Part shown: piece by piece, positions 1 through 64,000 of the stretch | Position numbering within the stretch: position 1 is the first letter of the stretch | Layout of the letters: every line of letters begins with the position of its first letter | Assembly (NCBI GenBank): GCA_947631905.1 | Contig: CANRND010000005.1 | Coordinates: 1 to 64,000 of the forward strand | DNA: 64,000 nt | DNA from: an uncultured Clostridia bacterium | Lineage (GTDB): Bacteria > Bacillota > Clostridia > Christensenellales > Borkfalkiaceae | Reading direction: 5' to 3' | Program-made: the position numbers and the translations under genes | The notes under the pieces: model-generated | The model's database searches: none | Seen by the model: only the letters and a program-made list of their open reading frames with translations | Told to the model about the DNA's origin: nothing

Positions 1-348
1 GCGCTCGTGCAGAATGAGATACACCCGTATTATCAGGAGCAAGCCGTCGTGCCGTATATGCACAATTTGGGAATTGTTGTGCAGGCATGGTATCCGTTCG
101 GCGGCAGAGGGCATACGGGCGAACTCCTTTCCGATGAAACAATCGTAAAAATTGCCGAGGCGCATAACGTGACGGCGGCGCAGGTGATCTTACGTTGGCA
201 CTTACAGCGCGGCGTTGTGGCGATCCCCGGTTCAAGTAATCCCGCCCATATCCTCGAAAACATTTCGGTGTTCGGTTTCTCGCTTTCAAACGAAGAAATG
301 AACGAGATCGCCGCCCTCGACAGGAACGAAAAACACGATTGGTACTGA
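1..348 (+). CDS. Aldo/keto reductase, C-terminal part (5' end outside window)
   Basis: The reading frame is open from the first base, so the gene starts upstream of the window and only about the last 115 residues are seen. The visible part has the C-terminal signatures of the NADPH-dependent aldo/keto reductase TIM barrel: the 'QNEIHPY' strand, then 'VAIPGSSNPAHILEN', the cofactor-phosphate loop common to this superfamily (IPG.....H..EN). The catalytic Asp/Tyr/Lys/His tetrad lies in the missing half. It would be a cytosolic carbonyl or sugar oxidoreductase; the substrate cannot be read from this fragment. The family call is secure. Confidence 0.9.
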   Translation, partial: ALVQNEIHPYYQEQAVVPYMHNLGIVVQAWYPFGGRGHTGELLSDETIVKIAEAHNVTAAQVILRWHLQRGVVAIPGSSNPAHILENISVFGFSLSNEEMNEIAALDRNEKHDWY

Positions 349-378
349 GGTGCAAAATACATTACTGAAAACCATGAT

Positions 379-556
379 ATGAAACTGTATGCAGCGTGCC
401 CTATAATGCGGATATAAATTGTGCAAAGGAGCCGACGGCTCCAACGTCGATATTTTATGTCCTCGGTGCGGCAAACTTATTCAAGTGATAATTACGCAAA
501 AAGATGTTCGTGCTGTTCTTTCCGAGTTTTGGAAAAAGCCGAAAGAAATTCGTTAA
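379..556 (+). pseudogene. Frameshifted Com-like zinc-ribbon gene
   Basis: ATG at 379 opens a frame that stops after 12 codons (MKLYAACPIMRI). The +1 frame, open from 407, continues as 'CGYKLCKGAD' and then 'ILCPRCGKLIQV', ending with TAA at 554-556. Joined across a frameshift near 400-406, the two parts give a small protein with a CxxxxC...CPRC zinc ribbon. This resembles the Com family, the translational activator of mom in phage Mu, whose relatives occur in prophages and Firmicutes. It is too short and disrupted to be sure. It would be a prophage remnant; the alternative is a fortuitous CxxC match. Confidence 0.35.
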
Positions 557-605
557 ATCGTTCCTATCGAATTGCCGCCATGCACATTCGGACGAAACCG
601 AGATC

Positions 606-635
606 ACACACGGGCGGCGACAGCCGCCCGTGTGT
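606..635. repeat. Perfect 13-bp inverted repeat (hairpin)
   Basis: Arms 606-618 and 623-635 are perfectly complementary with a 4-nt loop (gaca). There is no U-run on either side, so it is a strong RNA hairpin but not a clear intrinsic terminator. It lies just 3' of the decayed Com-like gene. Confidence 0.6.
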
Positions 636-748
636 CGGTGGCGTTAGTATTACCACGCCACCCTGTAACACTGTAACACTTTTAGGTGCAAATCATGGAC
701 GATAAAATAAAGAATGATTAGCCGTGGGTGGGCTTGGGTGGGGAAAAG

Positions 749-781
749 AAAAAGAGTAACGGGGTTTCCGTTACTCTTTTT
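749..781. terminator. Bidirectional intrinsic terminator
   Basis: Arms 749-762 and 768-781 form a perfect 14-bp stem around a 5-nt loop. The A-run on one side and T-run on the other are part of the stem, so it can work on both strands. It starts 8 nt beyond the stop of the small minus-strand ORF at 789-953. Confidence 0.75.
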
Positions 782-788
782 CGCGTTG

Positions 789-953
789 TTACGCTTTGGC
801 AAACTTGCCATCCGCTCCGTGAACATTGTAATTGTTCGCGTAACTTCTCGGCTCGTACCGCCTTTGTGCAATCACGCCCGCAATACCATTGACGAAGATA
901 TACTTCGATACATTCTCCGCTTGGTTCAAACGCGATTGCTCTTGGCGCGCCAT
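789..953 (-). CDS. Short ORF of unknown function, possibly a truncated gene end
   Basis: Fifty-four codons run from ATG at 953 to TAA at 789-791, with a terminator directly downstream. The product begins MARQEQSRLNQAENVSKYIF and ends in 'HGADGKFAKA'; no family is recognised. The same frame stays open 5' of this ATG to about 1043, through a hairpin and into the MITE-like repeat, with no further ATG, GTG or TTG start. It could therefore be the 3' end of a longer gene whose front was replaced by the repeat. No convincing ribosome binding site precedes the ATG, because that sequence is the hairpin stem. The protein-like composition and clean terminator argue for former or present coding. Confidence 0.35.
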   Translation of the reverse strand: MARQEQSRLNQAENVSKYIFVNGIAGVIAQRRYEPRSYANNYNVHGADGKFAKA

Positions 954-988
954 GAACGCCCGAGGGCTTTTGGCCCTCGGGCGTTCAT
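952..988. repeat. Perfect 16-bp inverted repeat
   Basis: Arms 952-967 and 973-988 are perfectly complementary around a 5-nt loop. The repeat overlaps the start codon of the short ORF at 789-953 and sits next to the MITE-like element at 1008. It could be a terminator relic or a structured mobile-repeat end. Confidence 0.6.
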
Positions 989-1007
989 ATTGTTTAAGCG
1001 ATTCTTC

Positions 1008-1190
1008 GTCATTTCGAGCGGAACGAAGTGAAGTCGAGAAATCTCACTTGATTAGAGTTCCCGAAAAAGAATGCAGGGCAAAATTTCCGGGAAGAGGAGC
1101 CGCCCGCTAACAGAGGCTTTTCGCAAGAAAAGCGTAAAAACCGGGCGAGCGGCAACGAGGTAGAGATCCCTCGACTACGCTCGGGATGAC
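1008..1190. repeat. MITE-like interspersed repeat with imperfect terminal inverted repeats
   Basis: The left end (1008-1045) reads GTCATttCGAGCG...AGTCGAGaaATCTC. The reverse complement of the right end (1161-1190) reads GTCATccCGAGCG..AGTCGAGggATCTC, so the ends are imperfect inverted repeats with an insertion in the left arm. The interior (about 1050-1160) has no coding potential. Repeats with this GTCAT..CGAGCG..GTCGAG..ATCTC signature are familiar as dispersed non-coding elements in bacterial genomes. Only one copy is in this window, so mobility is inferred from the shape alone. Confidence 0.55.
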
Positions 1191-1304
1191 ATTTTGTGGG
1201 GCGACATGACATCAGAGTGCGCCGCACGCCGGCGCGCCCTTTCCCTTACTATGCAAAAAGGAATACGGAAATGTAAAAAACTCTCTTTTTTCGAAAAATG
1301 ACCA

Positions 1305-1333
1305 TTGACAAACAGCGCGCCTCATGATATAAT
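1305..1333 (+). promoter_or_regulatory. Sigma-A promoter of the LacI-type regulator gene
   Basis: TTGACA at 1305-1310 and TATAAT at 1328-1333, spaced 17 nt, are a perfect consensus. Transcription would begin near 1340, giving a leader of only about 10 nt that starts at the GAGG ribosome binding site (1340-1343). Confidence 0.85.
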
Positions 1334-1349
1334 CCAACCGAGGTAAGCT

Positions 1350-2207
1350 ATGACGATCAACGACATCGCCGCCCATTTGGGCATTTCCATCGCAACGGTT
1401 TCCAAAGCCCTCAACGGCTCGACGGACATCTCCTCCGAAACCAAAAAAACGGTGTGCGACTATGCGCAGACCGTGGGATACCGTTCGAGAAAATCGCAGT
1501 CGATCGTCGGCAGGATCGCGCTCTTTGAGGGGGAACTCCCCTACGACGGCGAACTTGCCCGTGCGTTTTGCGGCGCGGCGGAACAGGCGCGCTATGTGGT
1601 GGAGCGGACCGCTTTCCCCGCGGAACTTGACTTCAACAACTTTTTTGCGGAAAACCGTTTCGCGGGCGGCTTTTTGGTGGGTTGCCGCTACTTTCCCGAA
1701 CTGATCGCGGCGGTGGAAAGTTCCCGCTATCCGCTCGTGCTTGCGGATTGTTATTGTTCGAGCAACCCCCTCGTTGCGGGAGTGGGGAGCGACCACCTGC
1801 GCGCCGCAAAGGAAGCGGTGGATTACTTCGTTTCGTGCGGACACACCGAGATCGCCTTTCTCGGCAAGAAGAACAGTTTGGTGGACGCGGAGCGGCTTGC
1901 GGGGTACACCCTCGGGCTTTCGGTGAACGGGCTTCCCCTCTGCGGGGAACGCATCTTGAACGAACCCGGCGCGCTCCCCGACGGCGTGACCGCCCTCCTC
2001 TGCACGGAAAGGTTGGAAAGGTCCGCCGTTCCCCCGCACTGCGCGGTGGCGGTGTTCGATCCCGCGGAAGAGGAAAACTGCACGGCGATCAAGCAGGACT
2101 TTGTGCGGGTGGGAAAACTTGCTTTTTCGGCGCTTGCCGACCTCATAAACGGCGCGACGCTGCAACGCGCGATAATCCCCTATCCCCCGTCTTCTCCCCA
2201 AAAATGA
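1350..2207 (+). CDS. LacI-family transcriptional regulator (short)
   Basis: A 285-residue DNA-binding regulator. Residues 2-21 are a classic LacI helix-turn-helix (TINDIAAHLGISIATVSKAL), followed by the hinge region and a periplasmic-binding-like sensor domain that should bind a sugar or related effector. It is shorter than typical LacI proteins (about 330-340 residues), and the C-terminal lobe looks compressed. GAGG lies 6 nt before ATG 1350, and a perfect sigma-A promoter lies directly upstream. It is transcribed alone towards the lysR gene and ends at a shared terminator. No sugar genes lie beside it, so its target is unknown; the xylan-type operon at 33-45 kb is far away and has its own AraC regulator. 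Confidence 0.88.
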   Translation: MTINDIAAHLGISIATVSKALNGSTDISSETKKTVCDYAQTVGYRSRKSQSIVGRIALFEGELPYDGELARAFCGAAEQARYVVERTAFPAELDFNNFFAENRFAGGFLVGCRYFPELIAAVESSRYPLVLADCYCSSNPLVAGVGSDHLRAAKEAVDYFVSCGHTEIAFLGKKNSLVDAERLAGYTLGLSVNGLPLCGERILNEPGALPDGVTALLCTERLERSAVPPHCAVAVFDPAEEENCTAIKQDFVRVGKLAFSALADLINGATLQRAIIPYPPSSPQK

Positions 2208-2233
2208 TCCCCGCCTTTTTGCGGGGATTTTTT
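2207..2233. terminator. Bidirectional terminator between convergent lacI-type and lysR-type genes
   Basis: Stem 2207-2214 with 2221-2228 (ATCCCCGC/GCGGGGAT), followed by a T-run on the plus strand and preceded by an A-run. It begins in the stop codon of the LacI-type gene and lies 6-10 nt from the lysR stop. Confidence 0.85.
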
Positions 2234-2238
2234 TGTTC

Positions 2239-3129
2239 TTATTTTTTACGTAAGATCTCGATAAACGACTTCAAGGCAAAGGACGGGTTGGAGTTGCGGG
2301 GAAGCGCCATGCCCACCGAACGGAGGGGCAGGGCGGGTTCCACGTCCAGCTCGAAAAACACGCCGTCGCGCAATTTGTTCATGGCGTATTCGCGGGGAAT
2401 GCAACCGATGCCCATTCCGTCCGCAACGAGCCGCTTCATAAATCCCCAGCTGTCCACCTCGATCGTGGGCAGAAGTTTGATGCCGAGCTGGCGACAGAAA
2501 CGGTCGAACGACTCGCGCGAGATCATGCGCGGCTCCATTAAAAGGAGCGGATACTGTTGAAGCTCGCGCATTTCGAGCTTTCTGCCTTTCAGTTCGGAAA
2601 AGGCCTCGCCCGCGATAAACACGTCGGTGAGCATCATCACCGTGTCGGTGAGATTGACCCCCTCGTCGTCATCGATGGGCAGGTTCAAAAAGCCGATGTC
2701 GCAACGGTCGCTTTTGAGATGTTCGATCGTCTTGGGCGAAGTATCGGTGATGAGTTCGAGTTTTACCTGCGGATAGAGCGTGTGGTATTCCACGAGCTTT
2801 TCCGCAAGACAGTATTGGAAGATCGTTTCGGAAGCGCCCACGCGCAAGGTGCCGGTGGCGCGGTTGCGAAGCTCCGAGAGCCGCTCTTCTACGCCGTTCA
2901 GAAGCTGGAGCGCCCGCTCCACGTCGGGAAAGACGAGTTCCCCTCCCTGCGCGGACAGTTCCATGCCCTTGTGCATGCGGTTGAAGAGGGTGGTGCCGAG
3001 CTGCTGTTCAAGCTGCTTGATCGCCTGCGATACGGCGGGCTGGGAAATATAGAGTTCCTCCGCCGCCTTCGTAAGACTGCCGCATTTCGCCACCGTATAA
3101 AATACCTTGTACAGCTCTAAATTGACCAT
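2239..3129 (-). CDS. LysR-family transcriptional regulator
   Basis: A 296-residue LysR-type regulator. The N-terminal winged helix-turn-helix spans about residues 5-65 (SLTKAAEELYISQPAVSQAI). It is followed by a linker helix and a two-lobed substrate-binding-like effector domain (about 90-294). The CysB/CysL-like overall pattern does not reveal the inducer. AAGGAGGG precedes the ATG. It lies 24 nt downstream of mnmE on the same strand and is probably co-transcribed from the mnmE promoter. LysR regulators usually control a divergent neighbour, but there is none here, so the target is elsewhere or unknown. Confidence 0.92.
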   Translation of the reverse strand: MVNLELYKVFYTVAKCGSLTKAAEELYISQPAVSQAIKQLEQQLGTTLFNRMHKGMELSAQGGELVFPDVERALQLLNGVEERLSELRNRATGTLRVGASETIFQYCLAEKLVEYHTLYPQVKLELITDTSPKTIEHLKSDRCDIGFLNLPIDDDEGVNLTDTVMMLTDVFIAGEAFSELKGRKLEMRELQQYPLLLMEPRMISRESFDRFCRQLGIKLLPTIEVDSWGFMKRLVADGMGIGCIPREYAMNKLRDGVFFELDVEPALPLRSVGMALPRNSNPSFALKSFIEILRKK

Positions 3130-3153
3130 AAGATCGCCCTCCTTGCATTTGTG

Positions 3154-4443
3154 TTATTTGCCGACGCAGAACTTGGAAAAGATCTCGTCGATGATGTTTT
3201 CCGCCGCCGTTTCGCCGCTGATCTCCCCGAGCGAAGTGTACGCCCGCTTGACGTCCTCCGCATAGAGTTCGGAGGGAAGCCCGCTCTCTACGCCTTGCAG
3301 GGCGGCTTCCGTCCCCGCAAGCGCATTGCACACCGCCTCGTAGTGCCGCTCTTCGAGAAGATACGCTCCGTCGTCGCCGCCAAAGCCGCGCTCATAGAGC
3401 AACCGTTTCAGCTCCCCGATCCCCTCGCCCGTAAGCGAGGAAATTGCGACGTCGCACCCCGTTTGCCGTTTAAGATCGCACTTGGCCCCCGCCGTGATCA
3501 CGGGAGCAACGGGAAATGCGGGCGGCTGTTCCCCCTCTTCCGTGCGGAGCCAAACGATGACGTCCGCCCCCTTGATGGCGTTCTCCGCGCGGCGGATGCC
3601 CTCGCGTTCCACCTCGTCGGAGCTTTCCCTCAGTCCCGCAGTATCGGTGATGCGGAACAGAACGCCGTTGATTTCGAGCGCGCCGTCCACTACGTCCCGC
3701 GTGGTTCCCGCCTTAGCGGAGACGATGGCGCGGTCATAGCCGAGTAGCGCGTTCAAAAGGGAACTCTTTCCCGCATTCGGCACGCCGCAGAGCGCGACGT
3801 TTACGCCGTCTCTGATCTTTTTTCCCGAGCGGTACTGTTCTTTGAGTTTCAACAGCGAAGAGCGCACCGTGCGGAGTTTCTCCGCGACCTCTTTCCCCAG
3901 CGCGGGCGACAAGTCCTCCTCGGGATAGTCTACGTCTGCGTCTATGCCCGCAAGACACTCTTTCAAAAGTCCCTGTAACCCGACCGCCTCCGCGGTGAGT
4001 TTTTCGCCGTAGAGCAAAAATCCTGCCCGCACCTGCGCCTCGGATTGCGCCGCGATCATCTCCCCCATGCCCTCGACGGCGGAAAGGGAGAGCTTGCCGC
4101 TGAGAAAGGCGCGGCGGGTGAATTCCCCCCGCTCCGCAGGGCGGGCGCCGAGCTCCACCGTTCTCAAAAAGACACCGCGGGCGATCTCCGTGCCGCCGTG
4201 GCAATGGAATTCGACGACATCTTCCCCCGTAAAGGACTTGGGGGCGCGGAAATAGACGCACATGCCGAAATCCTGAAAAGAACCGCAGTCGATGACTCCC
4301 GCATAGAGCGTGTTGGGAGTAAATTCCCCTCTCCGCGAAAACATGGCGCGGGCGATCCCGAGCGCGGCGGCTCCGCTGACGCGGACGATAGCGACCCCGC
4401 CCTTGCCCTGTGCCGTTGCAATCGCAGAAATGGTATCTTCCAT
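3154..4443 (-). CDS. mnmE: tRNA uridine-5-carboxymethylaminomethyl(34) synthesis GTPase MnmE
   Basis: With MnmG, MnmE installs the cmnm5 modification at U34 of tRNAs reading NNA/NNG codons. The 429-residue protein has the N-terminal formyl-tetrahydrofolate-binding domain (about 1-115), a helical domain, and an inserted Ras-like G domain. The G1 loop is GVPNAGKS at 220-227, switch I is GTTRD at 246-250, and the switch II region is DTAGLRES. The C-terminal CVGK (426-429) holds the invariant catalytic Cys. It is slightly shorter than the usual 450-460 residues. The classical neighbours rnpA, yidC, jag and mnmG are absent. It has its own promoter at 4464-4492. Confidence 0.97.
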   Translation of the reverse strand: MEDTISAIATAQGKGGVAIVRVSGAAALGIARAMFSRRGEFTPNTLYAGVIDCGSFQDFGMCVYFRAPKSFTGEDVVEFHCHGGTEIARGVFLRTVELGARPAERGEFTRRAFLSGKLSLSAVEGMGEMIAAQSEAQVRAGFLLYGEKLTAEAVGLQGLLKECLAGIDADVDYPEEDLSPALGKEVAEKLRTVRSSLLKLKEQYRSGKKIRDGVNVALCGVPNAGKSSLLNALLGYDRAIVSAKAGTTRDVVDGALEINGVLFRITDTAGLRESSDEVEREGIRRAENAIKGADVIVWLRTEEGEQPPAFPVAPVITAGAKCDLKRQTGCDVAISSLTGEGIGELKRLLYERGFGGDDGAYLLEERHYEAVCNALAGTEAALQGVESGLPSELYAEDVKRAYTSLGEISGETAAENIIDEIFSKFCVGK

Positions 4444-4463
4444 GTGATCTCCTGAACAAATTT

Positions 4464-4492
4464 ATTTTAGCATTTTTGAGAAATTTACGCAA
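4464..4492 (-). promoter_or_regulatory. Sigma-A promoter of mnmE
   Basis: On the minus strand, TTGCGT (4492-4487) is followed after 17 nt by TAAAAT (4469-4464). The start codon is about 20 nt further on. One -35 mismatch pair makes it a fair but not perfect match. Confidence 0.6.
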
Positions 4493-4548
4493 GCCAAATT
4501 AGGATGAATTTTTTGCTTGGTTGGAAAGGCGCATTTTAATCGGGAGCG

Positions 4549-4734
4549 CCCCCTCCCCTACCCCTCCCCCGCGCTGTGGGGGAGAGCAAGAAAGTGAGTG
4601 CATTGACCGCGTTGCGAAAGGGCAAGAAAGTTGGTGCGAGACCCCCTCCCCTACCCCTCCCCCGCAATGCGGGGGAGGGCAAGAATGAAGCGCATTGACC
4701 GCGTTGCGGGGGAGGGCAAGAAAGTTGGAGCGTT
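4549..4734. repeat. Two copies of a 93-bp tandem repeat with C/T-rich hairpin core
   Basis: The motif CCCCCTCCCCTACCCC starts at 4549 and again at 4642. Each unit continues with a CCCCCGC...GCGGGGG-type palindrome, a GAGGGCAAGAA stretch, 'GCATTGACCGCGTTGCG' and 'GGGCAAGAAAGTTGG'. The second unit ends at the stop codon of the membrane-protein gene at 4733. The palindromes could fold in the transcript and act as its terminator. No coding potential is visible. Confidence 0.75.
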
Positions 4735-5590
4735 AAAAATCGGAAAACGGATCGTCGTCTTTCTTGTCGCCGTTTTGGCTCCCGCCGAAATCGGAGAAAG
4801 GTTCGCCCCCGCCGCTCCCCGAGCCGTTGGAAGTTCCGCCCGAGGGGCCGCCCGTGGGACCATTGTAAGGGCCGTTGTAATTTCTTCGGGCATACTCTTC
4901 CATTCTTCTGCGCATGTACTCGTTGTAGTCCACGGGACGGTTGTTACGCACGGCAAAGATGGTATAGCCGCGGGCGGGCAGGATCACGCTCAAAAAGACC
5001 ATGAGGAAAGGCGACCGCGCATAATATTTGCGGTAGAACGCCGTGAACATCACGCAGAAGAATACGAGAACGACAAACCACAGAAGGTAGGCGACGATCT
5101 CGCAATATAAAGACGCGTCCGCCGCCCACGCAAGGCTCCTCGGAAGATAGGAAGGCATGAACTCAATGGTGGCATAGCCCGACGCTTCGTTGACCGTCAC
5201 CTGATAAAATTCGGGACGGGCGAGCAAAAAGGAAATGACGACGATGAACGTTTCGAGCGCGACGTACAAGATCTCCGCGAGCATGGCGTATAAGCCCGCA
5301 CGTTTCATTTTCTGTCCGAAAAAATTCGCCTCGCCTGCGATCTTGCCCGTGAACCATGTGTTCGCAAAGGGCAAAAACCCGAGCCACGGGTGCTTGATCC
5401 CCGCGCGCTTTGCGATGGTATACAGTCCCACGCCGCCGAAAATATGCCCCACAAGGTACAACCCTGCGGCGACGATAAGGCTGATGATCAGGCTCATCCG
5501 TTGCATTTCGATAAACTCTTCCGCCGATTTGGCCTGCAAAGCATACTTCATGATAAATTGCGGAACGCTTATCCAATCGAAAAATTCCAT
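4733..5590 (-). CDS. Uncharacterised multi-pass membrane protein with Gly/Asn-rich tail
   Basis: A 285-residue protein of no recognised family. ATG 5590 was chosen because GGAGG lies just upstream and the frame then starts 1 nt after the truA stop; a longer upstream extension would overlap truA. Hydrophobic segments are visible around residues 32-57 (ISLIVAAGLYLVGHIFGGVGLY), 97-120, 160-185 and 195-212. The C-terminal 60 residues are low complexity (NGPYNGPTGGPSGG), then acidic, with a repeated 'PFSDF' near the end. It is the last gene of the ecf-truA operon. The tail suggests an envelope or protein-interaction role, but that is a guess. Confidence 0.8.
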   Translation of the reverse strand: MEFFDWISVPQFIMKYALQAKSAEEFIEMQRMSLIISLIVAAGLYLVGHIFGGVGLYTIAKRAGIKHPWLGFLPFANTWFTGKIAGEANFFGQKMKRAGLYAMLAEILYVALETFIVVISFLLARPEFYQVTVNEASGYATIEFMPSYLPRSLAWAADASLYCEIVAYLLWFVVLVFFCVMFTAFYRKYYARSPFLMVFLSVILPARGYTIFAVRNNRPVDYNEYMRRRMEEYARRNYNGPYNGPTGGPSGGTSNGSGSGGGEPFSDFGGSQNGDKKDDDPFSDF

Positions 5591-5591
5591 A

Positions 5592-6356
5592 TCACTCCTC
5601 CGTGCCGAACAGCGGCACGCCATAGTCTACGTTCATCAGAACCAACCCCTGCGGGGGCATGGTCTTAGCCAGCGAAGCGCGCTCACCCGTTTTGAACGCG
5701 CGCGTGATGCCCTCTTCTTTTCCCGCGCCCACGGCGAACAGCTCTCCGCTTATAATGCGCACCATGTTGTATAAAAATCCGTTTCCCGTTACCGTGACCG
5801 TATAAAACACGCCCGCGGCGACGGCTTTCTCTTCGATCGTAACGGCGTAAATTTCCCGTTCGCTCGTTTTGGAAGTGAACCCCGCCGAGCGGAACGCCGC
5901 AAAGTCATGCCGCCCCAAAAGAAGCGTTGCCGCCGCCCGCATCTTTTCCACGGACGGCAAATACGGCAGACGGACGGCGTAGCGGCTGTACAGAGGCACT
6001 TCCGCGGCGGCGGAATAGGCGCAATAGCGGTACGTTTTGCGCTTTGCCTGCCGCGAGACGTCGAAGTCCCCCGCAACGGGAACGCTCTTTAAAACCCTTA
6101 CGTCGGGCGGGAGCAGACGGTTGAAACAAGCCGCGAGTTTTTCCGCGGGAATGGAAGTTTCCCCGTCGAGCATGACGACCTGCCCGAGCGCATGCACCCC
6201 CGCGTCCGTTCTCCCGCTCGCGGTGAGGCACGTGGGTTTCCCGAAAATTTCGGCGGCGGCGCGCTCCATTTCGCCCTGCACGGTGCGCCGCCCGGGCTGG
6301 ATCTGCCATCCCGAGAAGCAAGAGCCGTCATAACTTGTCAAGAGCAAATATCTCAT
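5592..6356 (-). CDS. truA: tRNA pseudouridine(38-40) synthase TruA
   Basis: It converts U38-U40 of the tRNA anticodon arm to pseudouridine. The 254-residue protein has the conserved SGRTDAGVHALGQ motif with catalytic Asp51, the 'RQAKRKTYRY' region and the C-terminal 'FLYNMVRIISG' motif. ATG 6356 is the correct start because the family begins MRYLLLTSYDG; a longer in-frame extension lies inside ecfT. The ATG overlaps the ecfT stop by 4 nt (ATGA), so translation is probably coupled. The ecfA-ecfA-ecfT-truA order is the standard Firmicutes arrangement, here without the ribosomal protein genes usually upstream. Confidence 0.97.
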   Translation of the reverse strand: MRYLLLTSYDGSCFSGWQIQPGRRTVQGEMERAAAEIFGKPTCLTASGRTDAGVHALGQVVMLDGETSIPAEKLAACFNRLLPPDVRVLKSVPVAGDFDVSRQAKRKTYRYCAYSAAAEVPLYSRYAVRLPYLPSVEKMRAAATLLLGRHDFAAFRSAGFTSKTSEREIYAVTIEEKAVAAGVFYTVTVTGNGFLYNMVRIISGELFAVGAGKEEGITRAFKTGERASLAKTMPPQGLVLMNVDYGVPLFGTEE

Positions 6357-7189
6357 AGCGGAAATACGGGGAAAAAGCGCATGACGGAGACCCCCGCGAT
6401 GAGCGCCGCAAGGAGAGCGAACGCCAGAAGATCCCGCCATGAAAAGCGGAGTTTTTTATACTTGACGCGCGATTTTCCGCCCGAATAACAGCGGGCGTCC
6501 ATTGCGTCGCCGAGTTCGTCCGCACGGCGGAACGCCGACAAAAGCAACGGGATGAGAACGGGGACGATCGCCTTGACCCGCTTTGCGGGACCGCCCGAAT
6601 CGAGTGCCGCCCCGCGCGCTTTCTGCGCGTTCATGATCCGCTCCGTCTCGTCCATGAGAATGGGGATAAAGCGCAGGGCGATGCTCATGATGAGCGCAAG
6701 CTCATGCACGGGAAAGCGCACCCATTTCAAGGGGGTAAGGAGACTTTCGAGACCGTCCGTTAAAGACACGGGGGTCGTCGTGTAGGTGAGAAGCGAAGAG
6801 CAGATCACGAGCAGGAAGAGACGCAAAGCCAAAAACGCCGAGAATACGATCCCCGCCTGCGTGACGCGGAAGATCTTCCACTCCCACAGAACGGCGGGGG
6901 CGTTCCAATAGACTGCGTCGCCGCCGTGGAAGAACACGTTGATCGCCGCGGTGAACAGCACGAGGAACAAGATCCCCCGCACCGCCCTCATCACCTTTCC
7001 GACGGGAATGCGGGCAAACAGCACGGCGAGCAACAACACCGCCGCGCACGCCCCGAGCGCGAGAAACTCTTTCGCAAGGAAGATGGCCACGATATAGCCG
7101 ATGAGAAAGAGGATTTTAAGGCGCGGGTCGAGGTTGTGGACAAAGGACTTTACGGGGTAGTATTGCCCGAAAGAGACGTCTTTCAGCAT
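6353..7189 (-). CDS. ecfT: Energy-coupling factor transporter transmembrane protein EcfT
   Basis: The 278-residue membrane scaffold of group II ECF vitamin transporters. It connects the two ATPases to interchangeable S components. It has about five to six membrane segments and the two cytoplasmic coupling motifs in the C-terminal half: 'QKARGAALDSG' (classical ARG) and 'DAMDARCYSGG', where the usual ARG reads ARC. It overlaps ecfA2 by 7 nt and truA by 4 nt. No S component is in the window, as expected for the shared module. Confidence 0.95.
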   Translation of the reverse strand: MLKDVSFGQYYPVKSFVHNLDPRLKILFLIGYIVAIFLAKEFLALGACAAVLLLAVLFARIPVGKVMRAVRGILFLVLFTAAINVFFHGGDAVYWNAPAVLWEWKIFRVTQAGIVFSAFLALRLFLLVICSSLLTYTTTPVSLTDGLESLLTPLKWVRFPVHELALIMSIALRFIPILMDETERIMNAQKARGAALDSGGPAKRVKAIVPVLIPLLLSAFRRADELGDAMDARCYSGGKSRVKYKKLRFSWRDLLAFALLAALIAGVSVMRFFPVFPL

Positions 7190-8073
7190 ACGCCCCCCTT
7201 ATATGCGAGGACTTTTGCGATAAAGTCCTCCATTGTGTAATTACAGTCAATGGCGACCCCCCTCTCTTTGAGCGCGCGCACGAGCTTTGCCGTGAGGGGA
7301 ACGTCCAAACCGAGGGCGAGAAGCTCCTCCGTGTGCTGGAACAGCTCCGCGGGCGGAAGAACGTATTTCACCTTTCCCTCCGAAAACACCGCGACCCGCG
7401 TGCAATTTTCCGCGATCTCGTCCATATCGTGCGAAACGACGATCACCGTCTTGCACCAGCTTTGTTTGAGCTTATTGAGAAGCGCCATTACTTCCCGCTT
7501 GCCGAGAGGGTCCAGACCCGCCGCAGGCTCGTCTAAAATGAGAATTTCGGGCTTTGTGACGATCACGCCCGCGATCGCCGCCCGCCGCTTCTGGCCGCCC
7601 GAAAGGTCGAACGGAGACATGCCTTTCACCCTTTCATAGTCCAGCCCGACGATCTCGATCGCCTCTTTCACGGCGCGCTCCACTTCCCCCGCCTCGGGTT
7701 TCTTTTCGGCAAAATTTTTATAGCCGAACGCGACGTCGTCGAACACCGTCTCGGCAAAAAGCTGGCTCTCGGGATATTGGAATACCATTCCCACCCGCCG
7801 CCTGAGCGCGCGGAGGTCCGTCTTTTTGTCCGTGAGGTCGAACTCCCCGACCATGAGCTTTGCAGGCCCCCGCTTTTTTCCGCGCTTGCGCACGGGCGGG
7901 CGCAAAAGCCCGTTGAGATGTTGCACAAAGGTACTTTTTCCGCTTCCCGTATGCCCGATAACGCCGAAAAATTCCCCCTCTTCCACCGTGAGGGTAACGT
8001 CGTCGAGCGCCGTCGTCGCAAAGGGAGTTTTTGCGTTATAGATATAACTCAGATGCTCGGCTACGATACGCAT
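7183..8073 (-). CDS. ecfA2: Energy-coupling factor ATPase EcfA2
   Basis: A 296-residue ABC ATPase of the ECF transporter core, partnered with EcfA1 as a heterodimer. Visible motifs are Walker A (GHTGSGKST, about residues 38-46), the Q-loop 'VFQYPESQLFAETV', the signature LSGGQKRRAAIAG, Walker B 'ILILDEPAAGLDP', and the switch His in 'VVSHDMDEI'. The basic insert RPPVRKRGKKRG after the first strands is slightly long. It overlaps ecfA1 by 13 nt and ecfT by 7 nt, indicating coupled translation. Confidence 0.95.
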   Translation of the reverse strand: MRIVAEHLSYIYNAKTPFATTALDDVTLTVEEGEFFGVIGHTGSGKSTFVQHLNGLLRPPVRKRGKKRGPAKLMVGEFDLTDKKTDLRALRRRVGMVFQYPESQLFAETVFDDVAFGYKNFAEKKPEAGEVERAVKEAIEIVGLDYERVKGMSPFDLSGGQKRRAAIAGVIVTKPEILILDEPAAGLDPLGKREVMALLNKLKQSWCKTVIVVSHDMDEIAENCTRVAVFSEGKVKYVLPPAELFQHTEELLALGLDVPLTAKLVRALKERGVAIDCNYTMEDFIAKVLAYKGGVC

Positions 8074-8888
8074 TTTGCGATCTCCTCCGCGAGCGTATTT
8101 ACGTCGAGCGCGTCCGCTACGTCCATTCCGCCGCCGCGCAGGCGGCGCGCGATCTCCCCGATGCGCGGAAGGGCGAGGTTATAGCAAATAAGCTCTTCCC
8201 CCCTGCGGAAAATGCCCTCGGGGGTATCCTGCATGACGATCTCCCCGCGGTTCATCACGACCGCGCGGGAAGCGAGCAGCGCCTCCTCCATAAAGTGCGT
8301 GATGAGCATTACGGTGACGCCCTCTTTTTCGTTGAGTTCTTTCACAACTTCCACGATCTCCCGCCTGCCGCGCGGGTCGAGCATGGCGGTGGACTCGTCG
8401 AGGATCATGACGCGGGGCTTTAAGGCGAGGACGCCCGCGATCGCAACGCGCTGTTTCTGCCCCCCCGAAAGACGGGAGATGGTGGCGGTGCGATAGTCCT
8501 CCATGCCGACGGCGCGGAGCGCAAAGCCGATACGCTCGCCGATCTCTTTGCGCGGAAGCCCCACGTTTTCCGCACCGAACGCGACGTCGTCCTCCACAAT
8601 GGAGGCGACCGCCTGCGAATCGGGATTCTGAAAGACGATCCCCACCTGTTTCCGGATGTCGAAGAGGTTTTTCCCCGTGAGCGGAACGCCGAAAACGGAG
8701 ATCTCGCCGCTGTCGGGCGTGAGCAATCCGTTGGCAAGGCGGGCGAGCGTGCTTTTGCCGCTTCCGTTGTGGCCTAAAACGGCCACGAACTCCCCTTCTT
8801 GCACCGAAAAATTCAAATGTTCCATCCGGAAGCCGCTCTCCTCCCCGTAGGAGAAAGCGACGTCGCGGTATTCCAACGCGTTTGCCAT
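8061..8888 (-). CDS. ecfA1: Energy-coupling factor ATPase EcfA1
   Basis: The 275-residue first gene of the ecf operon. It has Walker A (GHNGSGKST), the Q-loop 'VFQNPDSQAVASIV', the signature LSGGQKQRVAIAG and Walker B 'VMILDESTAMLDPRGR'. DES in place of DEP is typical of EcfA1 and distinguishes it from EcfA2. A TATAAT-like -10 (minus strand, 8910-8905) lies upstream, but no good -35 and only a weak ribosome binding site are visible. The operon thus seems to have its own promoter and not to depend on the ribosomal protein operon. Confidence 0.95.
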   Translation of the reverse strand: MANALEYRDVAFSYGEESGFRMEHLNFSVQEGEFVAVLGHNGSGKSTLARLANGLLTPDSGEISVFGVPLTGKNLFDIRKQVGIVFQNPDSQAVASIVEDDVAFGAENVGLPRKEIGERIGFALRAVGMEDYRTATISRLSGGQKQRVAIAGVLALKPRVMILDESTAMLDPRGRREIVEVVKELNEKEGVTVMLITHFMEEALLASRAVVMNRGEIVMQDTPEGIFRRGEELICYNLALPRIGEIARRLRGGGMDVADALDVNTLAEEIAKCVS

Positions 8889-8976
8889 AGGTCCGATTTT
8901 CTCTATTATAACATTTCCGCTACGAAATCACGCGGATTTTCATATGAAAAAGCAGTGAAATTTCCGCAATTTTTCA

Positions 8977-11346
8977 TCAAACTTGCTCTTTGACGACGGC
9001 AAGCTCTTTAAGCGCGCGGGTGCAGGCGATATATTTTTCGTTTTCCGTCATGTCACGGTCGTACACCGCCACGCAGGAGAACTCCAACCCCTTGCTCTCG
9101 TAGGGCGTCATCACGTTGATCTTGCTCTTGGACACCTTTTCGCTTGCCGAAAGCAGAACGTAGCCGCGCTTTGCAAAGAGCGGCAGATATTCTTCCCGCG
9201 CGATGACCGCTTTTAAGCCTTGCTTGCCGCGGAAAAAACCGTTCAGTTTCCGCGGCGTGAGTTCTTTGACCTCTTCCCCCTGCAAGCCGATCGGGGACAT
9301 CTTCACTTCGGTGATCTTCGAAACATAGTCTACGATCTCGTTCGTGTTGCGGTAGTTGCGGTCGAGTTCGTAAACATGCTCGAACCCCTCCCAGCTCCCG
9401 ATCCCGCGCCACGGCGTGATGTTTTGTTTGAGATCGCCGAACACGTTGAACGCGGCGTCCGAATGGATCTTGCGCAGAAGCGCGTACTCTTCCGCCGAAA
9501 TATCCTGCCCTTCGTCTATGAACACAAGCCCGTAGCGGGGAACGAGTTTTCTTCCCGCCGCCGTGAGCAGGGCGCAAAGCGCGTAGCCGTCGGACGGATA
9601 AACGCCGCGCATGTTGTACTTTTTTTTGTATTTTTTTACCGTGCGGCGGTAGAAAAACCGCGCCACGTCCAACGCGTTTTCGCATTTTCCCGCGTCCGCG
9701 CACACGTCGGAAAGGCGCAATATGAAGAAGAACTCACGGAAAAGATCCAACCCCTCCTCCATGTCTTTCAGCACGGCGGCGATCTCCCCTGCTTCCTTTT
9801 TCAGCTCCATCCGCCGCTCGATGCGGTCGGCGTAGGTGTAGATCTCCTTGTCTCCCGCCCGCACGCGGTACCGTTTGAGATCGGCGATCTCCTTTTCCAC
9901 CGTTTCCGAAAAGGCGAGAATGTCCGACTGCGCGCTCCCGAAAACCTGCTCGGCGCGGGCGGACACATCCCGTGCAGAGCGGTAAAATTCCACGAACTGA
10001 CGGAAGAAATAATCCGCTGTGCGCTCTTCGCCCCGCAGGACAAATTGCAGAAAGTCCTCGATCTGCACGAACTCGCTCATAAGCCCGCGCAGCGGTTTGG
10101 TAAAGTAAAAACCGCCCTCTTTGCGCTCTTTGAGTTCCCCCAAAATGCTCCTGCGCACCCGCACGGAGGCATTCTTGATCCCGCGGTACCTGTTCTGCCG
10201 CCGCGCGCAATCGGCAAGCACTTTTTCCGCGACTTCCCTGCATTCCCGCCCCGTGAAAAGGCCATACACGTCCGAATAGAGTTTGCCGATCTCCCGCGAA
10301 ATATCCTGCGTGAACGCGGGGGAATAGAGATAGCGCAGATAGCTTTCCGCCTCGCGCTCCTTGCCCATTTTCGGGAGCAGGTCGATCCCCTCGTTTTTGA
10401 GCGCGCGGAAATAGTAGTTTTTCAGAGTTACGGTGCGCACGCGCTGTAATTCAAGCACCTGCGAAAGTTCGTCGATAAAATCGTTGAAAGAATCGGACGG
10501 GGTGATGACGAGGACGTCCCGCGGGCTAAGCGCCTCGTTGTTGTACATGAGATAGCTCAGACGGTGCAATAGGATCATCGTTTTGCCGCTTCCCGCGCAC
10601 CCCTGCAACACAAAACTCTCCCGCTCGGGTCGGGTGATGACGTCGAACTGCTTCTCCTGTATGGTGCGGATGATGTCGCGCACGCGGACGTCGTCTTTTC
10701 TGTCGCGGATGATGTTGCGCAGATAGGGGTCGAACAAGATCTCCTCGTCCCTGCCCGCAATCTCCTCGGGCGTTAAAATGTCCCGCACGGAGAGATACTC
10801 GTTCTTGAAGCCGAGGACCTTGCCGTTCTTCACGGAGAGGGAACGGCGCAGGACGGTGCGGTAATCGTATTCGTTGATCCTGAAATTGACGCGGCTCTTC
10901 TGATAATAGCGCACCGCGAGCGGGGCGCGCCAGTCCACGATTTCGAGGTTTACGTCTCCCCTCTTGCCGATATAATAGCTGTTATACCCCTCCTTGTCGT
11001 CCACAACGTCCATGCGGGCAAAGTAGGTCTCGGTAAAGTAACATTTGTAGCTGTTGAGCTTTTTCGTGAGCGCGTCGATCTCGGCGTTCAATTCGAGGAT
11101 CTTGCGGTAATCCCGCGCGGCGTAATCCGCGCTTTGTTTCAGCTCCTCGATCTCCTGCTTTGCCTCGCGGATGCGCTTGCGGTAGCGGGAGAGATAGCAG
11201 ACTTTCAGCATGACGAGGACGGCGGCGAGCCGCTCCTCTTCATACGTCTGTTGCTGTTCTCCGTCGAGGAGAGAAAGATACCAGCTTTTATCCGCCTTTT
11301 TGTGCGGATCGAGCTTCCCCCGCGGATTGTTGACCCGTTGCTTCAT
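8977..11346 (-). CDS. HelD-like UvrD/Rep-superfamily helicase (RNA polymerase recycling factor type)
   Basis: A 789-residue superfamily 1 ATPase. The N-terminal basic coiled-coil region (about residues 35-100) precedes 'IGKRGDVNLEIVDWRAPLA', a block typical of HelD-type proteins. Walker A is QGCAGSGKT (248-256). A long divergent middle region follows, then motif II 'FIDEGQDIS', 'FGDLKQNITPWRGI' and the C-terminal 'TPYESKGLEFSCVAVYD'. HelD proteins remove stalled RNA polymerase from nucleic acids using ATP. UvrD-type DNA helicase function cannot be excluded, but the N-terminal coiled coil and IVDWRAP block favour HelD. It is monocistronic, with no consensus promoter seen. Confidence 0.85.
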   Translation of the reverse strand: MKQRVNNPRGKLDPHKKADKSWYLSLLDGEQQQTYEEERLAAVLVMLKVCYLSRYRKRIREAKQEIEELKQSADYAARDYRKILELNAEIDALTKKLNSYKCYFTETYFARMDVVDDKEGYNSYYIGKRGDVNLEIVDWRAPLAVRYYQKSRVNFRINEYDYRTVLRRSLSVKNGKVLGFKNEYLSVRDILTPEEIAGRDEEILFDPYLRNIIRDRKDDVRVRDIIRTIQEKQFDVITRPERESFVLQGCAGSGKTMILLHRLSYLMYNNEALSPRDVLVITPSDSFNDFIDELSQVLELQRVRTVTLKNYYFRALKNEGIDLLPKMGKEREAESYLRYLYSPAFTQDISREIGKLYSDVYGLFTGRECREVAEKVLADCARRQNRYRGIKNASVRVRRSILGELKERKEGGFYFTKPLRGLMSEFVQIEDFLQFVLRGEERTADYFFRQFVEFYRSARDVSARAEQVFGSAQSDILAFSETVEKEIADLKRYRVRAGDKEIYTYADRIERRMELKKEAGEIAAVLKDMEEGLDLFREFFFILRLSDVCADAGKCENALDVARFFYRRTVKKYKKKYNMRGVYPSDGYALCALLTAAGRKLVPRYGLVFIDEGQDISAEEYALLRKIHSDAAFNVFGDLKQNITPWRGIGSWEGFEHVYELDRNYRNTNEIVDYVSKITEVKMSPIGLQGEEVKELTPRKLNGFFRGKQGLKAVIAREEYLPLFAKRGYVLLSASEKVSKSKINVMTPYESKGLEFSCVAVYDRDMTENEKYIACTRALKELAVVKEQV

Positions 11347-11453
11347 AAATTTCCCCGAATACGACTCTCCGCGCGTTCCACGGAGTTCTATTTCTTATCA
11401 TAACATATTCCCGCGGAAAAAGAAAGGCTTTGACGGAATTTTTTGCAAGAAAA

Positions 11454-11476
11454 AAGAGGGTTTTTTCTACCCTCTT
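11454..11476 (-). terminator. Terminator of the sdpRI operon
   Basis: Stem AAGAGGG (11454-11460) with CCCTCTT (11470-11476). On the minus strand it is followed by a T-rich run. It lies 17 nt beyond the sdpI stop. Confidence 0.75.
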
Positions 11477-11493
11477 ATCGTTTTATGAAATTT

Positions 11494-12168
11494 TTATGAA
11501 TGTTCTTCGCTCTCCCGCGTCGCCTTGCCGAGAATGTGCGCATATACGACGCTTGCGAGGGCCGCGATGAGGAGGGAAGCGGCCGCAAGGATGACGGCGA
11601 CATACTGCACCTCTTTCAGTGCGGGCGCGGCGCCGAATACGACTGCGGCGACCGTGGAAAATACGCCCGCCGCAAAGAAGAGATAGCCCCCGAGGCGGTG
11701 GGTCTTCCGCCACACCTCTTCGCTCCCGAGCGTTGCGCCCGTGCGGATGCCGATCACGCGGTTGGGTTCGATGCGGGGCATGTAGTTCCCGAGCCAGGCG
11801 ATGAGGAGGGAGAGCGGAAGTATGATCACGAGCATGAGCGGAAAGTCCGTCTTTTCACCGACCTTCACCCCGCTTGCAACAAGGGCGAAAAATACCCAGC
11901 CGATGGTGGCAAAGACGACGCCGAGCGCGGAAAGAAGCCCCGCCGTGACCGCGCGGTTCTTTTTCTGCACGAGCGAAGCCCAAAGCCCCGCCGAAATGAG
12001 CGCGGCCGCACCGGGGAGCGCAAGATAGACCCACGGCGAGCCGAGCGCGTCTGCCGTCATCGCCGCGTCGAAATGGATCGGCACTTCCGCGGGAAGAAAA
12101 CTCACCCCGACGGCAAACCCGACGAGATTCAAAAGCGATAAAACAGTATAAACGATCGCGGTTTTCAT
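11494..12168 (-). CDS. sdpI: SdpI-family membrane immunity/signal protein
   Basis: A 224-residue integral membrane protein. The N-terminal part carries the DUF1648 motif 'VPIHFDAAMTADALGSP'. The C-terminal part has the SdpI core 'NRVIGIRTGATLGSEEVWRKTH', followed by two more membrane segments; about six segments are visible in all. In Bacillus subtilis, SdpI protects against the SdpC cannibalism toxin and sequesters SdpR at the membrane when toxin is sensed. AGGAG precedes the ATG, which lies 8 nt after sdpR. No sdpC-like toxin gene is nearby, so this pair may be orphan immunity or sense another membrane-active peptide. Confidence 0.9.
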   Translation of the reverse strand: MKTAIVYTVLSLLNLVGFAVGVSFLPAEVPIHFDAAMTADALGSPWVYLALPGAAALISAGLWASLVQKKNRAVTAGLLSALGVVFATIGWVFFALVASGVKVGEKTDFPLMLVIILPLSLLIAWLGNYMPRIEPNRVIGIRTGATLGSEEVWRKTHRLGGYLFFAAGVFSTVAAVVFGAAPALKEVQYVAVILAAASLLIAALASVVYAHILGKATRESEEHS

Positions 12169-12176
12169 TTTTTCTC

Positions 12177-12434
12177 CTATTTGCGGGCGATGCGCATGAG
12201 ATAGACGAGCATATCCTGTAAGACGGTGGTATTGAGGGAATAGATAATGGTCTGGGCGCGGCGGCTGGTCTTTACGAGGTCCGCCTCTTTCAGAACGGAA
12301 AGGTGGTGCGAGACGGTGGCGGCGGTCAGATCGAACTGGTCGCAGATCTCCCCCGCGGTGTGCGGCCTGCCTTTCAAAAGCGCGAGAATTTCCCTCCGCG
12401 TTTTATCCGTAAGCGCGCTCCAAACATCTCTCAT
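12177..12434 (-). CDS. sdpR: SdpR-type ArsR-family repressor
   Basis: An 85-residue winged-helix repressor that begins 'VWSALTDKTRREILALLKG' and has the recognition helix 'TAATVSHHLSVLKEADLV', typical of SdpR/ArsR autorepressors. It lacks the metal-binding Cys residues of true ArsR/SmtB sensors. It is the first gene of a two-gene operon with sdpI and should repress its own promoter until SdpI binds it. A perfect sigma-A promoter lies upstream, with AT-rich repeated AATATT blocks at and after the -10 that could be its operator. Confidence 0.92.
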   Translation of the reverse strand: MRDVWSALTDKTRREILALLKGRPHTAGEICDQFDLTAATVSHHLSVLKEADLVKTSRRAQTIIYSLNTTVLQDMLVYLMRIARK

Positions 12435-12471
12435 GCCTTTCTTCTCCCGTATTTAGAATATTGTCAAAATA

Positions 12472-12500
12472 ATATTACCATATCTGCCGTTTTTTGTCAA
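12472..12500 (-). promoter_or_regulatory. Sigma-A promoter of sdpRI with possible operator
   Basis: On the minus strand, TTGACA (12500-12495), a 17-nt spacer and TAATAT (12477-12472). AATATT occurs at the -10 and again about a dozen nt downstream, with TTGACA-like sequence between. These repeats are candidate SdpR contacts; that part is inference. Confidence 0.8.
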
Positions 12501-12543
12501 CCGTATTTCGACGTTTTTCGAAATAAATAAATGTTATCAAAAA

Positions 12544-12602
12544 GCCCGCTTTTTGGGAGCGGGCGAGACAAAATAAAAGCATGGCGAAAAGTCATGCTTT
12601 TT
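12544..12602 (-). terminator. Double hairpin terminator of the dehydratase-activase operon
   Basis: Two stems are present: GCCCGCT (12544-12550) with AGCGGGC (12558-12564), and AAAAGCATG (12575-12583) with CATGCTTTT (12593-12601). In the minus direction the second stem comes first and is followed by a TTTATTTT run. They lie between the activase-partner stop (the second stem overlaps it) and the sdpR promoter. Confidence 0.7.
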
Positions 12603-13881
12603 TCGTTTCAAGTTGCAGTTCACGCGCCGTGGCGAGCATGAGTTTCACGCGGTTTTCCTGGTTGACTTTGGTGGCCGAGGGGTCGTAGTCCACGGGGACG
12701 ATATTGGCTTCGGGAAAGAGCGCTTTTACCGCACGCGAGGCGCCCTTGCCTGCGATGTGGTTGGGCAGACACCCGAACGGCTGGGCGCAAACGATGTTCT
12801 CTACGCCCGTTTCGCACAGCGCCGCCATCTCGGCGGGTATGAGCCAGCCCTCCCCCATCTTCACGCCTTGATTGATGACTTTATCCGCATAGCTCCTCAG
12901 ATGTTCGAAATCGTGCAGAGGCATGTAGCGGGTCTTTTCCATGAGGCGTATGAGCTTTTTTTGTTTGCCGTAAGACCACTTATATGCAATGCGGAAGAGA
13001 AGCGTGGAGGCGCTCCGCTTTCCGTAGAATTTTGCGTCGTTGAGGTTGTTCACCATGCAATAGAGGGCGAAATCCATGAGCGCGGGGACTACGGGTTCGC
13101 AATTTTCGCCGAGCAGGAACTCTTCGAGATGGGAGTTGCCTAGCGGAGAATATTTGACATAGATCTCGCCGACGATCCCCACCTTGATCTTCTTTTCGTC
13201 CGTGACGGGTACGGCGGCAAAGGCCTTCATGATCTCCTTTGCGTTTTTTTCGAGCTTGCGGTAACCCCCCTTTTCAAACTGCGGTTTGAGCCGTTCGATG
13301 CACCTTTCCCGCACCTTTCGGCAATCGCCCGCGTTGAGTTCATAGGGAGCCGTCTGGTTGTAAAGGCTCATGATGAGATCGCCGTAAAAAACCGCATAGG
13401 CGAATTGGAGCAGCAGGCCGAAAGACATCTCGAAACCGCTCCCCTTTTCCAGCCCCGAAAAGTTGAAAGAAAGCACGGGGACTTCGGGAAACTCCGCTTT
13501 GAGCGCCTTGCGGATGAGGGGCAGATAGTTGCTCGCGCGGCAACCGCCGCCCGTCTGCGTGATCATCACCGCCGTCTTTTTGAGATCGTACTTCCCGCTT
13601 TTGAGCGCGTCGAGAAACTGCCCGATGACGCAGAGCGCGGGATAGCACGCGTCGTTGTGGACGTGCTTCAACCCCTCGTCGATCACGGCGCGCCCCTCGT
13701 TGTGCAATACTTCCACATGGTAGCCGTGGAGACCCATGATGTGGGTGAGCAGGTCGAAGTGCCACGGCAGCATATCGGGGACGAGAATGGTGTGCGTCGC
13801 TTTCATCGCATGGGTGAACGCGGGATAGTCGTCGCTGAAATCGAGAACGGGCTTCTCCTGCGCCTTTTTCGCTTCATTCAT
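12592..13881 (-). CDS. Acyl-CoA dehydratase activase-related protein (C-terminal portion encoded separately)
   Basis: A 429-residue protein matching the C-terminal third of the very large (about 1400-residue) BcrAD/BadFG-plus-dehydratase-like proteins of Clostridia. Conserved blocks are 'HVHNDACYPALCVIGQFLDAL', 'ITQTGGGCRASNYLPLIRKAL' and 'NIVCAQPFGCLPNHI'; their Cys residues probably bind an Fe-S cluster, as in 2-hydroxyacyl-CoA dehydratase subunits. ATG 13881 is preceded by GGGAGG at good spacing, and the gene overlaps the activase by 8 nt, so the two are translationally coupled. The substrate is unknown; no acyl-CoA dehydrogenase or transferase genes are adjacent. Confidence 0.85.
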   Translation of the reverse strand: MNEAKKAQEKPVLDFSDDYPAFTHAMKATHTILVPDMLPWHFDLLTHIMGLHGYHVEVLHNEGRAVIDEGLKHVHNDACYPALCVIGQFLDALKSGKYDLKKTAVMITQTGGGCRASNYLPLIRKALKAEFPEVPVLSFNFSGLEKGSGFEMSFGLLLQFAYAVFYGDLIMSLYNQTAPYELNAGDCRKVRERCIERLKPQFEKGGYRKLEKNAKEIMKAFAAVPVTDEKKIKVGIVGEIYVKYSPLGNSHLEEFLLGENCEPVVPALMDFALYCMVNNLNDAKFYGKRSASTLLFRIAYKWSYGKQKKLIRLMEKTRYMPLHDFEHLRSYADKVINQGVKMGEGWLIPAEMAALCETGVENIVCAQPFGCLPNHIAGKGASRAVKALFPEANIVPVDYDPSATKVNQENRVKLMLATARELQLETKKA

Positions 13882-16819
13882 GGCGTTCCCTCCCGCGGTT
13901 TTGTTCTTCGATCGCCGCAAGCAACGATCTGAGGCGGATCTTTACTACGCCGAGACCCGTGATCTCGTCGATCTTGATCTGGGTGTAAAGTTTTCCCTTG
14001 CTTTCGAGGATGTGGCGTACTTCGTCCGTCGTGATCGCGTCGATGCCGCAGCCGAAAGAGACGAGCTGCACCAAATTGACGTTTTTATGCCGCGTGACGT
14101 ACTCGGCGGCGCGGTACAGGCGGGCGTGATAGGTCCACTGGTTGAGGACGTTGACTTTCACTTCGTTGCCCTGCTCGAAAACGGAGTCCTCCGAGAGGAC
14201 GGCGATCCCCAAAGAAGTGAGCAGTTTGTTGATGCCGTGATTGATCTCGGGGTCGGCATGGTAGGGTCTGCCCGCAAGCACAATGGCCTGTTTCCCCTGC
14301 CGCTCTGCTTCCGCAAGGACTTCCCTGCCCTTTTCCGCTATGTCTCGGTGGAAGCGCTCCATGCGGGCGATCCCCGCGCGGTAGGCCTTTTTTATGAGCG
14401 ACGCGGAAAGTTTATAGCGGGAAAGCGCGCGTGAAAGCGCCTTGACCGTCGTCTTTTCGCTGTTCGGGTCGAGATAGGGCATGATGAAGTTGTTTGCGTT
14501 GAGCCGCTCGTTGTTGGCTTTCAACAGCTCGGGATAGTAGGCCACGACGGGGCAGTTGTAATGGTTCAAAGAATCGTGTTCGTCGAAGTTATAGCTCTCG
14601 CAGGGATAGAAGATGAAATCCACTCCCTTGTCGAGCAAACTCTCGATATGCCCGTGCATGAGCTTTGCGGGATAGCAGGCGGTATCGCTCGCCACGGTAT
14701 GCTGTCCCTTGAAATAGAGCTGCCGCGAACTTTTTTCCGAGAGGACGACCTTGAAGCCGCACGTCTCGAAAAATTCCACCCAGAGCGGGAGCTGTTCGTA
14801 CATGACGAGCTGCAACGGAAGCCCCACCGTGCCGCGCTTGCCCTCCGCGTTTTCGTTTGGAAGGGCGAGCAGGCTTTCGTATTTGTAGGCGTAGACGTCG
14901 AGAACGTTCTCGGGAACTTTGAGGCCCGCGCCTTTCTCGCACTTGTTGCCCGAGATGAACTTCCGCCCGTCCGAGAACGTGAGAATGTTGACGTTACAGT
15001 GCGAAGTGCAACCCTTGCAGACGACCGAGCGGGAGGAGTAGGAGAAATGCGCAAGTTCCGCCTCTGTGGCGATCCCCGACGTAAGCACGCTGTCCGTGGT
15101 GTTTTCGAGCGCATAGAGCGCCGCGCCGAACGCGCCCATGAGACCCGCGATCGCGGGACGGACGACTTCTTTCCCCGTCTCCTTTTCAAAAGAGCGAAGC
15201 ACCGCGTCGTTCAAAAACGTTCCGCCCTGCACAACGATATGCTCGCCGAGTTCGTCGGCCGTGCGGGCGCGGATCACTTTGTAAATGGCGTTCTTTACGA
15301 TCGAAGAAGAGAGTCCCGCGGAAATATCCTCTACGCTCGCCCCCTCCTTTTGCGCCTGCTTCACGGAGCTGTTCATGAACACCGTGCAACGGGAGCCGAG
15401 TTCGACGGGATGTTTGGCAAACAGGCCCAAACGGGAGAACGGCTCGATCTCCATCCCCATCGCCTTAGCAAAAGTCTGGATAAAGGAACCGCAACCCGAC
15501 GAACACGCCTCGTTGAGCATGATGGAGTCGATCGCGCGGTTCTTCACCTTAAAACACTTGATGTCCTGCCCGCCGATGTCGATGATGAAATCCACGTCGG
15601 GATTGAAATAGAGCGCCGCCTTGAAGTGCGCCATCGTCTCCACGACGCCGAAGTCGATTTTGAGCGCCGCGCGCATCATATCTTCGCCGTAGCCCGTGAC
15701 GCACGCGCCGCGGATGTTGATACGGTTGCCGATAAGATAATAGATCTCCTGCAAACGTTGCTTGACGATTTCGAGCGGCTGGCCGTTGTTGGACTGGTAG
15801 TGAGAATATAAAATTTTGCAGTCGGGCGTGATGAGAAGCAATTTGGTGGTCGTCGAACCCGAGTCGATCCCGAGATAGGCGTCCCCCTCGTATTTGTAGA
15901 TGTTCTCGAACGAAAGATCGCTCCGCATGTGGCGGGCGACAAATTCATCGTACTCCCGTTGGGAGGCGAAGAGCGGCTCGCCGACGGTGATCTCTCCGCC
16001 GTCCCCGATGTTACGCACCCGCGAGATGATCTCGTCCAAATCCCTTTCCGCGGCATTTTCCGCATACAGCGCCGCCCCGAGGGACATGAACTTAGGCCCG
16101 TTTTCGGGAAAGACCGCATGCTCGCCGTCGAGACCGAGCGTCTCGCAAAACGCCTTTCTCAGCCCTTTCAAATAGTAAAGCGGGCCGCCGAGAAAGAGGA
16201 TCTTGCCCTTGATCCTGCGCCCTTGCGCAAGCCCTGAAACGGTTTGGTCCACGACCGCATGAAAAATGGAGGCGGCGATGTCGCTCTTTTTCGCGCCCTG
16301 GTTCAGAAGAGGCTGGATGTCCGACTTTGCAAACACCCCGCAACGGGAAGCGATGGGATAGACCCGTTCCGCCTGCAAAGACAGCGCGTCCATTTCGTCC
16401 ACGGTGAGATCGAGCAAGGTCGCCATTTGGTCGATAAACGCCCCCGTGCCGCCCGCACAGCTCCCGTTCATGCGCTGTTCCGCGCCGCCCGTAAGGAAAA
16501 TGATCTTCGCGTCCTCGCCGCCGAGTTCCACCGCCGCGTCGGCGTCGGGATAGTATTTGCGGATGGCAAAGTAGGCGGCCTGCACTTCTTGCACGAAATC
16601 GAGCCCCCCGCGCTGGGCAAGCCCGAGGCCCGCGGAACCCGTTACGCACGCTTGAAAGCGCGCGGAAAAGGGGCGAACTTTTTCAAGTTCCCCCAAAACG
16701 CATTCTTTCACGCGCGAAAAGTGCCTCTCGTAGGAAGAATACAGCACTTCGCCCTGCTCGTCGATCACGCTGACCTTTACCGTGGTAGAGCCGACGTCGA
16801 TACCGAGTAATTTTGACAT
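13874..16819 (-). CDS. 2-hydroxyacyl-CoA dehydratase activase (double ASKHA domain) with DUF2229 region
   Basis: A 981-residue protein with two ASKHA-fold ATPase modules. The first begins 'LLGIDVGSTTVKVSVID' with 'NGSCAGGTGAFIDQMA'. The second begins 'YLGIDSGSTTTKLLLI' (about residue 318) with 'NEACSSGCGSFIQTFA'. The Cys in the latter loops are the [4Fe-4S] ligands shared between activase subunits. A DUF2229-type region follows, with 'CYPAKLMHGH' and 'VLAGRPYHADPEINHGI'. Such activases use ATP to drive low-potential electron transfer to a dehydratase. The C-terminal partner lies in the next, overlapping gene. A TTGTCA/TATAAT promoter lies in the gap after spoIIID. Confidence 0.92.
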   Translation of the reverse strand: MSKLLGIDVGSTTVKVSVIDEQGEVLYSSYERHFSRVKECVLGELEKVRPFSARFQACVTGSAGLGLAQRGGLDFVQEVQAAYFAIRKYYPDADAAVELGGEDAKIIFLTGGAEQRMNGSCAGGTGAFIDQMATLLDLTVDEMDALSLQAERVYPIASRCGVFAKSDIQPLLNQGAKKSDIAASIFHAVVDQTVSGLAQGRRIKGKILFLGGPLYYLKGLRKAFCETLGLDGEHAVFPENGPKFMSLGAALYAENAAERDLDEIISRVRNIGDGGEITVGEPLFASQREYDEFVARHMRSDLSFENIYKYEGDAYLGIDSGSTTTKLLLITPDCKILYSHYQSNNGQPLEIVKQRLQEIYYLIGNRINIRGACVTGYGEDMMRAALKIDFGVVETMAHFKAALYFNPDVDFIIDIGGQDIKCFKVKNRAIDSIMLNEACSSGCGSFIQTFAKAMGMEIEPFSRLGLFAKHPVELGSRCTVFMNSSVKQAQKEGASVEDISAGLSSSIVKNAIYKVIRARTADELGEHIVVQGGTFLNDAVLRSFEKETGKEVVRPAIAGLMGAFGAALYALENTTDSVLTSGIATEAELAHFSYSSRSVVCKGCTSHCNVNILTFSDGRKFISGNKCEKGAGLKVPENVLDVYAYKYESLLALPNENAEGKRGTVGLPLQLVMYEQLPLWVEFFETCGFKVVLSEKSSRQLYFKGQHTVASDTACYPAKLMHGHIESLLDKGVDFIFYPCESYNFDEHDSLNHYNCPVVAYYPELLKANNERLNANNFIMPYLDPNSEKTTVKALSRALSRYKLSASLIKKAYRAGIARMERFHRDIAEKGREVLAEAERQGKQAIVLAGRPYHADPEINHGINKLLTSLGIAVLSEDSVFEQGNEVKVNVLNQWTYHARLYRAAEYVTRHKNVNLVQLVSFGCGIDAITTDEVRHILESKGKLYTQIKIDEITGLGVVKIRLRSLLAAIEEQNRGRERHE

Positions 16820-16849
16820 TTGTATTCCCGTCAGATGTTTTTCTTCTCT

Positions 16850-16878
16850 ATTATATCATAAAGCGCGGGAATTGACAA
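16850..16878 (-). promoter_or_regulatory. Sigma-A promoter of the activase operon
   Basis: On the minus strand, TTGTCA (16878-16873), 17-nt spacer, TATAAT (16855-16850). It is located between the spoIIID stop and the activase ATG, so the activase does not depend on the sporulation gene upstream. Confidence 0.8.
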
Positions 16879-16891
16879 GTTATTTTTTATC

Positions 16892-17161
16892 TTACGCGCC
16901 GCCTTCGCGCATCCTGCGGAGGGCATACATCTTTTTCGTGGCGTCGCCGCCCCGAAGATGCCTTTCGCTCAAATTTTTATCCAGCACTTTCTGTACTTTT
17001 TTGAAAAGAGCGGGATCGAGACCGGGCAAGCGTTCGGTAACGTCTTTATGCACGGTGGATTTGCTCGTGCCGAAGTGCGCCGCGCATGTGCGGACCGTAC
17101 AGCCTGTCTTTGCAATGTATTCCCCGTTCCTGATCGTCCGCTCTTCGATATAATTCCACAT
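16892..17161 (-). CDS. spoIIID: Sporulation transcriptional regulator SpoIIID
   Basis: An 89-residue helix-turn-helix protein that acts in the mother cell during sporulation, repressing and activating SigE-dependent genes. It matches the family along its length: 'YIEERTIRNGEYI' at the N-terminus, HTH 'TVRTCAAHFGTSKSTVHKD' (residues 22-40), then 'ERLPGLDP' and 'LDKNLSERHLRGGDATKKMY'. ATG 17161 was chosen because AGAGG lies at the right distance; the TTG 9 nt earlier is too close to it. Its first 38 codons and promoter are duplicated almost exactly at 33123-33317, marking the two ends of the defence island. Confidence 0.96.
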   Translation of the reverse strand: MWNYIEERTIRNGEYIAKTGCTVRTCAAHFGTSKSTVHKDVTERLPGLDPALFKKVQKVLDKNLSERHLRGGDATKKMYALRRMREGGA

Positions 17162-17241
17162 AGAAAGCAACCTCTTTTCGTCAAAAAGTTACTTATATCT
17201 ATGTCGAAATAGTGCGAAATATCACCAAATTCCGCCGATCA
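17047..17241. repeat. 195-bp direct repeat, left copy (spoIIID promoter and 5' end)
   Basis: It aligns without gaps to 33123-33317 (constant offset 16,076). I count two mismatches in 195 positions, both inside the spoIIID coding part. It contains codons 1-38 of spoIIID, the ribosome binding site and the probable SigE promoter. Similarity ends abruptly on both sides, within the codon after 'STVH' and at GATCA near 17241. Confidence 0.95.
17196..17224 (-). promoter_or_regulatory. Probable SigE-type promoter of spoIIID
   Basis: On the minus strand, TGATATT (17224-17218), a 14-nt spacer and CATAGATA (17203-17196) resemble the SigE consensus (ATATT, 14-15 nt, CATAcA.T). No sigma-A-like pair is better placed. 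SigE control of spoIIID is established in Bacillus. The match here is inferred by eye. The identical sequence is present in the right-hand repeat. Confidence 0.55.
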
Positions 17242-17644
17242 TACAAAAACGGCGCACCCCTCTACGCGCCGTTGCTTCGTCGTTTCAATTGGTTGTCCTG
17301 ATCTTCATCCCCCCCCAAAATTCCCTCATCGGCATACAGGGTACGAGAGTGTTACGTTTGACTTTCTTGATACCCCCTCACTTGGTAGGCAAGTGAAAGG
17401 GGCAAAAATTAGCCATTCTCTAAAAAATTTCGCAAACTTTCACAAAAGAAAAATGCGTATACAACCGTATATGCACCTCTTATGTTTTACAAGACCGCCC
17501 TTGTTCGTTTCCGATGGAGACGATTGAGTCTTCTCCCGCTCATCATTCCGAGTCGCAGTGTATTTGGCAAAATTCACCTTCAATTTTGGTTCAAAAATTT
17601 TTGAAAATCAAAGTCGGTCAAGTCATTAGTTTTTTCTTTCACGG
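17242..17644. other. Gene-free left end of the island
   Basis: No ORF is supported here. There is a minus-strand terminator-like hairpin: AACGGCGC at 17248-17255 pairs with GCGCCGTT at 17266-17273 and is followed, reading minus, by TTTTG. It would shield the spoIIID promoter from island transcription. A second hairpin lies at about 17373-17401 (CCCC.CACTTG / CAAGTG..GGGG). The rest is unremarkable AT-rich sequence. Confidence 0.6.
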
Positions 17645-17890
17645 TTATAAGCATTTTTTACAGTCATACCTTCCAGAATAATCTATGGATTTCAAAAGCT
17701 CTTCCATGAAAGAAAGCTTTTGATTTACTTTATCGTATAAAATTGCTGTAGTCCGCGCAACAATAGGGTTTGCGGCAGTAACAACTTGAATTTGCAACGT
17801 GTTGTTTTTTTGCATTTCAATATCGCTCATATTTACAGCAATATTCAAGCCGCTAATACGACGGCGGAACTTCAAAAATTCCACCAGCAA
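17645..17890 (-). CDS. Small ORF of unknown function, possible remnant
   Basis: An 81-codon frame starting at TTG, with an in-frame ATG after 20 codons (MSDIEMQKNNTLQIQ). The C-terminus is 'YSGRYDCKKCL' with a CxxC. No convincing ribosome binding site precedes either start and no family is recognised. Its length and composition are protein-like, so it may be a real small island gene or the tail of a lost one. The position beyond hsdR at the island edge fits a decayed cargo gene. Confidence 0.3.
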   Translation of the reverse strand: MLVEFLKFRRRISGLNIAVNMSDIEMQKNNTLQIQVVTAANPIVARTTAILYDKVNQKLSFMEELLKSIDYSGRYDCKKCL

Positions 17891-18192
17891 TTGTCACTTG
17901 AAATGTATTTGAAAGCCACTTTAATTTAAAGCACGCATAGAAAATATTCAAAAAATCAAGAAAGTTAAAATGAAAGTGATGATGCAAATAACGCTTGTCA
18001 ATCTTATTGTTTTTTTCGCAGGTGTCATGAAAATATCCTTAAATTCTATGTTTATTGAATATAACACCTAAACCGCATATTTCAAACACGAGTAGCCGAA
18101 AGTTATTCTTACGGCTGCTCCTGTCAATATTTTTTTGCAGTAAGCAAATAGTTTGATTCAAAATGTTCGCCCTTATCGAAAAAAATATAATC
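17891..18192. other. Intergenic, downstream of hsdR
   Basis: AT-rich. A 33-codon plus-strand ORF at 17970-18071 (starts MKVMMQITLVNLIVFFAGVM) would encode a short hydrophobic peptide, but it lacks a good ribosome binding site and I do not call it. An imperfect hairpin near 18091-18121 (AGCCG/CGGCT arms) could end hsdR transcription, but it has no T-run. Confidence 0.4.
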
Positions 18193-21100
18193 TCACCCAA
18201 TTCCGAAGAAACGCTCGAAGAAGGCTTTGATTTTTTCGATTACGGTCGTCTTTTTCTTGGCGCGGTCGCCACCGCCGAAACGGGAAATCGGCGGCATAAG
18301 CCGATCAATATCCGTCCCTGTCGTGCGCACTTCCCCGTCGCGGAAAGCGTTTTCTATGAATTTCCTCGTCTCCTCGTCTTTCAAATTCTCCTCGGCAATG
18401 ATTTCCGCAAGTTGTTTTTCTTTCTCGGTGGCAACGTATTCATGCCACTCGTTCATTACGTCTGTGACTTCGGTGACGCCCGCGATAAAGCTCTCGATGA
18501 GCGCCTTTTTGCTACGAAGCTCGGGACTGGCGTCGATTGCCTTGCGAATGGTGACGAGAACCTCTTTATCTTGGCAATGGGTATCGTGATATTTTGTGAC
18601 GAGGAGCAGAATATAATCAATATTGATCTCAATTTGCTTGATGAGTTCGATTTCAAACACAATATCGTCGCTGATATCCTCTTTCTCACCGCGTGCCGCT
18701 TTTGCTTTCCACTCATCACGAAGGTCCTGATACCGTCCGCAGTAGTCCTGTAAATCGCGCTCGGAAAGGATGTCATCCTCTTTGAAATCATCGTAGCAGG
18801 TGAGAAGGTTACGCATCCGCAAAAACGCGCCAAAGAGGCGGATGAACTGCTTCTGCCGCTCTTCTCCCGTGATGCGCTCTTCTTCAAGCGGGAAGCCGTC
18901 CTGCAATTCGGAAACGAGGTCGATATATCCCTTATGATATTCTCCCTTATCATCCGTGTAGCCGTTGAGGTAATCTTTGTAACCGCGCATGAGAACAACA
19001 CCGCCCGCTTCTCTATCGCCAAACAAAGAGATCGCGTCGTCTGTACGCTTTTGTAAATTGCGGAAACAAACGATGTTCGCGAACGTCTTGATGGTGTTCA
19101 GAATGCGGTTGGTGCGGGAATACGCCTGCACGAGCCCGTGCATTTTGAGGTTTTTATCCACCCAAAGCGTGTTGAGGGTGGTCGCGTCGAAACCCGTGAG
19201 GAACATATTCACGACGATGAGAATGTCAATCTCCTTGTTCTTCATGCGAAGCGAAACATCTTTATAATAGTTAGGGAATTTCTCGCTCGACGTGTCATAG
19301 TTCGTGCCGAAGTGGGCGTTATATTCCTTGATGGCACGGTCGAGAAAATCGCGCGAGGAAGCGTCGAGCCCGTTCGTGTCGTCCGAATTTTCCTCGCCGA
19401 GAAGTCCGTCCTGCTCCTCCTCGTTGGGAGCAAAGCTGTAAATCGTAGCAACTTTGAGCTCCTTTCCGGGGTGCTCTTTCATCTGCTTTTGGAATTCGAG
19501 ATAATAGAGCTTTGCCGCCTCGATGGAAGAGACTGCAAAAATGGAATTGAATCCCTTCAACTGTACTTTGTTGCGAAGCTCCTGTGCGTCGCTTCCGCTC
19601 TTTGCGCGGGCGACTTCCTCTATATTCACGAGCTGGCGGAAAGCATACGATTTTTCGTTCTGCTTAGTCTTTTGCGCAAAGTGGTCGAGGATATATTCAA
19701 CAACTTTGGAAATGCGCTCAGGCGCGAGGAATGCTTTTTCGCGGTCGATGTCCCAAACCTCCTTGTCGTCGATTTCGGGCTCTTCTTTCATTGTGGAAAT
19801 ATAGTCCACGCGGAAGGGCAAAACATTTTTATCGTTGATGGCGTCCACGATGGTGTAGGTGTGAAGTTTCATGCCGAACGCCTGCTCGGTGGTGCGCATG
19901 GTAGGATTGCCCGACGAAAGCGCGTTGACGGAGAAGATCGGCGTTCCCGTAAAGCCGAAGAGGTAATATTTTTTGAAGAACTTGGTAATGGCGAGGTGCA
20001 TATCGCCGAATTGACTGCGATGACACTCGTCGAAGATGAGAACGACGTGCTTGTCCGAAACGGGATGTCCCGCGTTCTTCTTGATGAAGGTGGAGAGCTT
20101 TTGAATGGTCGTGATGATGATCTTCGCGCCGTTATCTTCGAGTTGACGTTTTAAGATTGCGGTGGAGGTATTGCTATTCGCCGCCCCTTTTTCAAAGCGG
20201 TCATATTCCTTCATAGTCTGATAGTCGAGGTCTTTCCTGTCCACGACGAAGAGCACCTTGTCAATGTAGTCGAGCCGCGAGGCGAGCTGTGCCGTTTTGA
20301 AGGAAGTGAGCGTCTTTCCGCTGCCCGTCGTGTGCCAAATGTAGCCACCCGCCTTCACACTCCCGAAAAGTTTGTAGTTTTTGGCGATTTGAATGCGCTC
20401 CAAAATCTTCTCGGTTGCGACAATTTGATAAGGGCGCATGACGAGGAGCATGTTCTCCGAGGTAAACACACAATAGCGTGTTAAAATGTTGAGGAGAGTA
20501 TGTTTTGCGAAAAAGGTCTTGGTGAAGTCCGTAAGGTCGGGAATGATTTTGTTCTTCGCGTCTGCCCAAAAGGAAGTGAACTCAAAGCTGTTGCTTGTCT
20601 TTCCCTTGCGTTGTGCGTTCTCCGCCTCTTTGATATGGTTGTAGCGCGTGGTGTTGGAGTAATATTTCGTATTTGTGCCGTTGGAGATGACGAAGATCTG
20701 CACATAGTCAAAGAGCCCGTTCGACGCCCAAAAGCTGTCGCGGGAATAGCGGTTGATCTGATTGAACGCTTCTCGGATAGCGACGCCGCGGCGTTTGAGT
20801 TCGATATGTACGAGGGGCAGACCGTTGACGAGAACGGTGACGTCGTAACGGTTTTCGCGGACGCCACGCGTCTCGGTGTATTGGTGGATGACCTGTAAAC
20901 GGTTGTTGTGGATGTTCTTCTTGTCGATGAGAAGAATATTTTTTGTCTCGCCGTTGTCGCGTCGAAGAATTTGCACGAAATCTTCTTGAATGCGGCGGGT
21001 CTTTTTCTCAATGTCGTCGTTCGCGCCCGCGATACAGTTCTTAAAAAACTGCTCCCATTCGCTGTCGGTGAACCCATAGTTGTTGAGAAGTTCAAGCTGT

Positions 21101-21294
21101 TTGCGAAGGTTGGGAATGAGCTCCTCTTCGGAGTGAATATTGAGATATTCATACCCCATGTCTCCCAAAAGGCGCAAGAATTCGCGCTCTAAGTCCGCCT
21201 CGCTCTGATAGGTTTCGGCGCGACGCTCCGAAGACTCATACTCCGCCACCACGGTAGACTCTGTGGATTGGGTGACAAGATTGAAATTATTCAT
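18193..21294 (-). CDS. hsdR: Type I restriction endonuclease subunit R (HsdR)
   Basis: The 1033-residue motor and nuclease subunit of a type I restriction-modification enzyme. It translocates and cuts DNA lacking the cognate methylation. The N-terminal nuclease has the D...ExK motif (Asp151, Glu165, Lys167 in 'VHIELKRRG'). The helicase core shows Walker A HTTGSGKT (321-328), 'IFDECHRSQFGD', 'FGFTGTPIF', and motif VI 'LVQAYSRTNRI'. The C-terminal helical region ends in a short basic tail. ATG 21294 was chosen for its AAGGAG site; it overlaps the hsdS stop as ATGA, so the subunits are translationally coupled. Confidence 0.96.
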   Translation of the reverse strand: MNNFNLVTQSTESTVVAEYESSERRAETYQSEADLEREFLRLLGDMGYEYLNIHSEEELIPNLRKQLELLNNYGFTDSEWEQFFKNCIAGANDDIEKKTRRIQEDFVQILRRDNGETKNILLIDKKNIHNNRLQVIHQYTETRGVRENRYDVTVLVNGLPLVHIELKRRGVAIREAFNQINRYSRDSFWASNGLFDYVQIFVISNGTNTKYYSNTTRYNHIKEAENAQRKGKTSNSFEFTSFWADAKNKIIPDLTDFTKTFFAKHTLLNILTRYCVFTSENMLLVMRPYQIVATEKILERIQIAKNYKLFGSVKAGGYIWHTTGSGKTLTSFKTAQLASRLDYIDKVLFVVDRKDLDYQTMKEYDRFEKGAANSNTSTAILKRQLEDNGAKIIITTIQKLSTFIKKNAGHPVSDKHVVLIFDECHRSQFGDMHLAITKFFKKYYLFGFTGTPIFSVNALSSGNPTMRTTEQAFGMKLHTYTIVDAINDKNVLPFRVDYISTMKEEPEIDDKEVWDIDREKAFLAPERISKVVEYILDHFAQKTKQNEKSYAFRQLVNIEEVARAKSGSDAQELRNKVQLKGFNSIFAVSSIEAAKLYYLEFQKQMKEHPGKELKVATIYSFAPNEEEQDGLLGEENSDDTNGLDASSRDFLDRAIKEYNAHFGTNYDTSSEKFPNYYKDVSLRMKNKEIDILIVVNMFLTGFDATTLNTLWVDKNLKMHGLVQAYSRTNRILNTIKTFANIVCFRNLQKRTDDAISLFGDREAGGVVLMRGYKDYLNGYTDDKGEYHKGYIDLVSELQDGFPLEEERITGEERQKQFIRLFGAFLRMRNLLTCYDDFKEDDILSERDLQDYCGRYQDLRDEWKAKAARGEKEDISDDIVFEIELIKQIEINIDYILLLVTKYHDTHCQDKEVLVTIRKAIDASPELRSKKALIESFIAGVTEVTDVMNEWHEYVATEKEKQLAEIIAEENLKDEETRKFIENAFRDGEVRTTGTDIDRLMPPISRFGGGDRAKKKTTVIEKIKAFFERFFGIG

Positions 21295-22502
21295 ACACAC
21301 TCCTTAAAAGACAACAGCTTGTCCCGATAGTATTCGTACTGTTTTTGTCTTGCTTCGATTTCGGCGGGGAGACCTTCCGTAGGATCGTTGCAAAGTTTAT
21401 CGAACTTGTCGAGCGTTTCCACAATTTTCCCCTGTACTTCGAGCGGCGGAATGGGAACAATCAGCTTTTTTAGATCGGTTTTATTAAATTTACATTGCCC
21501 ACCAGGAGAAGTAATTAACTTTAATTGCTTTTGAAACTGCTCGCACTGAAAAATATAGTATAGGTATTTATTATCTTCTTTTGAACTACGCAATAAAATT
21601 GCATTCGGACCAAGTGCGTTTTTTGGATATGGTAATTTCCGCGGATCAACATAATAAACCTCTCCACAGTTCCCAATATTGGGCATTATTATTGACGCTT
21701 CATCTAAATGTACTCGCCATAGATAATTATATGCTGTCTCAGCAATATACACAAAATCTTCATTCTTAAACTTCGATTTCAAATCCGTCGTACGAACTAA
21801 TTGCGCATAATCAGCATTTTGCAAATATTGTACATTCTTTTTTAAATCAGCAAAAGAACCCGCTGCAACGTAATCTGTTATGGTATCGCATATCTCTCCC
21901 AATTTCAACCACCTAACTTCGCACCCCTCATTCGATTTATCGAACGAGAGGAGTTTATCGCGATAACATTCGTACTGCTTGCGACGAGCGGCAAGCTCAT
22001 CTTCAAGCTCTGCTGACAATGATGTAAAATCGTCCAAAATGCGGACAATTTCGCATTGTACCGCCAAAGGTGGCAACGGAATTTGTAGATTACGAAAGTC
22101 CCCACCCGTCAATTTTGGAATATTTCCATGCACTAACGACGTAATATCTATGGTCTGTATATAGTGAAATAAATATCGAAGCGAAACTCCTTTTTTCGCT
22201 TGAATGATATGAGCATGATTATTTACCCAAATTTTCCCCGATGCCCACGTCACAATTGGATGCCCATTATTATCGATTACACTCCCATCTTCACCGACTA
22301 AAACAAACTCGCCGTCAAAAATATAGTCGTTTACATAATCTTGAATACCGTTTGCGCCATAATATGGATACTCTCCCAATGTTCTCGCCGACCGAGTTAT
22401 CGGCTTTCTTCTATTATCCAATATTTCGCAACACTTTTCAAGTAAAACCCGTTCCACCCCGTTCGGACACAATTCCTTTATCAATTCTTCAAGTTTTGTC
22501 AT
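21291..22502 (-). CDS. hsdS: Type I restriction-modification specificity subunit (HsdS)
   Basis: A 403-residue DNA-recognition subunit. There are two target-recognition domains of about 150-180 residues, each followed by a central or C-terminal helical spacer: 'LPPLAVQCEIVRILDDFTSLSAELEDELAARRKQYECYRDKLLSF' and 'IPPLEVQGKIVETLDKFDKLCNDPTEGLPAEIEARQKQYEYYRDKLLSF' (these are the paired repeats that set the half-site spacing). ATG 22502 follows GAGGTG; a start 18 nt earlier is less suitable. It is AT-richer than hsdM and hsdR, as is common for exchanged specificity genes. The target sequence cannot be predicted by eye. Confidence 0.94.
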   Translation of the reverse strand: MTKLEELIKELCPNGVERVLLEKCCEILDNRRKPITRSARTLGEYPYYGANGIQDYVNDYIFDGEFVLVGEDGSVIDNNGHPIVTWASGKIWVNNHAHIIQAKKGVSLRYLFHYIQTIDITSLVHGNIPKLTGGDFRNLQIPLPPLAVQCEIVRILDDFTSLSAELEDELAARRKQYECYRDKLLSFDKSNEGCEVRWLKLGEICDTITDYVAAGSFADLKKNVQYLQNADYAQLVRTTDLKSKFKNEDFVYIAETAYNYLWRVHLDEASIIMPNIGNCGEVYYVDPRKLPYPKNALGPNAILLRSSKEDNKYLYYIFQCEQFQKQLKLITSPGGQCKFNKTDLKKLIVPIPPLEVQGKIVETLDKFDKLCNDPTEGLPAEIEARQKQYEYYRDKLLSFKECV

Positions 22503-22510
22503 TATGCACC

Positions 22511-23281
22511 TCAATTCCATCCCAAAGCTCTTTTAGCATTCGAGAATTCTTCTCGATTTTTTACATTTTCCAAAATGCCAACCACCAATCGACGCAACGG
22601 TTGATATTTTTTCAAAGCATCCGTATCATTCATGCTTGCTCCATGGATAACATTGCTCAACTCTGAAAACAGTTTATAACCATTTGCTGAAAATTCAGGT
22701 GGAATAATAGAATTTTGTGCGTCGATATCTCGCAAAATATCAACAAATGGTCGGGAACTGCCATTTTTCTTTGTTGTTATTATGCCGAGCGACGTTGCGG
22801 TTTGTAATGTAATCGCTTCAAATGCTTTTCGCAAATAAACCAATGCGCCAGCCCCCAATTCATCTCGATATGCCACATCGGCTTTATCAAGAAATTTCGA
22901 TATGAAACCGTAAGAATCCATGCTGATCGCAACACTATCTGAAAGTTTTTCGCTTTTCTTCATAATGCGAACGCTCGGAGCAGGTAAAGTAATATCATCC
23001 ATACTTTCAACTAAAAACCATATCGGAACCGTAGCACCGCAAGAACAAGCCAACACACAGTCAATGCTTATCGTTTTTTTATCAATAAACATGCACGAAA
23101 ATTTATTCCTTGATCGAAACGTTCGGATATCATCACATGTCTTACAGAAATAATTAAGTGCGATATTCCCTACGGTAAGTTCAACTGTTTGCCCAGTATC
23201 TCCTTTCTTGTTTTGAAGAAACCCATCAACCTGAACGAAATCGAGCTTTGGCGGTTTAGATAAAATATCCCCTAATCTCAT
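22511..23281 (-). CDS. DUF4145-like protein with N-terminal Cys cluster, in hsd operon
   Basis: A 256-residue protein between hsdM and hsdS. The N-terminal half has FCKTC at about residues 45-49 and further Cys in 'DCVLACSCGA' at about 76-85, a likely zinc-binding module. The C-terminal half, 'GALVYLRKAFEAIT', 'SRPFVDILRDIDAQNSIIPPEF' and 'LFSELSNVIHGAS', has the helical pattern and the conserved Arg/Glu and His-Gly of DUF4145, a domain often found in restriction-modification loci. Function is not established; a regulatory or accessory restriction role is plausible. AAGGAG precedes ATG 23281. The gene ends 8 nt before hsdS and is therefore part of the operon. Confidence 0.7.
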   Translation of the reverse strand: MRLGDILSKPPKLDFVQVDGFLQNKKGDTGQTVELTVGNIALNYFCKTCDDIRTFRSRNKFSCMFIDKKTISIDCVLACSCGATVPIWFLVESMDDITLPAPSVRIMKKSEKLSDSVAISMDSYGFISKFLDKADVAYRDELGAGALVYLRKAFEAITLQTATSLGIITTKKNGSSRPFVDILRDIDAQNSIIPPEFSANGYKLFSELSNVIHGASMNDTDALKKYQPLRRLVVGILENVKNREEFSNAKRALGWN

Positions 23282-23307
23282 TTGTACTCCTTGCGTTAAT
23301 CAAAGCC

Positions 23308-24882
23308 TTACCCTTCAATTTCCGCGATGATTTTTTCGATTTCTTTGCGCAATACGTCCTCGCGGGCGACAATTTCGGCGATCTCCGCATTTAGTTTTTG
23401 AATATCCACCTTTTCGCGGGTGTCCTTTGGCTCCACATAGGTCGAAACGGAGAGGTTATAATTATGTTCCTCGTCGCCGATCACGCTGTTCGGAATCAGT
23501 TTTGCAAAATGTTCTTTATCTTCCCGCGCCTTGAACGCCTCTAAAATCGTATCGATATTCTCGTCGGTCAGCTTATTGTTGTTCGTCACCTTCACGAACT
23601 CATTCGAGGCGTCGATGAAGAGCACGGAGCTATCCTTCTTGCTCTTCTTCAAGACCATGATGCACGTTGAAATGCTCGCCCCGAAAAAGAGGTTCGCGGG
23701 GAGCTGGATAATACAGTCGATGAAGTTGTTATCGATGAGGTATTTGCGAATTTTCTGCTCCGCGCCGCCGCGGTACATGATACCCGGGAAACAGACGATT
23801 GCCGCCGTGCCGTTCGCCGCAAGCCAAGAGAGCGAGTGCATGATAAAGGCGAAGTCCGCCTTCGACTTGGGCGCAAGAATGCCCGCAGGAGAATAGCGGC
23901 TGTCGTTGATGAGGAGAGGATCGCCATCCCCCGCCCAAGGAATGGAATAGGGCGGATTGGAAACGATCACCTCAAAGGGTTCGTCGTCCCAATGTGCGGG
24001 CTCGGTGAGCGTGTCGCCGTGGGCAATGTCGAACTTGTCGGGCTCGATGTCGTGCAAGAACATATTGATGCGGCAGAGGTTGTAGGTGGTGATGTTGATC
24101 TCCTGCCCGAAAAAGCCTTGACGGATGTTTTCCCTGCCTAAGATCTTCGCCGCTTTCAAAAGGAGCGAACCCGATCCGCAGGCAGGGTCGTACACCTTGT
24201 TGACCTCGGTCTTTCCCACCGTTGCAAGTTTGGTGAGAAGCTCGGAGACCTCCTGCGGTGTGAAGAACTCGCCGCCCTTCTTGCCCGCGTTGGAGGCATA
24301 CATACTCATGAGATATTCATAGGCGTCGCCGAAAGCGTCGATGGTGCTATCTTGGTATTTTCCAAGCTGCATTTCCGCAACCGTGTCGAGGAGCTTTACG
24401 AGCTTTTCGTTGCGTTTTGCGACCGTCGCCCCGAGTTTGTTGGAGTTGACGTCGAAATCGTCGAACAAGCCTTTGAAATCGTCCTCGCTTGCGCTACCCT
24501 GCGCGGAAGTTTCAATATGATTAAAGACACGCTCGAGCGTTTCGTTGAGATTTTCATCCCGTGCGGCGCGCGCTCTTACGTTGCAAAACAGCTCGGACGG
24601 AAGGATGAAGAAACCCTTCTCCTGTACCAACCCCTCACGGGCGGACTCCGCTTCTTCATCGGACATCTTTGCGTAATTAAAGTCAAGATCGCCCGCATCG
24701 TGTTCGCCCTTGTTGATGTATTCCGTGATGTTCTCGGAAATGTAGCGGTAAAACATGGTGCCGAGGACATATTGCTTGAAGTCCCACGCGTCCACGCCGC
24801 CCGCATGGACGAGGTCGGTCGCCGCATTCCAAATCATCTTGTGCAGTTCCGCCCGTTCCTGTTCTTTTCTTGTATCTGCCAT
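23308..24882 (-). CDS. hsdM: Type I restriction-modification methyltransferase (HsdM)
   Basis: The 524-residue N6-adenine methyltransferase subunit. The helical N-terminal domain ('[24 protein letters not shown]') is followed by the SAM-binding motif '[14 protein letters not shown]' (about 231-244) and the catalytic NPPY (309-312). A C-terminal coiled tail contacts HsdS. It is the first gene of the operon hsdM, DUF4145-like, hsdS, hsdR. An extended -10 promoter and GGAGG ribosome binding site lie upstream. Full length and intact, so self-protection should be functional. Confidence 0.96.
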
Positions 24883-24904
24883 AAATTCCTCCTGTTGTAA
24901 TTTT

Positions 24905-24913
24905 ATTATAGCA
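24905..24913 (-). promoter_or_regulatory. Extended -10 promoter element of the hsd operon
   Basis: On the minus strand TGCTATAAT, an extended -10 box, lies about 20 nt before the hsdM start. No good -35 is present at 17 nt. The same TGCTATAATAAA string precedes the SNF2 helicase gene (32898-32906) and gdhA (48308-48316). Confidence 0.55.
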
Positions 24914-24968
24914 CGTCAAACAAGACAATGGTAGTCATGCTTGAAAAAATTTTTCTTGTGTTGGCGTT

Positions 24969-26246
24969 TTATCTGTTCAAGCTGTCTTTGTCGAGCAGGA
25001 AATCGTACAGACCCATGTAGATGATACCCTTGTCGTCATAGCTTGCTTTTCTTCGCGAATCGGTGATGATGATCTTCTTGAAAAAGTCCTTCGTCGCAAG
25101 CAGAGGGCGGCGCTCCGCATTGATTTTTTCTTCGTCCCCCAACCGATACGCCGATTGAATATAATATCGTTCGGGTCCCATGTTGACCACAAAGTCGATC
25201 TCGCACTGCTTTTTCTTCCCCTCTTCGCTCACATCCACGACGCCGACGTCCACCGCATACCCGCGCGCGATCAGTTCGTTGAAGATGATATTCTCCATTG
25301 CATGGGTTTCTTCATCCTGTCGGAAGTTCAGCCGCGCATTTCTCAGTCCCATGTCGGTGCAATAGTACTTGGAGGGATAGGAAAAATACCGCTTGCCCTT
25401 CACATCGTACCTACTTGCATGGTAAAACAGAAACGCCTCTTCCAAATATTCAAGATACTTAGAAATGGTCTCGGAATTCACCTTCACCTTGCGCACGGTT
25501 TGGAGCGTGTTTGCGATCTTGTTAGAATTGACAAGCGAACCGACGGACGAGCAGAGATCATCGGTGAGCATCTTCATCGCCTCGGGAAGTTCAATGGTGT
25601 AGCGCTCCTCGATGTCCTTAAAGTAGGTCTCTTTGAACAGATCGGTGAGGTACTTCATCTTCCCCCTCGCGTCGGAAAGGGACAACGTAAACGGCAAGCC
25701 GCCGTATAGCGCATACTCCTCAAAGGCATCCGCCTTGTCGCCGCCCACAAAATCGAAATATTCTTTGAAGGTGAGCGGGAACACGCGCACCTCGTCGCCG
25801 CGCCCGCGGAACTCGGTCATGACATCCTTGGAAAGGAGCTTGGAATTGCTACCCGTCACATAGACGTCCACGTTGCCCAAATGCAAAAATCCGTTGAGAA
25901 CGCCATAGAGCGGCAACGGTTCTTCGCTCTTCAATTCCTCTTTTTTGATCGCATATTGAATTTCGTCGATAAAGACATAGTACATCTGCGATTTATCGGC
26001 GACTTTGGAAGTGACATATTCAGACAGTTTGAGCGGGTCTCTGTACGGCGCATTTTGAACGGCATCGAGGGCAAGCGTGATGATGTTCTCCTCTTTGACG
26101 CCGATAGAAAGCAGATAATTTCGATAAATTTCAAACAACAAATAGCTCTTGCCGCACCGTCTGATCCCCGTGATGACCTTGATCATTCCGTTTTCTTTTT
26201 TGGAAATCAGTTCCTGCAAGTAAAAATCTCTTTGAATGGTTTTCAT
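24969..26246 (-). CDS. AAA ATPase with DUF4143 domain
   Basis: A 425-residue AAA-superfamily ATPase. Walker A is 'TGIRRCGKSYLL' (about residues 24-35) and Walker B 'YYVFIDEIQYA'. The sensor region is 'VYVTGSNSKLL', followed by 'VFPLTFKEYFDF' and the C-terminal DUF4143 domain with 'KKKQCEIDFVVNMG', whose E..D pattern resembles a PD-(D/E)XK-like core. ATG 26246 is preceded by GGGAGG. These proteins are common, often horizontally acquired and found in defence islands; their biochemical role is unsettled. The promoter overlaps a strong inverted repeat, so expression is probably repressed by a DNA-binding protein or by the ATPase itself. Confidence 0.88.
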   Translation of the reverse strand: MKTIQRDFYLQELISKKENGMIKVITGIRRCGKSYLLFEIYRNYLLSIGVKEENIITLALDAVQNAPYRDPLKLSEYVTSKVADKSQMYYVFIDEIQYAIKKEELKSEEPLPLYGVLNGFLHLGNVDVYVTGSNSKLLSKDVMTEFRGRGDEVRVFPLTFKEYFDFVGGDKADAFEEYALYGGLPFTLSLSDARGKMKYLTDLFKETYFKDIEERYTIELPEAMKMLTDDLCSSVGSLVNSNKIANTLQTVRKVKVNSETISKYLEYLEEAFLFYHASRYDVKGKRYFSYPSKYYCTDMGLRNARLNFRQDEETHAMENIIFNELIARGYAVDVGVVDVSEEGKKKQCEIDFVVNMGPERYYIQSAYRLGDEEKINAERRPLLATKDFFKKIIITDSRRKASYDDKGIIYMGLYDFLLDKDSLNR

Positions 26247-26265
26247 GCAAATTGCCTCCCGCATA

Positions 26266-26301
26266 ATCGAAAGTTGCTCCGCAAATGGAGTAACTTTCGA
26301 T
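26266..26301. promoter_or_regulatory. Palindromic operator next to the AAA ATPase promoter
   Basis: ATCGAAAGTTGCTCC (26266-26280) faces GGAGTAACTTTCGAT (26287-26301): 15-nt arms with one mismatch and a 6-nt centre. It covers the expected transcription start (near 26298) just downstream of the -10 box, the position of a repressor roadblock or an mRNA hairpin upstream of the ribosome binding site. Confidence 0.65.
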
Positions 26302-26304
26302 AAT

Positions 26305-26333
26305 AGTATAGCATGAAATGACCCAAAAGTCAA
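26305..26333 (-). promoter_or_regulatory. Sigma-A promoter of the AAA ATPase gene
   Basis: On the minus strand, TTGACT (26333-26328), 17-nt spacer, TATACT (26310-26305). One mismatch per box. It is directly followed by the palindrome at 26266-26301. Confidence 0.8.
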
Positions 26334-26656
26334 TAGTGTTTCCCCTCTTTCTTGGCTGTTTTTGGAGCGGAACGCGGGGAATTTGCTTGCTTTCGGTCGA
26401 ATTATCCGAATTGATTATGAAAATTCCAAAAAATCGAAAGATGCCCCATGCGTGGAATATCTTTCGACAAATAAAAGAAATTCAAGGGAGAATTAGCGCA
26501 TTCGCGCAACTTTTTCAAGGGAGTTTTAGAAAAGTATAGAAATTTTTTCCAACGACTTTTGTCGAAAGTAAAAATTTATAAGCTGCGACTACACACAAAA
26601 AAGGAAGTCCCTCATATGAAACTTCCTCGATTGTCTCTAATATTAGTCCAAAGAAT
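26334..26656. other. Intergenic between the ATPase and the GHKL/helicase operon
   Basis: Apart from the terminator at 26602-26627, I see no gene. A minus-strand frame at 26515-26715 overlaps the end of the GHKL gene in another frame and is not supported. Confidence 0.5.
26602..26627 (-). terminator. Terminator of the helicase-GHKL operon
   Basis: AGGAAGT (26602-26608) pairs with ACTTCCT (26621-26627). Reading minus, the stem is followed by TTTTTTGTG. It lies 30 nt beyond the stop of the GHKL ATPase gene. Confidence 0.65.
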
Positions 26657-29600
26657 TTACTGCCGATCTTCGGTTTCCATTGCTTTAAGTTTGCGTATTG
26701 CGACTTGCAACGCAAGTAAATGTTTCGGCGTAAATCTTATTGTAGCTGACTTCCCTTCAAGCTGTATAGGTATATCGAAAAATGCACTTTGAGCAGCATT
26801 AACATCTATACTCTCTACTTGTTGGATCAGTCCGCTTATAGTAATTTGACTATATTTGAATTTAGCTGCACAATTTGGACAAAGCGATAAAGTATTCCAA
26901 CCAAGGTCTATTTTGATCTGTTGTGACTCCATAAGCTCTCCCGTATTAAAAATATTTATAGCTTCGAAATAACGTTTCCCCTTTGCCGTTAAAATTCCTT
27001 CGTTGCTACAAATTTGGCAATGCGCCTTATACTCGTTCCTGACAAATTCTTTCTCTTCATTATTCGGTTTTTCCAATACGAAACGTAGCTTTTTTATCGT
27101 TGTCGTAGGCTGTTCCCTGTCATCAAATTCTTTCTCAAGCTTTATTTTGCGCTTATCGAGATTCTTCGGGCCATGAAAAAAGCCATAATTGTCATCGTCA
27201 TCTTCTTCTGGAAGTTGTTCTCTATCGGAAGTTGCTACCATTTCAGATAATGATTTGCCCGTTTTTCGTTTTTGTTCTTGCATTAGCAATGCCATTGCAA
27301 GAGCTTTTTCTCGCACATCCGAGTCAAGCCTAGCAAATTTATTAAGGTTTTCATCATTGATACCACTATTTTTTAACTGTTCGACAAGGTCGTTTGGTTT
27401 TATGGATATTTCGCTTAACAAAACGGACGGGGTGTCATATCTAAAATCATCAAGCAAATCATCTTCTGTCAGTTCATATGGAAATTTATATACGCCGCTT
27501 CTTGTGGGTACCCATGCAGTACGCTTTAAATAGTAAACAAGGGTAGATTCAAATATCTGAAAAGATCTGCGATTATTTGCTCGATATTTTGTATATAGCC
27601 AATTTTCGTTATTACATTTCAGAACAAATTGCCAAAGCATCCGCGCTACATCGATAAGATTATTTTCTTTAATTTTCTTTAATTTATTCCAATCAAATTG
27701 GTCTATCGTATACGTTTGCTCAATACATGTATCATACCGTTCCCCGCTTCTATCTATCTTGCCGCATAAGGGGAATGGATATTGCAAATTATTTGACTTT
27801 ACAACTTGCGGATAGACTTTCCCATATAATTTAATGAATATTTCTTGTAAAATATCTTGCGGGATGTCACGATTGGCCTTTTTATACTCATTGAGCGCAA
27901 GTATATAATGCGTATCGCAAAAAAAGAATGCCGAACAGCTATCCCAACAGCAGTTGCACGCCTGGGTTATACGAATATCCCCGTCGTCATTTGTCGCTAT
28001 AAAGATAGGGGTAACTACAAGATCGTTAATGTTGATAGCTCCTGATTGATAACCATTGACAATTTCCATCATCTTAAGAATCATATCGTCTACGGAAATT
28101 TTATCGCCTGAAATATCTGCGATAAGATCTTCCCGTTCGCACATTTCCTTGACCCCAAGAGACAGCAGAAGTTCTTTTATGTTTCTGTCCTGGGTAATGT
28201 TTTTCAAAGAAATCTCAACATAAATCGGATTCTTCAAGTGATGTTTCGGTTGATAGCTTGTTCTTAAATAAATCCCATCATATGGCTTATGTAGCCTTCC
28301 ATCCTCGCACTTAATGCACGCAACTTCACGGATAATCTCATTGCGCGTTTTTGGTACGTGAAAAGAACCGGAATAAAAGCTGTATCCTAATCTTTCTTTT
28401 GCCTGCGAAAGCAAATAATAAAGTGTTTTGAAATATTCTGTTTTTTGTTTAACGAATAATACATTGAAAAAGTTGGGATTTTTCTCCAAAGAATCAATAA
28501 ACTCTTCAATTGTAAATTCCTTTATTTTAAATTGATCAATGAAAAATTCAGTCCGTGACGCAGGCATAAATCTCGGCAACCAACTCTTTTGGTAATAGGT
28601 TTCCACTTCATCGGAGGGTAAAATAATTTTAATATCATTGCTTGCCCACATTACATCCCTACTCCGAAGATATTCGCCGCGCTCTGTAACAAACAAATTA
28701 TCGGATTCAAATGCTTGCTGTATTTTATCTGCAAAAATTTTGTAACGAGAATCTCCGTTATTTGAAAAATCACGATGAGTCGGGAGCGCATCGTATACGG
28801 AATAATTTAAAAGATTCACACCTCTGAAATAATATAGAGATTCTACAGACAAATCGGCAAGAGCTTCTATCAATTTGCTGTTTTCGTCGCAGTATCTTAT
28901 GTTATCGCGCGCAACGGTCGAAGCAAAAGGAGCATTGATATGAAAACGCAAATCGCTTTTTTGATCCGTAGGGAAAAAGATGCATACCTTTCCTGTCACA
29001 TTGCTGTCTACTTCAAATTTATTGTCTTGTAGAAGTTTCATTTTATATGCAATGGAAACCACATTCTCTTTTAACCGCCCCTCAACCATTAAAGGACACC
29101 GACCAATAAATTTGCTCCAATACGATACGCTTTCCGCAATTTCCGAAGCCTTCTTCACGCGAATCTCATAAATAAATTTTACAGATGTCGTCTCTTCATT
29201 GATTTGTATATAACCTTTTGACCCATTCGGTAATTCGTAATTAATTTTTTTGATATGATTTAAGAATAAAATTGCCGTTTCGTCTAATCCGCAAAGGCCT
29301 TCGGTAATTTCATCGATTGCTTTCTCAGGTGACTTATCTGCACTATCAAAAGGGAATATAAACTTGGTCAAGCCTTTTTGCGCCTGCCTTTCTATTTCCT
29401 CATCTTCCGGTACCAACATATCCACGATCTTGAAGCAATGCTCCCCAGAATACACTTCAGGAGTAGAGGAATAGGCATATACGGCTTTAAATCCAACGCC
29501 AAACTGTCCAATCGCAGTCGGATCATCTCTTTTTGTTCCCTTGCTGATGTTGGTAATCGCTTCTACATCTTCTAACGTAAAATCACGCTTATCGCCATTA

Positions 29601-29818
29601 TGTATAAAAATCAATTTGTCATTAAAAAGACGAAATCGAACTGCCGAAGCATTCATGTCTTCAGCATTTTGCAAGAGTTCGAAAATGAAATGAGCTTTGT
29701 CCGGATATAATTCGGTAAGTAAATTCTTGATTCCGTCAAAGGCATCATTTTCTTTCATACTTTTGACCATTTCTTTTCTTTTGCTCTTCAGCTCTTCAAA
29801 TGTAGCGAATTTACTCAT
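26657..29818 (-). CDS. Large sacsin-like GHKL ATPase with C-terminal four-Cys (HNH-like) module
   Basis: A 1053-residue protein. The N-terminal Bergerat-fold ATPase of the sacsin/Hsp90-like type shows the N box 'FELLQNAEDMNAS' (47-58), 'IFIHNGDKRDFT' (about 68-79) and the lid motif 'IGQFGVGFKAVYAYS' (about 103-117). A long unassigned middle follows. The last 150 residues have 'AHCQICSNEGILTAKG' and 'LSLCPNCAAKFKYS', a CxxC...CxxC frame laid out like an HNH domain, but the usual catalytic His positions read Ile/Asn. ATG 29818 (GGAGGG upstream) lies 1 nt after the helicase stop, so the two are coupled. Its place in a defence island and its helicase partner suggest anti-phage function; no named system is assigned. 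Confidence 0.78.
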   Translation of the reverse strand: MSKFATFEELKSKRKEMVKSMKENDAFDGIKNLLTELYPDKAHFIFELLQNAEDMNASAVRFRLFNDKLIFIHNGDKRDFTLEDVEAITNISKGTKRDDPTAIGQFGVGFKAVYAYSSTPEVYSGEHCFKIVDMLVPEDEEIERQAQKGLTKFIFPFDSADKSPEKAIDEITEGLCGLDETAILFLNHIKKINYELPNGSKGYIQINEETTSVKFIYEIRVKKASEIAESVSYWSKFIGRCPLMVEGRLKENVVSIAYKMKLLQDNKFEVDSNVTGKVCIFFPTDQKSDLRFHINAPFASTVARDNIRYCDENSKLIEALADLSVESLYYFRGVNLLNYSVYDALPTHRDFSNNGDSRYKIFADKIQQAFESDNLFVTERGEYLRSRDVMWASNDIKIILPSDEVETYYQKSWLPRFMPASRTEFFIDQFKIKEFTIEEFIDSLEKNPNFFNVLFVKQKTEYFKTLYYLLSQAKERLGYSFYSGSFHVPKTRNEIIREVACIKCEDGRLHKPYDGIYLRTSYQPKHHLKNPIYVEISLKNITQDRNIKELLLSLGVKEMCEREDLIADISGDKISVDDMILKMMEIVNGYQSGAININDLVVTPIFIATNDDGDIRITQACNCCWDSCSAFFFCDTHYILALNEYKKANRDIPQDILQEIFIKLYGKVYPQVVKSNNLQYPFPLCGKIDRSGERYDTCIEQTYTIDQFDWNKLKKIKENNLIDVARMLWQFVLKCNNENWLYTKYRANNRRSFQIFESTLVYYLKRTAWVPTRSGVYKFPYELTEDDLLDDFRYDTPSVLLSEISIKPNDLVEQLKNSGINDENLNKFARLDSDVREKALAMALLMQEQKRKTGKSLSEMVATSDREQLPEEDDDDNYGFFHGPKNLDKRKIKLEKEFDDREQPTTTIKKLRFVLEKPNNEEKEFVRNEYKAHCQICSNEGILTAKGKRYFEAINIFNTGELMESQQIKIDLGWNTLSLCPNCAAKFKYSQITISGLIQQVESIDVNAAQSAFFDIPIQLEGKSATIRFTPKHLLALQVAIRKLKAMETEDRQ

Positions 29819-29819
29819 T

Positions 29820-32800
29820 TTATCCCTCCACTCGTAAAATCCCAACCGCCAATTTCGTTGCTACGATATCGCATTTTTCAATTTCGGAATTCAATTGCTG
29901 TTGCTTTTCCCTAAATGATTGCTCCAAACGCTCCAACTGCGCCTGTTTCATCTTGATGATCTTGGCATCTGTCGCTTTTGACAATACGTTTTCGATTGCC
30001 TTGATTTGTCCCTGCTGGCTTGTGACCAGGCTACTCATTTTGAATTTTATCAGTTGTTCCGATTCGCCGATATATTTTTCCTTTGCCTCTTTCCACGCCG
30101 CAAAATGAATATTTTCCAACCTACCTTCTTCGATGGCATGCGTGCTTTCGTAATCCTGCGCATGGTAGATAAGCTCCAACATGGTTTTTGTATCGATTTG
30201 TTGTTCCGCAACGATCTTCAATTCGCAGTTTGGCTTTATACCTTTGTACTGCCACTCATAGGCAATAAAAGGATATTCTCCCCGCGGCAATTTGTCTGTT
30301 TTCACGGTCAAAGAGCATTGCACGGGATCGTCGCTAAAATAACGTATAGCTTGTTTCACAAGTGGATGCGTCGGCATAATGAATGTTATATTCCTATGTT
30401 CGGTTGCATATTCCCCGTCAAAAGTAATTTTTTCAAACGGCGTTTGTTCATTCAGATATTTCTCCCATGCTTTGTATACGGGATTAATTTGCCTGTCCAA
30501 TTCACGGAAGTCTTTCAACAGAATGTTTCTATTTTCCTCTTTCAGCCGCAAAGTTCGTTCGGCTCCGTTCCCGAGAATATATTGATTATCCTCACCCAAA
30601 CGCTTTTCAAGATATGTTTCTATAAGTCGGCAAATTGCGTCGGCGCTTAAGTGAATATTGGTCGCGTCTTGCAATTCTTTTCTCATCATTTCTTGACTCA
30701 AATCTAACCCGAAAAATGCTTTTGTATCCTCCTCCAAGCGCTGTTGTTCTTGCATCTTCCGAATGGCGTTGTCGGCGATTTGCAAGTCTTTTTTTGCCCG
30801 CTCCTGCGGGTTCAGAATGTAATTTTCAACTACGTCATAGATCTCGCGCGTAACTTCGCCCAAAATCTCCTCACTGTCGCCGATGGAAGAATTGAATACA
30901 CCGATACGCGCCAGACAGCGGTCATAAATATCGCAATCGATTGTGCCTTCCGTTATGATATTGATGATGGAAACACTCTCGCTTTTTTGCCCGTTTCGGT
31001 CGATACGTCCGATGCGTTGCTCAATCGTTTGGGGATTCCAGGGCAAATCATAGTTTATCAGGCAATCACAAAATTGGTAGTCCAAGCCCTCGCAACCCAC
31101 CTCGGAAAACAACATAACATCCAAAGATTCTTCTTGCTCTCTATCCGCTTTGAACCGATTGCGCAGGGCAACCCGCTCATCATCCTTCACTCCCCCATGG
31201 ATGACACCAACGCGGATATTTTGTGCGGACAACTTATCATACAAATATTTCAAAGTATGTCTAAAACTGCTGAACACCATTACTTTGTTGTTCTGCATGG
31301 TTTGCTTTTCTTGAATAACTCTGATAAGCTCCTCGACTTTTGTATCCTCATCGCTCATTGTCTCCGCAGAGGCAAGCAAACGCTTGACCGCCTCTTTGAT
31401 CTGCGGTTTGGAAAGAAAATCGGCCGTCTCGTTCAATGACGCATTTTCCGCATCGTCAAGTTCAAGCCCGAGCTCATCAAATCTTCTTGTTAAAATTTCT
31501 TCAAGGAAAGGGCGTAACCCGAAAATACAGCTTGCCGCCTGCCGCATGATTGTCGTCATCATAAACCGCAGGCCCCAATCTCCATGAAGTTGAATTAAGA
31601 TATTTGCCTGTATCCGCAACAACTCGTTATAAAGAGCGGCTTGATCTTCCGTAAACGAAACCTTTAATGTTTCGGGCTTTCTGACCGTAAAATCGCCGAT
31701 ATCGCGTCTACGAGTACGATTTATGATCGATGCGAAGGTGTGTAAGCTCTCGACATTCGTAATCAGCTTTACACGTTCCTCGGCCGAAATGTTATCTTGC
31801 CTCAGGGTTCGAATTGCATTGAGATAGACGGGATTTGTAACAATATTCGCCCCACACGATGTCTTTCCGACAGCAATTAACCTCGAAAGAGCTTCGTTCT
31901 GCCAATTTTCTTCGTTGCTCCGGATTAGCCTGACTGCCTCATTGATAAGCGGGTTCGGCTCCCCCATACGGACAAAACTCTCGTAATCGTAAATCAAATC
32001 GGGGCGTAAAAGATTCAGCAATGTATACAAATCCCTGTCACCGAGTTGCATCGGTGTAGCCGTAAGCATCACGACACTCGTGGCATTCTCGCAGAACAAC
32101 TGCACCGCTTGATGCGCATAAGTATTGGGATTCTTGATATGATGTGCCTCGTCGACTATTACCAAATCAAACTTGGGAAACGGATTTAAATCCGCCAACG
32201 ACTTTTTATTGATTTTTATCGCGCCGCCGTCTTTTGTCCCGTTAACGGTCGCTTCATCAAACAAGGAATAAGGGATAATACACTTGGAATAATCGTCGGG
32301 CCACTCCTCTTCAAGAGAAGCTTCGTGGATGCAATAGCGCAGTTTCTCCCCGTCTATGTGAACAAACTTCTCTCCGAATTTATCTTTTAGCTCTCCTTGC
32401 CATTTTCGTTCCGTAATGAGAGGGCGCGGGCAAATTACGAGTACGGATTTGATATCAAAACGCGCCTCCATTTCTTTCAGAATAAGTCCGGCTTCGATCG
32501 TTTTACCGACACCTACGCCGTCGGCAATTAAAATGCGCGGACTTTCGGACTTAATAAGTTTCAATATGGGACGATATTGGTACGGTATAAAATCTATCTT
32601 TGCGGAATTGAGCGAATATAACGAATTGATATTGGGGCTGCGCAGTAATTTTGCCGTGAAAAGCGAATTGACATCTTGCGCGGAATACCAAAGATATCCG
32701 TTATCGATGCAATACGGCTCTATTTGCTCTTCAAAACAAGCTATTTTTTTGCCATCCGCCAAAACGATATATCTTGTGACATCGCCGTTTTCCTCAACCG

Positions 32801-32864
32801 AAACGACAGCGCCCACCTTACCATCATGCTTGATTTTAACCGTATCACCCGCTTTGAATATCAT
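29820..32864 (-). CDS. SNF2/RapA-type helicase, first gene of a two-gene defence-like operon
   Basis: A 1014-residue superfamily 2 DNA translocase. A small beta-rich N-terminal domain (1-60, 'FKAGDTVKIKHDGKVGAVV') precedes Walker A 'ADGVGVGKTIEAG' (114-126), the DEAH box (238-241), 'LTATPMQLG' (267-275) and the second RecA domain with 'VFSSFRHTLKY', 'EVGCEGLDYQFCDCLINYDLPWNP' and motif VI QRIGRIDR (616-623). The C-terminal 350 residues are helical and charged. The domain order resembles RapA and DISARM DrmD helicases, but the drmA, drmB and drmC genes are absent. ATG 32864 follows GGAG/AAGG. It is transcribed first and tightly coupled to the GHKL ATPase gene. Confidence 0.85.
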   Translation of the reverse strand: MIFKAGDTVKIKHDGKVGAVVSVEENGDVTRYIVLADGKKIACFEEQIEPYCIDNGYLWYSAQDVNSLFTAKLLRSPNINSLYSLNSAKIDFIPYQYRPILKLIKSESPRILIADGVGVGKTIEAGLILKEMEARFDIKSVLVICPRPLITERKWQGELKDKFGEKFVHIDGEKLRYCIHEASLEEEWPDDYSKCIIPYSLFDEATVNGTKDGGAIKINKKSLADLNPFPKFDLVIVDEAHHIKNPNTYAHQAVQLFCENATSVVMLTATPMQLGDRDLYTLLNLLRPDLIYDYESFVRMGEPNPLINEAVRLIRSNEENWQNEALSRLIAVGKTSCGANIVTNPVYLNAIRTLRQDNISAEERVKLITNVESLHTFASIINRTRRRDIGDFTVRKPETLKVSFTEDQAALYNELLRIQANILIQLHGDWGLRFMMTTIMRQAASCIFGLRPFLEEILTRRFDELGLELDDAENASLNETADFLSKPQIKEAVKRLLASAETMSDEDTKVEELIRVIQEKQTMQNNKVMVFSSFRHTLKYLYDKLSAQNIRVGVIHGGVKDDERVALRNRFKADREQEESLDVMLFSEVGCEGLDYQFCDCLINYDLPWNPQTIEQRIGRIDRNGQKSESVSIINIITEGTIDCDIYDRCLARIGVFNSSIGDSEEILGEVTREIYDVVENYILNPQERAKKDLQIADNAIRKMQEQQRLEEDTKAFFGLDLSQEMMRKELQDATNIHLSADAICRLIETYLEKRLGEDNQYILGNGAERTLRLKEENRNILLKDFRELDRQINPVYKAWEKYLNEQTPFEKITFDGEYATEHRNITFIMPTHPLVKQAIRYFSDDPVQCSLTVKTDKLPRGEYPFIAYEWQYKGIKPNCELKIVAEQQIDTKTMLELIYHAQDYESTHAIEEGRLENIHFAAWKEAKEKYIGESEQLIKFKMSSLVTSQQGQIKAIENVLSKATDAKIIKMKQAQLERLEQSFREKQQQLNSEIEKCDIVATKLAVGILRVEG

Positions 32865-32897
32865 ATAACCTTACTCCGCACTAAAATATTCGCTTTT

Positions 32898-32906
32898 ATT
32901 ATAGCA
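32898..32906 (-). promoter_or_regulatory. Extended -10 promoter element of the helicase-GHKL operon
   Basis: On the minus strand TGCTATAAT followed by AAAAG, about 35 nt before the helicase ATG. No good -35 at standard spacing. It is almost identical to the element before hsdM. Confidence 0.5.
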
Positions 32907-33027
32907 AAAACCAACGCAAATGTATAGTGTTTTGTGCCAAAGACGTTCCATATCGATTGTTTCTTTTCGGACTTGCTATCTAATTGAATTTCTGTTTTTA
33001 CCTCCCTCCCATACAATTCTAAACATG

Positions 33028-33072
33028 AAAAAAGCACTAATCTCGAAAGCAATTCGAGATTAGTGCTTTTTT
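33028..33072. terminator. Strong bidirectional terminator at the island's right end
   Basis: Arms 33028-33047 and 33053-33072 form a perfect 20-bp stem (AAAAAAGCAC... to ...GTGCTTTTTT) with a 5-nt loop and built-in A and T runs. It separates the helicase promoter region from the truncated spoIIID copy. Reading minus, it would also stop transcription coming from the right. Confidence 0.85.
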
Positions 33073-33084
33073 GCTCCTTTTATT

Positions 33085-33237
33085 CTACCACCCACACAAA
33101 ACGTTCGGTAATGTTCCCTCTATATGCACGGTGGATTTGCTCGTGCCGAAGTGCGCCGCGCACGTGCGGACCGTACAGCCTGTTTTTGCAATGTATTCCC
33201 CGTTCCTGATCGTCCGCTCTTCGATATAATTCCACAT
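33085..33237 (-). pseudogene. Truncated spoIIID copy (codons 1-38) at the right island boundary
   Basis: ATG 33237 opens a 50-codon frame whose first 38 codons are identical in protein to SpoIIID up to 'TSKSTVH'. It then reads IEGTLPNVLCGW and stops at 33085-33087. The recognition helix of the HTH is cut near its middle and the basic C-terminus is lost, so it should not act as SpoIIID. Ribosome binding site and SigE-like promoter are intact, so a short peptide could still be made in the mother cell. Confidence 0.85.
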
Positions 33238-33317
33238 AGAAAGCAACCTCTTTTCGTCAAAAAGTTACTTATATCTATGTCGAAATAGTGCGAAATATCA
33301 CCAAATTCCGCCGATCA
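33123..33317. repeat. 195-bp direct repeat, right copy (spoIIID 5' end and promoter)
   Basis: Partner of 17047-17241, same orientation, two mismatches. Beyond 33317 the sequence is the intergenic region and terminator of the sugar-transporter operon, which could be the ancestral upstream neighbour of spoIIID. Confidence 0.95.
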
Positions 33318-33368
33318 CTATTCTGTCTATGGCATAACGATAGATCTGTCGCGGGTGCCATAGAAAAA

Positions 33369-33394
33369 CGCCTGCGGAAAGGGTTCCGCAGGCG
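33369..33394 (-). terminator. Terminator of the polysaccharide-utilisation operon
   Basis: CGCCTGCGGAA (33369-33379) pairs with TTCCGCAGGCG (33384-33394). Reading minus, the stem is followed by TTTTTC. It lies 37 nt downstream of the transporter stop. Confidence 0.85.
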
Positions 33395-33431
33395 CGCACA
33401 GAGGAAAAAATGAAGAAGGTCATTGGATGGT

Positions 33432-35126
33432 CTATTTCTTTTTTGCTTCCCGTTTTGCCTTTTTCTCTTCGGCCGCTTTACGCTTTGCCTCACGGGCCGC
33501 TTGATATTTGCTCTCCTCTTCCTCGAAGTCAAGCCCTTTCTTTTCGCACTTTGCTTTGAGTTCGGCCTTGCGGGCTTCTTCGGCTTGCCGCTCCGCTTCC
33601 TCTTCTTCGAGACGGAGCCGCTCTTCGGGTTCGATCCACTCTTCGCCGTTTGCAAGCGCAAGGGCTTTCTGGTGTTCACGGATCTCCGCTTTGTCCGCTT
33701 CCATATACTTCTCGACCGAGAAGAATACCATGAGGACCGCGCAGACGGCATAAGCTACGGTCTCGATCCAGATATAGCAGATCGTATTTGCCACGGCATT
33801 TGCGCCGCCGCCCGAGATGAGGTTGAAAAGGCCCGTCGCAATGGGCGTGGAAGCCGCCAAAATGGAGCTGTAAATGGACATAGTGAGTCCGTCGCAACGG
33901 TATCCCCTCTTCGCTTCGATGTGATCCAGAACGTCGGAGATGAGCGCGAGGACCATGTAGCATGCGGGGGACGAGCCGAAACTCTTCAAGCACACGCCGA
34001 CGGCAACGGCATAAAAGTTATCGGGGAAAAGCCCCGCTATGACGCCGCCGACCGCGGCGAGGACGCAACCGGCCAGCACGACGATCTTCTTACCGAATTT
34101 CGCGGAAAGCGGCCAGATAAACGTCATGGCGACCGCCATAGGGACCGCGCCGAGGATATTGATGATCGCCATCGCTCCCGCACCGTCCGCGCCGCCGATC
34201 TCCGTCCCCGAAAACCGGTCGGTACAGAAATACGTGATCGAGAGATTCTTGAACATGCCGCTGAACTGGAACAGGAAGAAGAAGATGATCACGATCCACC
34301 AGAATTTATCCGAAGCAACCCCTTTGAGCTGTTTTTTGACCGAGATTTTGGATTTGGGCGCTTCGGAGTGCATCCCCTCTTCCGTCACGCGCTCCCGCGT
34401 AAAATAGTATTGCAGAACGGTGAAAAGGAACGTCACGACGGCGATCGCAACAAACGCCACGGTCCACGCCGTTTTATTGGGCGTTTCCCAGCCGCCCAAA
34501 AACCACGCGATGATCATGGGGAAGACCATTCCGCCCGCGCCCATGACGGCGACCGACGCAAAATTGGAGAAAGAAGCAAGCAGCCCGCGCTGGTTGCTGT
34601 TCCGCGTAGAGACGGGAACGAGCGTACTGTTCGCCGTGCTGTACAGGGGATATGCGACCGAATAATATAAATTATAAGCGATCGCGGTGAGCGTCATCGT
34701 GAGTACCGGCGTATCCGACCCGTTCCCCATCGGCAAGACGAAGAGCAGAATACAGGATACGCTCAGAAGAAGCGAGGAGAGCAACAGCCACGGACGGGCT
34801 TTGCCTGCCTTTGTGTGCGTCCGTTCGATCAGCTGTCCCACCGCCAGATTGCCCGCGACGATCAAAACCGCCGAAAGAAGAGGCAGGAGAGTCAGGAAAG
34901 TATTGACGGAGGGCGGGAGCAGACCGTCCGTTTTGTAGTTGGCAAACAGGATGTCCGTCCAATATCTGTTGAGGAAACTCGTGAAGATCCCGCTTGCGAG
35001 CAACGCGCCGAACGGCCCGAGGAAGTAACCGATCACCGCCTCGGGGAAGAGCTTCACCCGCGCCGACTTGATTTTGCTTGAAAATAGGGGCGTATCAAAG
35101 ACGCTTTTTTTAACTTTTTCCGACAT
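33432..35126 (-). CDS. GPH-family sugar:cation symporter (MFS)
   Basis: A 564-residue permease with about 12 membrane segments. It has the family's N-terminal 'EAVIGYFLGPFGALLASGIFTSFLNRYWTDILF' region, 'GQLIERTHTKAGKARPWLL' (the loop 2-3 motif of glycoside-pentoside-hexuronide transporters) and 'VSTRNSNQRGLL'. It probably imports the pentose or oligosaccharide released by the GH3/GH43 enzymes. The last 80 residues are an unusual highly charged, Glu/Lys/Arg-rich helix (LRLEEEEAERQAEEARKAEL...), likely a cytoplasmic coiled coil. It lies 6 nt after xylB and is the last gene of the operon. Confidence 0.9.
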   Translation of the reverse strand: MSEKVKKSVFDTPLFSSKIKSARVKLFPEAVIGYFLGPFGALLASGIFTSFLNRYWTDILFANYKTDGLLPPSVNTFLTLLPLLSAVLIVAGNLAVGQLIERTHTKAGKARPWLLLSSLLLSVSCILLFVLPMGNGSDTPVLTMTLTAIAYNLYYSVAYPLYSTANSTLVPVSTRNSNQRGLLASFSNFASVAVMGAGGMVFPMIIAWFLGGWETPNKTAWTVAFVAIAVVTFLFTVLQYYFTRERVTEEGMHSEAPKSKISVKKQLKGVASDKFWWIVIIFFFLFQFSGMFKNLSITYFCTDRFSGTEIGGADGAGAMAIINILGAVPMAVAMTFIWPLSAKFGKKIVVLAGCVLAAVGGVIAGLFPDNFYAVAVGVCLKSFGSSPACYMVLALISDVLDHIEAKRGYRCDGLTMSIYSSILAASTPIATGLFNLISGGGANAVANTICYIWIETVAYAVCAVLMVFFSVEKYMEADKAEIREHQKALALANGEEWIEPEERLRLEEEEAERQAEEARKAELKAKCEKKGLDFEEEESKYQAAREAKRKAAEEKKAKREAKKK

Positions 35127-35132
35127 AGCATA

Positions 35133-36587
35133 TCACCTTTTTTGGATTTCACCGAAACACTTTTGAAGAGCGGGATAGAGGTGCGTGAAAACCTCATATT
35201 TTTGTTCATAACGACGCACAAGCTCCCCGCGCGGCAAGACCGTTTCCCGCAGGCGTACGAGCCGCTTTGCGGCCGTTTCCACATCGGGGAAGAGTTCGCT
35301 GCCGACCATCGCAAGGATGGCCGCGCCGTAAGCGGGTCCCTGTTCGGTCACGGGCGATACGATCGCGCAGTTCAAAACGTTGGCAAGGATCTCCCGCCAA
35401 ACTCTGCTCTTCGCGCCGCCGCCGCAGACCGTTGCGCGGGCGATCCCGATCCCCGCTTTCCGCGCCGCCTCCACACAATCGCGGAGGGCGAAGCTCACGC
35501 CTTCGAGAACGGCAAGAGACATCTCCTGCCTCGTTGTGTTTGCCCGCATGCCGATGAACGCGCCGCGGGCGTCCGCGTCGTTGTGGGGGCTTCTCTCCCC
35601 CATGAGATAGGGCAGGAAAAATACGTTGTTTTCTCCGAGCGCCGCCCCGTCGACCGCGCCGCCGTAATCCTTTGAGCCGAGAATGGTTTCGAGCCACCAG
35701 CGGTTACAGCTTGCGGCGGAGAGAATGCAACCCATGAGGTGCCATTTTCCGTTTGCGTGGCAGAAAGAGTGGAGCGCGTTGTTTCCGTCCTCGGAAAAAG
35801 CGTCTCCCGCGATGAAGACCGTTCCGCTCGTGCCGAGGGAGATGTTGCAGTCCCCTCCCTTTACGGTCCCCGTGCCGACGGCCGCCGCCGCATTGTCTCC
35901 CGCGCCCGCCGTAAAGACGGCGTTGGGAAGACCGTACCGCGGCAAAAGTTTCCCCGTGACGGCATAACTCTCGTACAACGCAGGAAGCCACTTCTCCTCC
36001 GCCGAACAGAGCGCAAGCATCTCACGGCTCCACTTTTTATTGCGGACGTCGAGGAAGAGCATTCCCGAAGCGTCGGAATAGTCGGTGGAGAATACGCCCG
36101 TCAATTTGTAGGCGAGATAGTCTTTCGGCAGACACAGCTTGCGGATACGCGCAAAGTTTTGCGGCTCATGCTCCTTTACCCACAAAAGTTTGGGCGCGGT
36201 GAAGCCCGCAAAGGAGATGTTCGCCGTGTATTCCGACAATTTCGCTCTGCCGACCGACGCATTGAGCGCGTCCGACTCCGCCTGCGCCCTTCCGTCGTTC
36301 CAGAGGATCGCGGGACGGATGACTTCATCCCGTTCGCCGAGAAGGACAAGCCCGTGCATCTGGCCGCCGATGCTCACCCCTCTCACGTCGCCGCGGACCC
36401 CATCGGAGAGCGCGTCCAAGACTTCTACGGCCGCTTTGAGCCAATGTTCGGGGTCTTGTTCGCTCCAACCGTCCCGAGGATAGCAGACGGGATATTCCGC
36501 GCAGGCTTCACGGACGATCTTCCCGCATTCGTCCACAAGAAGCCCTTTGAGGGCGCTTGTGCCGAGATCGAGACCGATATAGAACAT
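35133..36587 (-). CDS. xylB: Xylulokinase
   Basis: A 484-residue FGGY kinase that phosphorylates D-xylulose for the pentose phosphate pathway. The N-terminal ATPase fold has 'YIGLDLGTSALKGLLVDE', then 'GWSEQDPEHW', 'IGGQMHGLVLLGERD' with the xylulose-binding MHG motif, and 'PAILWNDGRAQAE'. The C-terminal half has 'LGTSGTVFIAGDAF' and 'CGGGAKSRVWREILANVLN'. XylB is favoured over ribulokinase by the GQMHG block. Its ATG overlaps the isomerase stop (TGATG), so the two are coupled. Confidence 0.92.
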   Translation of the reverse strand: MFYIGLDLGTSALKGLLVDECGKIVREACAEYPVCYPRDGWSEQDPEHWLKAAVEVLDALSDGVRGDVRGVSIGGQMHGLVLLGERDEVIRPAILWNDGRAQAESDALNASVGRAKLSEYTANISFAGFTAPKLLWVKEHEPQNFARIRKLCLPKDYLAYKLTGVFSTDYSDASGMLFLDVRNKKWSREMLALCSAEEKWLPALYESYAVTGKLLPRYGLPNAVFTAGAGDNAAAAVGTGTVKGGDCNISLGTSGTVFIAGDAFSEDGNNALHSFCHANGKWHLMGCILSAASCNRWWLETILGSKDYGGAVDGAALGENNVFFLPYLMGERSPHNDADARGAFIGMRANTTRQEMSLAVLEGVSFALRDCVEAARKAGIGIARATVCGGGAKSRVWREILANVLNCAIVSPVTEQGPAYGAAILAMVGSELFPDVETAAKRLVRLRETVLPRGELVRRYEQKYEVFTHLYPALQKCFGEIQKR

Positions 36588-38062
36588 CAGAACGGATCCT
36601 CCGTCGGATAGGGAAGCCCCGCGGGACGGTTATAGCCGATCTTTTCCGCGCCGAGGTATTTGAACGTTTCGAAGATCGCTTTCCCGTAGTGTCCGAATGC
36701 GACCGCCCCGTGATGCGGGAAGCCGTTTTCGATGAGGACGTGACGGTAAAATCTCCCCATTTCGCGGATCGCAAACACGCCGATCGAGCCGAAACTGTTC
36801 GTTGCAACGGGCAAAACTTCACCCTCCGCAACGTAGGAATAGAGATGTCCGTCCGCCGTCGATTGCAAGCGGTAGAATGTAATGTCCCCCGGGACGATGT
36901 CTCCTTCGAGCGTTCCGTTCGTGACCTCGACGGGGAGAGACCGCGCCATGATCTTCTGGAACTTCATCGTGGGGTTGCAGAGTTTTCTGCTGCAAGTGTT
37001 GCCGCAATGGAAGCCCATGAACGTATCGCTCAGACGGTACGGGAATTTGCCCGCGATGTGCGCCTCATAGGTATCGCGCGGGACGGTGTTATTGATGTCG
37101 AGCAAGGTGACCGCGTCCTCGCTCACGCAAGCGCCGATAAATTCGGACAGACATCCGTAGATGTCCACCTCGCAGGAGACGGGAATGCCTCGGCCCGTGA
37201 GGCGGGAATTGACATAGCACGGCACAAAGCCGAACATGGTTTGGAAAGCGGGCCAGCACTTGCCTGCGATCGCAACATATTCCCTGTACCCCTTGTGCGC
37301 CTCGATCCAGTCGAGGAGGGTGATCTCATACTGCGCGAGCTTTTCGAGGATCTCGGGCTTCTTGTTGCCCGCGCCAAGCTCCTTTGCCATATCCGCGGCG
37401 ACCGAAGGGATCCTCTCGTCTCCCGCGTGTTTCAGAAAGGCCTCATAGAGGTCGAGTTCGCTGTTTTCTTCGATCTCCACGCCGAGACGGTACAGTTTCT
37501 CGATGGGCGCGTTGCAGGCGAGGAAGTTCTGCGGACGCGGCCCGAAAGAGATGATTTTGAGATGGCTCAAACCGTACACCGCCCGCGCGATGGGAAGAAA
37601 TCCGCGGATGAGGTCGGCGCACTCTTCGGCGGTACCCACAGGCTGTTCGGGAATATATGCCCTTACGCCTCTGAGTTTGAGGTTGTAGCTCGCGTTGAGC
37701 ATGCCGCAATAGGCGTCTCCGCGCCCGTCCATGAGGGAACCGCTCCCCTCTTCCGCCGCGGCGCAGAACATGACGGGGCCGTCGAAGTGCTTTGCGAGGA
37801 GGGTTTCGGAAATTTCAGGCCCGAAGTTCCCCAGATAGACGCACAGCGCGTTGCAGCCCGCCTCTTTTACGTCTTTGAGCGCCTGAACCATCTGCGTTTC
37901 GCTCTCAACGATGCAGACGGGGCATTCATAGACGTCGTCTCCGCCGTACTTTTCTTTGTACGCCTTGACGAGCGCTTTCCTGCGGTCTACGGACAGTCTC
38001 TCGGGAAAGCAATCCCGCGAGACCGCCACAATGCCTACTTTGATTTTGGGAATATTGTTCAT
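36587..38062 (-). CDS. L-fucose/L-arabinose isomerase-family sugar isomerase
   Basis: A 491-residue aldose-ketose isomerase of the FucI/AraA superfamily. Visible blocks include 'VYLGNFGPEISETLLAKHFDGPVMFCAAAEE', 'KCWPAFQTMFGFVPCYVNSRLTGRGIPVSCEVDIYGCLSEFIG' with the Glu/Asp expected to bind Mn2+, and 'FMGFHCGNTCSRKL'. The substrate is not fixed by sequence; with xylulokinase downstream it should deliver a ketopentose, and D-xylose, L-arabinose or D-arabinose are all possible. It is not a classical XylA or AraA. It lies 12 nt after the GH43 gene. Confidence 0.8.
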   Translation of the reverse strand: MNNIPKIKVGIVAVSRDCFPERLSVDRRKALVKAYKEKYGGDDVYECPVCIVESETQMVQALKDVKEAGCNALCVYLGNFGPEISETLLAKHFDGPVMFCAAAEEGSGSLMDGRGDAYCGMLNASYNLKLRGVRAYIPEQPVGTAEECADLIRGFLPIARAVYGLSHLKIISFGPRPQNFLACNAPIEKLYRLGVEIEENSELDLYEAFLKHAGDERIPSVAADMAKELGAGNKKPEILEKLAQYEITLLDWIEAHKGYREYVAIAGKCWPAFQTMFGFVPCYVNSRLTGRGIPVSCEVDIYGCLSEFIGACVSEDAVTLLDINNTVPRDTYEAHIAGKFPYRLSDTFMGFHCGNTCSRKLCNPTMKFQKIMARSLPVEVTNGTLEGDIVPGDITFYRLQSTADGHLYSYVAEGEVLPVATNSFGSIGVFAIREMGRFYRHVLIENGFPHHGAVAFGHYGKAIFETFKYLGAEKIGYNRPAGLPYPTEDPF

Positions 38063-38074
38063 AGGTTTTCCCCC

Positions 38075-39484
38075 TTAAAATGAAATAGATACAAAGTCGA
38101 ATTTACCGCTTCCGCGATAGGTAAAGAACAGCGGATGTACGCCGTCCGTGATGTTCAGAGGAGCAGAGAATGTCTTTTCGCCCTTTTTCAGATCGATCCC
38201 GATCTTTGCGGCCTCCCCGTTTTCGCCGCGGACCGTCATAACGCCCTTTGCTGTGCCGCGGACCTTGACGGAGATCATGCCGTTCCCCTCGAAACGGAAA
38301 TATTTGAAGCCCGCCGTCGCGCCGTCGCGGAAGTTGGCGATATACTGGTCGCCGTCTTTCTCCCTGTCCTTGCCCGTCTGGGTAAAGTAGGGATGAACGC
38401 CCTTCCCCGACTTGAAAATGCCGCCATAGAAGCGGCACCCTTTCCGCGAAGAGAGATTGCAGGCGATCCTCGCCTCATATTCTCCCTCCGCTTTGAGCGG
38501 CCCGCCGTTGAGTCCGCACGACGTGACGCAGACCTGCCCGATACTGCCGTCGGGCGCGACCGTGATCTCTTCGGCGCAACCTTGCCGCGAGAAACAGTGC
38601 AGGTTGGTCTGCCTGTGATAAAAGATATAGTGCTTTCCGCCCGCAGAGAGGATGCTCCCGTGCGTGTTGCCCGTATAGTTGCTCGCGTTTTTGACATTCG
38701 TGCGTCCGTCAAGGCCAATGTCTCCGATACTGACGATGGTCCCGCCGTAGCGGAAAGGACCTGCGGGGCTGTCGCCCGTCGCATAGCACAGCTCATGCCC
38801 CAAAGCGGAGGAATAGACAAAGTAATATTTTTCTCCGATCTTGCGCATGGAGGAAGCCTCGAAGAAGCCGTGTTCCCCCACTTCCTTCCCGCCGATCGGC
38901 AACGTCTGCACGGGCGCGCTTTTGAGCGTGAGCATGTCGCGCGGGTCAAGTTCGACGACCGCGCCGCCCATCAGCTTCCTCTTGGATACGCCGAGAACGG
39001 GGAAGAACATCGCGGAGCCGTAATAAAGCCATACCCGCCCGTCTTCCACATATACGGCGGGATCGAACGGGAGAAACTGCTTCGAATAGGGATAGAGATC
39101 GACTTCGCCGTGATAGACGAACGGTCCCGTCGGCTTATCCGAAACGGCACAGCGGATCGCCCAGCTCTTCCGCGTGACGCCGGGCGCAAAAGCATAATAG
39201 AGATAATATTTGCCGTCGGGTGCGAGACACACATCCGGCGCATACATGGATTTCCCGTTATATGCGGGGTCATCCGTCTTTTTCCAGATGACGCCCTCGT
39301 ACCGCCAATCTTTCAAATTGTCGACGGGTGCGGACCATGTGACATAATCGTTCATGCAGAACGTTCTGCCGTTGAAACAGTCGTGCGAGCCGTAGAGATA
39401 CACCCTGTCGCCGAATACGTGCGGCTCGCCGTCGGGAATGTATTCATAGTTCGGAAGATAGGGATTCAAACACTGTTTTTCCAT
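38075..39484 (-). CDS. Glycoside hydrolase family 43 enzyme
   Basis: A 469-residue five-bladed beta-propeller hydrolase, probably alpha-L-arabinofuranosidase or beta-xylosidase. The N-terminal 'NPYLPNYEYIPDGEPHVFGDRVYLYGSHD' is the family opening, with the base Asp expected in 'PDGEPHVF'. 'SMYAPDVCLAPDGKYYLYYAF' and 'GFFEASSMRKIGEKYYFVYSS' should carry the pKa-modulating Asp and the acid Glu. The last 130 residues look like a CBM6-type beta-sandwich (YFRFEGNGMISVKVRG). There is no signal peptide, so it probably acts on imported oligosaccharides. ATG 39484 follows GAGG; the longer upstream frame runs into the terminator hairpin. Confidence 0.88.
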   Translation of the reverse strand: MEKQCLNPYLPNYEYIPDGEPHVFGDRVYLYGSHDCFNGRTFCMNDYVTWSAPVDNLKDWRYEGVIWKKTDDPAYNGKSMYAPDVCLAPDGKYYLYYAFAPGVTRKSWAIRCAVSDKPTGPFVYHGEVDLYPYSKQFLPFDPAVYVEDGRVWLYYGSAMFFPVLGVSKRKLMGGAVVELDPRDMLTLKSAPVQTLPIGGKEVGEHGFFEASSMRKIGEKYYFVYSSALGHELCYATGDSPAGPFRYGGTIVSIGDIGLDGRTNVKNASNYTGNTHGSILSAGGKHYIFYHRQTNLHCFSRQGCAEEITVAPDGSIGQVCVTSCGLNGGPLKAEGEYEARIACNLSSRKGCRFYGGIFKSGKGVHPYFTQTGKDREKDGDQYIANFRDGATAGFKYFRFEGNGMISVKVRGTAKGVMTVRGENGEAAKIGIDLKKGEKTFSAPLNITDGVHPLFFTYRGSGKFDFVSISF

Positions 39485-39504
39485 AGATAAACCTCGCTTT
39501 CTCC

Positions 39505-39550
39505 CAAAAAAGGCAAGGGCGCGGGCAAATTTGCCTTTGCCCCTGCCTTT
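39505..39550 (-). terminator. Intra-operon terminator before the GH43 gene
   Basis: On the minus strand the AAAGGCA side (39550-39544) pairs with TGCCTTT (39512-39506), with further GC pairs inside and a TTTTTT run after the stem. It lies in the 87-nt gap between the lipoprotein and GH43 genes and would lower expression of the downstream cytosolic genes relative to the surface genes. Confidence 0.6.
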
Positions 39551-39571
39551 CGGGGGGAAGTACTGCAACTC

Positions 39572-41311
39572 TTACTTGTCGATATTGCTCGTATCGACGC
39601 CGTTCGGCGTTGCGGTAAAGTCGTCGTGCAGGATCCATTCCTTAATCATGTCGCCGTTTTCGAAAGCGCCGTTCTTGCCGGACCAGCCGATCTCGGAGCT
39701 GACGACTTCCGTGAAGGTGAGAAGTTTCGTTCCGTCTTCCTGCTCGGTGATCGTGAATTTGAGAACCCACGTATCGGTGGAACCGCCGTTGAAGTACTTG
39801 TAGGTGAAAGTGAGCGTGCCGCTCGCTTCGTCGATGTACAGGAAGCGCTGTTCGCAGTAGCCGCCGATGGGCGTATGGAACGGTTCGTATGCGAAGCGGG
39901 AGCAATTCGGATCGTTGTAGCCGTTATCGGGGATCTCGTAGACCATGATCATCCCGAGCGAAAGATCGGCACGGTTCACGGTGTACTGCTTGTGGAGACC
40001 GTTCCACTCTTCATCCGACACGCCGAGGTTGCCCTCTGCGGGTTTCACGAGCGAATAGATCACGCCCGAACCCATGCTCATCGTGGTGTATTCGCAATGC
40101 GCCGTCTTGCCGCCGAACTCTACGTCGCAGGTCTTGTCGGTGATGACCGTGATCTTCACTTCGCCCGTCGTGCCGTTGTATTTGCCCTGTCCTGTGTAGG
40201 TGGGCGCAACGATCTTGACCGAGTACGTATCCTCGAAATCGAGGAACTTGACGGTGATCTCCTGCGATTGCGCCGCTTTGGAAGAATCAAATCCTTCGAA
40301 AGTGCAACGGCTTGCGGCAATGGTCGCCTTTTGGCCGTCCTTTCTGTCCGCCGTGATCACAAGCCCCGTTGCGTCGTGTCTGTCGCCGACATAGAACTCC
40401 TTGACCGCTTCGTCCGCATTCACCGTGATGCCGTTGATGCCGTAGACGCTGACCTTGTACTTCGCGCTGACTTCTGTATTGATGTAGGTGACGGTGACTT
40501 CCTCATCGCCCTCCTTTTCAAACGTATAGCGGGAGTTGTACGCGAACGTCTCTTCGGTCGGATCGCCTTCTTCTTCGGGTTCCACCGTCCTCACGCCTGT
40601 GAATTTCACGCGGCAGTCGTTCTGGGCGAAAGACTGTTCGTCGATGTCGATGGACTTGCCGTTCTCGTGGGTAACCGTGACGGTAAGGCCCTCCGTTGTG
40701 AAGTTATCGCCGAGGGTGTAGTGCGTTGCGGAATCGGGCGTACCCAGCGTAATGCTCTTGACGGGCGAATAGTGCGAACCGAAGATGTTGACCGTGCGCG
40801 CGCCCCACTGGTTCCAGATGATGGTGGACTGGTACTCGTAGAAGTCGTGCGAGTAAGAGTCGACGACCGATTCATACAGACCGTTATTGTACTCTCCGTT
40901 ATTGAAGCGCACAATGTGGAGAACAAGGTTCTCTCTGCCTCTGTTGTCTACGTTCGTCCAAAAGCCGTAATATCTGTCGTTGCCGTAGGTAGCATGGAGA
41001 GAGCCGTCTTCATAGCAGTTCATATAGAGGAAAGTACGGGAATAGTCGCCCTGATACGCTTCCGAGTAGGAACCCTCGAACTGGTAGTAGACCTTTGCTT
41101 CGGTCATTTTCGCGTCCCAATCGTCTACGTCCGCATACTCCTGCCAGGTGAGTTCGGCATAGGGGTTGGTCTTTTCCGAATAACGGACGGTCTCTGTGAT
41201 CTCGGGGATCTTTTCTACGGGAGGTTCCCCGTTATCGCAAGCCGCGAGACCCGCTATCGCACATGCGCCGCATACGCCGAGCAGCGCCGCCATCCAAATT
41301 TTCCTTTTCAT
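39572..41311 (-). CDS. Lipoprotein with bacterial Ig-like repeats
   Basis: A 579-residue surface lipoprotein. The signal peptide MKRKIWMAALLGVCGACAIA is followed by the lipobox LAAC (Cys25). Two Ig-like Big_3-type domains can be seen: 'THYTLGDNFTTEGLTVTVTHENGKSIDIDEQ' and 'VKEFYVGDRHDATGLVITADRKDG'. N- and C-terminal regions are rich in Tyr, Trp and Asn and could bind polysaccharide, but they match no family I know. It lies in the operon after the GH3 enzyme and small membrane protein, so it is probably a glycan-binding partner at the cell surface. Confidence 0.82.
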   Translation of the reverse strand: MKRKIWMAALLGVCGACAIAGLAACDNGEPPVEKIPEITETVRYSEKTNPYAELTWQEYADVDDWDAKMTEAKVYYQFEGSYSEAYQGDYSRTFLYMNCYEDGSLHATYGNDRYYGFWTNVDNRGRENLVLHIVRFNNGEYNNGLYESVVDSYSHDFYEYQSTIIWNQWGARTVNIFGSHYSPVKSITLGTPDSATHYTLGDNFTTEGLTVTVTHENGKSIDIDEQSFAQNDCRVKFTGVRTVEPEEEGDPTEETFAYNSRYTFEKEGDEEVTVTYINTEVSAKYKVSVYGINGITVNADEAVKEFYVGDRHDATGLVITADRKDGQKATIAASRCTFEGFDSSKAAQSQEITVKFLDFEDTYSVKIVAPTYTGQGKYNGTTGEVKITVITDKTCDVEFGGKTAHCEYTTMSMGSGVIYSLVKPAEGNLGVSDEEWNGLHKQYTVNRADLSLGMIMVYEIPDNGYNDPNCSRFAYEPFHTPIGGYCEQRFLYIDEASGTLTFTYKYFNGGSTDTWVLKFTITEQEDGTKLLTFTEVVSSEIGWSGKNGAFENGDMIKEWILHDDFTATPNGVDTSNIDK

Positions 41312-41324
41312 TTTTTGACCTCGC

Positions 41325-41750
41325 TTAAATCAAATATTTTTCTTCTTTGTTCTGATCGAAGAAGCAAGCGGCAATGCACGCAAACGCAAGGATCAGAGAC
41401 ATGACCGCATAGAAGATGCAGGTCCCGAAATTCCCGCCCTGGAAAGCGACTTTGTTGAAGAAGTCGGCTACCGTATCCGCGATGCGGAGCAGGATCGTGC
41501 CGAACGCCGCGCCGTAGACGATGACGGAGAGTACGCCTGCAAACCGTACGGGGAAAAAAGTGAATACTGCCTGTAACACAATGGGAATGAGCAGGACGAT
41601 GCCGATAAGGTAGCCGTCCGTGACGCGGTTTGGAAGCGCATTGTCCCACGTGGCAAAGACGACGATCGCCAAAATGAGCGATACGACGGCCGCGCCCGTG
41701 CAGATCCAATACCCGAGTCCTTTCCCTTTCATGATCTCTTTCATATCCAT
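41325..41750 (-). CDS. Small four-helix membrane protein of unknown function
   Basis: A 141-residue protein with hydrophobic segments at about residues 13-34, 46-67, 70-90 and 113-133. GGAGG precedes ATG 41750. It lies 2 nt after the GH3 stop and 13 nt before the lipoprotein, in the polysaccharide operon. It resembles no named family by eye. Since the GH3 enzyme is membrane anchored, a scaffold or stabilising role is conceivable. Confidence 0.75.
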   Translation of the reverse strand: MDMKEIMKGKGLGYWICTGAAVVSLILAIVVFATWDNALPNRVTDGYLIGIVLLIPIVLQAVFTFFPVRFAGVLSVIVYGAAFGTILLRIADTVADFFNKVAFQGGNFGTCIFYAVMSLILAFACIAACFFDQNKEEKYLI

Positions 41751-41752
41751 GA

Positions 41753-44650
41753 TCAGTTATCCTCCTTGTTTTTGCGATATGTCTTCACGGCAAACACCGC
41801 CATAGCGCCTACCGCGAGCGCGCCGAGGGTGACGTCGATGCCGATGAGCAGACCCTGCCACCACATGAGCGAGTCGGTAACGGTCAGATCTTCGGTGATG
41901 CTCCCGCCCATCGAGGAATGGAGCAGCGCGTAGAAGATGCGCTTATTCGACTCTTGCAGTTGTTTGAGCAGATGTCCGTCGTCGGTGCTGGTGATGAGAC
42001 TTCGTACCTGTGCCGAACGTTGCGCGTCGAGGCAGAAGATGTTCGTGCCTGCGTCGAGCATATCGGGCGTGGAGCAATAGTACTGGCTCTGCGTGAGCGC
42101 GTCGTCGATGATCGATCCTTCATACGCCCACTCGCCGCGCAGAACGTCGTTCATGAGTACGGAATGCGTTGCGGCATATTGCAGACCGATACGGTTGTAG
42201 GAAGTCATGATGCCGAGGCTGTGTCCTCTCGTGAGCGCGCCTTCGAAAGGACGGAGGAAGATCTCACGGATAGCCTGTTCGTTTGCGAAAGTGGAAACGC
42301 CCTGTCTGTTCGTCTCCTGCTCGTTGAGGAAGCAGTGCTTGACGTTGCAGATGAGGCCTTTCTGGCGCATCGCATAGACGACGTTGGAGACGGAGTAGTA
42401 AGACAGCATTGCGTCTTCGCTCATGTACTCGGAAGCGCGGCTGCTGTAAGGGGTGCGGATGATGTTGCACCCGGGCGCGTTGACCATTGCCACGCCGCAG
42501 AAGAGCGCTTCTTCCGCGAACAGATCGCCGAACTTCGACTGGATCTTGTGATCCCACGAAGCGGTGACGATGGGAAGGGTCGCAAAGCCCGTGGCGGCGC
42601 GCTTGTCGCCGAACGTGAACTTCGCAAGCAGGCCTTCGGGACCCTCTGCGATGGCGTTGCCGGGCTTGTTGACCGTCGAAACGCCGGGGATACCGCGCGC
42701 GTCGCCGATGGAGATCGTGAGGTCTGCAAGCGACATCTGGGAGATGAACTTATCCCACTTGGGATCGTCGTATGGAACGTCTTTCATATCGATGAAGTCG
42801 ATGGGTTCTTCGAGTTCCACATCATATACCGTACCCTCGCCCGCTTTGTAGGAAGGAGCGTCGGCCGCTTTCTTGTACTTATCCATGCGAAGCCCTTCTA
42901 CGATCTTCTCGTTGGCGTGCAACGTTTTGACTTCGGTCGGGAAAGTCGCGTCCCAATCGTTTCTCGTAAGATACACGATCTTCTGGTCGTCGTCCGCCCA
43001 GTAGTTGAGGTCGGCGTCATCGAATTTGTTCGTGACGGCCACTTCGGGGTCGTAAGGGGAATTTTTGTAGGTCTTGGTGTCGACCTCGGTGATGGAAGGA
43101 GACCACTTCTTCACGCAGTCTTTGCTTCCCGTCACGGAATTGCCCTCATGGTCGACAAGACCCGTCGCGCCCTTTTCGGCAAGAATGTTGTTGATCGCTT
43201 CGTGCGCGCCGTTGCCCACTGCGAAGTAGTAATCGCCGGGTTCGAAGATGTAGCCTTTCGCCGCCTTGGAATCATAGGAAGCGAGAAGGTATCTGTCGAC
43301 GGTGATCGTCGCCTTTGCGGTGCCTTTGGCGGGAACGTCTACCTTATCGTAGCCGAGGAGCTGGACGGCGGCCTTTTCCACGCCGTTCTGCTTGTCATAT
43401 TCGGTATAAGGACTCTGCGCATAGAGCTGGACCGACGCCTTGCCCGCAAGATCGCTCTCGTTCTTTACGGTGACCTGTGCGGTGAAAGTATCTTCCCGCG
43501 CGTCATAGCTGACGCCGTCGAGCGTCTCGGTGAATTGCGAGTAGGAAAGGCCCCAGCCGAACGGGAAACACACTTCGTCCTCATACTTCCACGCCGTAGC
43601 GCCTTCGAGCGCGCCTTTCGCGCTGTTTGCTTTGCCTTGATTGAGAATGGCGTCCTCATAGCGGGTCTCATAATATTTGTACCCGACATAGATGCCCTCT
43701 TTGTAGACGACGTACTTCGTGCCGTAAGTCCTGTCCACGGGGTTTCCGTCAAAGGTGTATGTATAGTCGCCGAAGTTCTGCATCGCGGGAGAACCCATCG
43801 AGTTCGCGGCGAAAGTCTCCACCGTGTGGCCCGAGGGATTTGCTTTCCCCGAGAGAATGTTCACGACCCCGGGAAGCCCGTAATAACCGGGATTGCCGAA
43901 CCAAAGGCAGGCGTCTACTTGATATTCGTCCAGCCAGCCGAGTTCCATGGGAAGCGGCCCGTTGAGCAGGACGATGATCTTTTGGTATCCCTGGTCGTTG
44001 ATGAGTTGAAGAAGCGCCTTTTCGTTGTCGTCGAGCTTCATCACGCCTTTCGAAGGGTCGGTATTCTCGGTGCCGTAACGCGCGAACGTAACGATCGCGG
44101 CGTCCTTAAAGCGCGGGAACGTGTTCGTGATCGCCGAGGTGTAGAACGAAGCGGGAACTTCGCCCGCGCTCGACAGCCCGACGCTGGTGCCGCTCGAAGC
44201 ATAGGCGTCATAGAGCGTCTGGTTGATGTTGAAGCCCGCGTCCTTGAATGCCTTTGCCATATCGATGACAAGCGCATCGTTGGGGGTAGGGCCGCCCGCG
44301 CCGCTCCTGTAAATGGTGTGTGCGCTGTTGTTGCCGAACAACGTCACGTTGCGCTCGCTGCTTGCAAGCGGGAGTGCGCCGTTGTTTTTGAGAAGGACCG
44401 CGCCCTCCTCCTCTTCCTGCACGCAAAAGGCGTAGGAATCGGCGATAAGGCGTTCATACCCTTCCACGGTCAGCGTGCCGTCTTCATCGCCGTACGAGCT
44501 GCCCTGCAAGGTCAACCCGCCCGTCGTGATGCCGAGGACGCTGTTGATGTAACCCGCGTAAGTGTTGGCGAGGATCGTCGCGGACAGCAACAACGTGAAA
44601 AGGAACGTCATTACGCTCGACAACCCAAGCCATAATTTGCTTGTTCTCAC
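41753..44650 (-). CDS. Membrane-anchored, circularly permuted GH3 beta-glycosidase
   Basis: A 965-residue enzyme. The start is GTG 44650, chosen for its AAGGAGG; the upstream ATG frame lacks a site. A membrane segment (about 8-30) is followed by the GH3 C-terminal alpha/beta domain ('EEEGAVLLKNNGALPL') and an Fn3-like domain ('LAGKASVQLYAQSPY', 'EPGDYYFAVGN'). Only then does the TIM-barrel domain appear, with 'KHCFLNEQETNR' and 'YEGSIIDD' carrying the nucleophile Asp (about 849). A second membrane segment (about 931-955) precedes a basic tail. This swapped domain order is known from some Butyrivibrio and Ruminococcus enzymes. Two anchors put the catalytic part outside. It is the first gene of the seven-gene operon. 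Confidence 0.9.
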   Translation of the reverse strand: MRTSKLWLGLSSVMTFLFTLLLSATILANTYAGYINSVLGITTGGLTLQGSSYGDEDGTLTVEGYERLIADSYAFCVQEEEEGAVLLKNNGALPLASSERNVTLFGNNSAHTIYRSGAGGPTPNDALVIDMAKAFKDAGFNINQTLYDAYASSGTSVGLSSAGEVPASFYTSAITNTFPRFKDAAIVTFARYGTENTDPSKGVMKLDDNEKALLQLINDQGYQKIIVLLNGPLPMELGWLDEYQVDACLWFGNPGYYGLPGVVNILSGKANPSGHTVETFAANSMGSPAMQNFGDYTYTFDGNPVDRTYGTKYVVYKEGIYVGYKYYETRYEDAILNQGKANSAKGALEGATAWKYEDEVCFPFGWGLSYSQFTETLDGVSYDAREDTFTAQVTVKNESDLAGKASVQLYAQSPYTEYDKQNGVEKAAVQLLGYDKVDVPAKGTAKATITVDRYLLASYDSKAAKGYIFEPGDYYFAVGNGAHEAINNILAEKGATGLVDHEGNSVTGSKDCVKKWSPSITEVDTKTYKNSPYDPEVAVTNKFDDADLNYWADDDQKIVYLTRNDWDATFPTEVKTLHANEKIVEGLRMDKYKKAADAPSYKAGEGTVYDVELEEPIDFIDMKDVPYDDPKWDKFISQMSLADLTISIGDARGIPGVSTVNKPGNAIAEGPEGLLAKFTFGDKRAATGFATLPIVTASWDHKIQSKFGDLFAEEALFCGVAMVNAPGCNIIRTPYSSRASEYMSEDAMLSYYSVSNVVYAMRQKGLICNVKHCFLNEQETNRQGVSTFANEQAIREIFLRPFEGALTRGHSLGIMTSYNRIGLQYAATHSVLMNDVLRGEWAYEGSIIDDALTQSQYYCSTPDMLDAGTNIFCLDAQRSAQVRSLITSTDDGHLLKQLQESNKRIFYALLHSSMGGSITEDLTVTDSLMWWQGLLIGIDVTLGALAVGAMAVFAVKTYRKNKEDN

Positions 44651-44695
44651 AATTTTTTCCTCCTTGATATTATGCGGTGTACCCACTTTGAACTC

Positions 44696-44724
44696 ATTCT
44701 AAAATGACGGCGGCCCGATTTCAA
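44696..44724 (-). promoter_or_regulatory. Promoter of the GH3 operon
   Basis: On the minus strand, TTGAAA (44724-44719), 17-nt spacer, TAGAAT (44701-44696). The leader to GTG 44650 is about 40 nt. A 15-nt motif starts exactly 31 nt upstream of the -35 box. Confidence 0.7.
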
Positions 44725-44740
44725 GAAAGAAGTTTACACA

Positions 44741-44755
44741 TTATGGCAAAAAGTT
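44741..44755 (-). promoter_or_regulatory. Shared 15-nt operator motif, GH3 promoter copy
   Basis: Minus strand AACTTTTTGCCATAA, identical to plus 45801-45815 upstream of the CBM-like lipoprotein gene. In both places it starts 31 nt before the -35 box, and TTTCTTG is also shared at the -35. A likely activator site for the AraC regulator encoded between them. Confidence 0.65.
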
Positions 44756-44790
44756 AAGGTTTAAAGACTTTTTCATTTTATGTAATAAAA

Positions 44791-44820
44791 AGAGACACAT
44801 TCCCTCTGGAAAGTGTCTCT
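44791..44820 (-). terminator. Terminator of the araC-type gene
   Basis: AGAGACACATTCC (44791-44803) pairs with GGAAAGTGTCTCT (44808-44820) with one mismatch. Reading minus, TTTTTATT follows. Confidence 0.85.
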
Positions 44821-44845
44821 CCGTCACGAAATATGATACTTTTGT

Positions 44846-45625
44846 TCAGTTCCGCATCTTCAAACGCTGTTCCGCCCGATAATCGGTCGGCGAGACCCCG
44901 TAGTCGGACTTGAACTGTTCGTTGAAACTGCGGATGCTTTCAAAGCCGCAGCGGTTGCTGATCTGCACCATCCCGAGGTCGGTGAGGCGCAGAAGTTCGG
45001 CGGCGTTTTCGGAGCGGAAGCGGTTCACGAAGCGGGAAAACCCATAGCCGAAGATGCGGTTGAACAGGTTGGACAAATAGGTGTAGCTGTACCCCATGTC
45101 CTGCGCCATCTTTTTGAGGCTGATGGGCTTGTCGTAGTTCTGCTGGATGTAATAGAGGAGTTTTACGGAGATGTCGCTCCCCTGCGGCGGCTCATAGAAC
45201 TGGATCATGTTCGTGCAGGCCAGCCCGCATAACCCGTAGAGTACGGATTGGAGAAGATAGCGGTTCGCGGACTTATCCTGCAAAACGGCAAGTTTTTCCG
45301 CGTCATGAAATTCAAACGCCGCGCAAGAATACCCGCCGCTCTTCATGTCGGCATGGAAATCCGCGATGAAGTCGGCGGAAAAGATGGTGAGAAAACTGCG
45401 CGAGAACGCGGGCGTTTTGAAGCTGTGGACATGGTTCGGAAAGATGAGCAGGCCCCAGCCCGGGCGAAGCGTGTAGACGTCCTTATACACCGAGCATTCG
45501 AGTTCCCCTTCCAGCACCGTGACAAATTCATAGCTGTTGTGGACGTGGCCGACAAAGTCCAGATTTTCATCCGATTGCGTATAAAGATAATTTTTTTCGA
45601 AAGAACGTTCCGTCTCGAAAAACAT
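44846..45625 (-). CDS. AraC-family transcriptional regulator
   Basis: A 259-residue regulator. The N-terminal cupin-like sensor domain is visible as 'VGHVHNSYEFVTVLEGELECSVYKDVYTLRPGWGLLIFPNHVHSF'. The C-terminal tandem HTH begins 'ISLKKMAQDMGYSYTYLSNLFNRIFGYGFSRFVNRFRSENA' and ends 'GFESIRSFNEQFKSDYGVSPTDYR'. The cupin probably senses a sugar released from the polysaccharide. It has its own consensus promoter and terminator and sits between the GH3 operon and the plus-strand lipoprotein gene. Both of these carry the same 15-nt motif upstream, so it is the obvious candidate regulator. Confidence 0.93.
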   Translation of the reverse strand: MFFETERSFEKNYLYTQSDENLDFVGHVHNSYEFVTVLEGELECSVYKDVYTLRPGWGLLIFPNHVHSFKTPAFSRSFLTIFSADFIADFHADMKSGGYSCAAFEFHDAEKLAVLQDKSANRYLLQSVLYGLCGLACTNMIQFYEPPQGSDISVKLLYYIQQNYDKPISLKKMAQDMGYSYTYLSNLFNRIFGYGFSRFVNRFRSENAAELLRLTDLGMVQISNRCGFESIRSFNEQFKSDYGVSPTDYRAEQRLKMRN

Positions 45626-45650
45626 GATATTCTCCCCTCTCCCCGCTACA

Positions 45651-45679
45651 TTATAACACGTAACGCGCGGGTTGTCAAG
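45651..45679 (-). promoter_or_regulatory. Sigma-A promoter of the araC-type gene
   Basis: On the minus strand, TTGACA (45679-45674), 17-nt spacer, TATAAT (45656-45651): perfect consensus, suggesting constitutive expression. The 15-nt shared motif is not present here. Confidence 0.85.
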
Positions 45680-45788
45680 ATAGTAAACACCGTGAAAAAG
45701 CCGTTTTTGTGAAAAAAATTATTGAAATGTAAATAGCAATCAAAAATGCGCCCATGTTTTTGTTTTTTTCGATAAAAAAGTTTTCCTT

Positions 45789-45815
45789 TGGCAAAATCCA
45801 AACTTTTTGCCATAA
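45789..45815 (+). promoter_or_regulatory. Shared operator motif with inverted repeat, lipoprotein promoter copy
   Basis: AACTTTTTGCCATAA at 45801-45815 is the exact twin of the GH3 promoter motif. Here TGGCAAAA (45789-45796) and TTTTGCCA (45805-45812) also form an inverted repeat that the GH3 copy lacks. It starts 31 nt before the -35 box. Confidence 0.65.
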
Positions 45816-45831
45816 CATCAAAAATTTTTTC

Positions 45832-45861
45832 TTGCATTCCCCCGCGGCGGTTCTTTATACT
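45832..45861 (+). promoter_or_regulatory. Promoter of the CBM-like lipoprotein gene
   Basis: TTGCAT (45832-45837), 18-nt spacer, TATACT (45856-45861). The weak -35 fits a promoter needing an activator. Confidence 0.65.
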
Positions 45862-45917
45862 TAAAGAAAGATGTAGCGTCCCCGGATGGAGACCGCTTAA
45901 AACAGGAGGAATGAAAC

Positions 45918-46817
45918 ATGAAAAAAGTACTCGCTTTGTTGCTCGCCGGCGCAATGGTGATCGGAGCCGGTGCGTTCGCTTGCGCCTGCGGCGAAACCCC
46001 GGACGTTGAACCCGAACACACCACGCACTATGACGTAGACGCGGACGGACAATGCGATAAGTGCAAAGCAGAAATGACGGGCCACACCCATATCTTCTCC
46101 AAGAAGTGGGAGTTTGACGCCGACAGCCATTGGCACAAAGCGACGTGCGCACATGGCGACCAGATCAGCGACAAGGGAGCGCACACCTTTGAAAACGACG
46201 TCTGCACCGTCTGCAAAATGCTTGACGCGAAGCCTGTTGCGCCCGTGAACGGCGTATACACGTTCGAGGCGGAGAATGCCGTACTTCAAGATCCCGAAGG
46301 CGTCGGCCATGCGATGGTCGTTGAAGTCGACCGCGGGGACATCGGGCCGAGCGCGGTAGAAGGCGCTTCCGTCACCGACATCGGTTACTTCGGCGGGAAC
46401 AACGGCACAAACGTCGGGCAGACGATCACCTGGAAGTTCACCGCAAAGACGGCGGGGAAAGTCACCATCAAACTACACGCTTCCTCTGCGGTCGGCGAGT
46501 GGGCCGGCAAGACCATCACCGCGATCGAGATGGGCGAAGAAGGCGCCCCTACCGTCTCCTTTAACGGAACGGACGTCGACCTCACGGGCCAAAAGATCGG
46601 TGAGGACAAAACGTTCACCGATGAAGAACTCGGCGGCGACAACAACAAGATGTATTGGTACTTCACCGACCTTGAAATCGAAGTCGACCTCGTAGCGGGC
46701 GAGAACACGCTGGTACTCACCTCGGGGACCCTCGGCTGCAACCCCGATAAGATCACGATCGAAACGGATATCGAACTGACTTTCGTCAAGACGAACAACA
46801 ACGACAGGATCGGCTAA
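45918..46817 (+). CDS. Cys-rich lipoprotein with CBM-like domain
   Basis: A 299-residue secreted lipoprotein. The signal peptide MKKVLALLLAGAMVIGAGA is followed by closely spaced Cys (ACAC), one of which is the lipidation site. Residues 35-110 contain 'DVDADGQCDKC' and 'ENDVCTVCK' with many His, a probable metal-binding or disulfide-rich linker common in Clostridia surface proteins. The C-terminal 190 residues, opening 'VYTFEAENAVLQD', look like a CBM6/CBM35-type carbohydrate-binding beta-sandwich. AGGAGG lies 8 nt before ATG 45918. It is the only plus-strand gene of the region and shares its promoter motif with the GH3 operon, so it is probably the glycan-capture protein of that system. Confidence 0.8.
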   Translation: MKKVLALLLAGAMVIGAGAFACACGETPDVEPEHTTHYDVDADGQCDKCKAEMTGHTHIFSKKWEFDADSHWHKATCAHGDQISDKGAHTFENDVCTVCKMLDAKPVAPVNGVYTFEAENAVLQDPEGVGHAMVVEVDRGDIGPSAVEGASVTDIGYFGGNNGTNVGQTITWKFTAKTAGKVTIKLHASSAVGEWAGKTITAIEMGEEGAPTVSFNGTDVDLTGQKIGEDKTFTDEELGGDNNKMYWYFTDLEIEVDLVAGENTLVLTSGTLGCNPDKITIETDIELTFVKTNNNDRIG

Positions 46818-46828
46818 CAGGACTATAT

Positions 46829-46864
46829 AAAGCGCGCCTTTCCCAGCGGGGAAAGGCGCGCTTT
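46829..46864. terminator. Terminator of the CBM-like lipoprotein gene
   Basis: Perfect 16-bp stem, 46829-46844 with 46849-46864, loop AGCG. It begins 11 nt after the stop codon. Confidence 0.85.
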
Positions 46865-46878
46865 CGTCATGAATTTCG

Positions 46879-46912
46879 GCGGCGGCGCGGGGCAAAAGCC
46901 CCGCGCCGCCGC
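46879..46912 (-). terminator. GC-rich hairpin downstream of gdhA
   Basis: Perfect 15-bp stem, 46879-46893 with 46898-46912, loop AAAA. It has no strong T-run in the minus direction but sits 29 nt beyond the gdhA stop and opposite the lipoprotein terminator, so it probably ends gdhA transcription. Confidence 0.65.
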
Positions 46913-46941
46913 ATTCTATCAGAGATTTCCGTTTTTTTGCG

Positions 46942-48357
<1,416 letters not shown>

Positions 48358-48384
48358 TTATGCGGACTATAAGCGCAAATTATG

Positions 48385-48414
48385 AAAAGAGCGGGCATTT
48401 TCGCCCGCTCTTTT
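48385..48414 (-). terminator. Terminator of the 1105-residue lipoprotein gene
   Basis: AAAAGAGCGGGC (48385-48396) pairs with GCCCGCTCTTTT (48403-48414). Reading minus, the stem ends in TTTTC. It lies 10 nt beyond the stop. Confidence 0.85.
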
Positions 48415-48424
48415 TTGCTTTGTT

Positions 48425-51400
48425 TTATCCCTCTTGGGACCCCGTTCCCGCGGAAGGAGTGAGTTCGTCGTAGATCGTTTTGAGCGTGTCGTATACGTCG
48501 CCGAGGCACTCTTTGACTTTTTCGGTGTTCTCGGGATTCTCATACGCTTCGATCACGGTCTTCATGTTGTCGAGGAAATCTTGCAGGAACGTCGTCCCCG
48601 CGCTTCCGTCTTCGTTCTGATATGCGCCGTCGTTATCCGAGAGATAGTAGACGTAGGAGAGCATTGCACTTGCGATGGAGGAGACCGTTTCTCCCAGCTC
48701 TTTGCCGAGGCACTCGATGACATAAGAGCTGATCCCTCTGAGGAACCAATTCCCCGAACTTCTCTCCAAGAACATGAAGAGCGTCTGCTGGCCCAGATCG
48801 AGTTTAAGAAGATCCGACATGGCTTTTTTGACCTCGTCCGCATTGAAGAATTTCTCCGTTTTAGGGTTCTCCGCGTCCGCATCGCCGTCCGTATCCGCAT
48901 CGTCCTCCGCCTGCGCCATGTCATAGTCCCAGCAAGACCACATGACTTTCCCCGCAGTCACCATAAATTCGGAAAGCTCTTCGGCGTAGTAGGCGTCCCA
49001 AAGCAAGTATGCCGTATTCCCTGCGGAAACTTGTATGGAGTTCATCAAGCTCACGTAGTAGTAGCGGAACGTCCCGTAAAGAGCATAATCGAGGCTCACC
49101 GAGAGGTCTGTGAACAGATCTTCGTAGGCGTCATAGAGATAGGCTTTCTTCAAATCTTCGGAAGTACCCGTCATGATCTCGTTTACGAGTTTTTCCGCAT
49201 CTTCGTACGCCGAGATGAGGAGCGTATATACGGGTATGCCGTCGATCCCCTGGGTCTCATCGCCCAAAATCAACTTCAAGGAAAGATTGATATTGCGGAT
49301 GTCGTCGGCAAGCGCGTCGAGTTTCGCCTGGTCCGCTTCGCTCAGCGTCGGCGCGGTAAAGCCCGCCGCCGTCCGTTTTTGCAGTTCGGTGTACTTTGTG
49401 CAGCACTTGTTGAACACGGCGTCATATGCGTCTTTTACCGTGTCGTCGAGGTCTCCATAGGCCTGATCCGACTGGCCGATCTTTGCGAGGAAATCGACCG
49501 TACCCTGATTGGGATCCTCGTAAGCAAAGCGTCTCGCATAGGACTCCACCGCCCGCAACATGAAGTAAGCCGCCGTCATTGCCGATTCGTTGTCGTCAAA
49601 TTCACGGGCGAAGTAATCTTCGAGGATCGCCGTAAACCAGGGCGTATACTGCCCGCCGAGGATCGCCAACGCTTCCGCGGGAGCCTGCCCGTACAGCGGG
49701 CAGAGCGAATACAAGAAGTCAAGCTGTTTGGCGGGAGAAAGGCCGATAAACGCGTCGAACATCTCTTGGACGTCCGTCCCGTATTGCTCCCCGTTATAAT
49801 ACTCGGTATCGTTCACGAGGACTTTCGAGAGGATGGCAAGATATTGACTCCAAAGGGCCTCGTACTCCTCGTCTCCGTAGAGATCGATGTTGCAGACGAG
49901 ATAACCGCCGTTCGTCACTTTCAGGAAGTAAAGGAGATCGGAGAAGCCGACTTTAAGGGGCTGGCCCGACGAGTCGGCCAGAAGGTTGGAGAATGTAACG
50001 TAATTATACACGCTCGCATAGAACGACTTTTGATCGGTATCTTCGAGCGCATTGATTTGGTCGACGCAACCGAGCGCGTCCGCATAGTAATACTGGAAGA
50101 TGCTGGTATCCGTTCTTCTTCCTGCCGCCAGATAACTCGTTTCCGCCATTGCGCCCAAAATATCTTGATAGAGCGTTTCCAGAAGCACGGGGAACTGGAA
50201 GTTTTGCATGATCGTGAATGCCGCGGCGGCTTCTTCCTGATCGTACTCATGGAAGTAGTACCAGAGAATGTAGAAGAAGTCGTCGTTTTGACGCCACGAA
50301 GAGACGAGAGCGTACATTGCGCGGTCGGACGAGGAAGCGTAGGGACTTGCCGCGAGTTTCTTGACGGCGGCAATGATCACGTCTTTCTTTGTGACGAGGG
50401 AGGTGGGTTTCCAGTCGGCGGGGATCTCTTGAAGCGTATCGTAGAGTTCCACCATGTATTGAAGACGGGCGCCGAGAGCGGGCAAAACGGCGGGATCGCA
50501 CACCGTTCCCAAATAACTTGCCACCGTTTCGCTACCGTACAAGGCGGTGGTGGAATAGTTCTGGCTGAGGGTGTACAAAAGCTGTACGACGGAGTAAAGG
50601 TCGCTCTGATCGTCCAAAAGATCGGGCAGGTTCTCCTTTACCGCATCGTAATTATCCGCTACGATGAGGACGGTACCTGTCGTGGAAAGCGCAAAGGTAT
50701 GCTCAAATTCCTTTTGGAGCGCCGTCCAGAGCGTTTTGCCGTACACGGTAGCCGCGCGGACGATCGCATCCACGTCTTCGGAAGAAACGAGGACATACTC
50801 ATCGTAGTCGAGCGCATTGTAAGCCGACATGGAAGCGAGCGCAAGTTCGCCGACTTCCTCATCGATTGCGGGCGCGGCGTCTTGCGACCAGTCGAGCGCT
50901 TTGAGCGGAGCGATGTTGCCGCGGATCAACGAAAGGTTGCTGTAAGTAATGGTAACTTCGAAGTTATAGCTCTTTCCCAAATAGGAGACGTCGATCGTCT
51001 GCGTGGCGGACTTGTTGGAGGCGTTGACGGCGCTCGGGTTGTAACCGGAGGTCATATCAGCCGTAAGCGCCACCTCTTTTTTCAGTTTTCCGCTGTTTCC
51101 CGTAAGGGTGAACTTGCCCCCTTCGAGGTTGAGTTCGGTCTCATAGTCCTTATAGGCAAGTTTTTCGGGCGCAACGAAATCAACCTGGTCCGCCGTATAG
51201 ACGTTAACGGAGAAAGAACCCGTATAGTCGCCCTCCGTGCCGCTGTAATGCGCCTCAACGTTCGTCGTTCCCGCGGAAGTGAACGTTGCCGAAGGGTAAG
51301 AGAGCGAGCTGTCGCTCAAAAGAACGGTGAAGTTTGTGCCGTCGTCCTTTGTGATGCGCAGACGTCCCGTCGATGTATTGAGCGATTCGCCCACGAAATA

Positions 51401-51742
51401 ATCGGTAACGATGTTCTCCGCGGCGACTCTCGGAACGACATTGACGAGGTACGTCGTCGTCTTGCCCTTGTATTCCACGGTAAGCTCCTGGTTGCCGAGC
51501 TGATCTTTATTATAACCCGTGACCGATACGCCTTTTGCATTGAGCGCGACCTGTTCGGATTTATCCCCGCTCTTTACCGTGAGCGAACCGACCGACAGAT
51601 CGAGATCTTGTCCTTGCACATAAACGGCGCGGGGCGCACTGCCGCTGTCGAGCGCGATCTCGTCCACGCCGCAAGCGACGATCGCAAAGATCGAGCAGAC
51701 AAGCATAAGCGCAACCAACGCAACTTTGGAAAACTTTTTCAT
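48425..51742 (-). CDS. Very large lipoprotein with N-terminal Ig-like domains (paralogue of next gene)
   Basis: A 1105-residue surface lipoprotein. Signal peptide 'KVALVALMLVCSIFAIVAC' places the lipidated Cys at about residue 24. Three Ig-like Big_3-type units follow: 'DLDLSVGSLTVKSGDKSEQVAL', 'FVGESLNTSTGRLRITKDDGTNFTV' and 'YETELNLEGGKFTLTGNSG'. The remaining 800 residues are mostly alpha-helical, rich in Tyr, Leu, Ala and Asp, with no known family. It is clearly paralogous to 51919-55026 in layout and sequence. ATG 51742 (AAGGA site) is better than the longer frame. It has its own TTGACA/TATATT promoter. Confidence 0.85.
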   Translation of the reverse strand: MKKFSKVALVALMLVCSIFAIVACGVDEIALDSGSAPRAVYVQGQDLDLSVGSLTVKSGDKSEQVALNAKGVSVTGYNKDQLGNQELTVEYKGKTTTYLVNVVPRVAAENIVTDYFVGESLNTSTGRLRITKDDGTNFTVLLSDSSLSYPSATFTSAGTTNVEAHYSGTEGDYTGSFSVNVYTADQVDFVAPEKLAYKDYETELNLEGGKFTLTGNSGKLKKEVALTADMTSGYNPSAVNASNKSATQTIDVSYLGKSYNFEVTITYSNLSLIRGNIAPLKALDWSQDAAPAIDEEVGELALASMSAYNALDYDEYVLVSSEDVDAIVRAATVYGKTLWTALQKEFEHTFALSTTGTVLIVADNYDAVKENLPDLLDDQSDLYSVVQLLYTLSQNYSTTALYGSETVASYLGTVCDPAVLPALGARLQYMVELYDTLQEIPADWKPTSLVTKKDVIIAAVKKLAASPYASSSDRAMYALVSSWRQNDDFFYILWYYFHEYDQEEAAAAFTIMQNFQFPVLLETLYQDILGAMAETSYLAAGRRTDTSIFQYYYADALGCVDQINALEDTDQKSFYASVYNYVTFSNLLADSSGQPLKVGFSDLLYFLKVTNGGYLVCNIDLYGDEEYEALWSQYLAILSKVLVNDTEYYNGEQYGTDVQEMFDAFIGLSPAKQLDFLYSLCPLYGQAPAEALAILGGQYTPWFTAILEDYFAREFDDNESAMTAAYFMLRAVESYARRFAYEDPNQGTVDFLAKIGQSDQAYGDLDDTVKDAYDAVFNKCCTKYTELQKRTAAGFTAPTLSEADQAKLDALADDIRNINLSLKLILGDETQGIDGIPVYTLLISAYEDAEKLVNEIMTGTSEDLKKAYLYDAYEDLFTDLSVSLDYALYGTFRYYYVSLMNSIQVSAGNTAYLLWDAYYAEELSEFMVTAGKVMWSCWDYDMAQAEDDADTDGDADAENPKTEKFFNADEVKKAMSDLLKLDLGQQTLFMFLERSSGNWFLRGISSYVIECLGKELGETVSSIASAMLSYVYYLSDNDGAYQNEDGSAGTTFLQDFLDNMKTVIEAYENPENTEKVKECLGDVYDTLKTIYDELTPSAGTGSQEG

Positions 51743-51780
51743 ACTGTGCCTTCCTTTATAAAATTTCTCTTTATACATTT

Positions 51781-51809
51781 AATATACGCCCGCGCAAAAG
51801 AAATGTCAA
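51781..51809 (-). promoter_or_regulatory. Sigma-A promoter of the 1105-residue lipoprotein gene
   Basis: On the minus strand, TTGACA (51809-51804), 17-nt spacer, TATATT (51786-51781), in the 176-nt gap between the two paralogues. Confidence 0.8.
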
Positions 51810-51918
51810 GTGTTCTCCCGCGGGCGGTCTTTTTGCAACTTTACAACAAACTTACGCCTGCCGTCCTTGCAGAATGTTACAACTTTTGAACGGAAAGAAC
51901 GGAATTTTTCTTCACCGT

Positions 51919-54900
51919 TTATGCCGTTTCATTGCCGACCGAGGCGCATAATTCGGTATAATATGTATAGTACTCCCCGAGCGCGCCGTCGAACTTCGTG
52001 CGCTCGGATGAAAGCCTGCCGTAATAGTTCTTACAATTCGTGAGCGCGGTTTTAACGGCTTCGGCGGTATCCTTTGCGGGATGATACTCGTACGCCGCAT
52101 AAGCGCGTTCGAGCGCGAACAAACTCTGCGCGACCGTAGAAGCCCATCCCTCGGAAAACAGTCCTTTGAAATATGTTTCGAGCGCGCTGTAATAGAGTCC
52201 CCTTTGCCCGTCAAGGGCGATGAGCAAGCAACGCGATCCTGCGTCGAGGCCGCGGAACTCTTTCATGAGCGCAAGGACTTCCTCTTTTCCGAATTGCGCC
52301 GTTTCTCCGAGCGTACTCCAAATCAGGCTCTCTGCTTTCGCCAAAAATCCGCGGAGGGCGGAGCCGCTGTAACTTTCCCAGACAAGGGACGCGGCGTCGC
52401 CCTGCACCGTGATTTTCTGCCCCGTGAGGAAAGATACCGCCTGGTAGCGCATGTTCATCCAACAGTAATCCCACGTCCATTGGGGATAGTTTGTGTAGAG
52501 TCCGCACGCGCCCCGCGTGAACGCCGTGAGCGCGGCCGCATTGCCCGACTGCGTGATCTTTCTTACGAGTTCCTCCCCTTTCTCAAACGAGGCAAGGAGC
52601 GCCGCCGCGGCATTTTGCCCCTGCTGCAATTTTCCGTATGCCGAGGCAATATGGACCATAGCGGTTTTAAGCGCGTCGAAATCCGCCTGCCAGTCCGCGG
52701 GGATCGCCGCCGTCTTTTTGAGGTCTTCCCGAGCCGTGCGGTATTTCTCCAATAAGAAGAGAAGTTTACCGTCGAAAGAAGCCTTTTCGTCGGGCGTAAG
52801 CGCGGAATAGCCTGTCTCGGCCGCCTCCATCGCCTCTTCGAAGCCCGCAGGCGCACTGCTGTCCGCATCGTAGCGCGCATAGTACTCCATCGCTATGAGC
52901 AGGGATGAAAAGATCTCGCGCGCCGCGGGAGCAAGGGCGTTCCCGTAGACCTCCGTAAGTAAGCGCGCGAAGTACGATTTGGTTTCCGTGAGATCGAGCG
53001 CCAGCAGAGGCTCTCCGTAAAAATAGAGGGTATTGAGCGAGATAAGGAAGCTGAACTGGTGGGCGGGAGAAGCCTCCACAAATTTACGGAAGAGCGCTTC
53101 CACATCCCCCGCATATTCCTCGCTTCCCGCGTACCCGTCCTGATAAAGCGTGCCGTCTACGATCGCAAGATAATCATGCCAAAGCGCCGTGTGGACGTCG
53201 TCGCCGAGCATGGCGTACTGCTGGAAATAATAGCCGCCGACATAGACGTTCTGCGCGATTTGCCCCATAGACGATTCAAGCTGTGAAACCGCCGTATCCA
53301 GCCCCAACGCTTTGAGAAGAAGCAACTGCAACTCGCTGTTTTTTTCGGTGACAGCGGCATAAGCCTCCACCGCTTGGGCGTAATAGAGGCGGAACAGCGT
53401 GTTGTCGCTCACCTCTAACCGCCCCATGCCGTTGAGTTGCGACATTGCCTGATTTGCCGCGACATAATACGCCTCCGCTTCGCCCGGGAGCTGGTAGCGG
53501 ATGAGCCGATTGGTGACGGAGACGTCTTGCTTCATCACATAATAATATGTATAGAGAATATCGAAAATATCGTTGTTTTTCCGCCACGAAGAAGCGACGC
53601 CGTAAAAGTAACGTTCCGAAATGTCGGGATAAGCGCTGTTCGTGACATAGGAAGCGGCGTTCTTGATCTCCTGTTCGTGCGCCGTGAGGTCCTCCTGCGT
53701 CCAGCCGTCGGGAATGGGCAGGAGCGTTTCGTATAGCTTGGTCATGAGTTCGAGCTTTGCTATGACGCTCTTGCACTCCCGCGTGCCGAACGCGCCGCCC
53801 AAATAGCTTCCTACGGTGACACTGCCGTACATTTTCGCATCGGGAAATGCGGCGGCGATCTCCAAAAGCGTGTCGCCGAGCGGAGCGAAGTCCGCGTCTG
53901 CGAGCGTTTTCGCCCTCTCTTTCACTTCTTCGTAACTGCTTTCCGTAAGCCGCGCTTTGCCGTTCACGGGGGTGAATACGGAGGAATATTCCGCAACGGC
54001 TTCTTTCCAGCGCGATCTGCCGCCTGCCGCCGCCGCGCGCATCACGCATTCCGCCCGCTCTTGGGGGATAAACTCTTTCTCCGCCTGCGCGAGGCCGAGA
54101 TAAAGTTCGGCTGCTTCGAGCGCGCGATCCGTCTGTTCCGCGGAAACCGCGGGGACCCCGCTCCCGAAATCGAGGGAAGACAGCTCTTCCGCATACTCCA
54201 AAATGACGGATACATCGCTGTAATTGACGGAGATCTCGTACGTTTGGCTATTCCCCGCATAATTCACGGAGATCGTCTGTTTGAGGGGTTCCGTCCTGTT
54301 CTTCATTGTTGCAAGGCTCGGATCGAACCCCGAGATCATCTCTTGGGTGAGCGTGACGTAACGTTTGAGCGCGCCGCCGTTCCCCTCGATGGTAAGGTAA
54401 CCGCCCGAAAGATCGATTTCGGTCTCGTGGCTTCCGTATATGGTTTTCCTGGGCTTTTGCAGGGAGATCTTTTCGATCCCGTAAACCTCGACGTCGAAAG
54501 AACCGCTGTAATCTTCCGCACCGTCGCGGTAGCGCACGTTGAGCGGAACGGTCCCGCTCTTTGCGCTGTCAAAGCCCGTTAGCTCCACCCGCTCGTCGTT
54601 GAGCGGTACGGTGAACACCGTGCCGTCGTCCCGCGTGACGCGAAGTTTGCCCTTTCCCGCGTCAAAGGGTTCGCCGACGAAAAATTCTCTGACAACACCC
54701 TCGGGCGCAAGCCGCTCGTTTACGGTGACGGTGAGTTTCGCCGTCTTGCCTTTGTATTCTACGGCCAGTTCCTGCTTGCCTGTCAAGGTTTTGTCATAAC
54801 CGCTCACGCTCACTGAGGGATCGTTGAGAGGAACTTCCTTTTTCCCGTCTTTGTTGCGGACGGTCAGTTTTCCGCCCGACAAATTCAACTCCTGTCCCAA

Positions 54901-55026
54901 AACATAGGTGAGTTGCGGTTCGTTCCCCTTTTCGATCTCGACGCTCACCACCGTTTCGCAGGCGGCGAAAGCAAACGCCGCCGCAAGAACCGCCATGATG
55001 AGCATAAACTTGGCAAAACGTTTCAT
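51919..55026 (-). CDS. Very large lipoprotein with N-terminal Ig-like domains
   Basis: A 1035-residue lipoprotein. The signal peptide is MKRFAKFMLIMAVLAAAFAF and the lipobox FAAC. Three Ig-like units follow: 'ELNLSGGKLTVRNKDGKKEVPLND', 'FVGEPFDAGKGKLRVTRDDGTVFTVPLND' and 'HETEIDLSGGYLTIEGNGG'. They align with those of the downstream paralogue. The remainder is a long helical region with patches of similarity to it ('SYLGGAFGTRECKSVIAKLELMTKLYETLLPIP' against 'SYLGTVCDPAVLPALGARLQYMVELYDTLQEIP'). The family is unknown. It lies 18 nt after the LRR_5 lipoprotein and is probably co-transcribed with it. Confidence 0.85.
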   Translation of the reverse strand: MKRFAKFMLIMAVLAAAFAFAACETVVSVEIEKGNEPQLTYVLGQELNLSGGKLTVRNKDGKKEVPLNDPSVSVSGYDKTLTGKQELAVEYKGKTAKLTVTVNERLAPEGVVREFFVGEPFDAGKGKLRVTRDDGTVFTVPLNDERVELTGFDSAKSGTVPLNVRYRDGAEDYSGSFDVEVYGIEKISLQKPRKTIYGSHETEIDLSGGYLTIEGNGGALKRYVTLTQEMISGFDPSLATMKNRTEPLKQTISVNYAGNSQTYEISVNYSDVSVILEYAEELSSLDFGSGVPAVSAEQTDRALEAAELYLGLAQAEKEFIPQERAECVMRAAAAGGRSRWKEAVAEYSSVFTPVNGKARLTESSYEEVKERAKTLADADFAPLGDTLLEIAAAFPDAKMYGSVTVGSYLGGAFGTRECKSVIAKLELMTKLYETLLPIPDGWTQEDLTAHEQEIKNAASYVTNSAYPDISERYFYGVASSWRKNNDIFDILYTYYYVMKQDVSVTNRLIRYQLPGEAEAYYVAANQAMSQLNGMGRLEVSDNTLFRLYYAQAVEAYAAVTEKNSELQLLLLKALGLDTAVSQLESSMGQIAQNVYVGGYYFQQYAMLGDDVHTALWHDYLAIVDGTLYQDGYAGSEEYAGDVEALFRKFVEASPAHQFSFLISLNTLYFYGEPLLALDLTETKSYFARLLTEVYGNALAPAAREIFSSLLIAMEYYARYDADSSAPAGFEEAMEAAETGYSALTPDEKASFDGKLLFLLEKYRTAREDLKKTAAIPADWQADFDALKTAMVHIASAYGKLQQGQNAAAALLASFEKGEELVRKITQSGNAAALTAFTRGACGLYTNYPQWTWDYCWMNMRYQAVSFLTGQKITVQGDAASLVWESYSGSALRGFLAKAESLIWSTLGETAQFGKEEVLALMKEFRGLDAGSRCLLIALDGQRGLYYSALETYFKGLFSEGWASTVAQSLFALERAYAAYEYHPAKDTAEAVKTALTNCKNYYGRLSSERTKFDGALGEYYTYYTELCASVGNETA

Positions 55027-55044
55027 ATTTTTTCTCCGAATTGT

Positions 55045-57765
55045 TTATTCCGCGTTCCAAACGGCATAAAGCGTTGTGCCGTCGGGAGCCGAAGAGGCAG
55101 TCTCCGCGGTGTATTCCGCCGCACCCGAAGGGCTGGTGGCCCATCCCGCAAAGACGTAACCCTCGCGGCAAGGCGCCGCAACGCCCCCCAATGCGTTGGA
55201 ATTTGTAAACGTGTTTTCTCCCTTGCGCACAAGCACGACGTAAGTCTTGTCGGGCGAAAGCTCACAGCCCCATACGACGGGACGGTAGGAAGAATTCCAG
55301 ATACGGTTCCAGCCCGCCGCCGCGCTCTGCGCCTCGCAGTAGACCGTAAGCCCGCTGTTGCCGTAGAAAGCATGCTCGCCGACCGTCTCCACGTTCGAGC
55401 TGATGGTCACGCTCGTGAGTCCTTTGCAGTTGCGGAAAGCTTGGTTCCCGATGCTCTTTACGGAGTCGGGGATCACGATGCTGTTGAGTCCCGTGCAATT
55501 ATAGAATGCAAGCGGGCCGATATTTTCGAGGCTGTAACCGAACAGCACCGACGCCATTAAAGAACAGCTGTGAAAAGCGGAGTCGCCGATGGAAACAACG
55601 TTGTTGGGGATCACGAGGTTCTGCAACGCGCTGCAACCGTAGAAAGCACGGTCTCCGATCGTTTTGAGACCTTCGCCGAGAGAGACCGTTTTGAGCGCCG
55701 TGCAGCGGTTGAACGCGCGCTCGCCGATGCTCTCCACCGTAGCGGGAAAGGTAATGTTTTCCAGCATGGCGCACTTGTTGAACGTCTGCGCGCCGATCGA
55801 ACGGAGAGAGTTTCCGAGAGAAATGCTCTTCAATGCCGCGCAACCGTAAAACGCATAATCGCCGAGCGAAGTAAGCCCCGAAGGGAGTGAGATGTTTTCC
55901 ATCGCCGCGCATTCATAGAATGCGGAACGGCCGATCTGTTTCACGGAAGAGGGAATGTTTACGGTCTGCAACGAAGAACAGCCGTAGAAAAGATAGTCGC
56001 TGATCTCCCCTATTTCGGGCAAGCTGATCGTTCCGAGTCCCGTGCAACCGTAGAACGCGGCCTTGCCGATCATTTTTACCGAAGTCGGAATCACGATCTG
56101 CGTCAAAGATGCACAGTTGTAAAAGGCATAGTTGGAGATCCCGATCGTGCCGGACGCGATGGAAGCCACCGAGTCGCTGCCCGTGTAGCCGACCAGCCAG
56201 TTGCCGATATAGACAAGCCCGTTGGCGTTTGTCCACGCGACGGTGCCTTCAAACGCGCGCGTGCCGATACTCTCTACCGTAGCGGGCAAAGCGATGTCGC
56301 CGAGATTGGGACAAGTCGCAAAGGAATAGTTGCCGATCGTCTTTAAGTGGTTGCCGAAGTGGACCTTGCGGAGCTGGGAGCAACCGTAAAACGCATAATC
56401 CCCCACCGTTTCCACATTATCGCCGAGCGTGACTTCCATCAGCATGGTGCAACGGTAGAACGCATGGTTGCCGATGTATTTCATGCTCGACGGAAGTGTG
56501 ACAACGCTCAGATTTTTATACTCGCCCCGGTCGTAAAACACCTGGTCTGCAATGCCGACGGTATCGCTCTTGATCTCCACCGCATCCGTGTCCGCATCCT
56601 TACTGCCGACGAGCCAATTCCCGGCGTACACAAGGCGCTCCGCATTTAACCAAAGCGCGGTGTTGCTGAAAGCATAGTAGCCGATCGAGCGCAATCCCTC
56701 CCCCGTGGTTACCTCTGCGAGGTTGGTACAGCTTACGAAAACATAATTATCGATGCTTTCGAGAGAATCGGGGAGTTCGAGGCGGGTGAGTGGGCTTTCC
56801 TCCGAACTTCCACATTCGGAGAAAGAATACGGGCCGAGATGGGTGATCCCCTCCGAAAGCGTGACATTTTGCAACGCCCTGCAACGGTAAAACGTCCGCT
56901 CGGGGATTTCCCCGACGCCGCCGACGCTGAGCGTCTTCAACGCCGCGCATTCCGAGAATGCGGACTCGCCCGTGATAACAACGGAGGACGGGATCGTAAG
57001 CGATGTGAGCGCACTGCAACTCGAAAACGCGTAAGCCGCGATGTTCTTTACGCCGTCCTCTATGGCAAGTGACGTCATCATACGGCAATAGGAAAACGCG
57101 TATTGTTCGATGCTCTTCACCGTGGACGGAATGGTGATCCCCGTAAGCGCGCGGCAACTTTGGAAAGCGTATTCGCCGATCGTCTCCAACCCCTGCGGGA
57201 GAAGAACTTCCGTCAGGAAAGAACAGTTATAGAATGCGCGCGCGCCGATGGTGCGGACGTTTTTGCCGACCGTGATCTTTGTAACGCGGCTGTTGTTGGA
57301 AAAGGCCGCGCCGACAGCCGTTACGGGTTTTCCGCGGTAAGTTTCGGGGATCTCCACTTCGCCCGAAACCGTTCCAGCCCCGACGACTTCATATTCCAGA
57401 TTGTTGTTATAGAGGGAATAAACGAGTCCGTTTTCCTGCTCGCGGACAAATTCGAGCGGCTCCGACCACGGAGAATCGGCATACGTTTCCCCGTCGCCTA
57501 CGGCCTTGACGCGCAAAGAATACGTTCCTGCCTCCAACGAGGTAAGATCGGTAAAAGTTTTATCCGTTTCGCGCTCATCGCCGCCGATATTCACAACATA
57601 ACTCTTCGCCGTGGGAACCGCTTCCCAGCTCAAAACAAGGGTATCCGGTTGCACGGAAAGACCCTCGGGAGCGGAAAGCTTCGGTTTGCCGCAACCTGCA
57701 AGGGCAAGCGCGGCGAGGGCGCACAGTGTGAGGCTCAGCACTGCAAATATGCGAATTTTTTTCAT
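55045..57765 (-). CDS. LRR_5 (BspA-like) leucine-rich-repeat lipoprotein
   Basis: A 906-residue surface protein. Signal peptide with lipobox ALAGC (Cys25), then an Fn3-like domain (about 30-110, 'APEGLSVQPDTLVLSWEAVPTAKSYVV'). From about 130 to 810 there are many 23-residue BspA/LRR_5 repeats of the pattern 'TIGDRAFYGCSALQNLVIPNNV'. The C-terminal 70 residues form an InlB B/Flg_new-type repeat ('REGYVFAGWATSPSGAAEYT'). Such proteins mediate binding to host or surface ligands. GGAGG precedes the ATG. It lies 82 nt after the double-VWA gene, with a GC-rich hairpin but no clear promoter in the gap. Confidence 0.92.
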   Translation of the reverse strand: MKKIRIFAVLSLTLCALAALALAGCGKPKLSAPEGLSVQPDTLVLSWEAVPTAKSYVVNIGGDERETDKTFTDLTSLEAGTYSLRVKAVGDGETYADSPWSEPLEFVREQENGLVYSLYNNNLEYEVVGAGTVSGEVEIPETYRGKPVTAVGAAFSNNSRVTKITVGKNVRTIGARAFYNCSFLTEVLLPQGLETIGEYAFQSCRALTGITIPSTVKSIEQYAFSYCRMMTSLAIEDGVKNIAAYAFSSCSALTSLTIPSSVVITGESAFSECAALKTLSVGGVGEIPERTFYRCRALQNVTLSEGITHLGPYSFSECGSSEESPLTRLELPDSLESIDNYVFVSCTNLAEVTTGEGLRSIGYYAFSNTALWLNAERLVYAGNWLVGSKDADTDAVEIKSDTVGIADQVFYDRGEYKNLSVVTLPSSMKYIGNHAFYRCTMLMEVTLGDNVETVGDYAFYGCSQLRKVHFGNHLKTIGNYSFATCPNLGDIALPATVESIGTRAFEGTVAWTNANGLVYIGNWLVGYTGSDSVASIASGTIGISNYAFYNCASLTQIVIPTSVKMIGKAAFYGCTGLGTISLPEIGEISDYLFYGCSSLQTVNIPSSVKQIGRSAFYECAAMENISLPSGLTSLGDYAFYGCAALKSISLGNSLRSIGAQTFNKCAMLENITFPATVESIGERAFNRCTALKTVSLGEGLKTIGDRAFYGCSALQNLVIPNNVVSIGDSAFHSCSLMASVLFGYSLENIGPLAFYNCTGLNSIVIPDSVKSIGNQAFRNCKGLTSVTISSNVETVGEHAFYGNSGLTVYCEAQSAAAGWNRIWNSSYRPVVWGCELSPDKTYVVLVRKGENTFTNSNALGGVAAPCREGYVFAGWATSPSGAAEYTAETASSAPDGTTLYAVWNAE

Positions 57766-57847
57766 TTTTCCTCCAAACCGTCTTTATGGGGCGGAAGCGT
57801 TCCCCGCTCTGCGCGGAAAACGCTCTCCCTTTCGTACGGTAAGTAAC

Positions 57848-60679
57848 TTATTTTGTATTTGCGGCAACCGCTTTTTTGCCGCCGAGTTCTTTTTTCGCCT
57901 TATGGTCGCGCACGATCTCATGGATCCACTTGAACTTGAATTTGCGCACCGCAACGTCGAGCAGGAACAGCACGATCGCCGCGATCATGAGCGGGATGAT
58001 CGGATCGTATTCCTCGCTGAGCGTCTTTACGAAATTTTCAAAGACAGAAGCGCTGTCCGTAATGAGTGCGCCGTCCGTCGCTTCCGCAAGGGAAGCAAGG
58101 AAAAGGCGGCACGCCTCTTCGTCCACGAATACATCGTATTCTTCGGAATAAGAGAACGCCTTGTACAATTTGGTGGACGCCTTTACTTCGCCGTCTACGC
58201 TCTTCCATTCCACGGCAACGGTGTGGATCCCGGGGCGGCGTATGACAAACGAAACCGAACCGTAGTCGGTAGAACCGCGCACAATGGTCTCTACGTGCGC
58301 CTCTCCCCCTTCCACTTCGGGCGGACTTGTGATCGTTACGGTGATGGTGTCGCCCTCCTGCACTTGCGAGCCAAGCGGGTAGATGCCGAGTTCGTTTTGA
58401 TAGTTATCCTCGTAAAGTTCGATGTCGAGCGGCGTATAACGGATGCTCTCGGTCGGATAAAGCCCCGTGATGATATTGAAAATAATATCTCGGCCCAACG
58501 AACCGTCCTCTATGAACTTCGCCGACCAGTATCCGTTGAGGTCGCACATGAAACTGCCGACCCTGCCTTCGCCGAATTTCCACTGGGCGTAAATGGGAAC
58601 ATACTCGCCCATGAGGGGCGCGCTCGCACCCGCTTTCAGTTTGGTCCCGTAATAGCCGTCAAGTTGGGGGATCTGCTCCTGCGTGATCCCCGCGGTGACG
58701 TTGGTATATTCATTGATGCGCGGCGTGAACGGTTCGTAAACGACGCCCTTGATCTCTTTGCGGTTAAGGTCTCTGAGCATTTGCTGAGGAAGACTCTGCG
58801 TATCCCATGCGGGATAGAACACCCCGCCGCCGATGTCCGCAAGTTCCTGCATGTCGCTGATCGTGCCTGCATTCCCGCCGATGGCGACGACGGAACAGGT
58901 GATCCCATCCATATCGTGATAGCGTTTGATCACTTCCCCGTAGCCGCCCGTCTTCTCCTCGCGGTTGGTGTAGAGCTGATCGCTCGGCTGGCCGTCGGTG
59001 ATGAGGATGATATGCTTGCGTTCCACCATGCTGAGCGCCCTGAGCGCCGCGCCCGCACGGTCGAGCGCGCCCGTAAACACCGTTCCGCCGCCCGTTTCGA
59101 TCTCGTTGATCTGGTTGATGAGCTGCTGCCTGTAAGTGAGCTTCGTCAGCTCCGCTTCCTCGCTGTAATCGTCTTCCAGCGTTATGACGCCCGCCCAGTC
59201 ACGGTCCGCGCTCAACGCGCCTTCGAGGCATTGGATCGCACCCGTTTTGGCAAGTTCGAGCTTACCCATCCCCGAAGAGGTATCTGTTGTCCCCATAGAA
59301 CCCGAGCGGTCGATGACGAACATCACGCCGATCGGAGGGGTGTAATCCACCGCCTGCACGGGCAACATCTGCTGATAGAGCGTGCCGCGCATATCTTCGC
59401 GGTCGTAAGTGTGCGCCAAAGGAAGATTGGGGTCGTACGGATCGGGCAGGACGCTCCCGTTTCCGTCCACCTCGTTGCCGCCCACGGTAAACAGACCGCC
59501 CCCTCTTTCGTACACATATTCATAGAGCAAGCCGTCGAAACCGAGCGGTTCGATGTCCGCATTGGCGATGTTGACGAGGATCACCTGGTCGTACTCGCAG
59601 AGGGATTCTATGTTTTGGGGCAGTTCGTCGGCGGCGTTTGAAATGTTGACGACTTTCACTTCCGCCTGGTCGTTCCCCTCGTAGCGCTCCGTGAGGAGGG
59701 TGTTCAGCATTTCCGCGTCCCCCTCGTTGCGCTCCACAATGAGTACGCGGTTGTAAACTTCGAGATATAAATAGGTAAAATAGCTGTTGTTCTCGCCGAG
59801 CGTATCGAAATCGTCCGTGATCTCAAATTCCAGCTCGTGCATCCCGGGCGTGTCGATCACGTGACCGATCTCCAACGTTTGAAGACCCTTTGTGAGCGCG
59901 CAAGACGATTCCGTAACGTCTTTTACGGTGCCGTCGGCCGCTTTGTCGTGCAGAACAACCGAACTCTGCCCTTCGTGATCGCTGTTGACATTTAATTTGA
60001 GGACGAACGGATCGCCTACGGAGATGTTGTAATCGGGCGTTTCCACCCCGACGATCTCCACCTCGTTCTCGTGGGCGGAAGGGATGTGAACGGTATCCAC
60101 GCGGGTCCCCGTGCGGGAGATCGCGCCGATGGCGTTGATCGCCTGTCCGTCTGTCTCCGCACCGTCGGAGATGAGTACGATTTTCGCCGACTTGGGATGG
60201 CTGAAAAGAGACTGCGCGTAAGAGAGCGCCGAGGCAATGTCGGTCGCGCTCGTATCGGGGCGTTCCGCCGCCAGATACTTTTCATACGTATCGTCGGTGC
60301 GGGAGGAAAGCTCCGCCGCGTATACCTGCGTATACCCGAACGTGACGACGCCGATCTTGAACTCTTTGTTGCTTTCGTCTATGACCTGCTTCACAAAGGC
60401 GTTGCGGTTTTCCACCGCCTCTTCCCCGCTGTCGGAAACATCCACCAGAAGCAATATCTCGTTGTCGGTGTTGGGAAGGTCGTAAGAAAACGACAGACCC
60501 GCAAGCGCCAGAATGCAGAGGACCATGACGATGGTATGCAAGATGTTGGAGATGATACGGTTGCGGGTGCGGCGGTATTTTTTGGGCCGACGGAAGTACA
60601 GAAACGCCGTCAGCGCAAATGCGGGGATCAAGAGAAGCAACAACCAGGGATAGGTAAAATGCAGTTGAAGATTCGTCAT
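57848..60679 (-). CDS. Double-VWA membrane protein
   Basis: A 943-residue protein. Two N-terminal membrane segments (about 10-26 and 50-68) lead into a first VWA-like domain ('EILLLVDVSDSGEEAVENRNAF'; MIDAS only partly kept). After 'EVYNRVLIVERNEGDAEML' and a region like a glutamine-amidotransferase-fold insert, a second VWA has an intact MIDAS DRSGSMG and 'ITLEDDYSEEAEL'. The C-terminus has a membrane helix ('PIIPLMIAAIVLFLLDVAVRKF') and a Lys-rich tail. ATG 60679 follows AAGGAGG and lies 1 nt after the upstream stop. With MoxR, DUF58 and BatA-like genes upstream, it should be a partner of the MoxR ATPase chaperone. Confidence 0.9.
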   Translation of the reverse strand: MTNLQLHFTYPWLLLLLIPAFALTAFLYFRRPKKYRRTRNRIISNILHTIVMVLCILALAGLSFSYDLPNTDNEILLLVDVSDSGEEAVENRNAFVKQVIDESNKEFKIGVVTFGYTQVYAAELSSRTDDTYEKYLAAERPDTSATDIASALSYAQSLFSHPKSAKIVLISDGAETDGQAINAIGAISRTGTRVDTVHIPSAHENEVEIVGVETPDYNISVGDPFVLKLNVNSDHEGQSSVVLHDKAADGTVKDVTESSCALTKGLQTLEIGHVIDTPGMHELEFEITDDFDTLGENNSYFTYLYLEVYNRVLIVERNEGDAEMLNTLLTERYEGNDQAEVKVVNISNAADELPQNIESLCEYDQVILVNIANADIEPLGFDGLLYEYVYERGGGLFTVGGNEVDGNGSVLPDPYDPNLPLAHTYDREDMRGTLYQQMLPVQAVDYTPPIGVMFVIDRSGSMGTTDTSSGMGKLELAKTGAIQCLEGALSADRDWAGVITLEDDYSEEAELTKLTYRQQLINQINEIETGGGTVFTGALDRAGAALRALSMVERKHIILITDGQPSDQLYTNREEKTGGYGEVIKRYHDMDGITCSVVAIGGNAGTISDMQELADIGGGVFYPAWDTQSLPQQMLRDLNRKEIKGVVYEPFTPRINEYTNVTAGITQEQIPQLDGYYGTKLKAGASAPLMGEYVPIYAQWKFGEGRVGSFMCDLNGYWSAKFIEDGSLGRDIIFNIITGLYPTESIRYTPLDIELYEDNYQNELGIYPLGSQVQEGDTITVTITSPPEVEGGEAHVETIVRGSTDYGSVSFVIRRPGIHTVAVEWKSVDGEVKASTKLYKAFSYSEEYDVFVDEEACRLFLASLAEATDGALITDSASVFENFVKTLSEEYDPIIPLMIAAIVLFLLDVAVRKFKFKWIHEIVRDHKAKKELGGKKAVAANTK

Positions 60680-60680
60680 A

Positions 60681-62717
60681 TTACAAACCTCCTTCTCTGG
60701 AATGCAGGAGCCATTCAAGGAAGAGCAACCCCACCAGAACGCTTGCAAAGTACAAGAGCAACGCATAATCGGAGGATTCCGTCGACGCCTGATAACTGAG
60801 TTTCACGCGCAACTCCTCCTCTCGGAAAAGATCGCTCTCCTTAGAAGAAACCTTCACGAAAACGTTCTCCACGATCGGCGCCTTTTCGGGCGAGATCCTC
60901 TGTTGGAGGGTATATTCGCCCGGACGGGTGAATTTGTAATCCTGCGGGAAGCTGTCGACCGTGGTCTCCTGCCCGCCGCCCGAAACGGTAAGTTCCGGCC
61001 CGCGCGCACTCAGAGCGGCCGTATCCCCCACTTCGTAAAGATATTGCGATACCGTGGAGGGTACAAAGTAATTGAACATGTTGAGCATGAGCATGGGGAA
61101 ATCGTATGTGATCCCCGCCATCGAGAAGTCCGTCTCCACGCACAGGATCGCCACCTTTGCGTTCATCTCGTTCCGCACCAAAAGAACGGGGTCGCCGCCG
61201 CAAAAGAGAAGAGGCGTATACCCGTCGTAGGTAAGAATCCGCCTGTACGCCGTAGCGGGCAGGTTTTCGGGCGTGATGTATTGTGTGATCGGGTGCGGCT
61301 CGCCCGCGGCAAGCAGGAACCCGTTCGGGTCTTCGGTCGTAATGCGGTCCCCGAGGGTGATTCCCGTCAGATTTTCGGGGACCTTATCGGGATTGACGAG
61401 AAGCACGACGCCGTCCGTAGGAAGCGTAGCGGGCATCGTCCGTTCAAACACGTAAAAATCGTATCCCTCCATTTCGGGGGAAGCGCCGTTCCGCACCTCG
61501 TCGTAGTCGATCGTCCAGCGGTTGCGGAGCGTATCGCGTATTCCCATAAAGAAACCCGCAAAGAAAATGTTGGGTTTGGAACTCGCGTATTGGATGCGGA
61601 CGGATTGCTTCATCCCGCCGTCGAGGAAAAAGTTGTTGTCCGCGTCGAAGGAATCCTGCACTCCGTCGTCGATGTGGATCCATACGGAATCATACGAATA
61701 GATATTTCCGTTCTCGCTGTCGCTGGTATCCCACTCAACGTGGACGACGTCCCCGCTCTGTCCGACAAAGATGCTCGGCGACGTCATTTGCAGGTCTCCG
61801 TCTACCGAGGTGGGAGTTAGCTCCGTATCGTAGCTGTTGCCGACCAGCGGCGAGCCGTCGGGACCGACGGTCTCCCCCTCGGAATTGATATAATAGTTCG
61901 CTCCTTTGACCATGCAGCGGACCAAAAAATTCATGCCGCCGCCGTCGCTGCGGTACACGCTGATGTCCGCCCAGAACTTATAATAGTTTTCGACAAGTTC
62001 GGCGCCTGCGTTGAGTATGGCGGCGTTCCACTCCCCCTCGCGGGAGACGTTCTCCACTTTGAGTTTGCCGTCGGTAATATCCATGCCGACATAGGAAGTT
62101 CCCGTGATCAACGTAACTTCCGCCGCGGGATTTTGCATGAGGATCCTGTCCGCAAGCGAGACCGCACCGGCAATATCGCCCTCTTCATAGGAACATTTGT
62201 CGTCGTCCGCATTGCCCTCTTCCCCGAGCAATTCCGCGAGCTTTTGGCTGACCGTATCGTAATTCTCCGCGCCCGAACGCTCCACGAGATAATTCGCTTG
62301 GGGATTGGCGAGGATGGCCGTAAACACCCCGCCCTCGTCGGCGGTTTGCTTGGCGATCTCCTGCGCGCGCTCCACCGCAAGTTCGAAACGGGTCTTGTTT
62401 TCGTACTTCGTCCGCATGCCCGCCGAACCGTCGATGACGACAACGCGCTCCTGCCCCACTTCGGGGACTTCTTCACGGATCACGGGGTCGGCGAGAATAA
62501 ACGCGCACGCCGTGATGATCAAAATCTGGCAGAGCAGGATGAGCAGGCTCCTCAAAATGCTGATCGGGATCCGTTTCCTCTTGTATTTCAGGCTCAATTT
62601 CCAGACATAGGTGCTGGAAATGACCCTTTGTTGATAATTGGGCTTTAAGAGATAGATGAGGATGAGAATGATGATCCCCAAAAGTCCCAACAGGCCCAAA
62701 GGTAAAAGCAGCTTCAT
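60681..62717 (-). CDS. BatA-like membrane protein with degenerate VWA domain
   Basis: A 678-residue protein. The N-terminal segment 'LLLPLGLLGLLGIIILILIYLLKP' and the basic 'KRKRIPISILRSLLILLCQILIITACAFILADP' are the BatA-type double membrane anchor. A VWA-like domain follows with 'ERVVVIDGSAGMRTKYENKTRFELAVERA', where the MIDAS is degenerate (DGSAG). A beta-rich extracellular region comes next, and a last membrane segment sits near the C-terminus ('YALLLYFASVLVGLLFLEWLL'). It overlaps the DUF58 gene by 4 nt (ATGA) and the next gene follows after 1 nt. Confidence 0.88.
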   Translation of the reverse strand: MKLLLPLGLLGLLGIIILILIYLLKPNYQQRVISSTYVWKLSLKYKRKRIPISILRSLLILLCQILIITACAFILADPVIREEVPEVGQERVVVIDGSAGMRTKYENKTRFELAVERAQEIAKQTADEGGVFTAILANPQANYLVERSGAENYDTVSQKLAELLGEEGNADDDKCSYEEGDIAGAVSLADRILMQNPAAEVTLITGTSYVGMDITDGKLKVENVSREGEWNAAILNAGAELVENYYKFWADISVYRSDGGGMNFLVRCMVKGANYYINSEGETVGPDGSPLVGNSYDTELTPTSVDGDLQMTSPSIFVGQSGDVVHVEWDTSDSENGNIYSYDSVWIHIDDGVQDSFDADNNFFLDGGMKQSVRIQYASSKPNIFFAGFFMGIRDTLRNRWTIDYDEVRNGASPEMEGYDFYVFERTMPATLPTDGVVLLVNPDKVPENLTGITLGDRITTEDPNGFLLAAGEPHPITQYITPENLPATAYRRILTYDGYTPLLFCGGDPVLLVRNEMNAKVAILCVETDFSMAGITYDFPMLMLNMFNYFVPSTVSQYLYEVGDTAALSARGPELTVSGGGQETTVDSFPQDYKFTRPGEYTLQQRISPEKAPIVENVFVKVSSKESDLFREEELRVKLSYQASTESSDYALLLYFASVLVGLLFLEWLLHSREGGL

Positions 62718-63613
62718 GCCATGATACCTACCTTCAGTAGTTCGCCGAAGAGCATTTTCTCGATCGGCTTATCGGTACAAACAGAAAGGAAACCCGCCTC
62801 GCGGGAATTGCAGAACGATTTCAGATCGGAGATCATGTCCCGCAACGCCTCCTCGTAGGCAAGTTGCAACCCGCGCGTGATCCTGAGCTTCATGTTTCTC
62901 GCGTCGGCAAGGTCGGAAGACTCGATGTCGATCAGGCTCACCCTGCCGTTGTAAAGCGGCTCCTGCTCCTCGGGAGAGATCACCTGGATGAGCAAGACCT
63001 GCCGCTTTTTATAGGTGAGATAATCCACCGCTTTTTTCCAGTTGCTGTCTGTGAAAAAGTCGGAAATGATTACGGAAAGTCCGTCGTTCGACCCCACGTT
63101 GGGGCAAGTCGTAACGCATTCCGCAATGTCGGTATCACCCTCGAAAGCAACGTCTTCCAAACTGCTGATCGCGCGGAAAAAGGAATTTTTGCCCACAAGG
63201 ACCCCGAACGGGTCTTCGGCGCGGTTCCCTTTCATGAGTTTGAAAGAGACCTTGTCCATATTATGGACGGCAAGAAAACCGAGGGCGGCGGCGGCTCCAA
63301 CCGCATACGCCCCCTTTTTGGGATTGACTTTCCCGACCGAGGCGGAGCAGTCCAAAAAGATCTGCACGTGCATCTGCCGCTCGTCGGTAAAGAGCTTCAA
63401 AAAGTATTTTTCAAAGCGGCTGAAAAGGTTCCAGTCTATGCGCCGAATATCGTCCCCGAGCATATACTCGCGGTAATCGGAAAATTCCACCGTTTGGCCG
63501 TACGTTTTTACGAGGTGTTTTCCTCCGAAAAAGCCCGAGAGATTCGCGCGGAGATTGAGCGCCAGCGTTTCCAACCGGCTGAAAAAATCGTCGTTGAGAT
63601 AAGAATCCTTCAT
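62714..63613 (-). CDS. DUF58 domain protein
   Basis: A 299-residue cytosolic protein. The family core 'TVEFSDYREYMLGDDIRRIDWNLFSRFEKYFLKLFTDERQMHVQIFLDCSASVG' contains the DxSxS MIDAS-like motif. DUF58 proteins regularly accompany MoxR ATPases and VWA membrane proteins. It lies 29 nt after the moxR stop and overlaps the BatA-like gene. A role in assembly or insertion of metal or cofactors is proposed for such systems, but not shown for this type. Confidence 0.93.
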   Translation of the reverse strand: MKDSYLNDDFFSRLETLALNLRANLSGFFGGKHLVKTYGQTVEFSDYREYMLGDDIRRIDWNLFSRFEKYFLKLFTDERQMHVQIFLDCSASVGKVNPKKGAYAVGAAAALGFLAVHNMDKVSFKLMKGNRAEDPFGVLVGKNSFFRAISSLEDVAFEGDTDIAECVTTCPNVGSNDGLSVIISDFFTDSNWKKAVDYLTYKKRQVLLIQVISPEEQEPLYNGRVSLIDIESSDLADARNMKLRITRGLQLAYEEALRDMISDLKSFCNSREAGFLSVCTDKPIEKMLFGELLKVGIMA

Positions 63614-63642
63614 TCTTTTCTCCTATCGTTTCATGTTACAAA

Positions 63643-64000
63643 TCACTTGCTCTTCTTTTTGAATAAGCCGCGCCTGGGCTTTTCGGAAGTCTCTTCCGCA
63701 GGCTCTGCCTGCTCCTGTTCCGTTCCGGCCTCTTCTTCCACGATCTCTTCCTTTGAGACCCGCGGCGCTTTCGTAAAGGCGGAAACTTTCAGTTTCTTGC
63801 CCACTTCCTCGATGATGAGTTTGATCACGTCGTCGGGCGAAACGCGCTCTGCGATCGCTTCGAAATTCATCTTGATACGATGGCGAAGCACGGGATAGGC
63901 AAGGTCGTTCACGTCGCCGTAAGAGACGTTGAACCGCCCCGCCATGAGGGCTTTGACTTTCGCCGTGGAGATGAGGGCCTGGCCCGCACGGGGGCTTGCG
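63643..64000 (-). CDS. MoxR-family AAA ATPase, C-terminal part (5' end outside window)
   Basis: The frame is open to the end of the window, so the ATPase core lies outside. The visible 119 residues start with the sensor 2 block 'ASPRAGQALISTAKVKALMAGR', then 'DVNDLAYPVLRHRI', which is diagnostic of MoxR. A family-atypical C-terminal tail, acidic and then basic (EEEAGTEQEQAEPAEETSEKPRRGLFKKKSK), ends the protein. It is the leading gene of the DUF58/VWA operon. Confidence 0.93.
   Translation of the reverse strand, partial: ASPRAGQALISTAKVKALMAGRFNVSYGDVNDLAYPVLRHRIKMNFEAIAERVSPDDVIKLIIEEVGKKLKVSAFTKAPRVSKEEIVEEEAGTEQEQAEPAEETSEKPRRGLFKKKSK

Follow-up and report, generated by a model that had tools for sequence, protein, structure and literature searches.

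The AT-rich island of defence genes next to spoIIID in the window, by which we mean the whole stretch of 64,000 nucleotides analysed here, is best explained as the stranded remnant of a serine-integrase element that targets spoIIID and whose target gene was later rebuilt, a reading to which we assign a probability of roughly 0.82. The insertion by a large serine recombinase (LSR) is well supported, since the same crossover core and attL arm occur in 15 genomes of the genus, LSR genes lie at the rear halves of split spoIIID genes and the halves can be rejoined to open frames; the later restoration of the gene is a step that we infer.

In the window, 195 nt at 17047-17241 recur at 33123-33317 in direct orientation and without gaps, with two mismatches at positions 17087 and 17108. 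The ungapped repeat extends to 199 nt with three mismatches, and a gapped alignment of both copies shares 214 nt, of which 209 are identical. Our realignment thus bears out the repeat described in the first-pass annotation including its boundary at 17047, which is exact and represents the first base of a recombination core: both copies share TATG at 17047-17050 and 33123-33126 (CATA on the minus strand) and diverge at 17046/33122. There is no third copy, the repeat probe matching these two places only in the whole draft genome (1.99 Mb, 58 contigs). Copy 1 is part of an intact spoIIID, and copy 2 codes for the front half of the protein only, up to ...SKSTVH, after which other sequence follows:

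16892..17170, minus strand: intact spoIIID, 92 aa from a TTG start (ATG at 17161), PF12116 with E 4.2e-32
17047..17241, minus strand: repeat copy 1, the front of the intact spoIIID and its promoter region, with the core CATA at 17047-17050
33123..33317, minus strand: repeat copy 2, the original promoter and front half of spoIIID, truncated at the core (CATA, 33123-33126)
33099..33129, minus strand: attL, spoIIID up to ...GTGCAT and then the conserved element arm ATAGAGGGAACATTACCGAACG; the attL pattern matches at 33111-33129 with 0 mismatches

The claim of an insertion into spoIIID therefore holds, in that copy 2 is cut at the CATA core and followed by an attL arm, and relatives are split at the same place. 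The coding region of spoIIID is not itself interrupted in the window, which harbors the intact gene plus the front-half fragment.

The island had also been described as AT-richer than its flanks, which agrees with a GC content of 43.5% (17242-33098) compared to 56.5% in about 10 kb on each side. The genes of the island and the two native neighbours are, with cargo assignments from Pfam/PADLOC where no other source is named:

13874..16819, minus strand: acyl-CoA dehydratase activase-like gene, native left neighbour, downstream of spoIIID (TIGR00241, E 9e-71)
18193..21300, minus strand: HsdR, type I restriction subunit
21291..22520, minus strand: HsdS, type I specificity subunit
22511..23281, minus strand: 256-aa protein, no family match in Pfam, PADLOC or NCBIfam
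23308..24882, minus strand: HsdM, type I methyltransferase
24969..26333, minus strand: AAA_14/DUF4143 ATPase
26657..29845, minus strand: sacsin-domain protein, TmtA-like (PADLOC TmtA, E 2.8e-55; PF25794)
29820..32864, minus strand: SNF2 helicase, DrmD-like (PADLOC DrmD, E 1.2e-117; NF038317 at 323 bits, under the NCBIfam DrmD cut-off of 610)
33432..35126, minus strand: GPH-type sugar transporter, native right neighbour (TIGR00792, E 1.4e-39, under its cut-off)

The window contains no recombinase gene, the genome's ten PF07508 matches all being located on other contigs, and neither a tRNA nor an RNA family was found in it (Rfam at gathering threshold). The LSR of the spoIIID elements was also sought elsewhere in the window genome, with no match at E 1e-60. 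The AAA_14/DUF4143 gene is 95-98% identical to genes located 2-4 kb inside attL of G007 and G041, which have a split spoIIID, and of G012, in which the gene is restored; the other six cargo proteins of the window had no comparably close match in the loci compared. On the native side, a long open reading frame homologous to the left neighbour comes after the spoIIID rear half in G041, G006, G020, G074 and G096. When 103 genomes were searched with the native right flank, all transporter matches in the genomes listed were on a different contig from spoIIID, so that an empty site of the window's species was not seen among them.

A SpoIIID profile search in the 101 genomes of the genus set (G-numbers) gave 90 genomes above the cut-off, which sorted into 72 with an intact gene, 15 with a split gene and no intact copy found (G006, G007, G020, G021, G030, G031, G034, G041, G050, G052, G053, G063, G085, G096 and G100) and three in which a contig ends or begins at the core (G032, G074 and G093). 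Since several of the split genomes are incomplete (63-99% in the set), an unassembled intact copy is possible in individual split genomes. A spoIIID DNA probe matched 76 of the 101 genomes, with several partial copies breaking at one common point. Six of the 72 intact genes are accompanied by a front-half fragment with attL, as in the window, whose genome is among them (G000, G005, G012, G045, G048 and G062). Together with nine fragments of split genes, the fragments of these six restored genomes continue past the core into like sequence, CATAYAGAGGNAACATT or a close variant (in G031 and G030, among others), and this conserved stretch represents an attL. The attL pattern matched 20 of the 101 genomes, of which we retained the 15 with the match at a SpoIIID fragment; the matches in G015, G033, G064, G089 and G091 were dropped, as they lie on contigs other than that of spoIIID, with G064 lacking any SpoIIID match, and those in G064 and G089 were additionally inspected by eye.

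When the two halves were rejoined in silico at the core, an open SpoIIID frame resulted in nine cases (L169, L171, L176, L188, L228, G041, G006, G030 and L229; L-numbers denote loci), and for G007, the tenth case, no join was obtained. In the latter genome (L083:8320-8400), the attR core is CACAA, not CATAA, and the attL core is CATA, so that the cores are mismatched. In G032, the end of the contig with the joined site (L133) is identical over 77 nt to the start of another contig (L134) at the core, which fits a mix of empty and occupied sites, excision not being proven thereby; the attR arm was not found in G032 with the pattern used. Contigs that end 76-77 nt beyond the core or start at it (L133/L134 in G032, the end of L135 in G093 and the start of L048 in G074) would be expected if the assembly had branched between empty and occupied sites.

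The recombinase of the relatives is an LSR (523 aa in G041) with Resolvase, Recombinase and zinc-ribbon domains. In G041 its gene lies at the spoIIID rear half in such a way that its stop codon is formed by the CATAA of spoIIID; in G007, with its core CACAA, the LSR frame runs through. The LSR lies directly against the rear half in seven of the 15 split genomes; the contig ends at the junction in G030 and G100, and the rear half is unassembled in several others. Matches to the LSR at E 1e-60 or better occur in nine of the 101 genomes, seven of them at an identity of at least 67%, and all seven have a split spoIIID; the remaining two are a stump in G077 and a match of 33% in G075, on a contig other than that of spoIIID. 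The LSRs of G006, G007, G020, G034 and G041 are 96-98% identical, far closer than the spoIIID genes of these genomes, which suggests a recent transfer between species. LSR relatives in phage and plasmid records were below 60% identity at all best places, and among solved structures two catalytic-domain relatives were found.

The association of LSR and spoIIID extends beyond the genus. Considering the best 80 of 199 relatives, which were obtained by a scan of public genome contigs, a spoIIID rear half lies at most 150 nt from the aligned LSR end in 76 of the 80 loci (tblastn). Among the four exceptions, L155 ends six bases beyond the LSR yet shows the core, and L170, L182 and L196 have other sequence there. 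L182 and L196 carry a CATAT core just past the LSR homologue and no spoIIID rear half, perhaps representing another integration site or an unintegrated form. For 17 of the 80 loci we searched the whole genome for SpoIIID and found both halves and no full-length match in 15, with the halves on one contig and about 5 to 21 kb apart in 13 of these; of the other two genomes, [Ruminococcus] torques ATCC 27756 gave the rear half only and Christensenella sp. Marseille-P2438 no match. Eight of ten chosen cargo proteins from five public loci match models of defence genes, namely type I and II methyltransferases, type I specificity and restriction subunits and AbiL-like proteins, and two do not, numbers that give no census because the proteins were picked as defence-looking. 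The Pfam scan of the public-locus cargo added an XcyI-type endonuclease.

Four of the seven viral contigs found (L230-L233, IMG/VR contigs of 50-119 kb) encode an LSR at 62% identity, behind which lies an intact attP with inverted-repeat arms flanking the core, and carry no spoIIID; these contigs appear to be phage-like relatives of the spoIIID elements. An element of this family would be expected to have attL and attR with a common core, derived from an attP with inverted-repeat arms, and of these features the window retains attL and the core and lacks attR. These findings also bear on the first of two options in the first-pass annotation, according to which the element brought its own replacement promoter and front half, as tRNA-gene islands do, and spoIIID was never broken. 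Such an insertion would leave the anatomy now seen in the window. We nevertheless consider it very unlikely and rejected it, since 15 genomes have a split gene with no intact copy found and the four free attPs carry no spoIIID front half, i.e. the gene end does not travel with the element; furthermore, the two copies match within a genome and not across species in five of six cases, and a relic of the LSR is found in the window where the LSR-attR end is expected.

This relic was found by nucleotide alignment only, a tblastn search of the window for an LSR remnant giving nothing useful (best E 3.1). We aligned five LSR genes with the upstream region of each of the 72 intact spoIIID genes, three of these regions being shorter than 500 nt, and four genomes stood out, namely G077 (score 928), G009 (493), G098 (121) and that of the window (57), with the next score at 37. 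In the window, two collinear stretches are concerned:

17313..17353, minus strand: relic of the LSR gene (LSR nt 105-147), 41 nt, 37 of 42 alignment columns identical, score 57
17355..17440, minus strand: second relic, matching element DNA located 1273-1360 nt upstream of the LSR in G007; lenient score 40 compared to at most 22 in 30 shuffles, with one template only

Compared to the score of 57, none of 72 opposite-strand controls exceeded 36, and no other chunk of the window scored above 35. All four genomes retain 5' sequence of the LSR and lack its 3' end, which is the end that would abut attR; the stumps of G077, G009 and G098 are longer than the relic of the window, and a front-half fragment was not found in these three by the SpoIIID profile search. 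Upstream of the intact gene, G048, G045 and, weakly, G005 retain the element DNA that immediately precedes the LSR, but no LSR. G012 showed neither LSR nor LSR-upstream relics, and in G062 the upstream sequence comprises only 171 nt. In G009, G048, G045 and G005, the restored spoIIID is separated from the LSR-side DNA by a 284-aa gene, which we take to be GIY-YIG/DUF4357-like and which is 89-91% identical across species (L017:504-1355, L033:863-1711, L035:10481-11329 and L043:15916-16767); a partial copy of 76% (L257:418-834) lies upstream of the intact spoIIID in G025.

From these results we conclude that the statement of the first-pass annotation that no integrase is present and the mechanism therefore open is half right: a recombinase gene is indeed lacking, but the mechanism is not open as far as the insertion is concerned, as an LSR family inserts at this site and has left a relic in the window. 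The LSR relic or stumps in four genomes and the cargo gene shared at 95-98% identity are further points in favour of a stranded LSR element. An insertion by long target duplication, with no site-specific recombinase involved, as described for restriction-modification genes of Helicobacter pylori, resembles the window in its restriction genes between long direct repeats, and the absence of a recombinase gene would suit it. Both junctions are plain target repeats in that concept, with no element-specific att sites and no recombinase relic, whereas in the window the repeat of copy 2 ends at a core common to 15 genomes and continues into a conserved attL arm, and the border at copy 1 has LSR-element relics. 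We thus rejected this route as extremely improbable. An assembly artefact at the 195-bp repeat might be suspected in a draft genome of 58 contigs, the more so as the other five genomes have their two copies on different contigs. However, a copy cut at the crossover core is not what misjoining would produce, and the attL arm on one side and the LSR relic on the other represent the asymmetry that is expected biologically and repeated in independent genomes, making an artefact very unlikely.

Where the second front half came from is indicated by comparing the copies. Their identity within a genome is 209/214 in the window, 186/192 in G048, 191/197 in G045, 177/177 in G062, 217/224 in G012 and 169/199 in G005, i.e. 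97-100% in five of the six restored genomes, compared to 66-88% between the aligned spoIIID DNA of other species and that of the window. Because the copies match within genomes and not across species in these five, the duplicate is likely home-made, that is, derived from the same species. Of the two options offered earlier, target duplication is thus favoured over a replacement 5' end carried by the element, the attP of the four phage-like relatives also lacking the front half. That the event was recent is not established by the high identity, since gene conversion between the repeats could keep the copies alike. The duplicate has an upstream end that varies between genomes, lying 56 to 109 nt ahead of the first aligned codon.

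Based on these observations we propose the following history. In a first step, the LSR would have recombined attP with an attB in spoIIID at the codons STVH|KD, using the CATA core, as deduced from the anatomy of the relatives, to give the order promoter and front half, attL, cargo, LSR, attR and rear half. In a second step, most of the LSR, attR and the rear-half junction were lost, an outcome visible in the window, and a near-identical second front half with promoter, presumably from an uninterrupted conspecific spoIIID, would have been joined on. The likeliest route would be a one-sided homologous recombination with a sister or conspecific chromosome bearing an empty site, starting in the rear half and ending by illegitimate joining inside the LSR region. 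The product would be an intact spoIIID behind its own promoter region, with a dead front-half fragment at attL as a scar, and selection for sporulation would favour such repaired cells. As no attR is left, excision by an LSR is closed in the window, and precise excision would no longer restore one open reading frame from it; the defence cargo would not be movable by its own LSR anymore, while it could still be deleted by RecA acting on the two 195-bp repeats.

A different order of events, in which promoter and spoIIID were first duplicated in tandem, the LSR element then inserted into the upstream copy, and LSR, rear half and duplication joint were deleted afterwards, would lead to an identical final anatomy and has the LSR insertion in common with the proposed history. 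It is unlikely, as it requires more steps, no tandem spoIIID duplicate free of an element was seen among the 90 genomes with SpoIIID above the cut-off, and restored genes with differing junctions occur in several species. The proposed history, i.e. insertion by the LSR followed by rebuilding with a second front half, also has points against it. The LSR relic of the window is short (41 nt), the linkage of fragment and intact gene is seen in the window only, the two being on separate contigs in the other five restored genomes, the copies of G005 are just 169/199 identical, and the relic is weak in G005 and absent in G012. Moreover, it leaves unexplained why the duplicate ends nearer to the promoter than random end points suggest and why four genomes share the GIY-YIG/DUF4357-like gene at the junction.

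Mobile elements in sporulation genes have been described, and the comparison with skin in the first-pass annotation was apt, given that the spoIIID of relatives is split by LSR elements. The skin element splits sigK in Bacillus subtilis and Clostridioides difficile (PMC5025042, PMC6957869); it is likewise an LSR element in a mother-cell regulator, and the LSR gene of C. difficile directly precedes the 3' half of sigK, as is the case for spoIIID in the relatives. The target gene differs, and regulated excision with a directionality factor has been shown for skin, whereas excision of the spoIIID elements is a prediction. In the window, of a recombinase of its own only the LSR relic is left. A further parallel is gin, the gerE-intervening element of Bacillus cereus ATCC10987, a non-phage, AT-rich element with a restriction/modification system and serine recombinases (PMC5595907). 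It is, similarly, an island in a small gene of a mother-cell transcription factor, and its excision rebuilds gerE; it differs by the gerE target, its three recombinases and the excision shown in sporulation (PMC5595907), as opposed to spoIIID and one LSR in the relatives; the window has lost this LSR, and its spoIIID was rebuilt without excision. SPbeta in spsM, vfbin in spoVFB, the yin element in yabG and phi12-5 in kamA (PMC6957869, PMC10747680) are likewise mobile elements in sporulation genes with other targets, and the available sections of these papers describe no restored and stranded form. For the proposed restoration step, homology-facilitated illegitimate recombination offers a parallel, in that one end is joined through homology and the other illegitimately; it is described for incoming DNA in competent bacteria and for E. 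coli conjugation, and not for the repair of a split sporulation gene (PMC3240628). The sporulation-gene targets described in the accessible literature are sigK, spsM, spoVFB, spoVR, gerE, kamA and yabG (PMC6957869, PMC5595907, PMC10747680, PMC5025042), and no report of spoIIID as an insertion target was found in the open-licence literature searched. As far as these sources go, we thus describe a skin-like element family with a previously unreported target, together with a stranded derivative in which the gene was rebuilt.

The window genome has SpoIVA-type matches at two places, and a working spoIIID therefore likely matters to this host. In the relatives, the elements would be expected to excise during sporulation. 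More broadly, and at about even odds, spoIIID may be a standing dock in gut Clostridia for LSR-borne, often defence-carrying elements, the gene being split in many commensals, where it would have to be rebuilt by excision in the mother cell and thus act as a recombination switch upstream of sigmaK; hosts would repeatedly escape by gaining a second front half and losing the LSR while keeping the defence genes, and the window would be one such escape. It would exemplify a route from a mobile defence island to a fixed chromosomal one, in which, after loss of the recombinase and repair of the interrupted gene, a gene fragment remains as a scar, with no integrase beside it. Gut commensals available in culture, with members of Blautia, Extibacter, Schaedlerella, Agathobaculum and other genera, have split copies of spoIIID, an early mother-cell regulator; both halves share a contig in Schaedlerella arabinosiphila DSM 106076, Extibacter muris DSM 28560, Blautia massiliensis GD8 and Agathobaculum butyriciproducens DSM 100391. 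The splitting could bear on when or whether such commensals sporulate.

Two further features of the element borders were observed. A strong hairpin with T-runs on both sides is located at 33027-33072, just inside attL, and hairpins of differing sequence follow attL in other genomes as well, as judged by eye. In addition, L216 carries two spoIIID rear halves about 2.5 kb apart (2226-2366 and 4840-4998), each behind a different att-like arm, and possibly represents two elements in tandem at one site.
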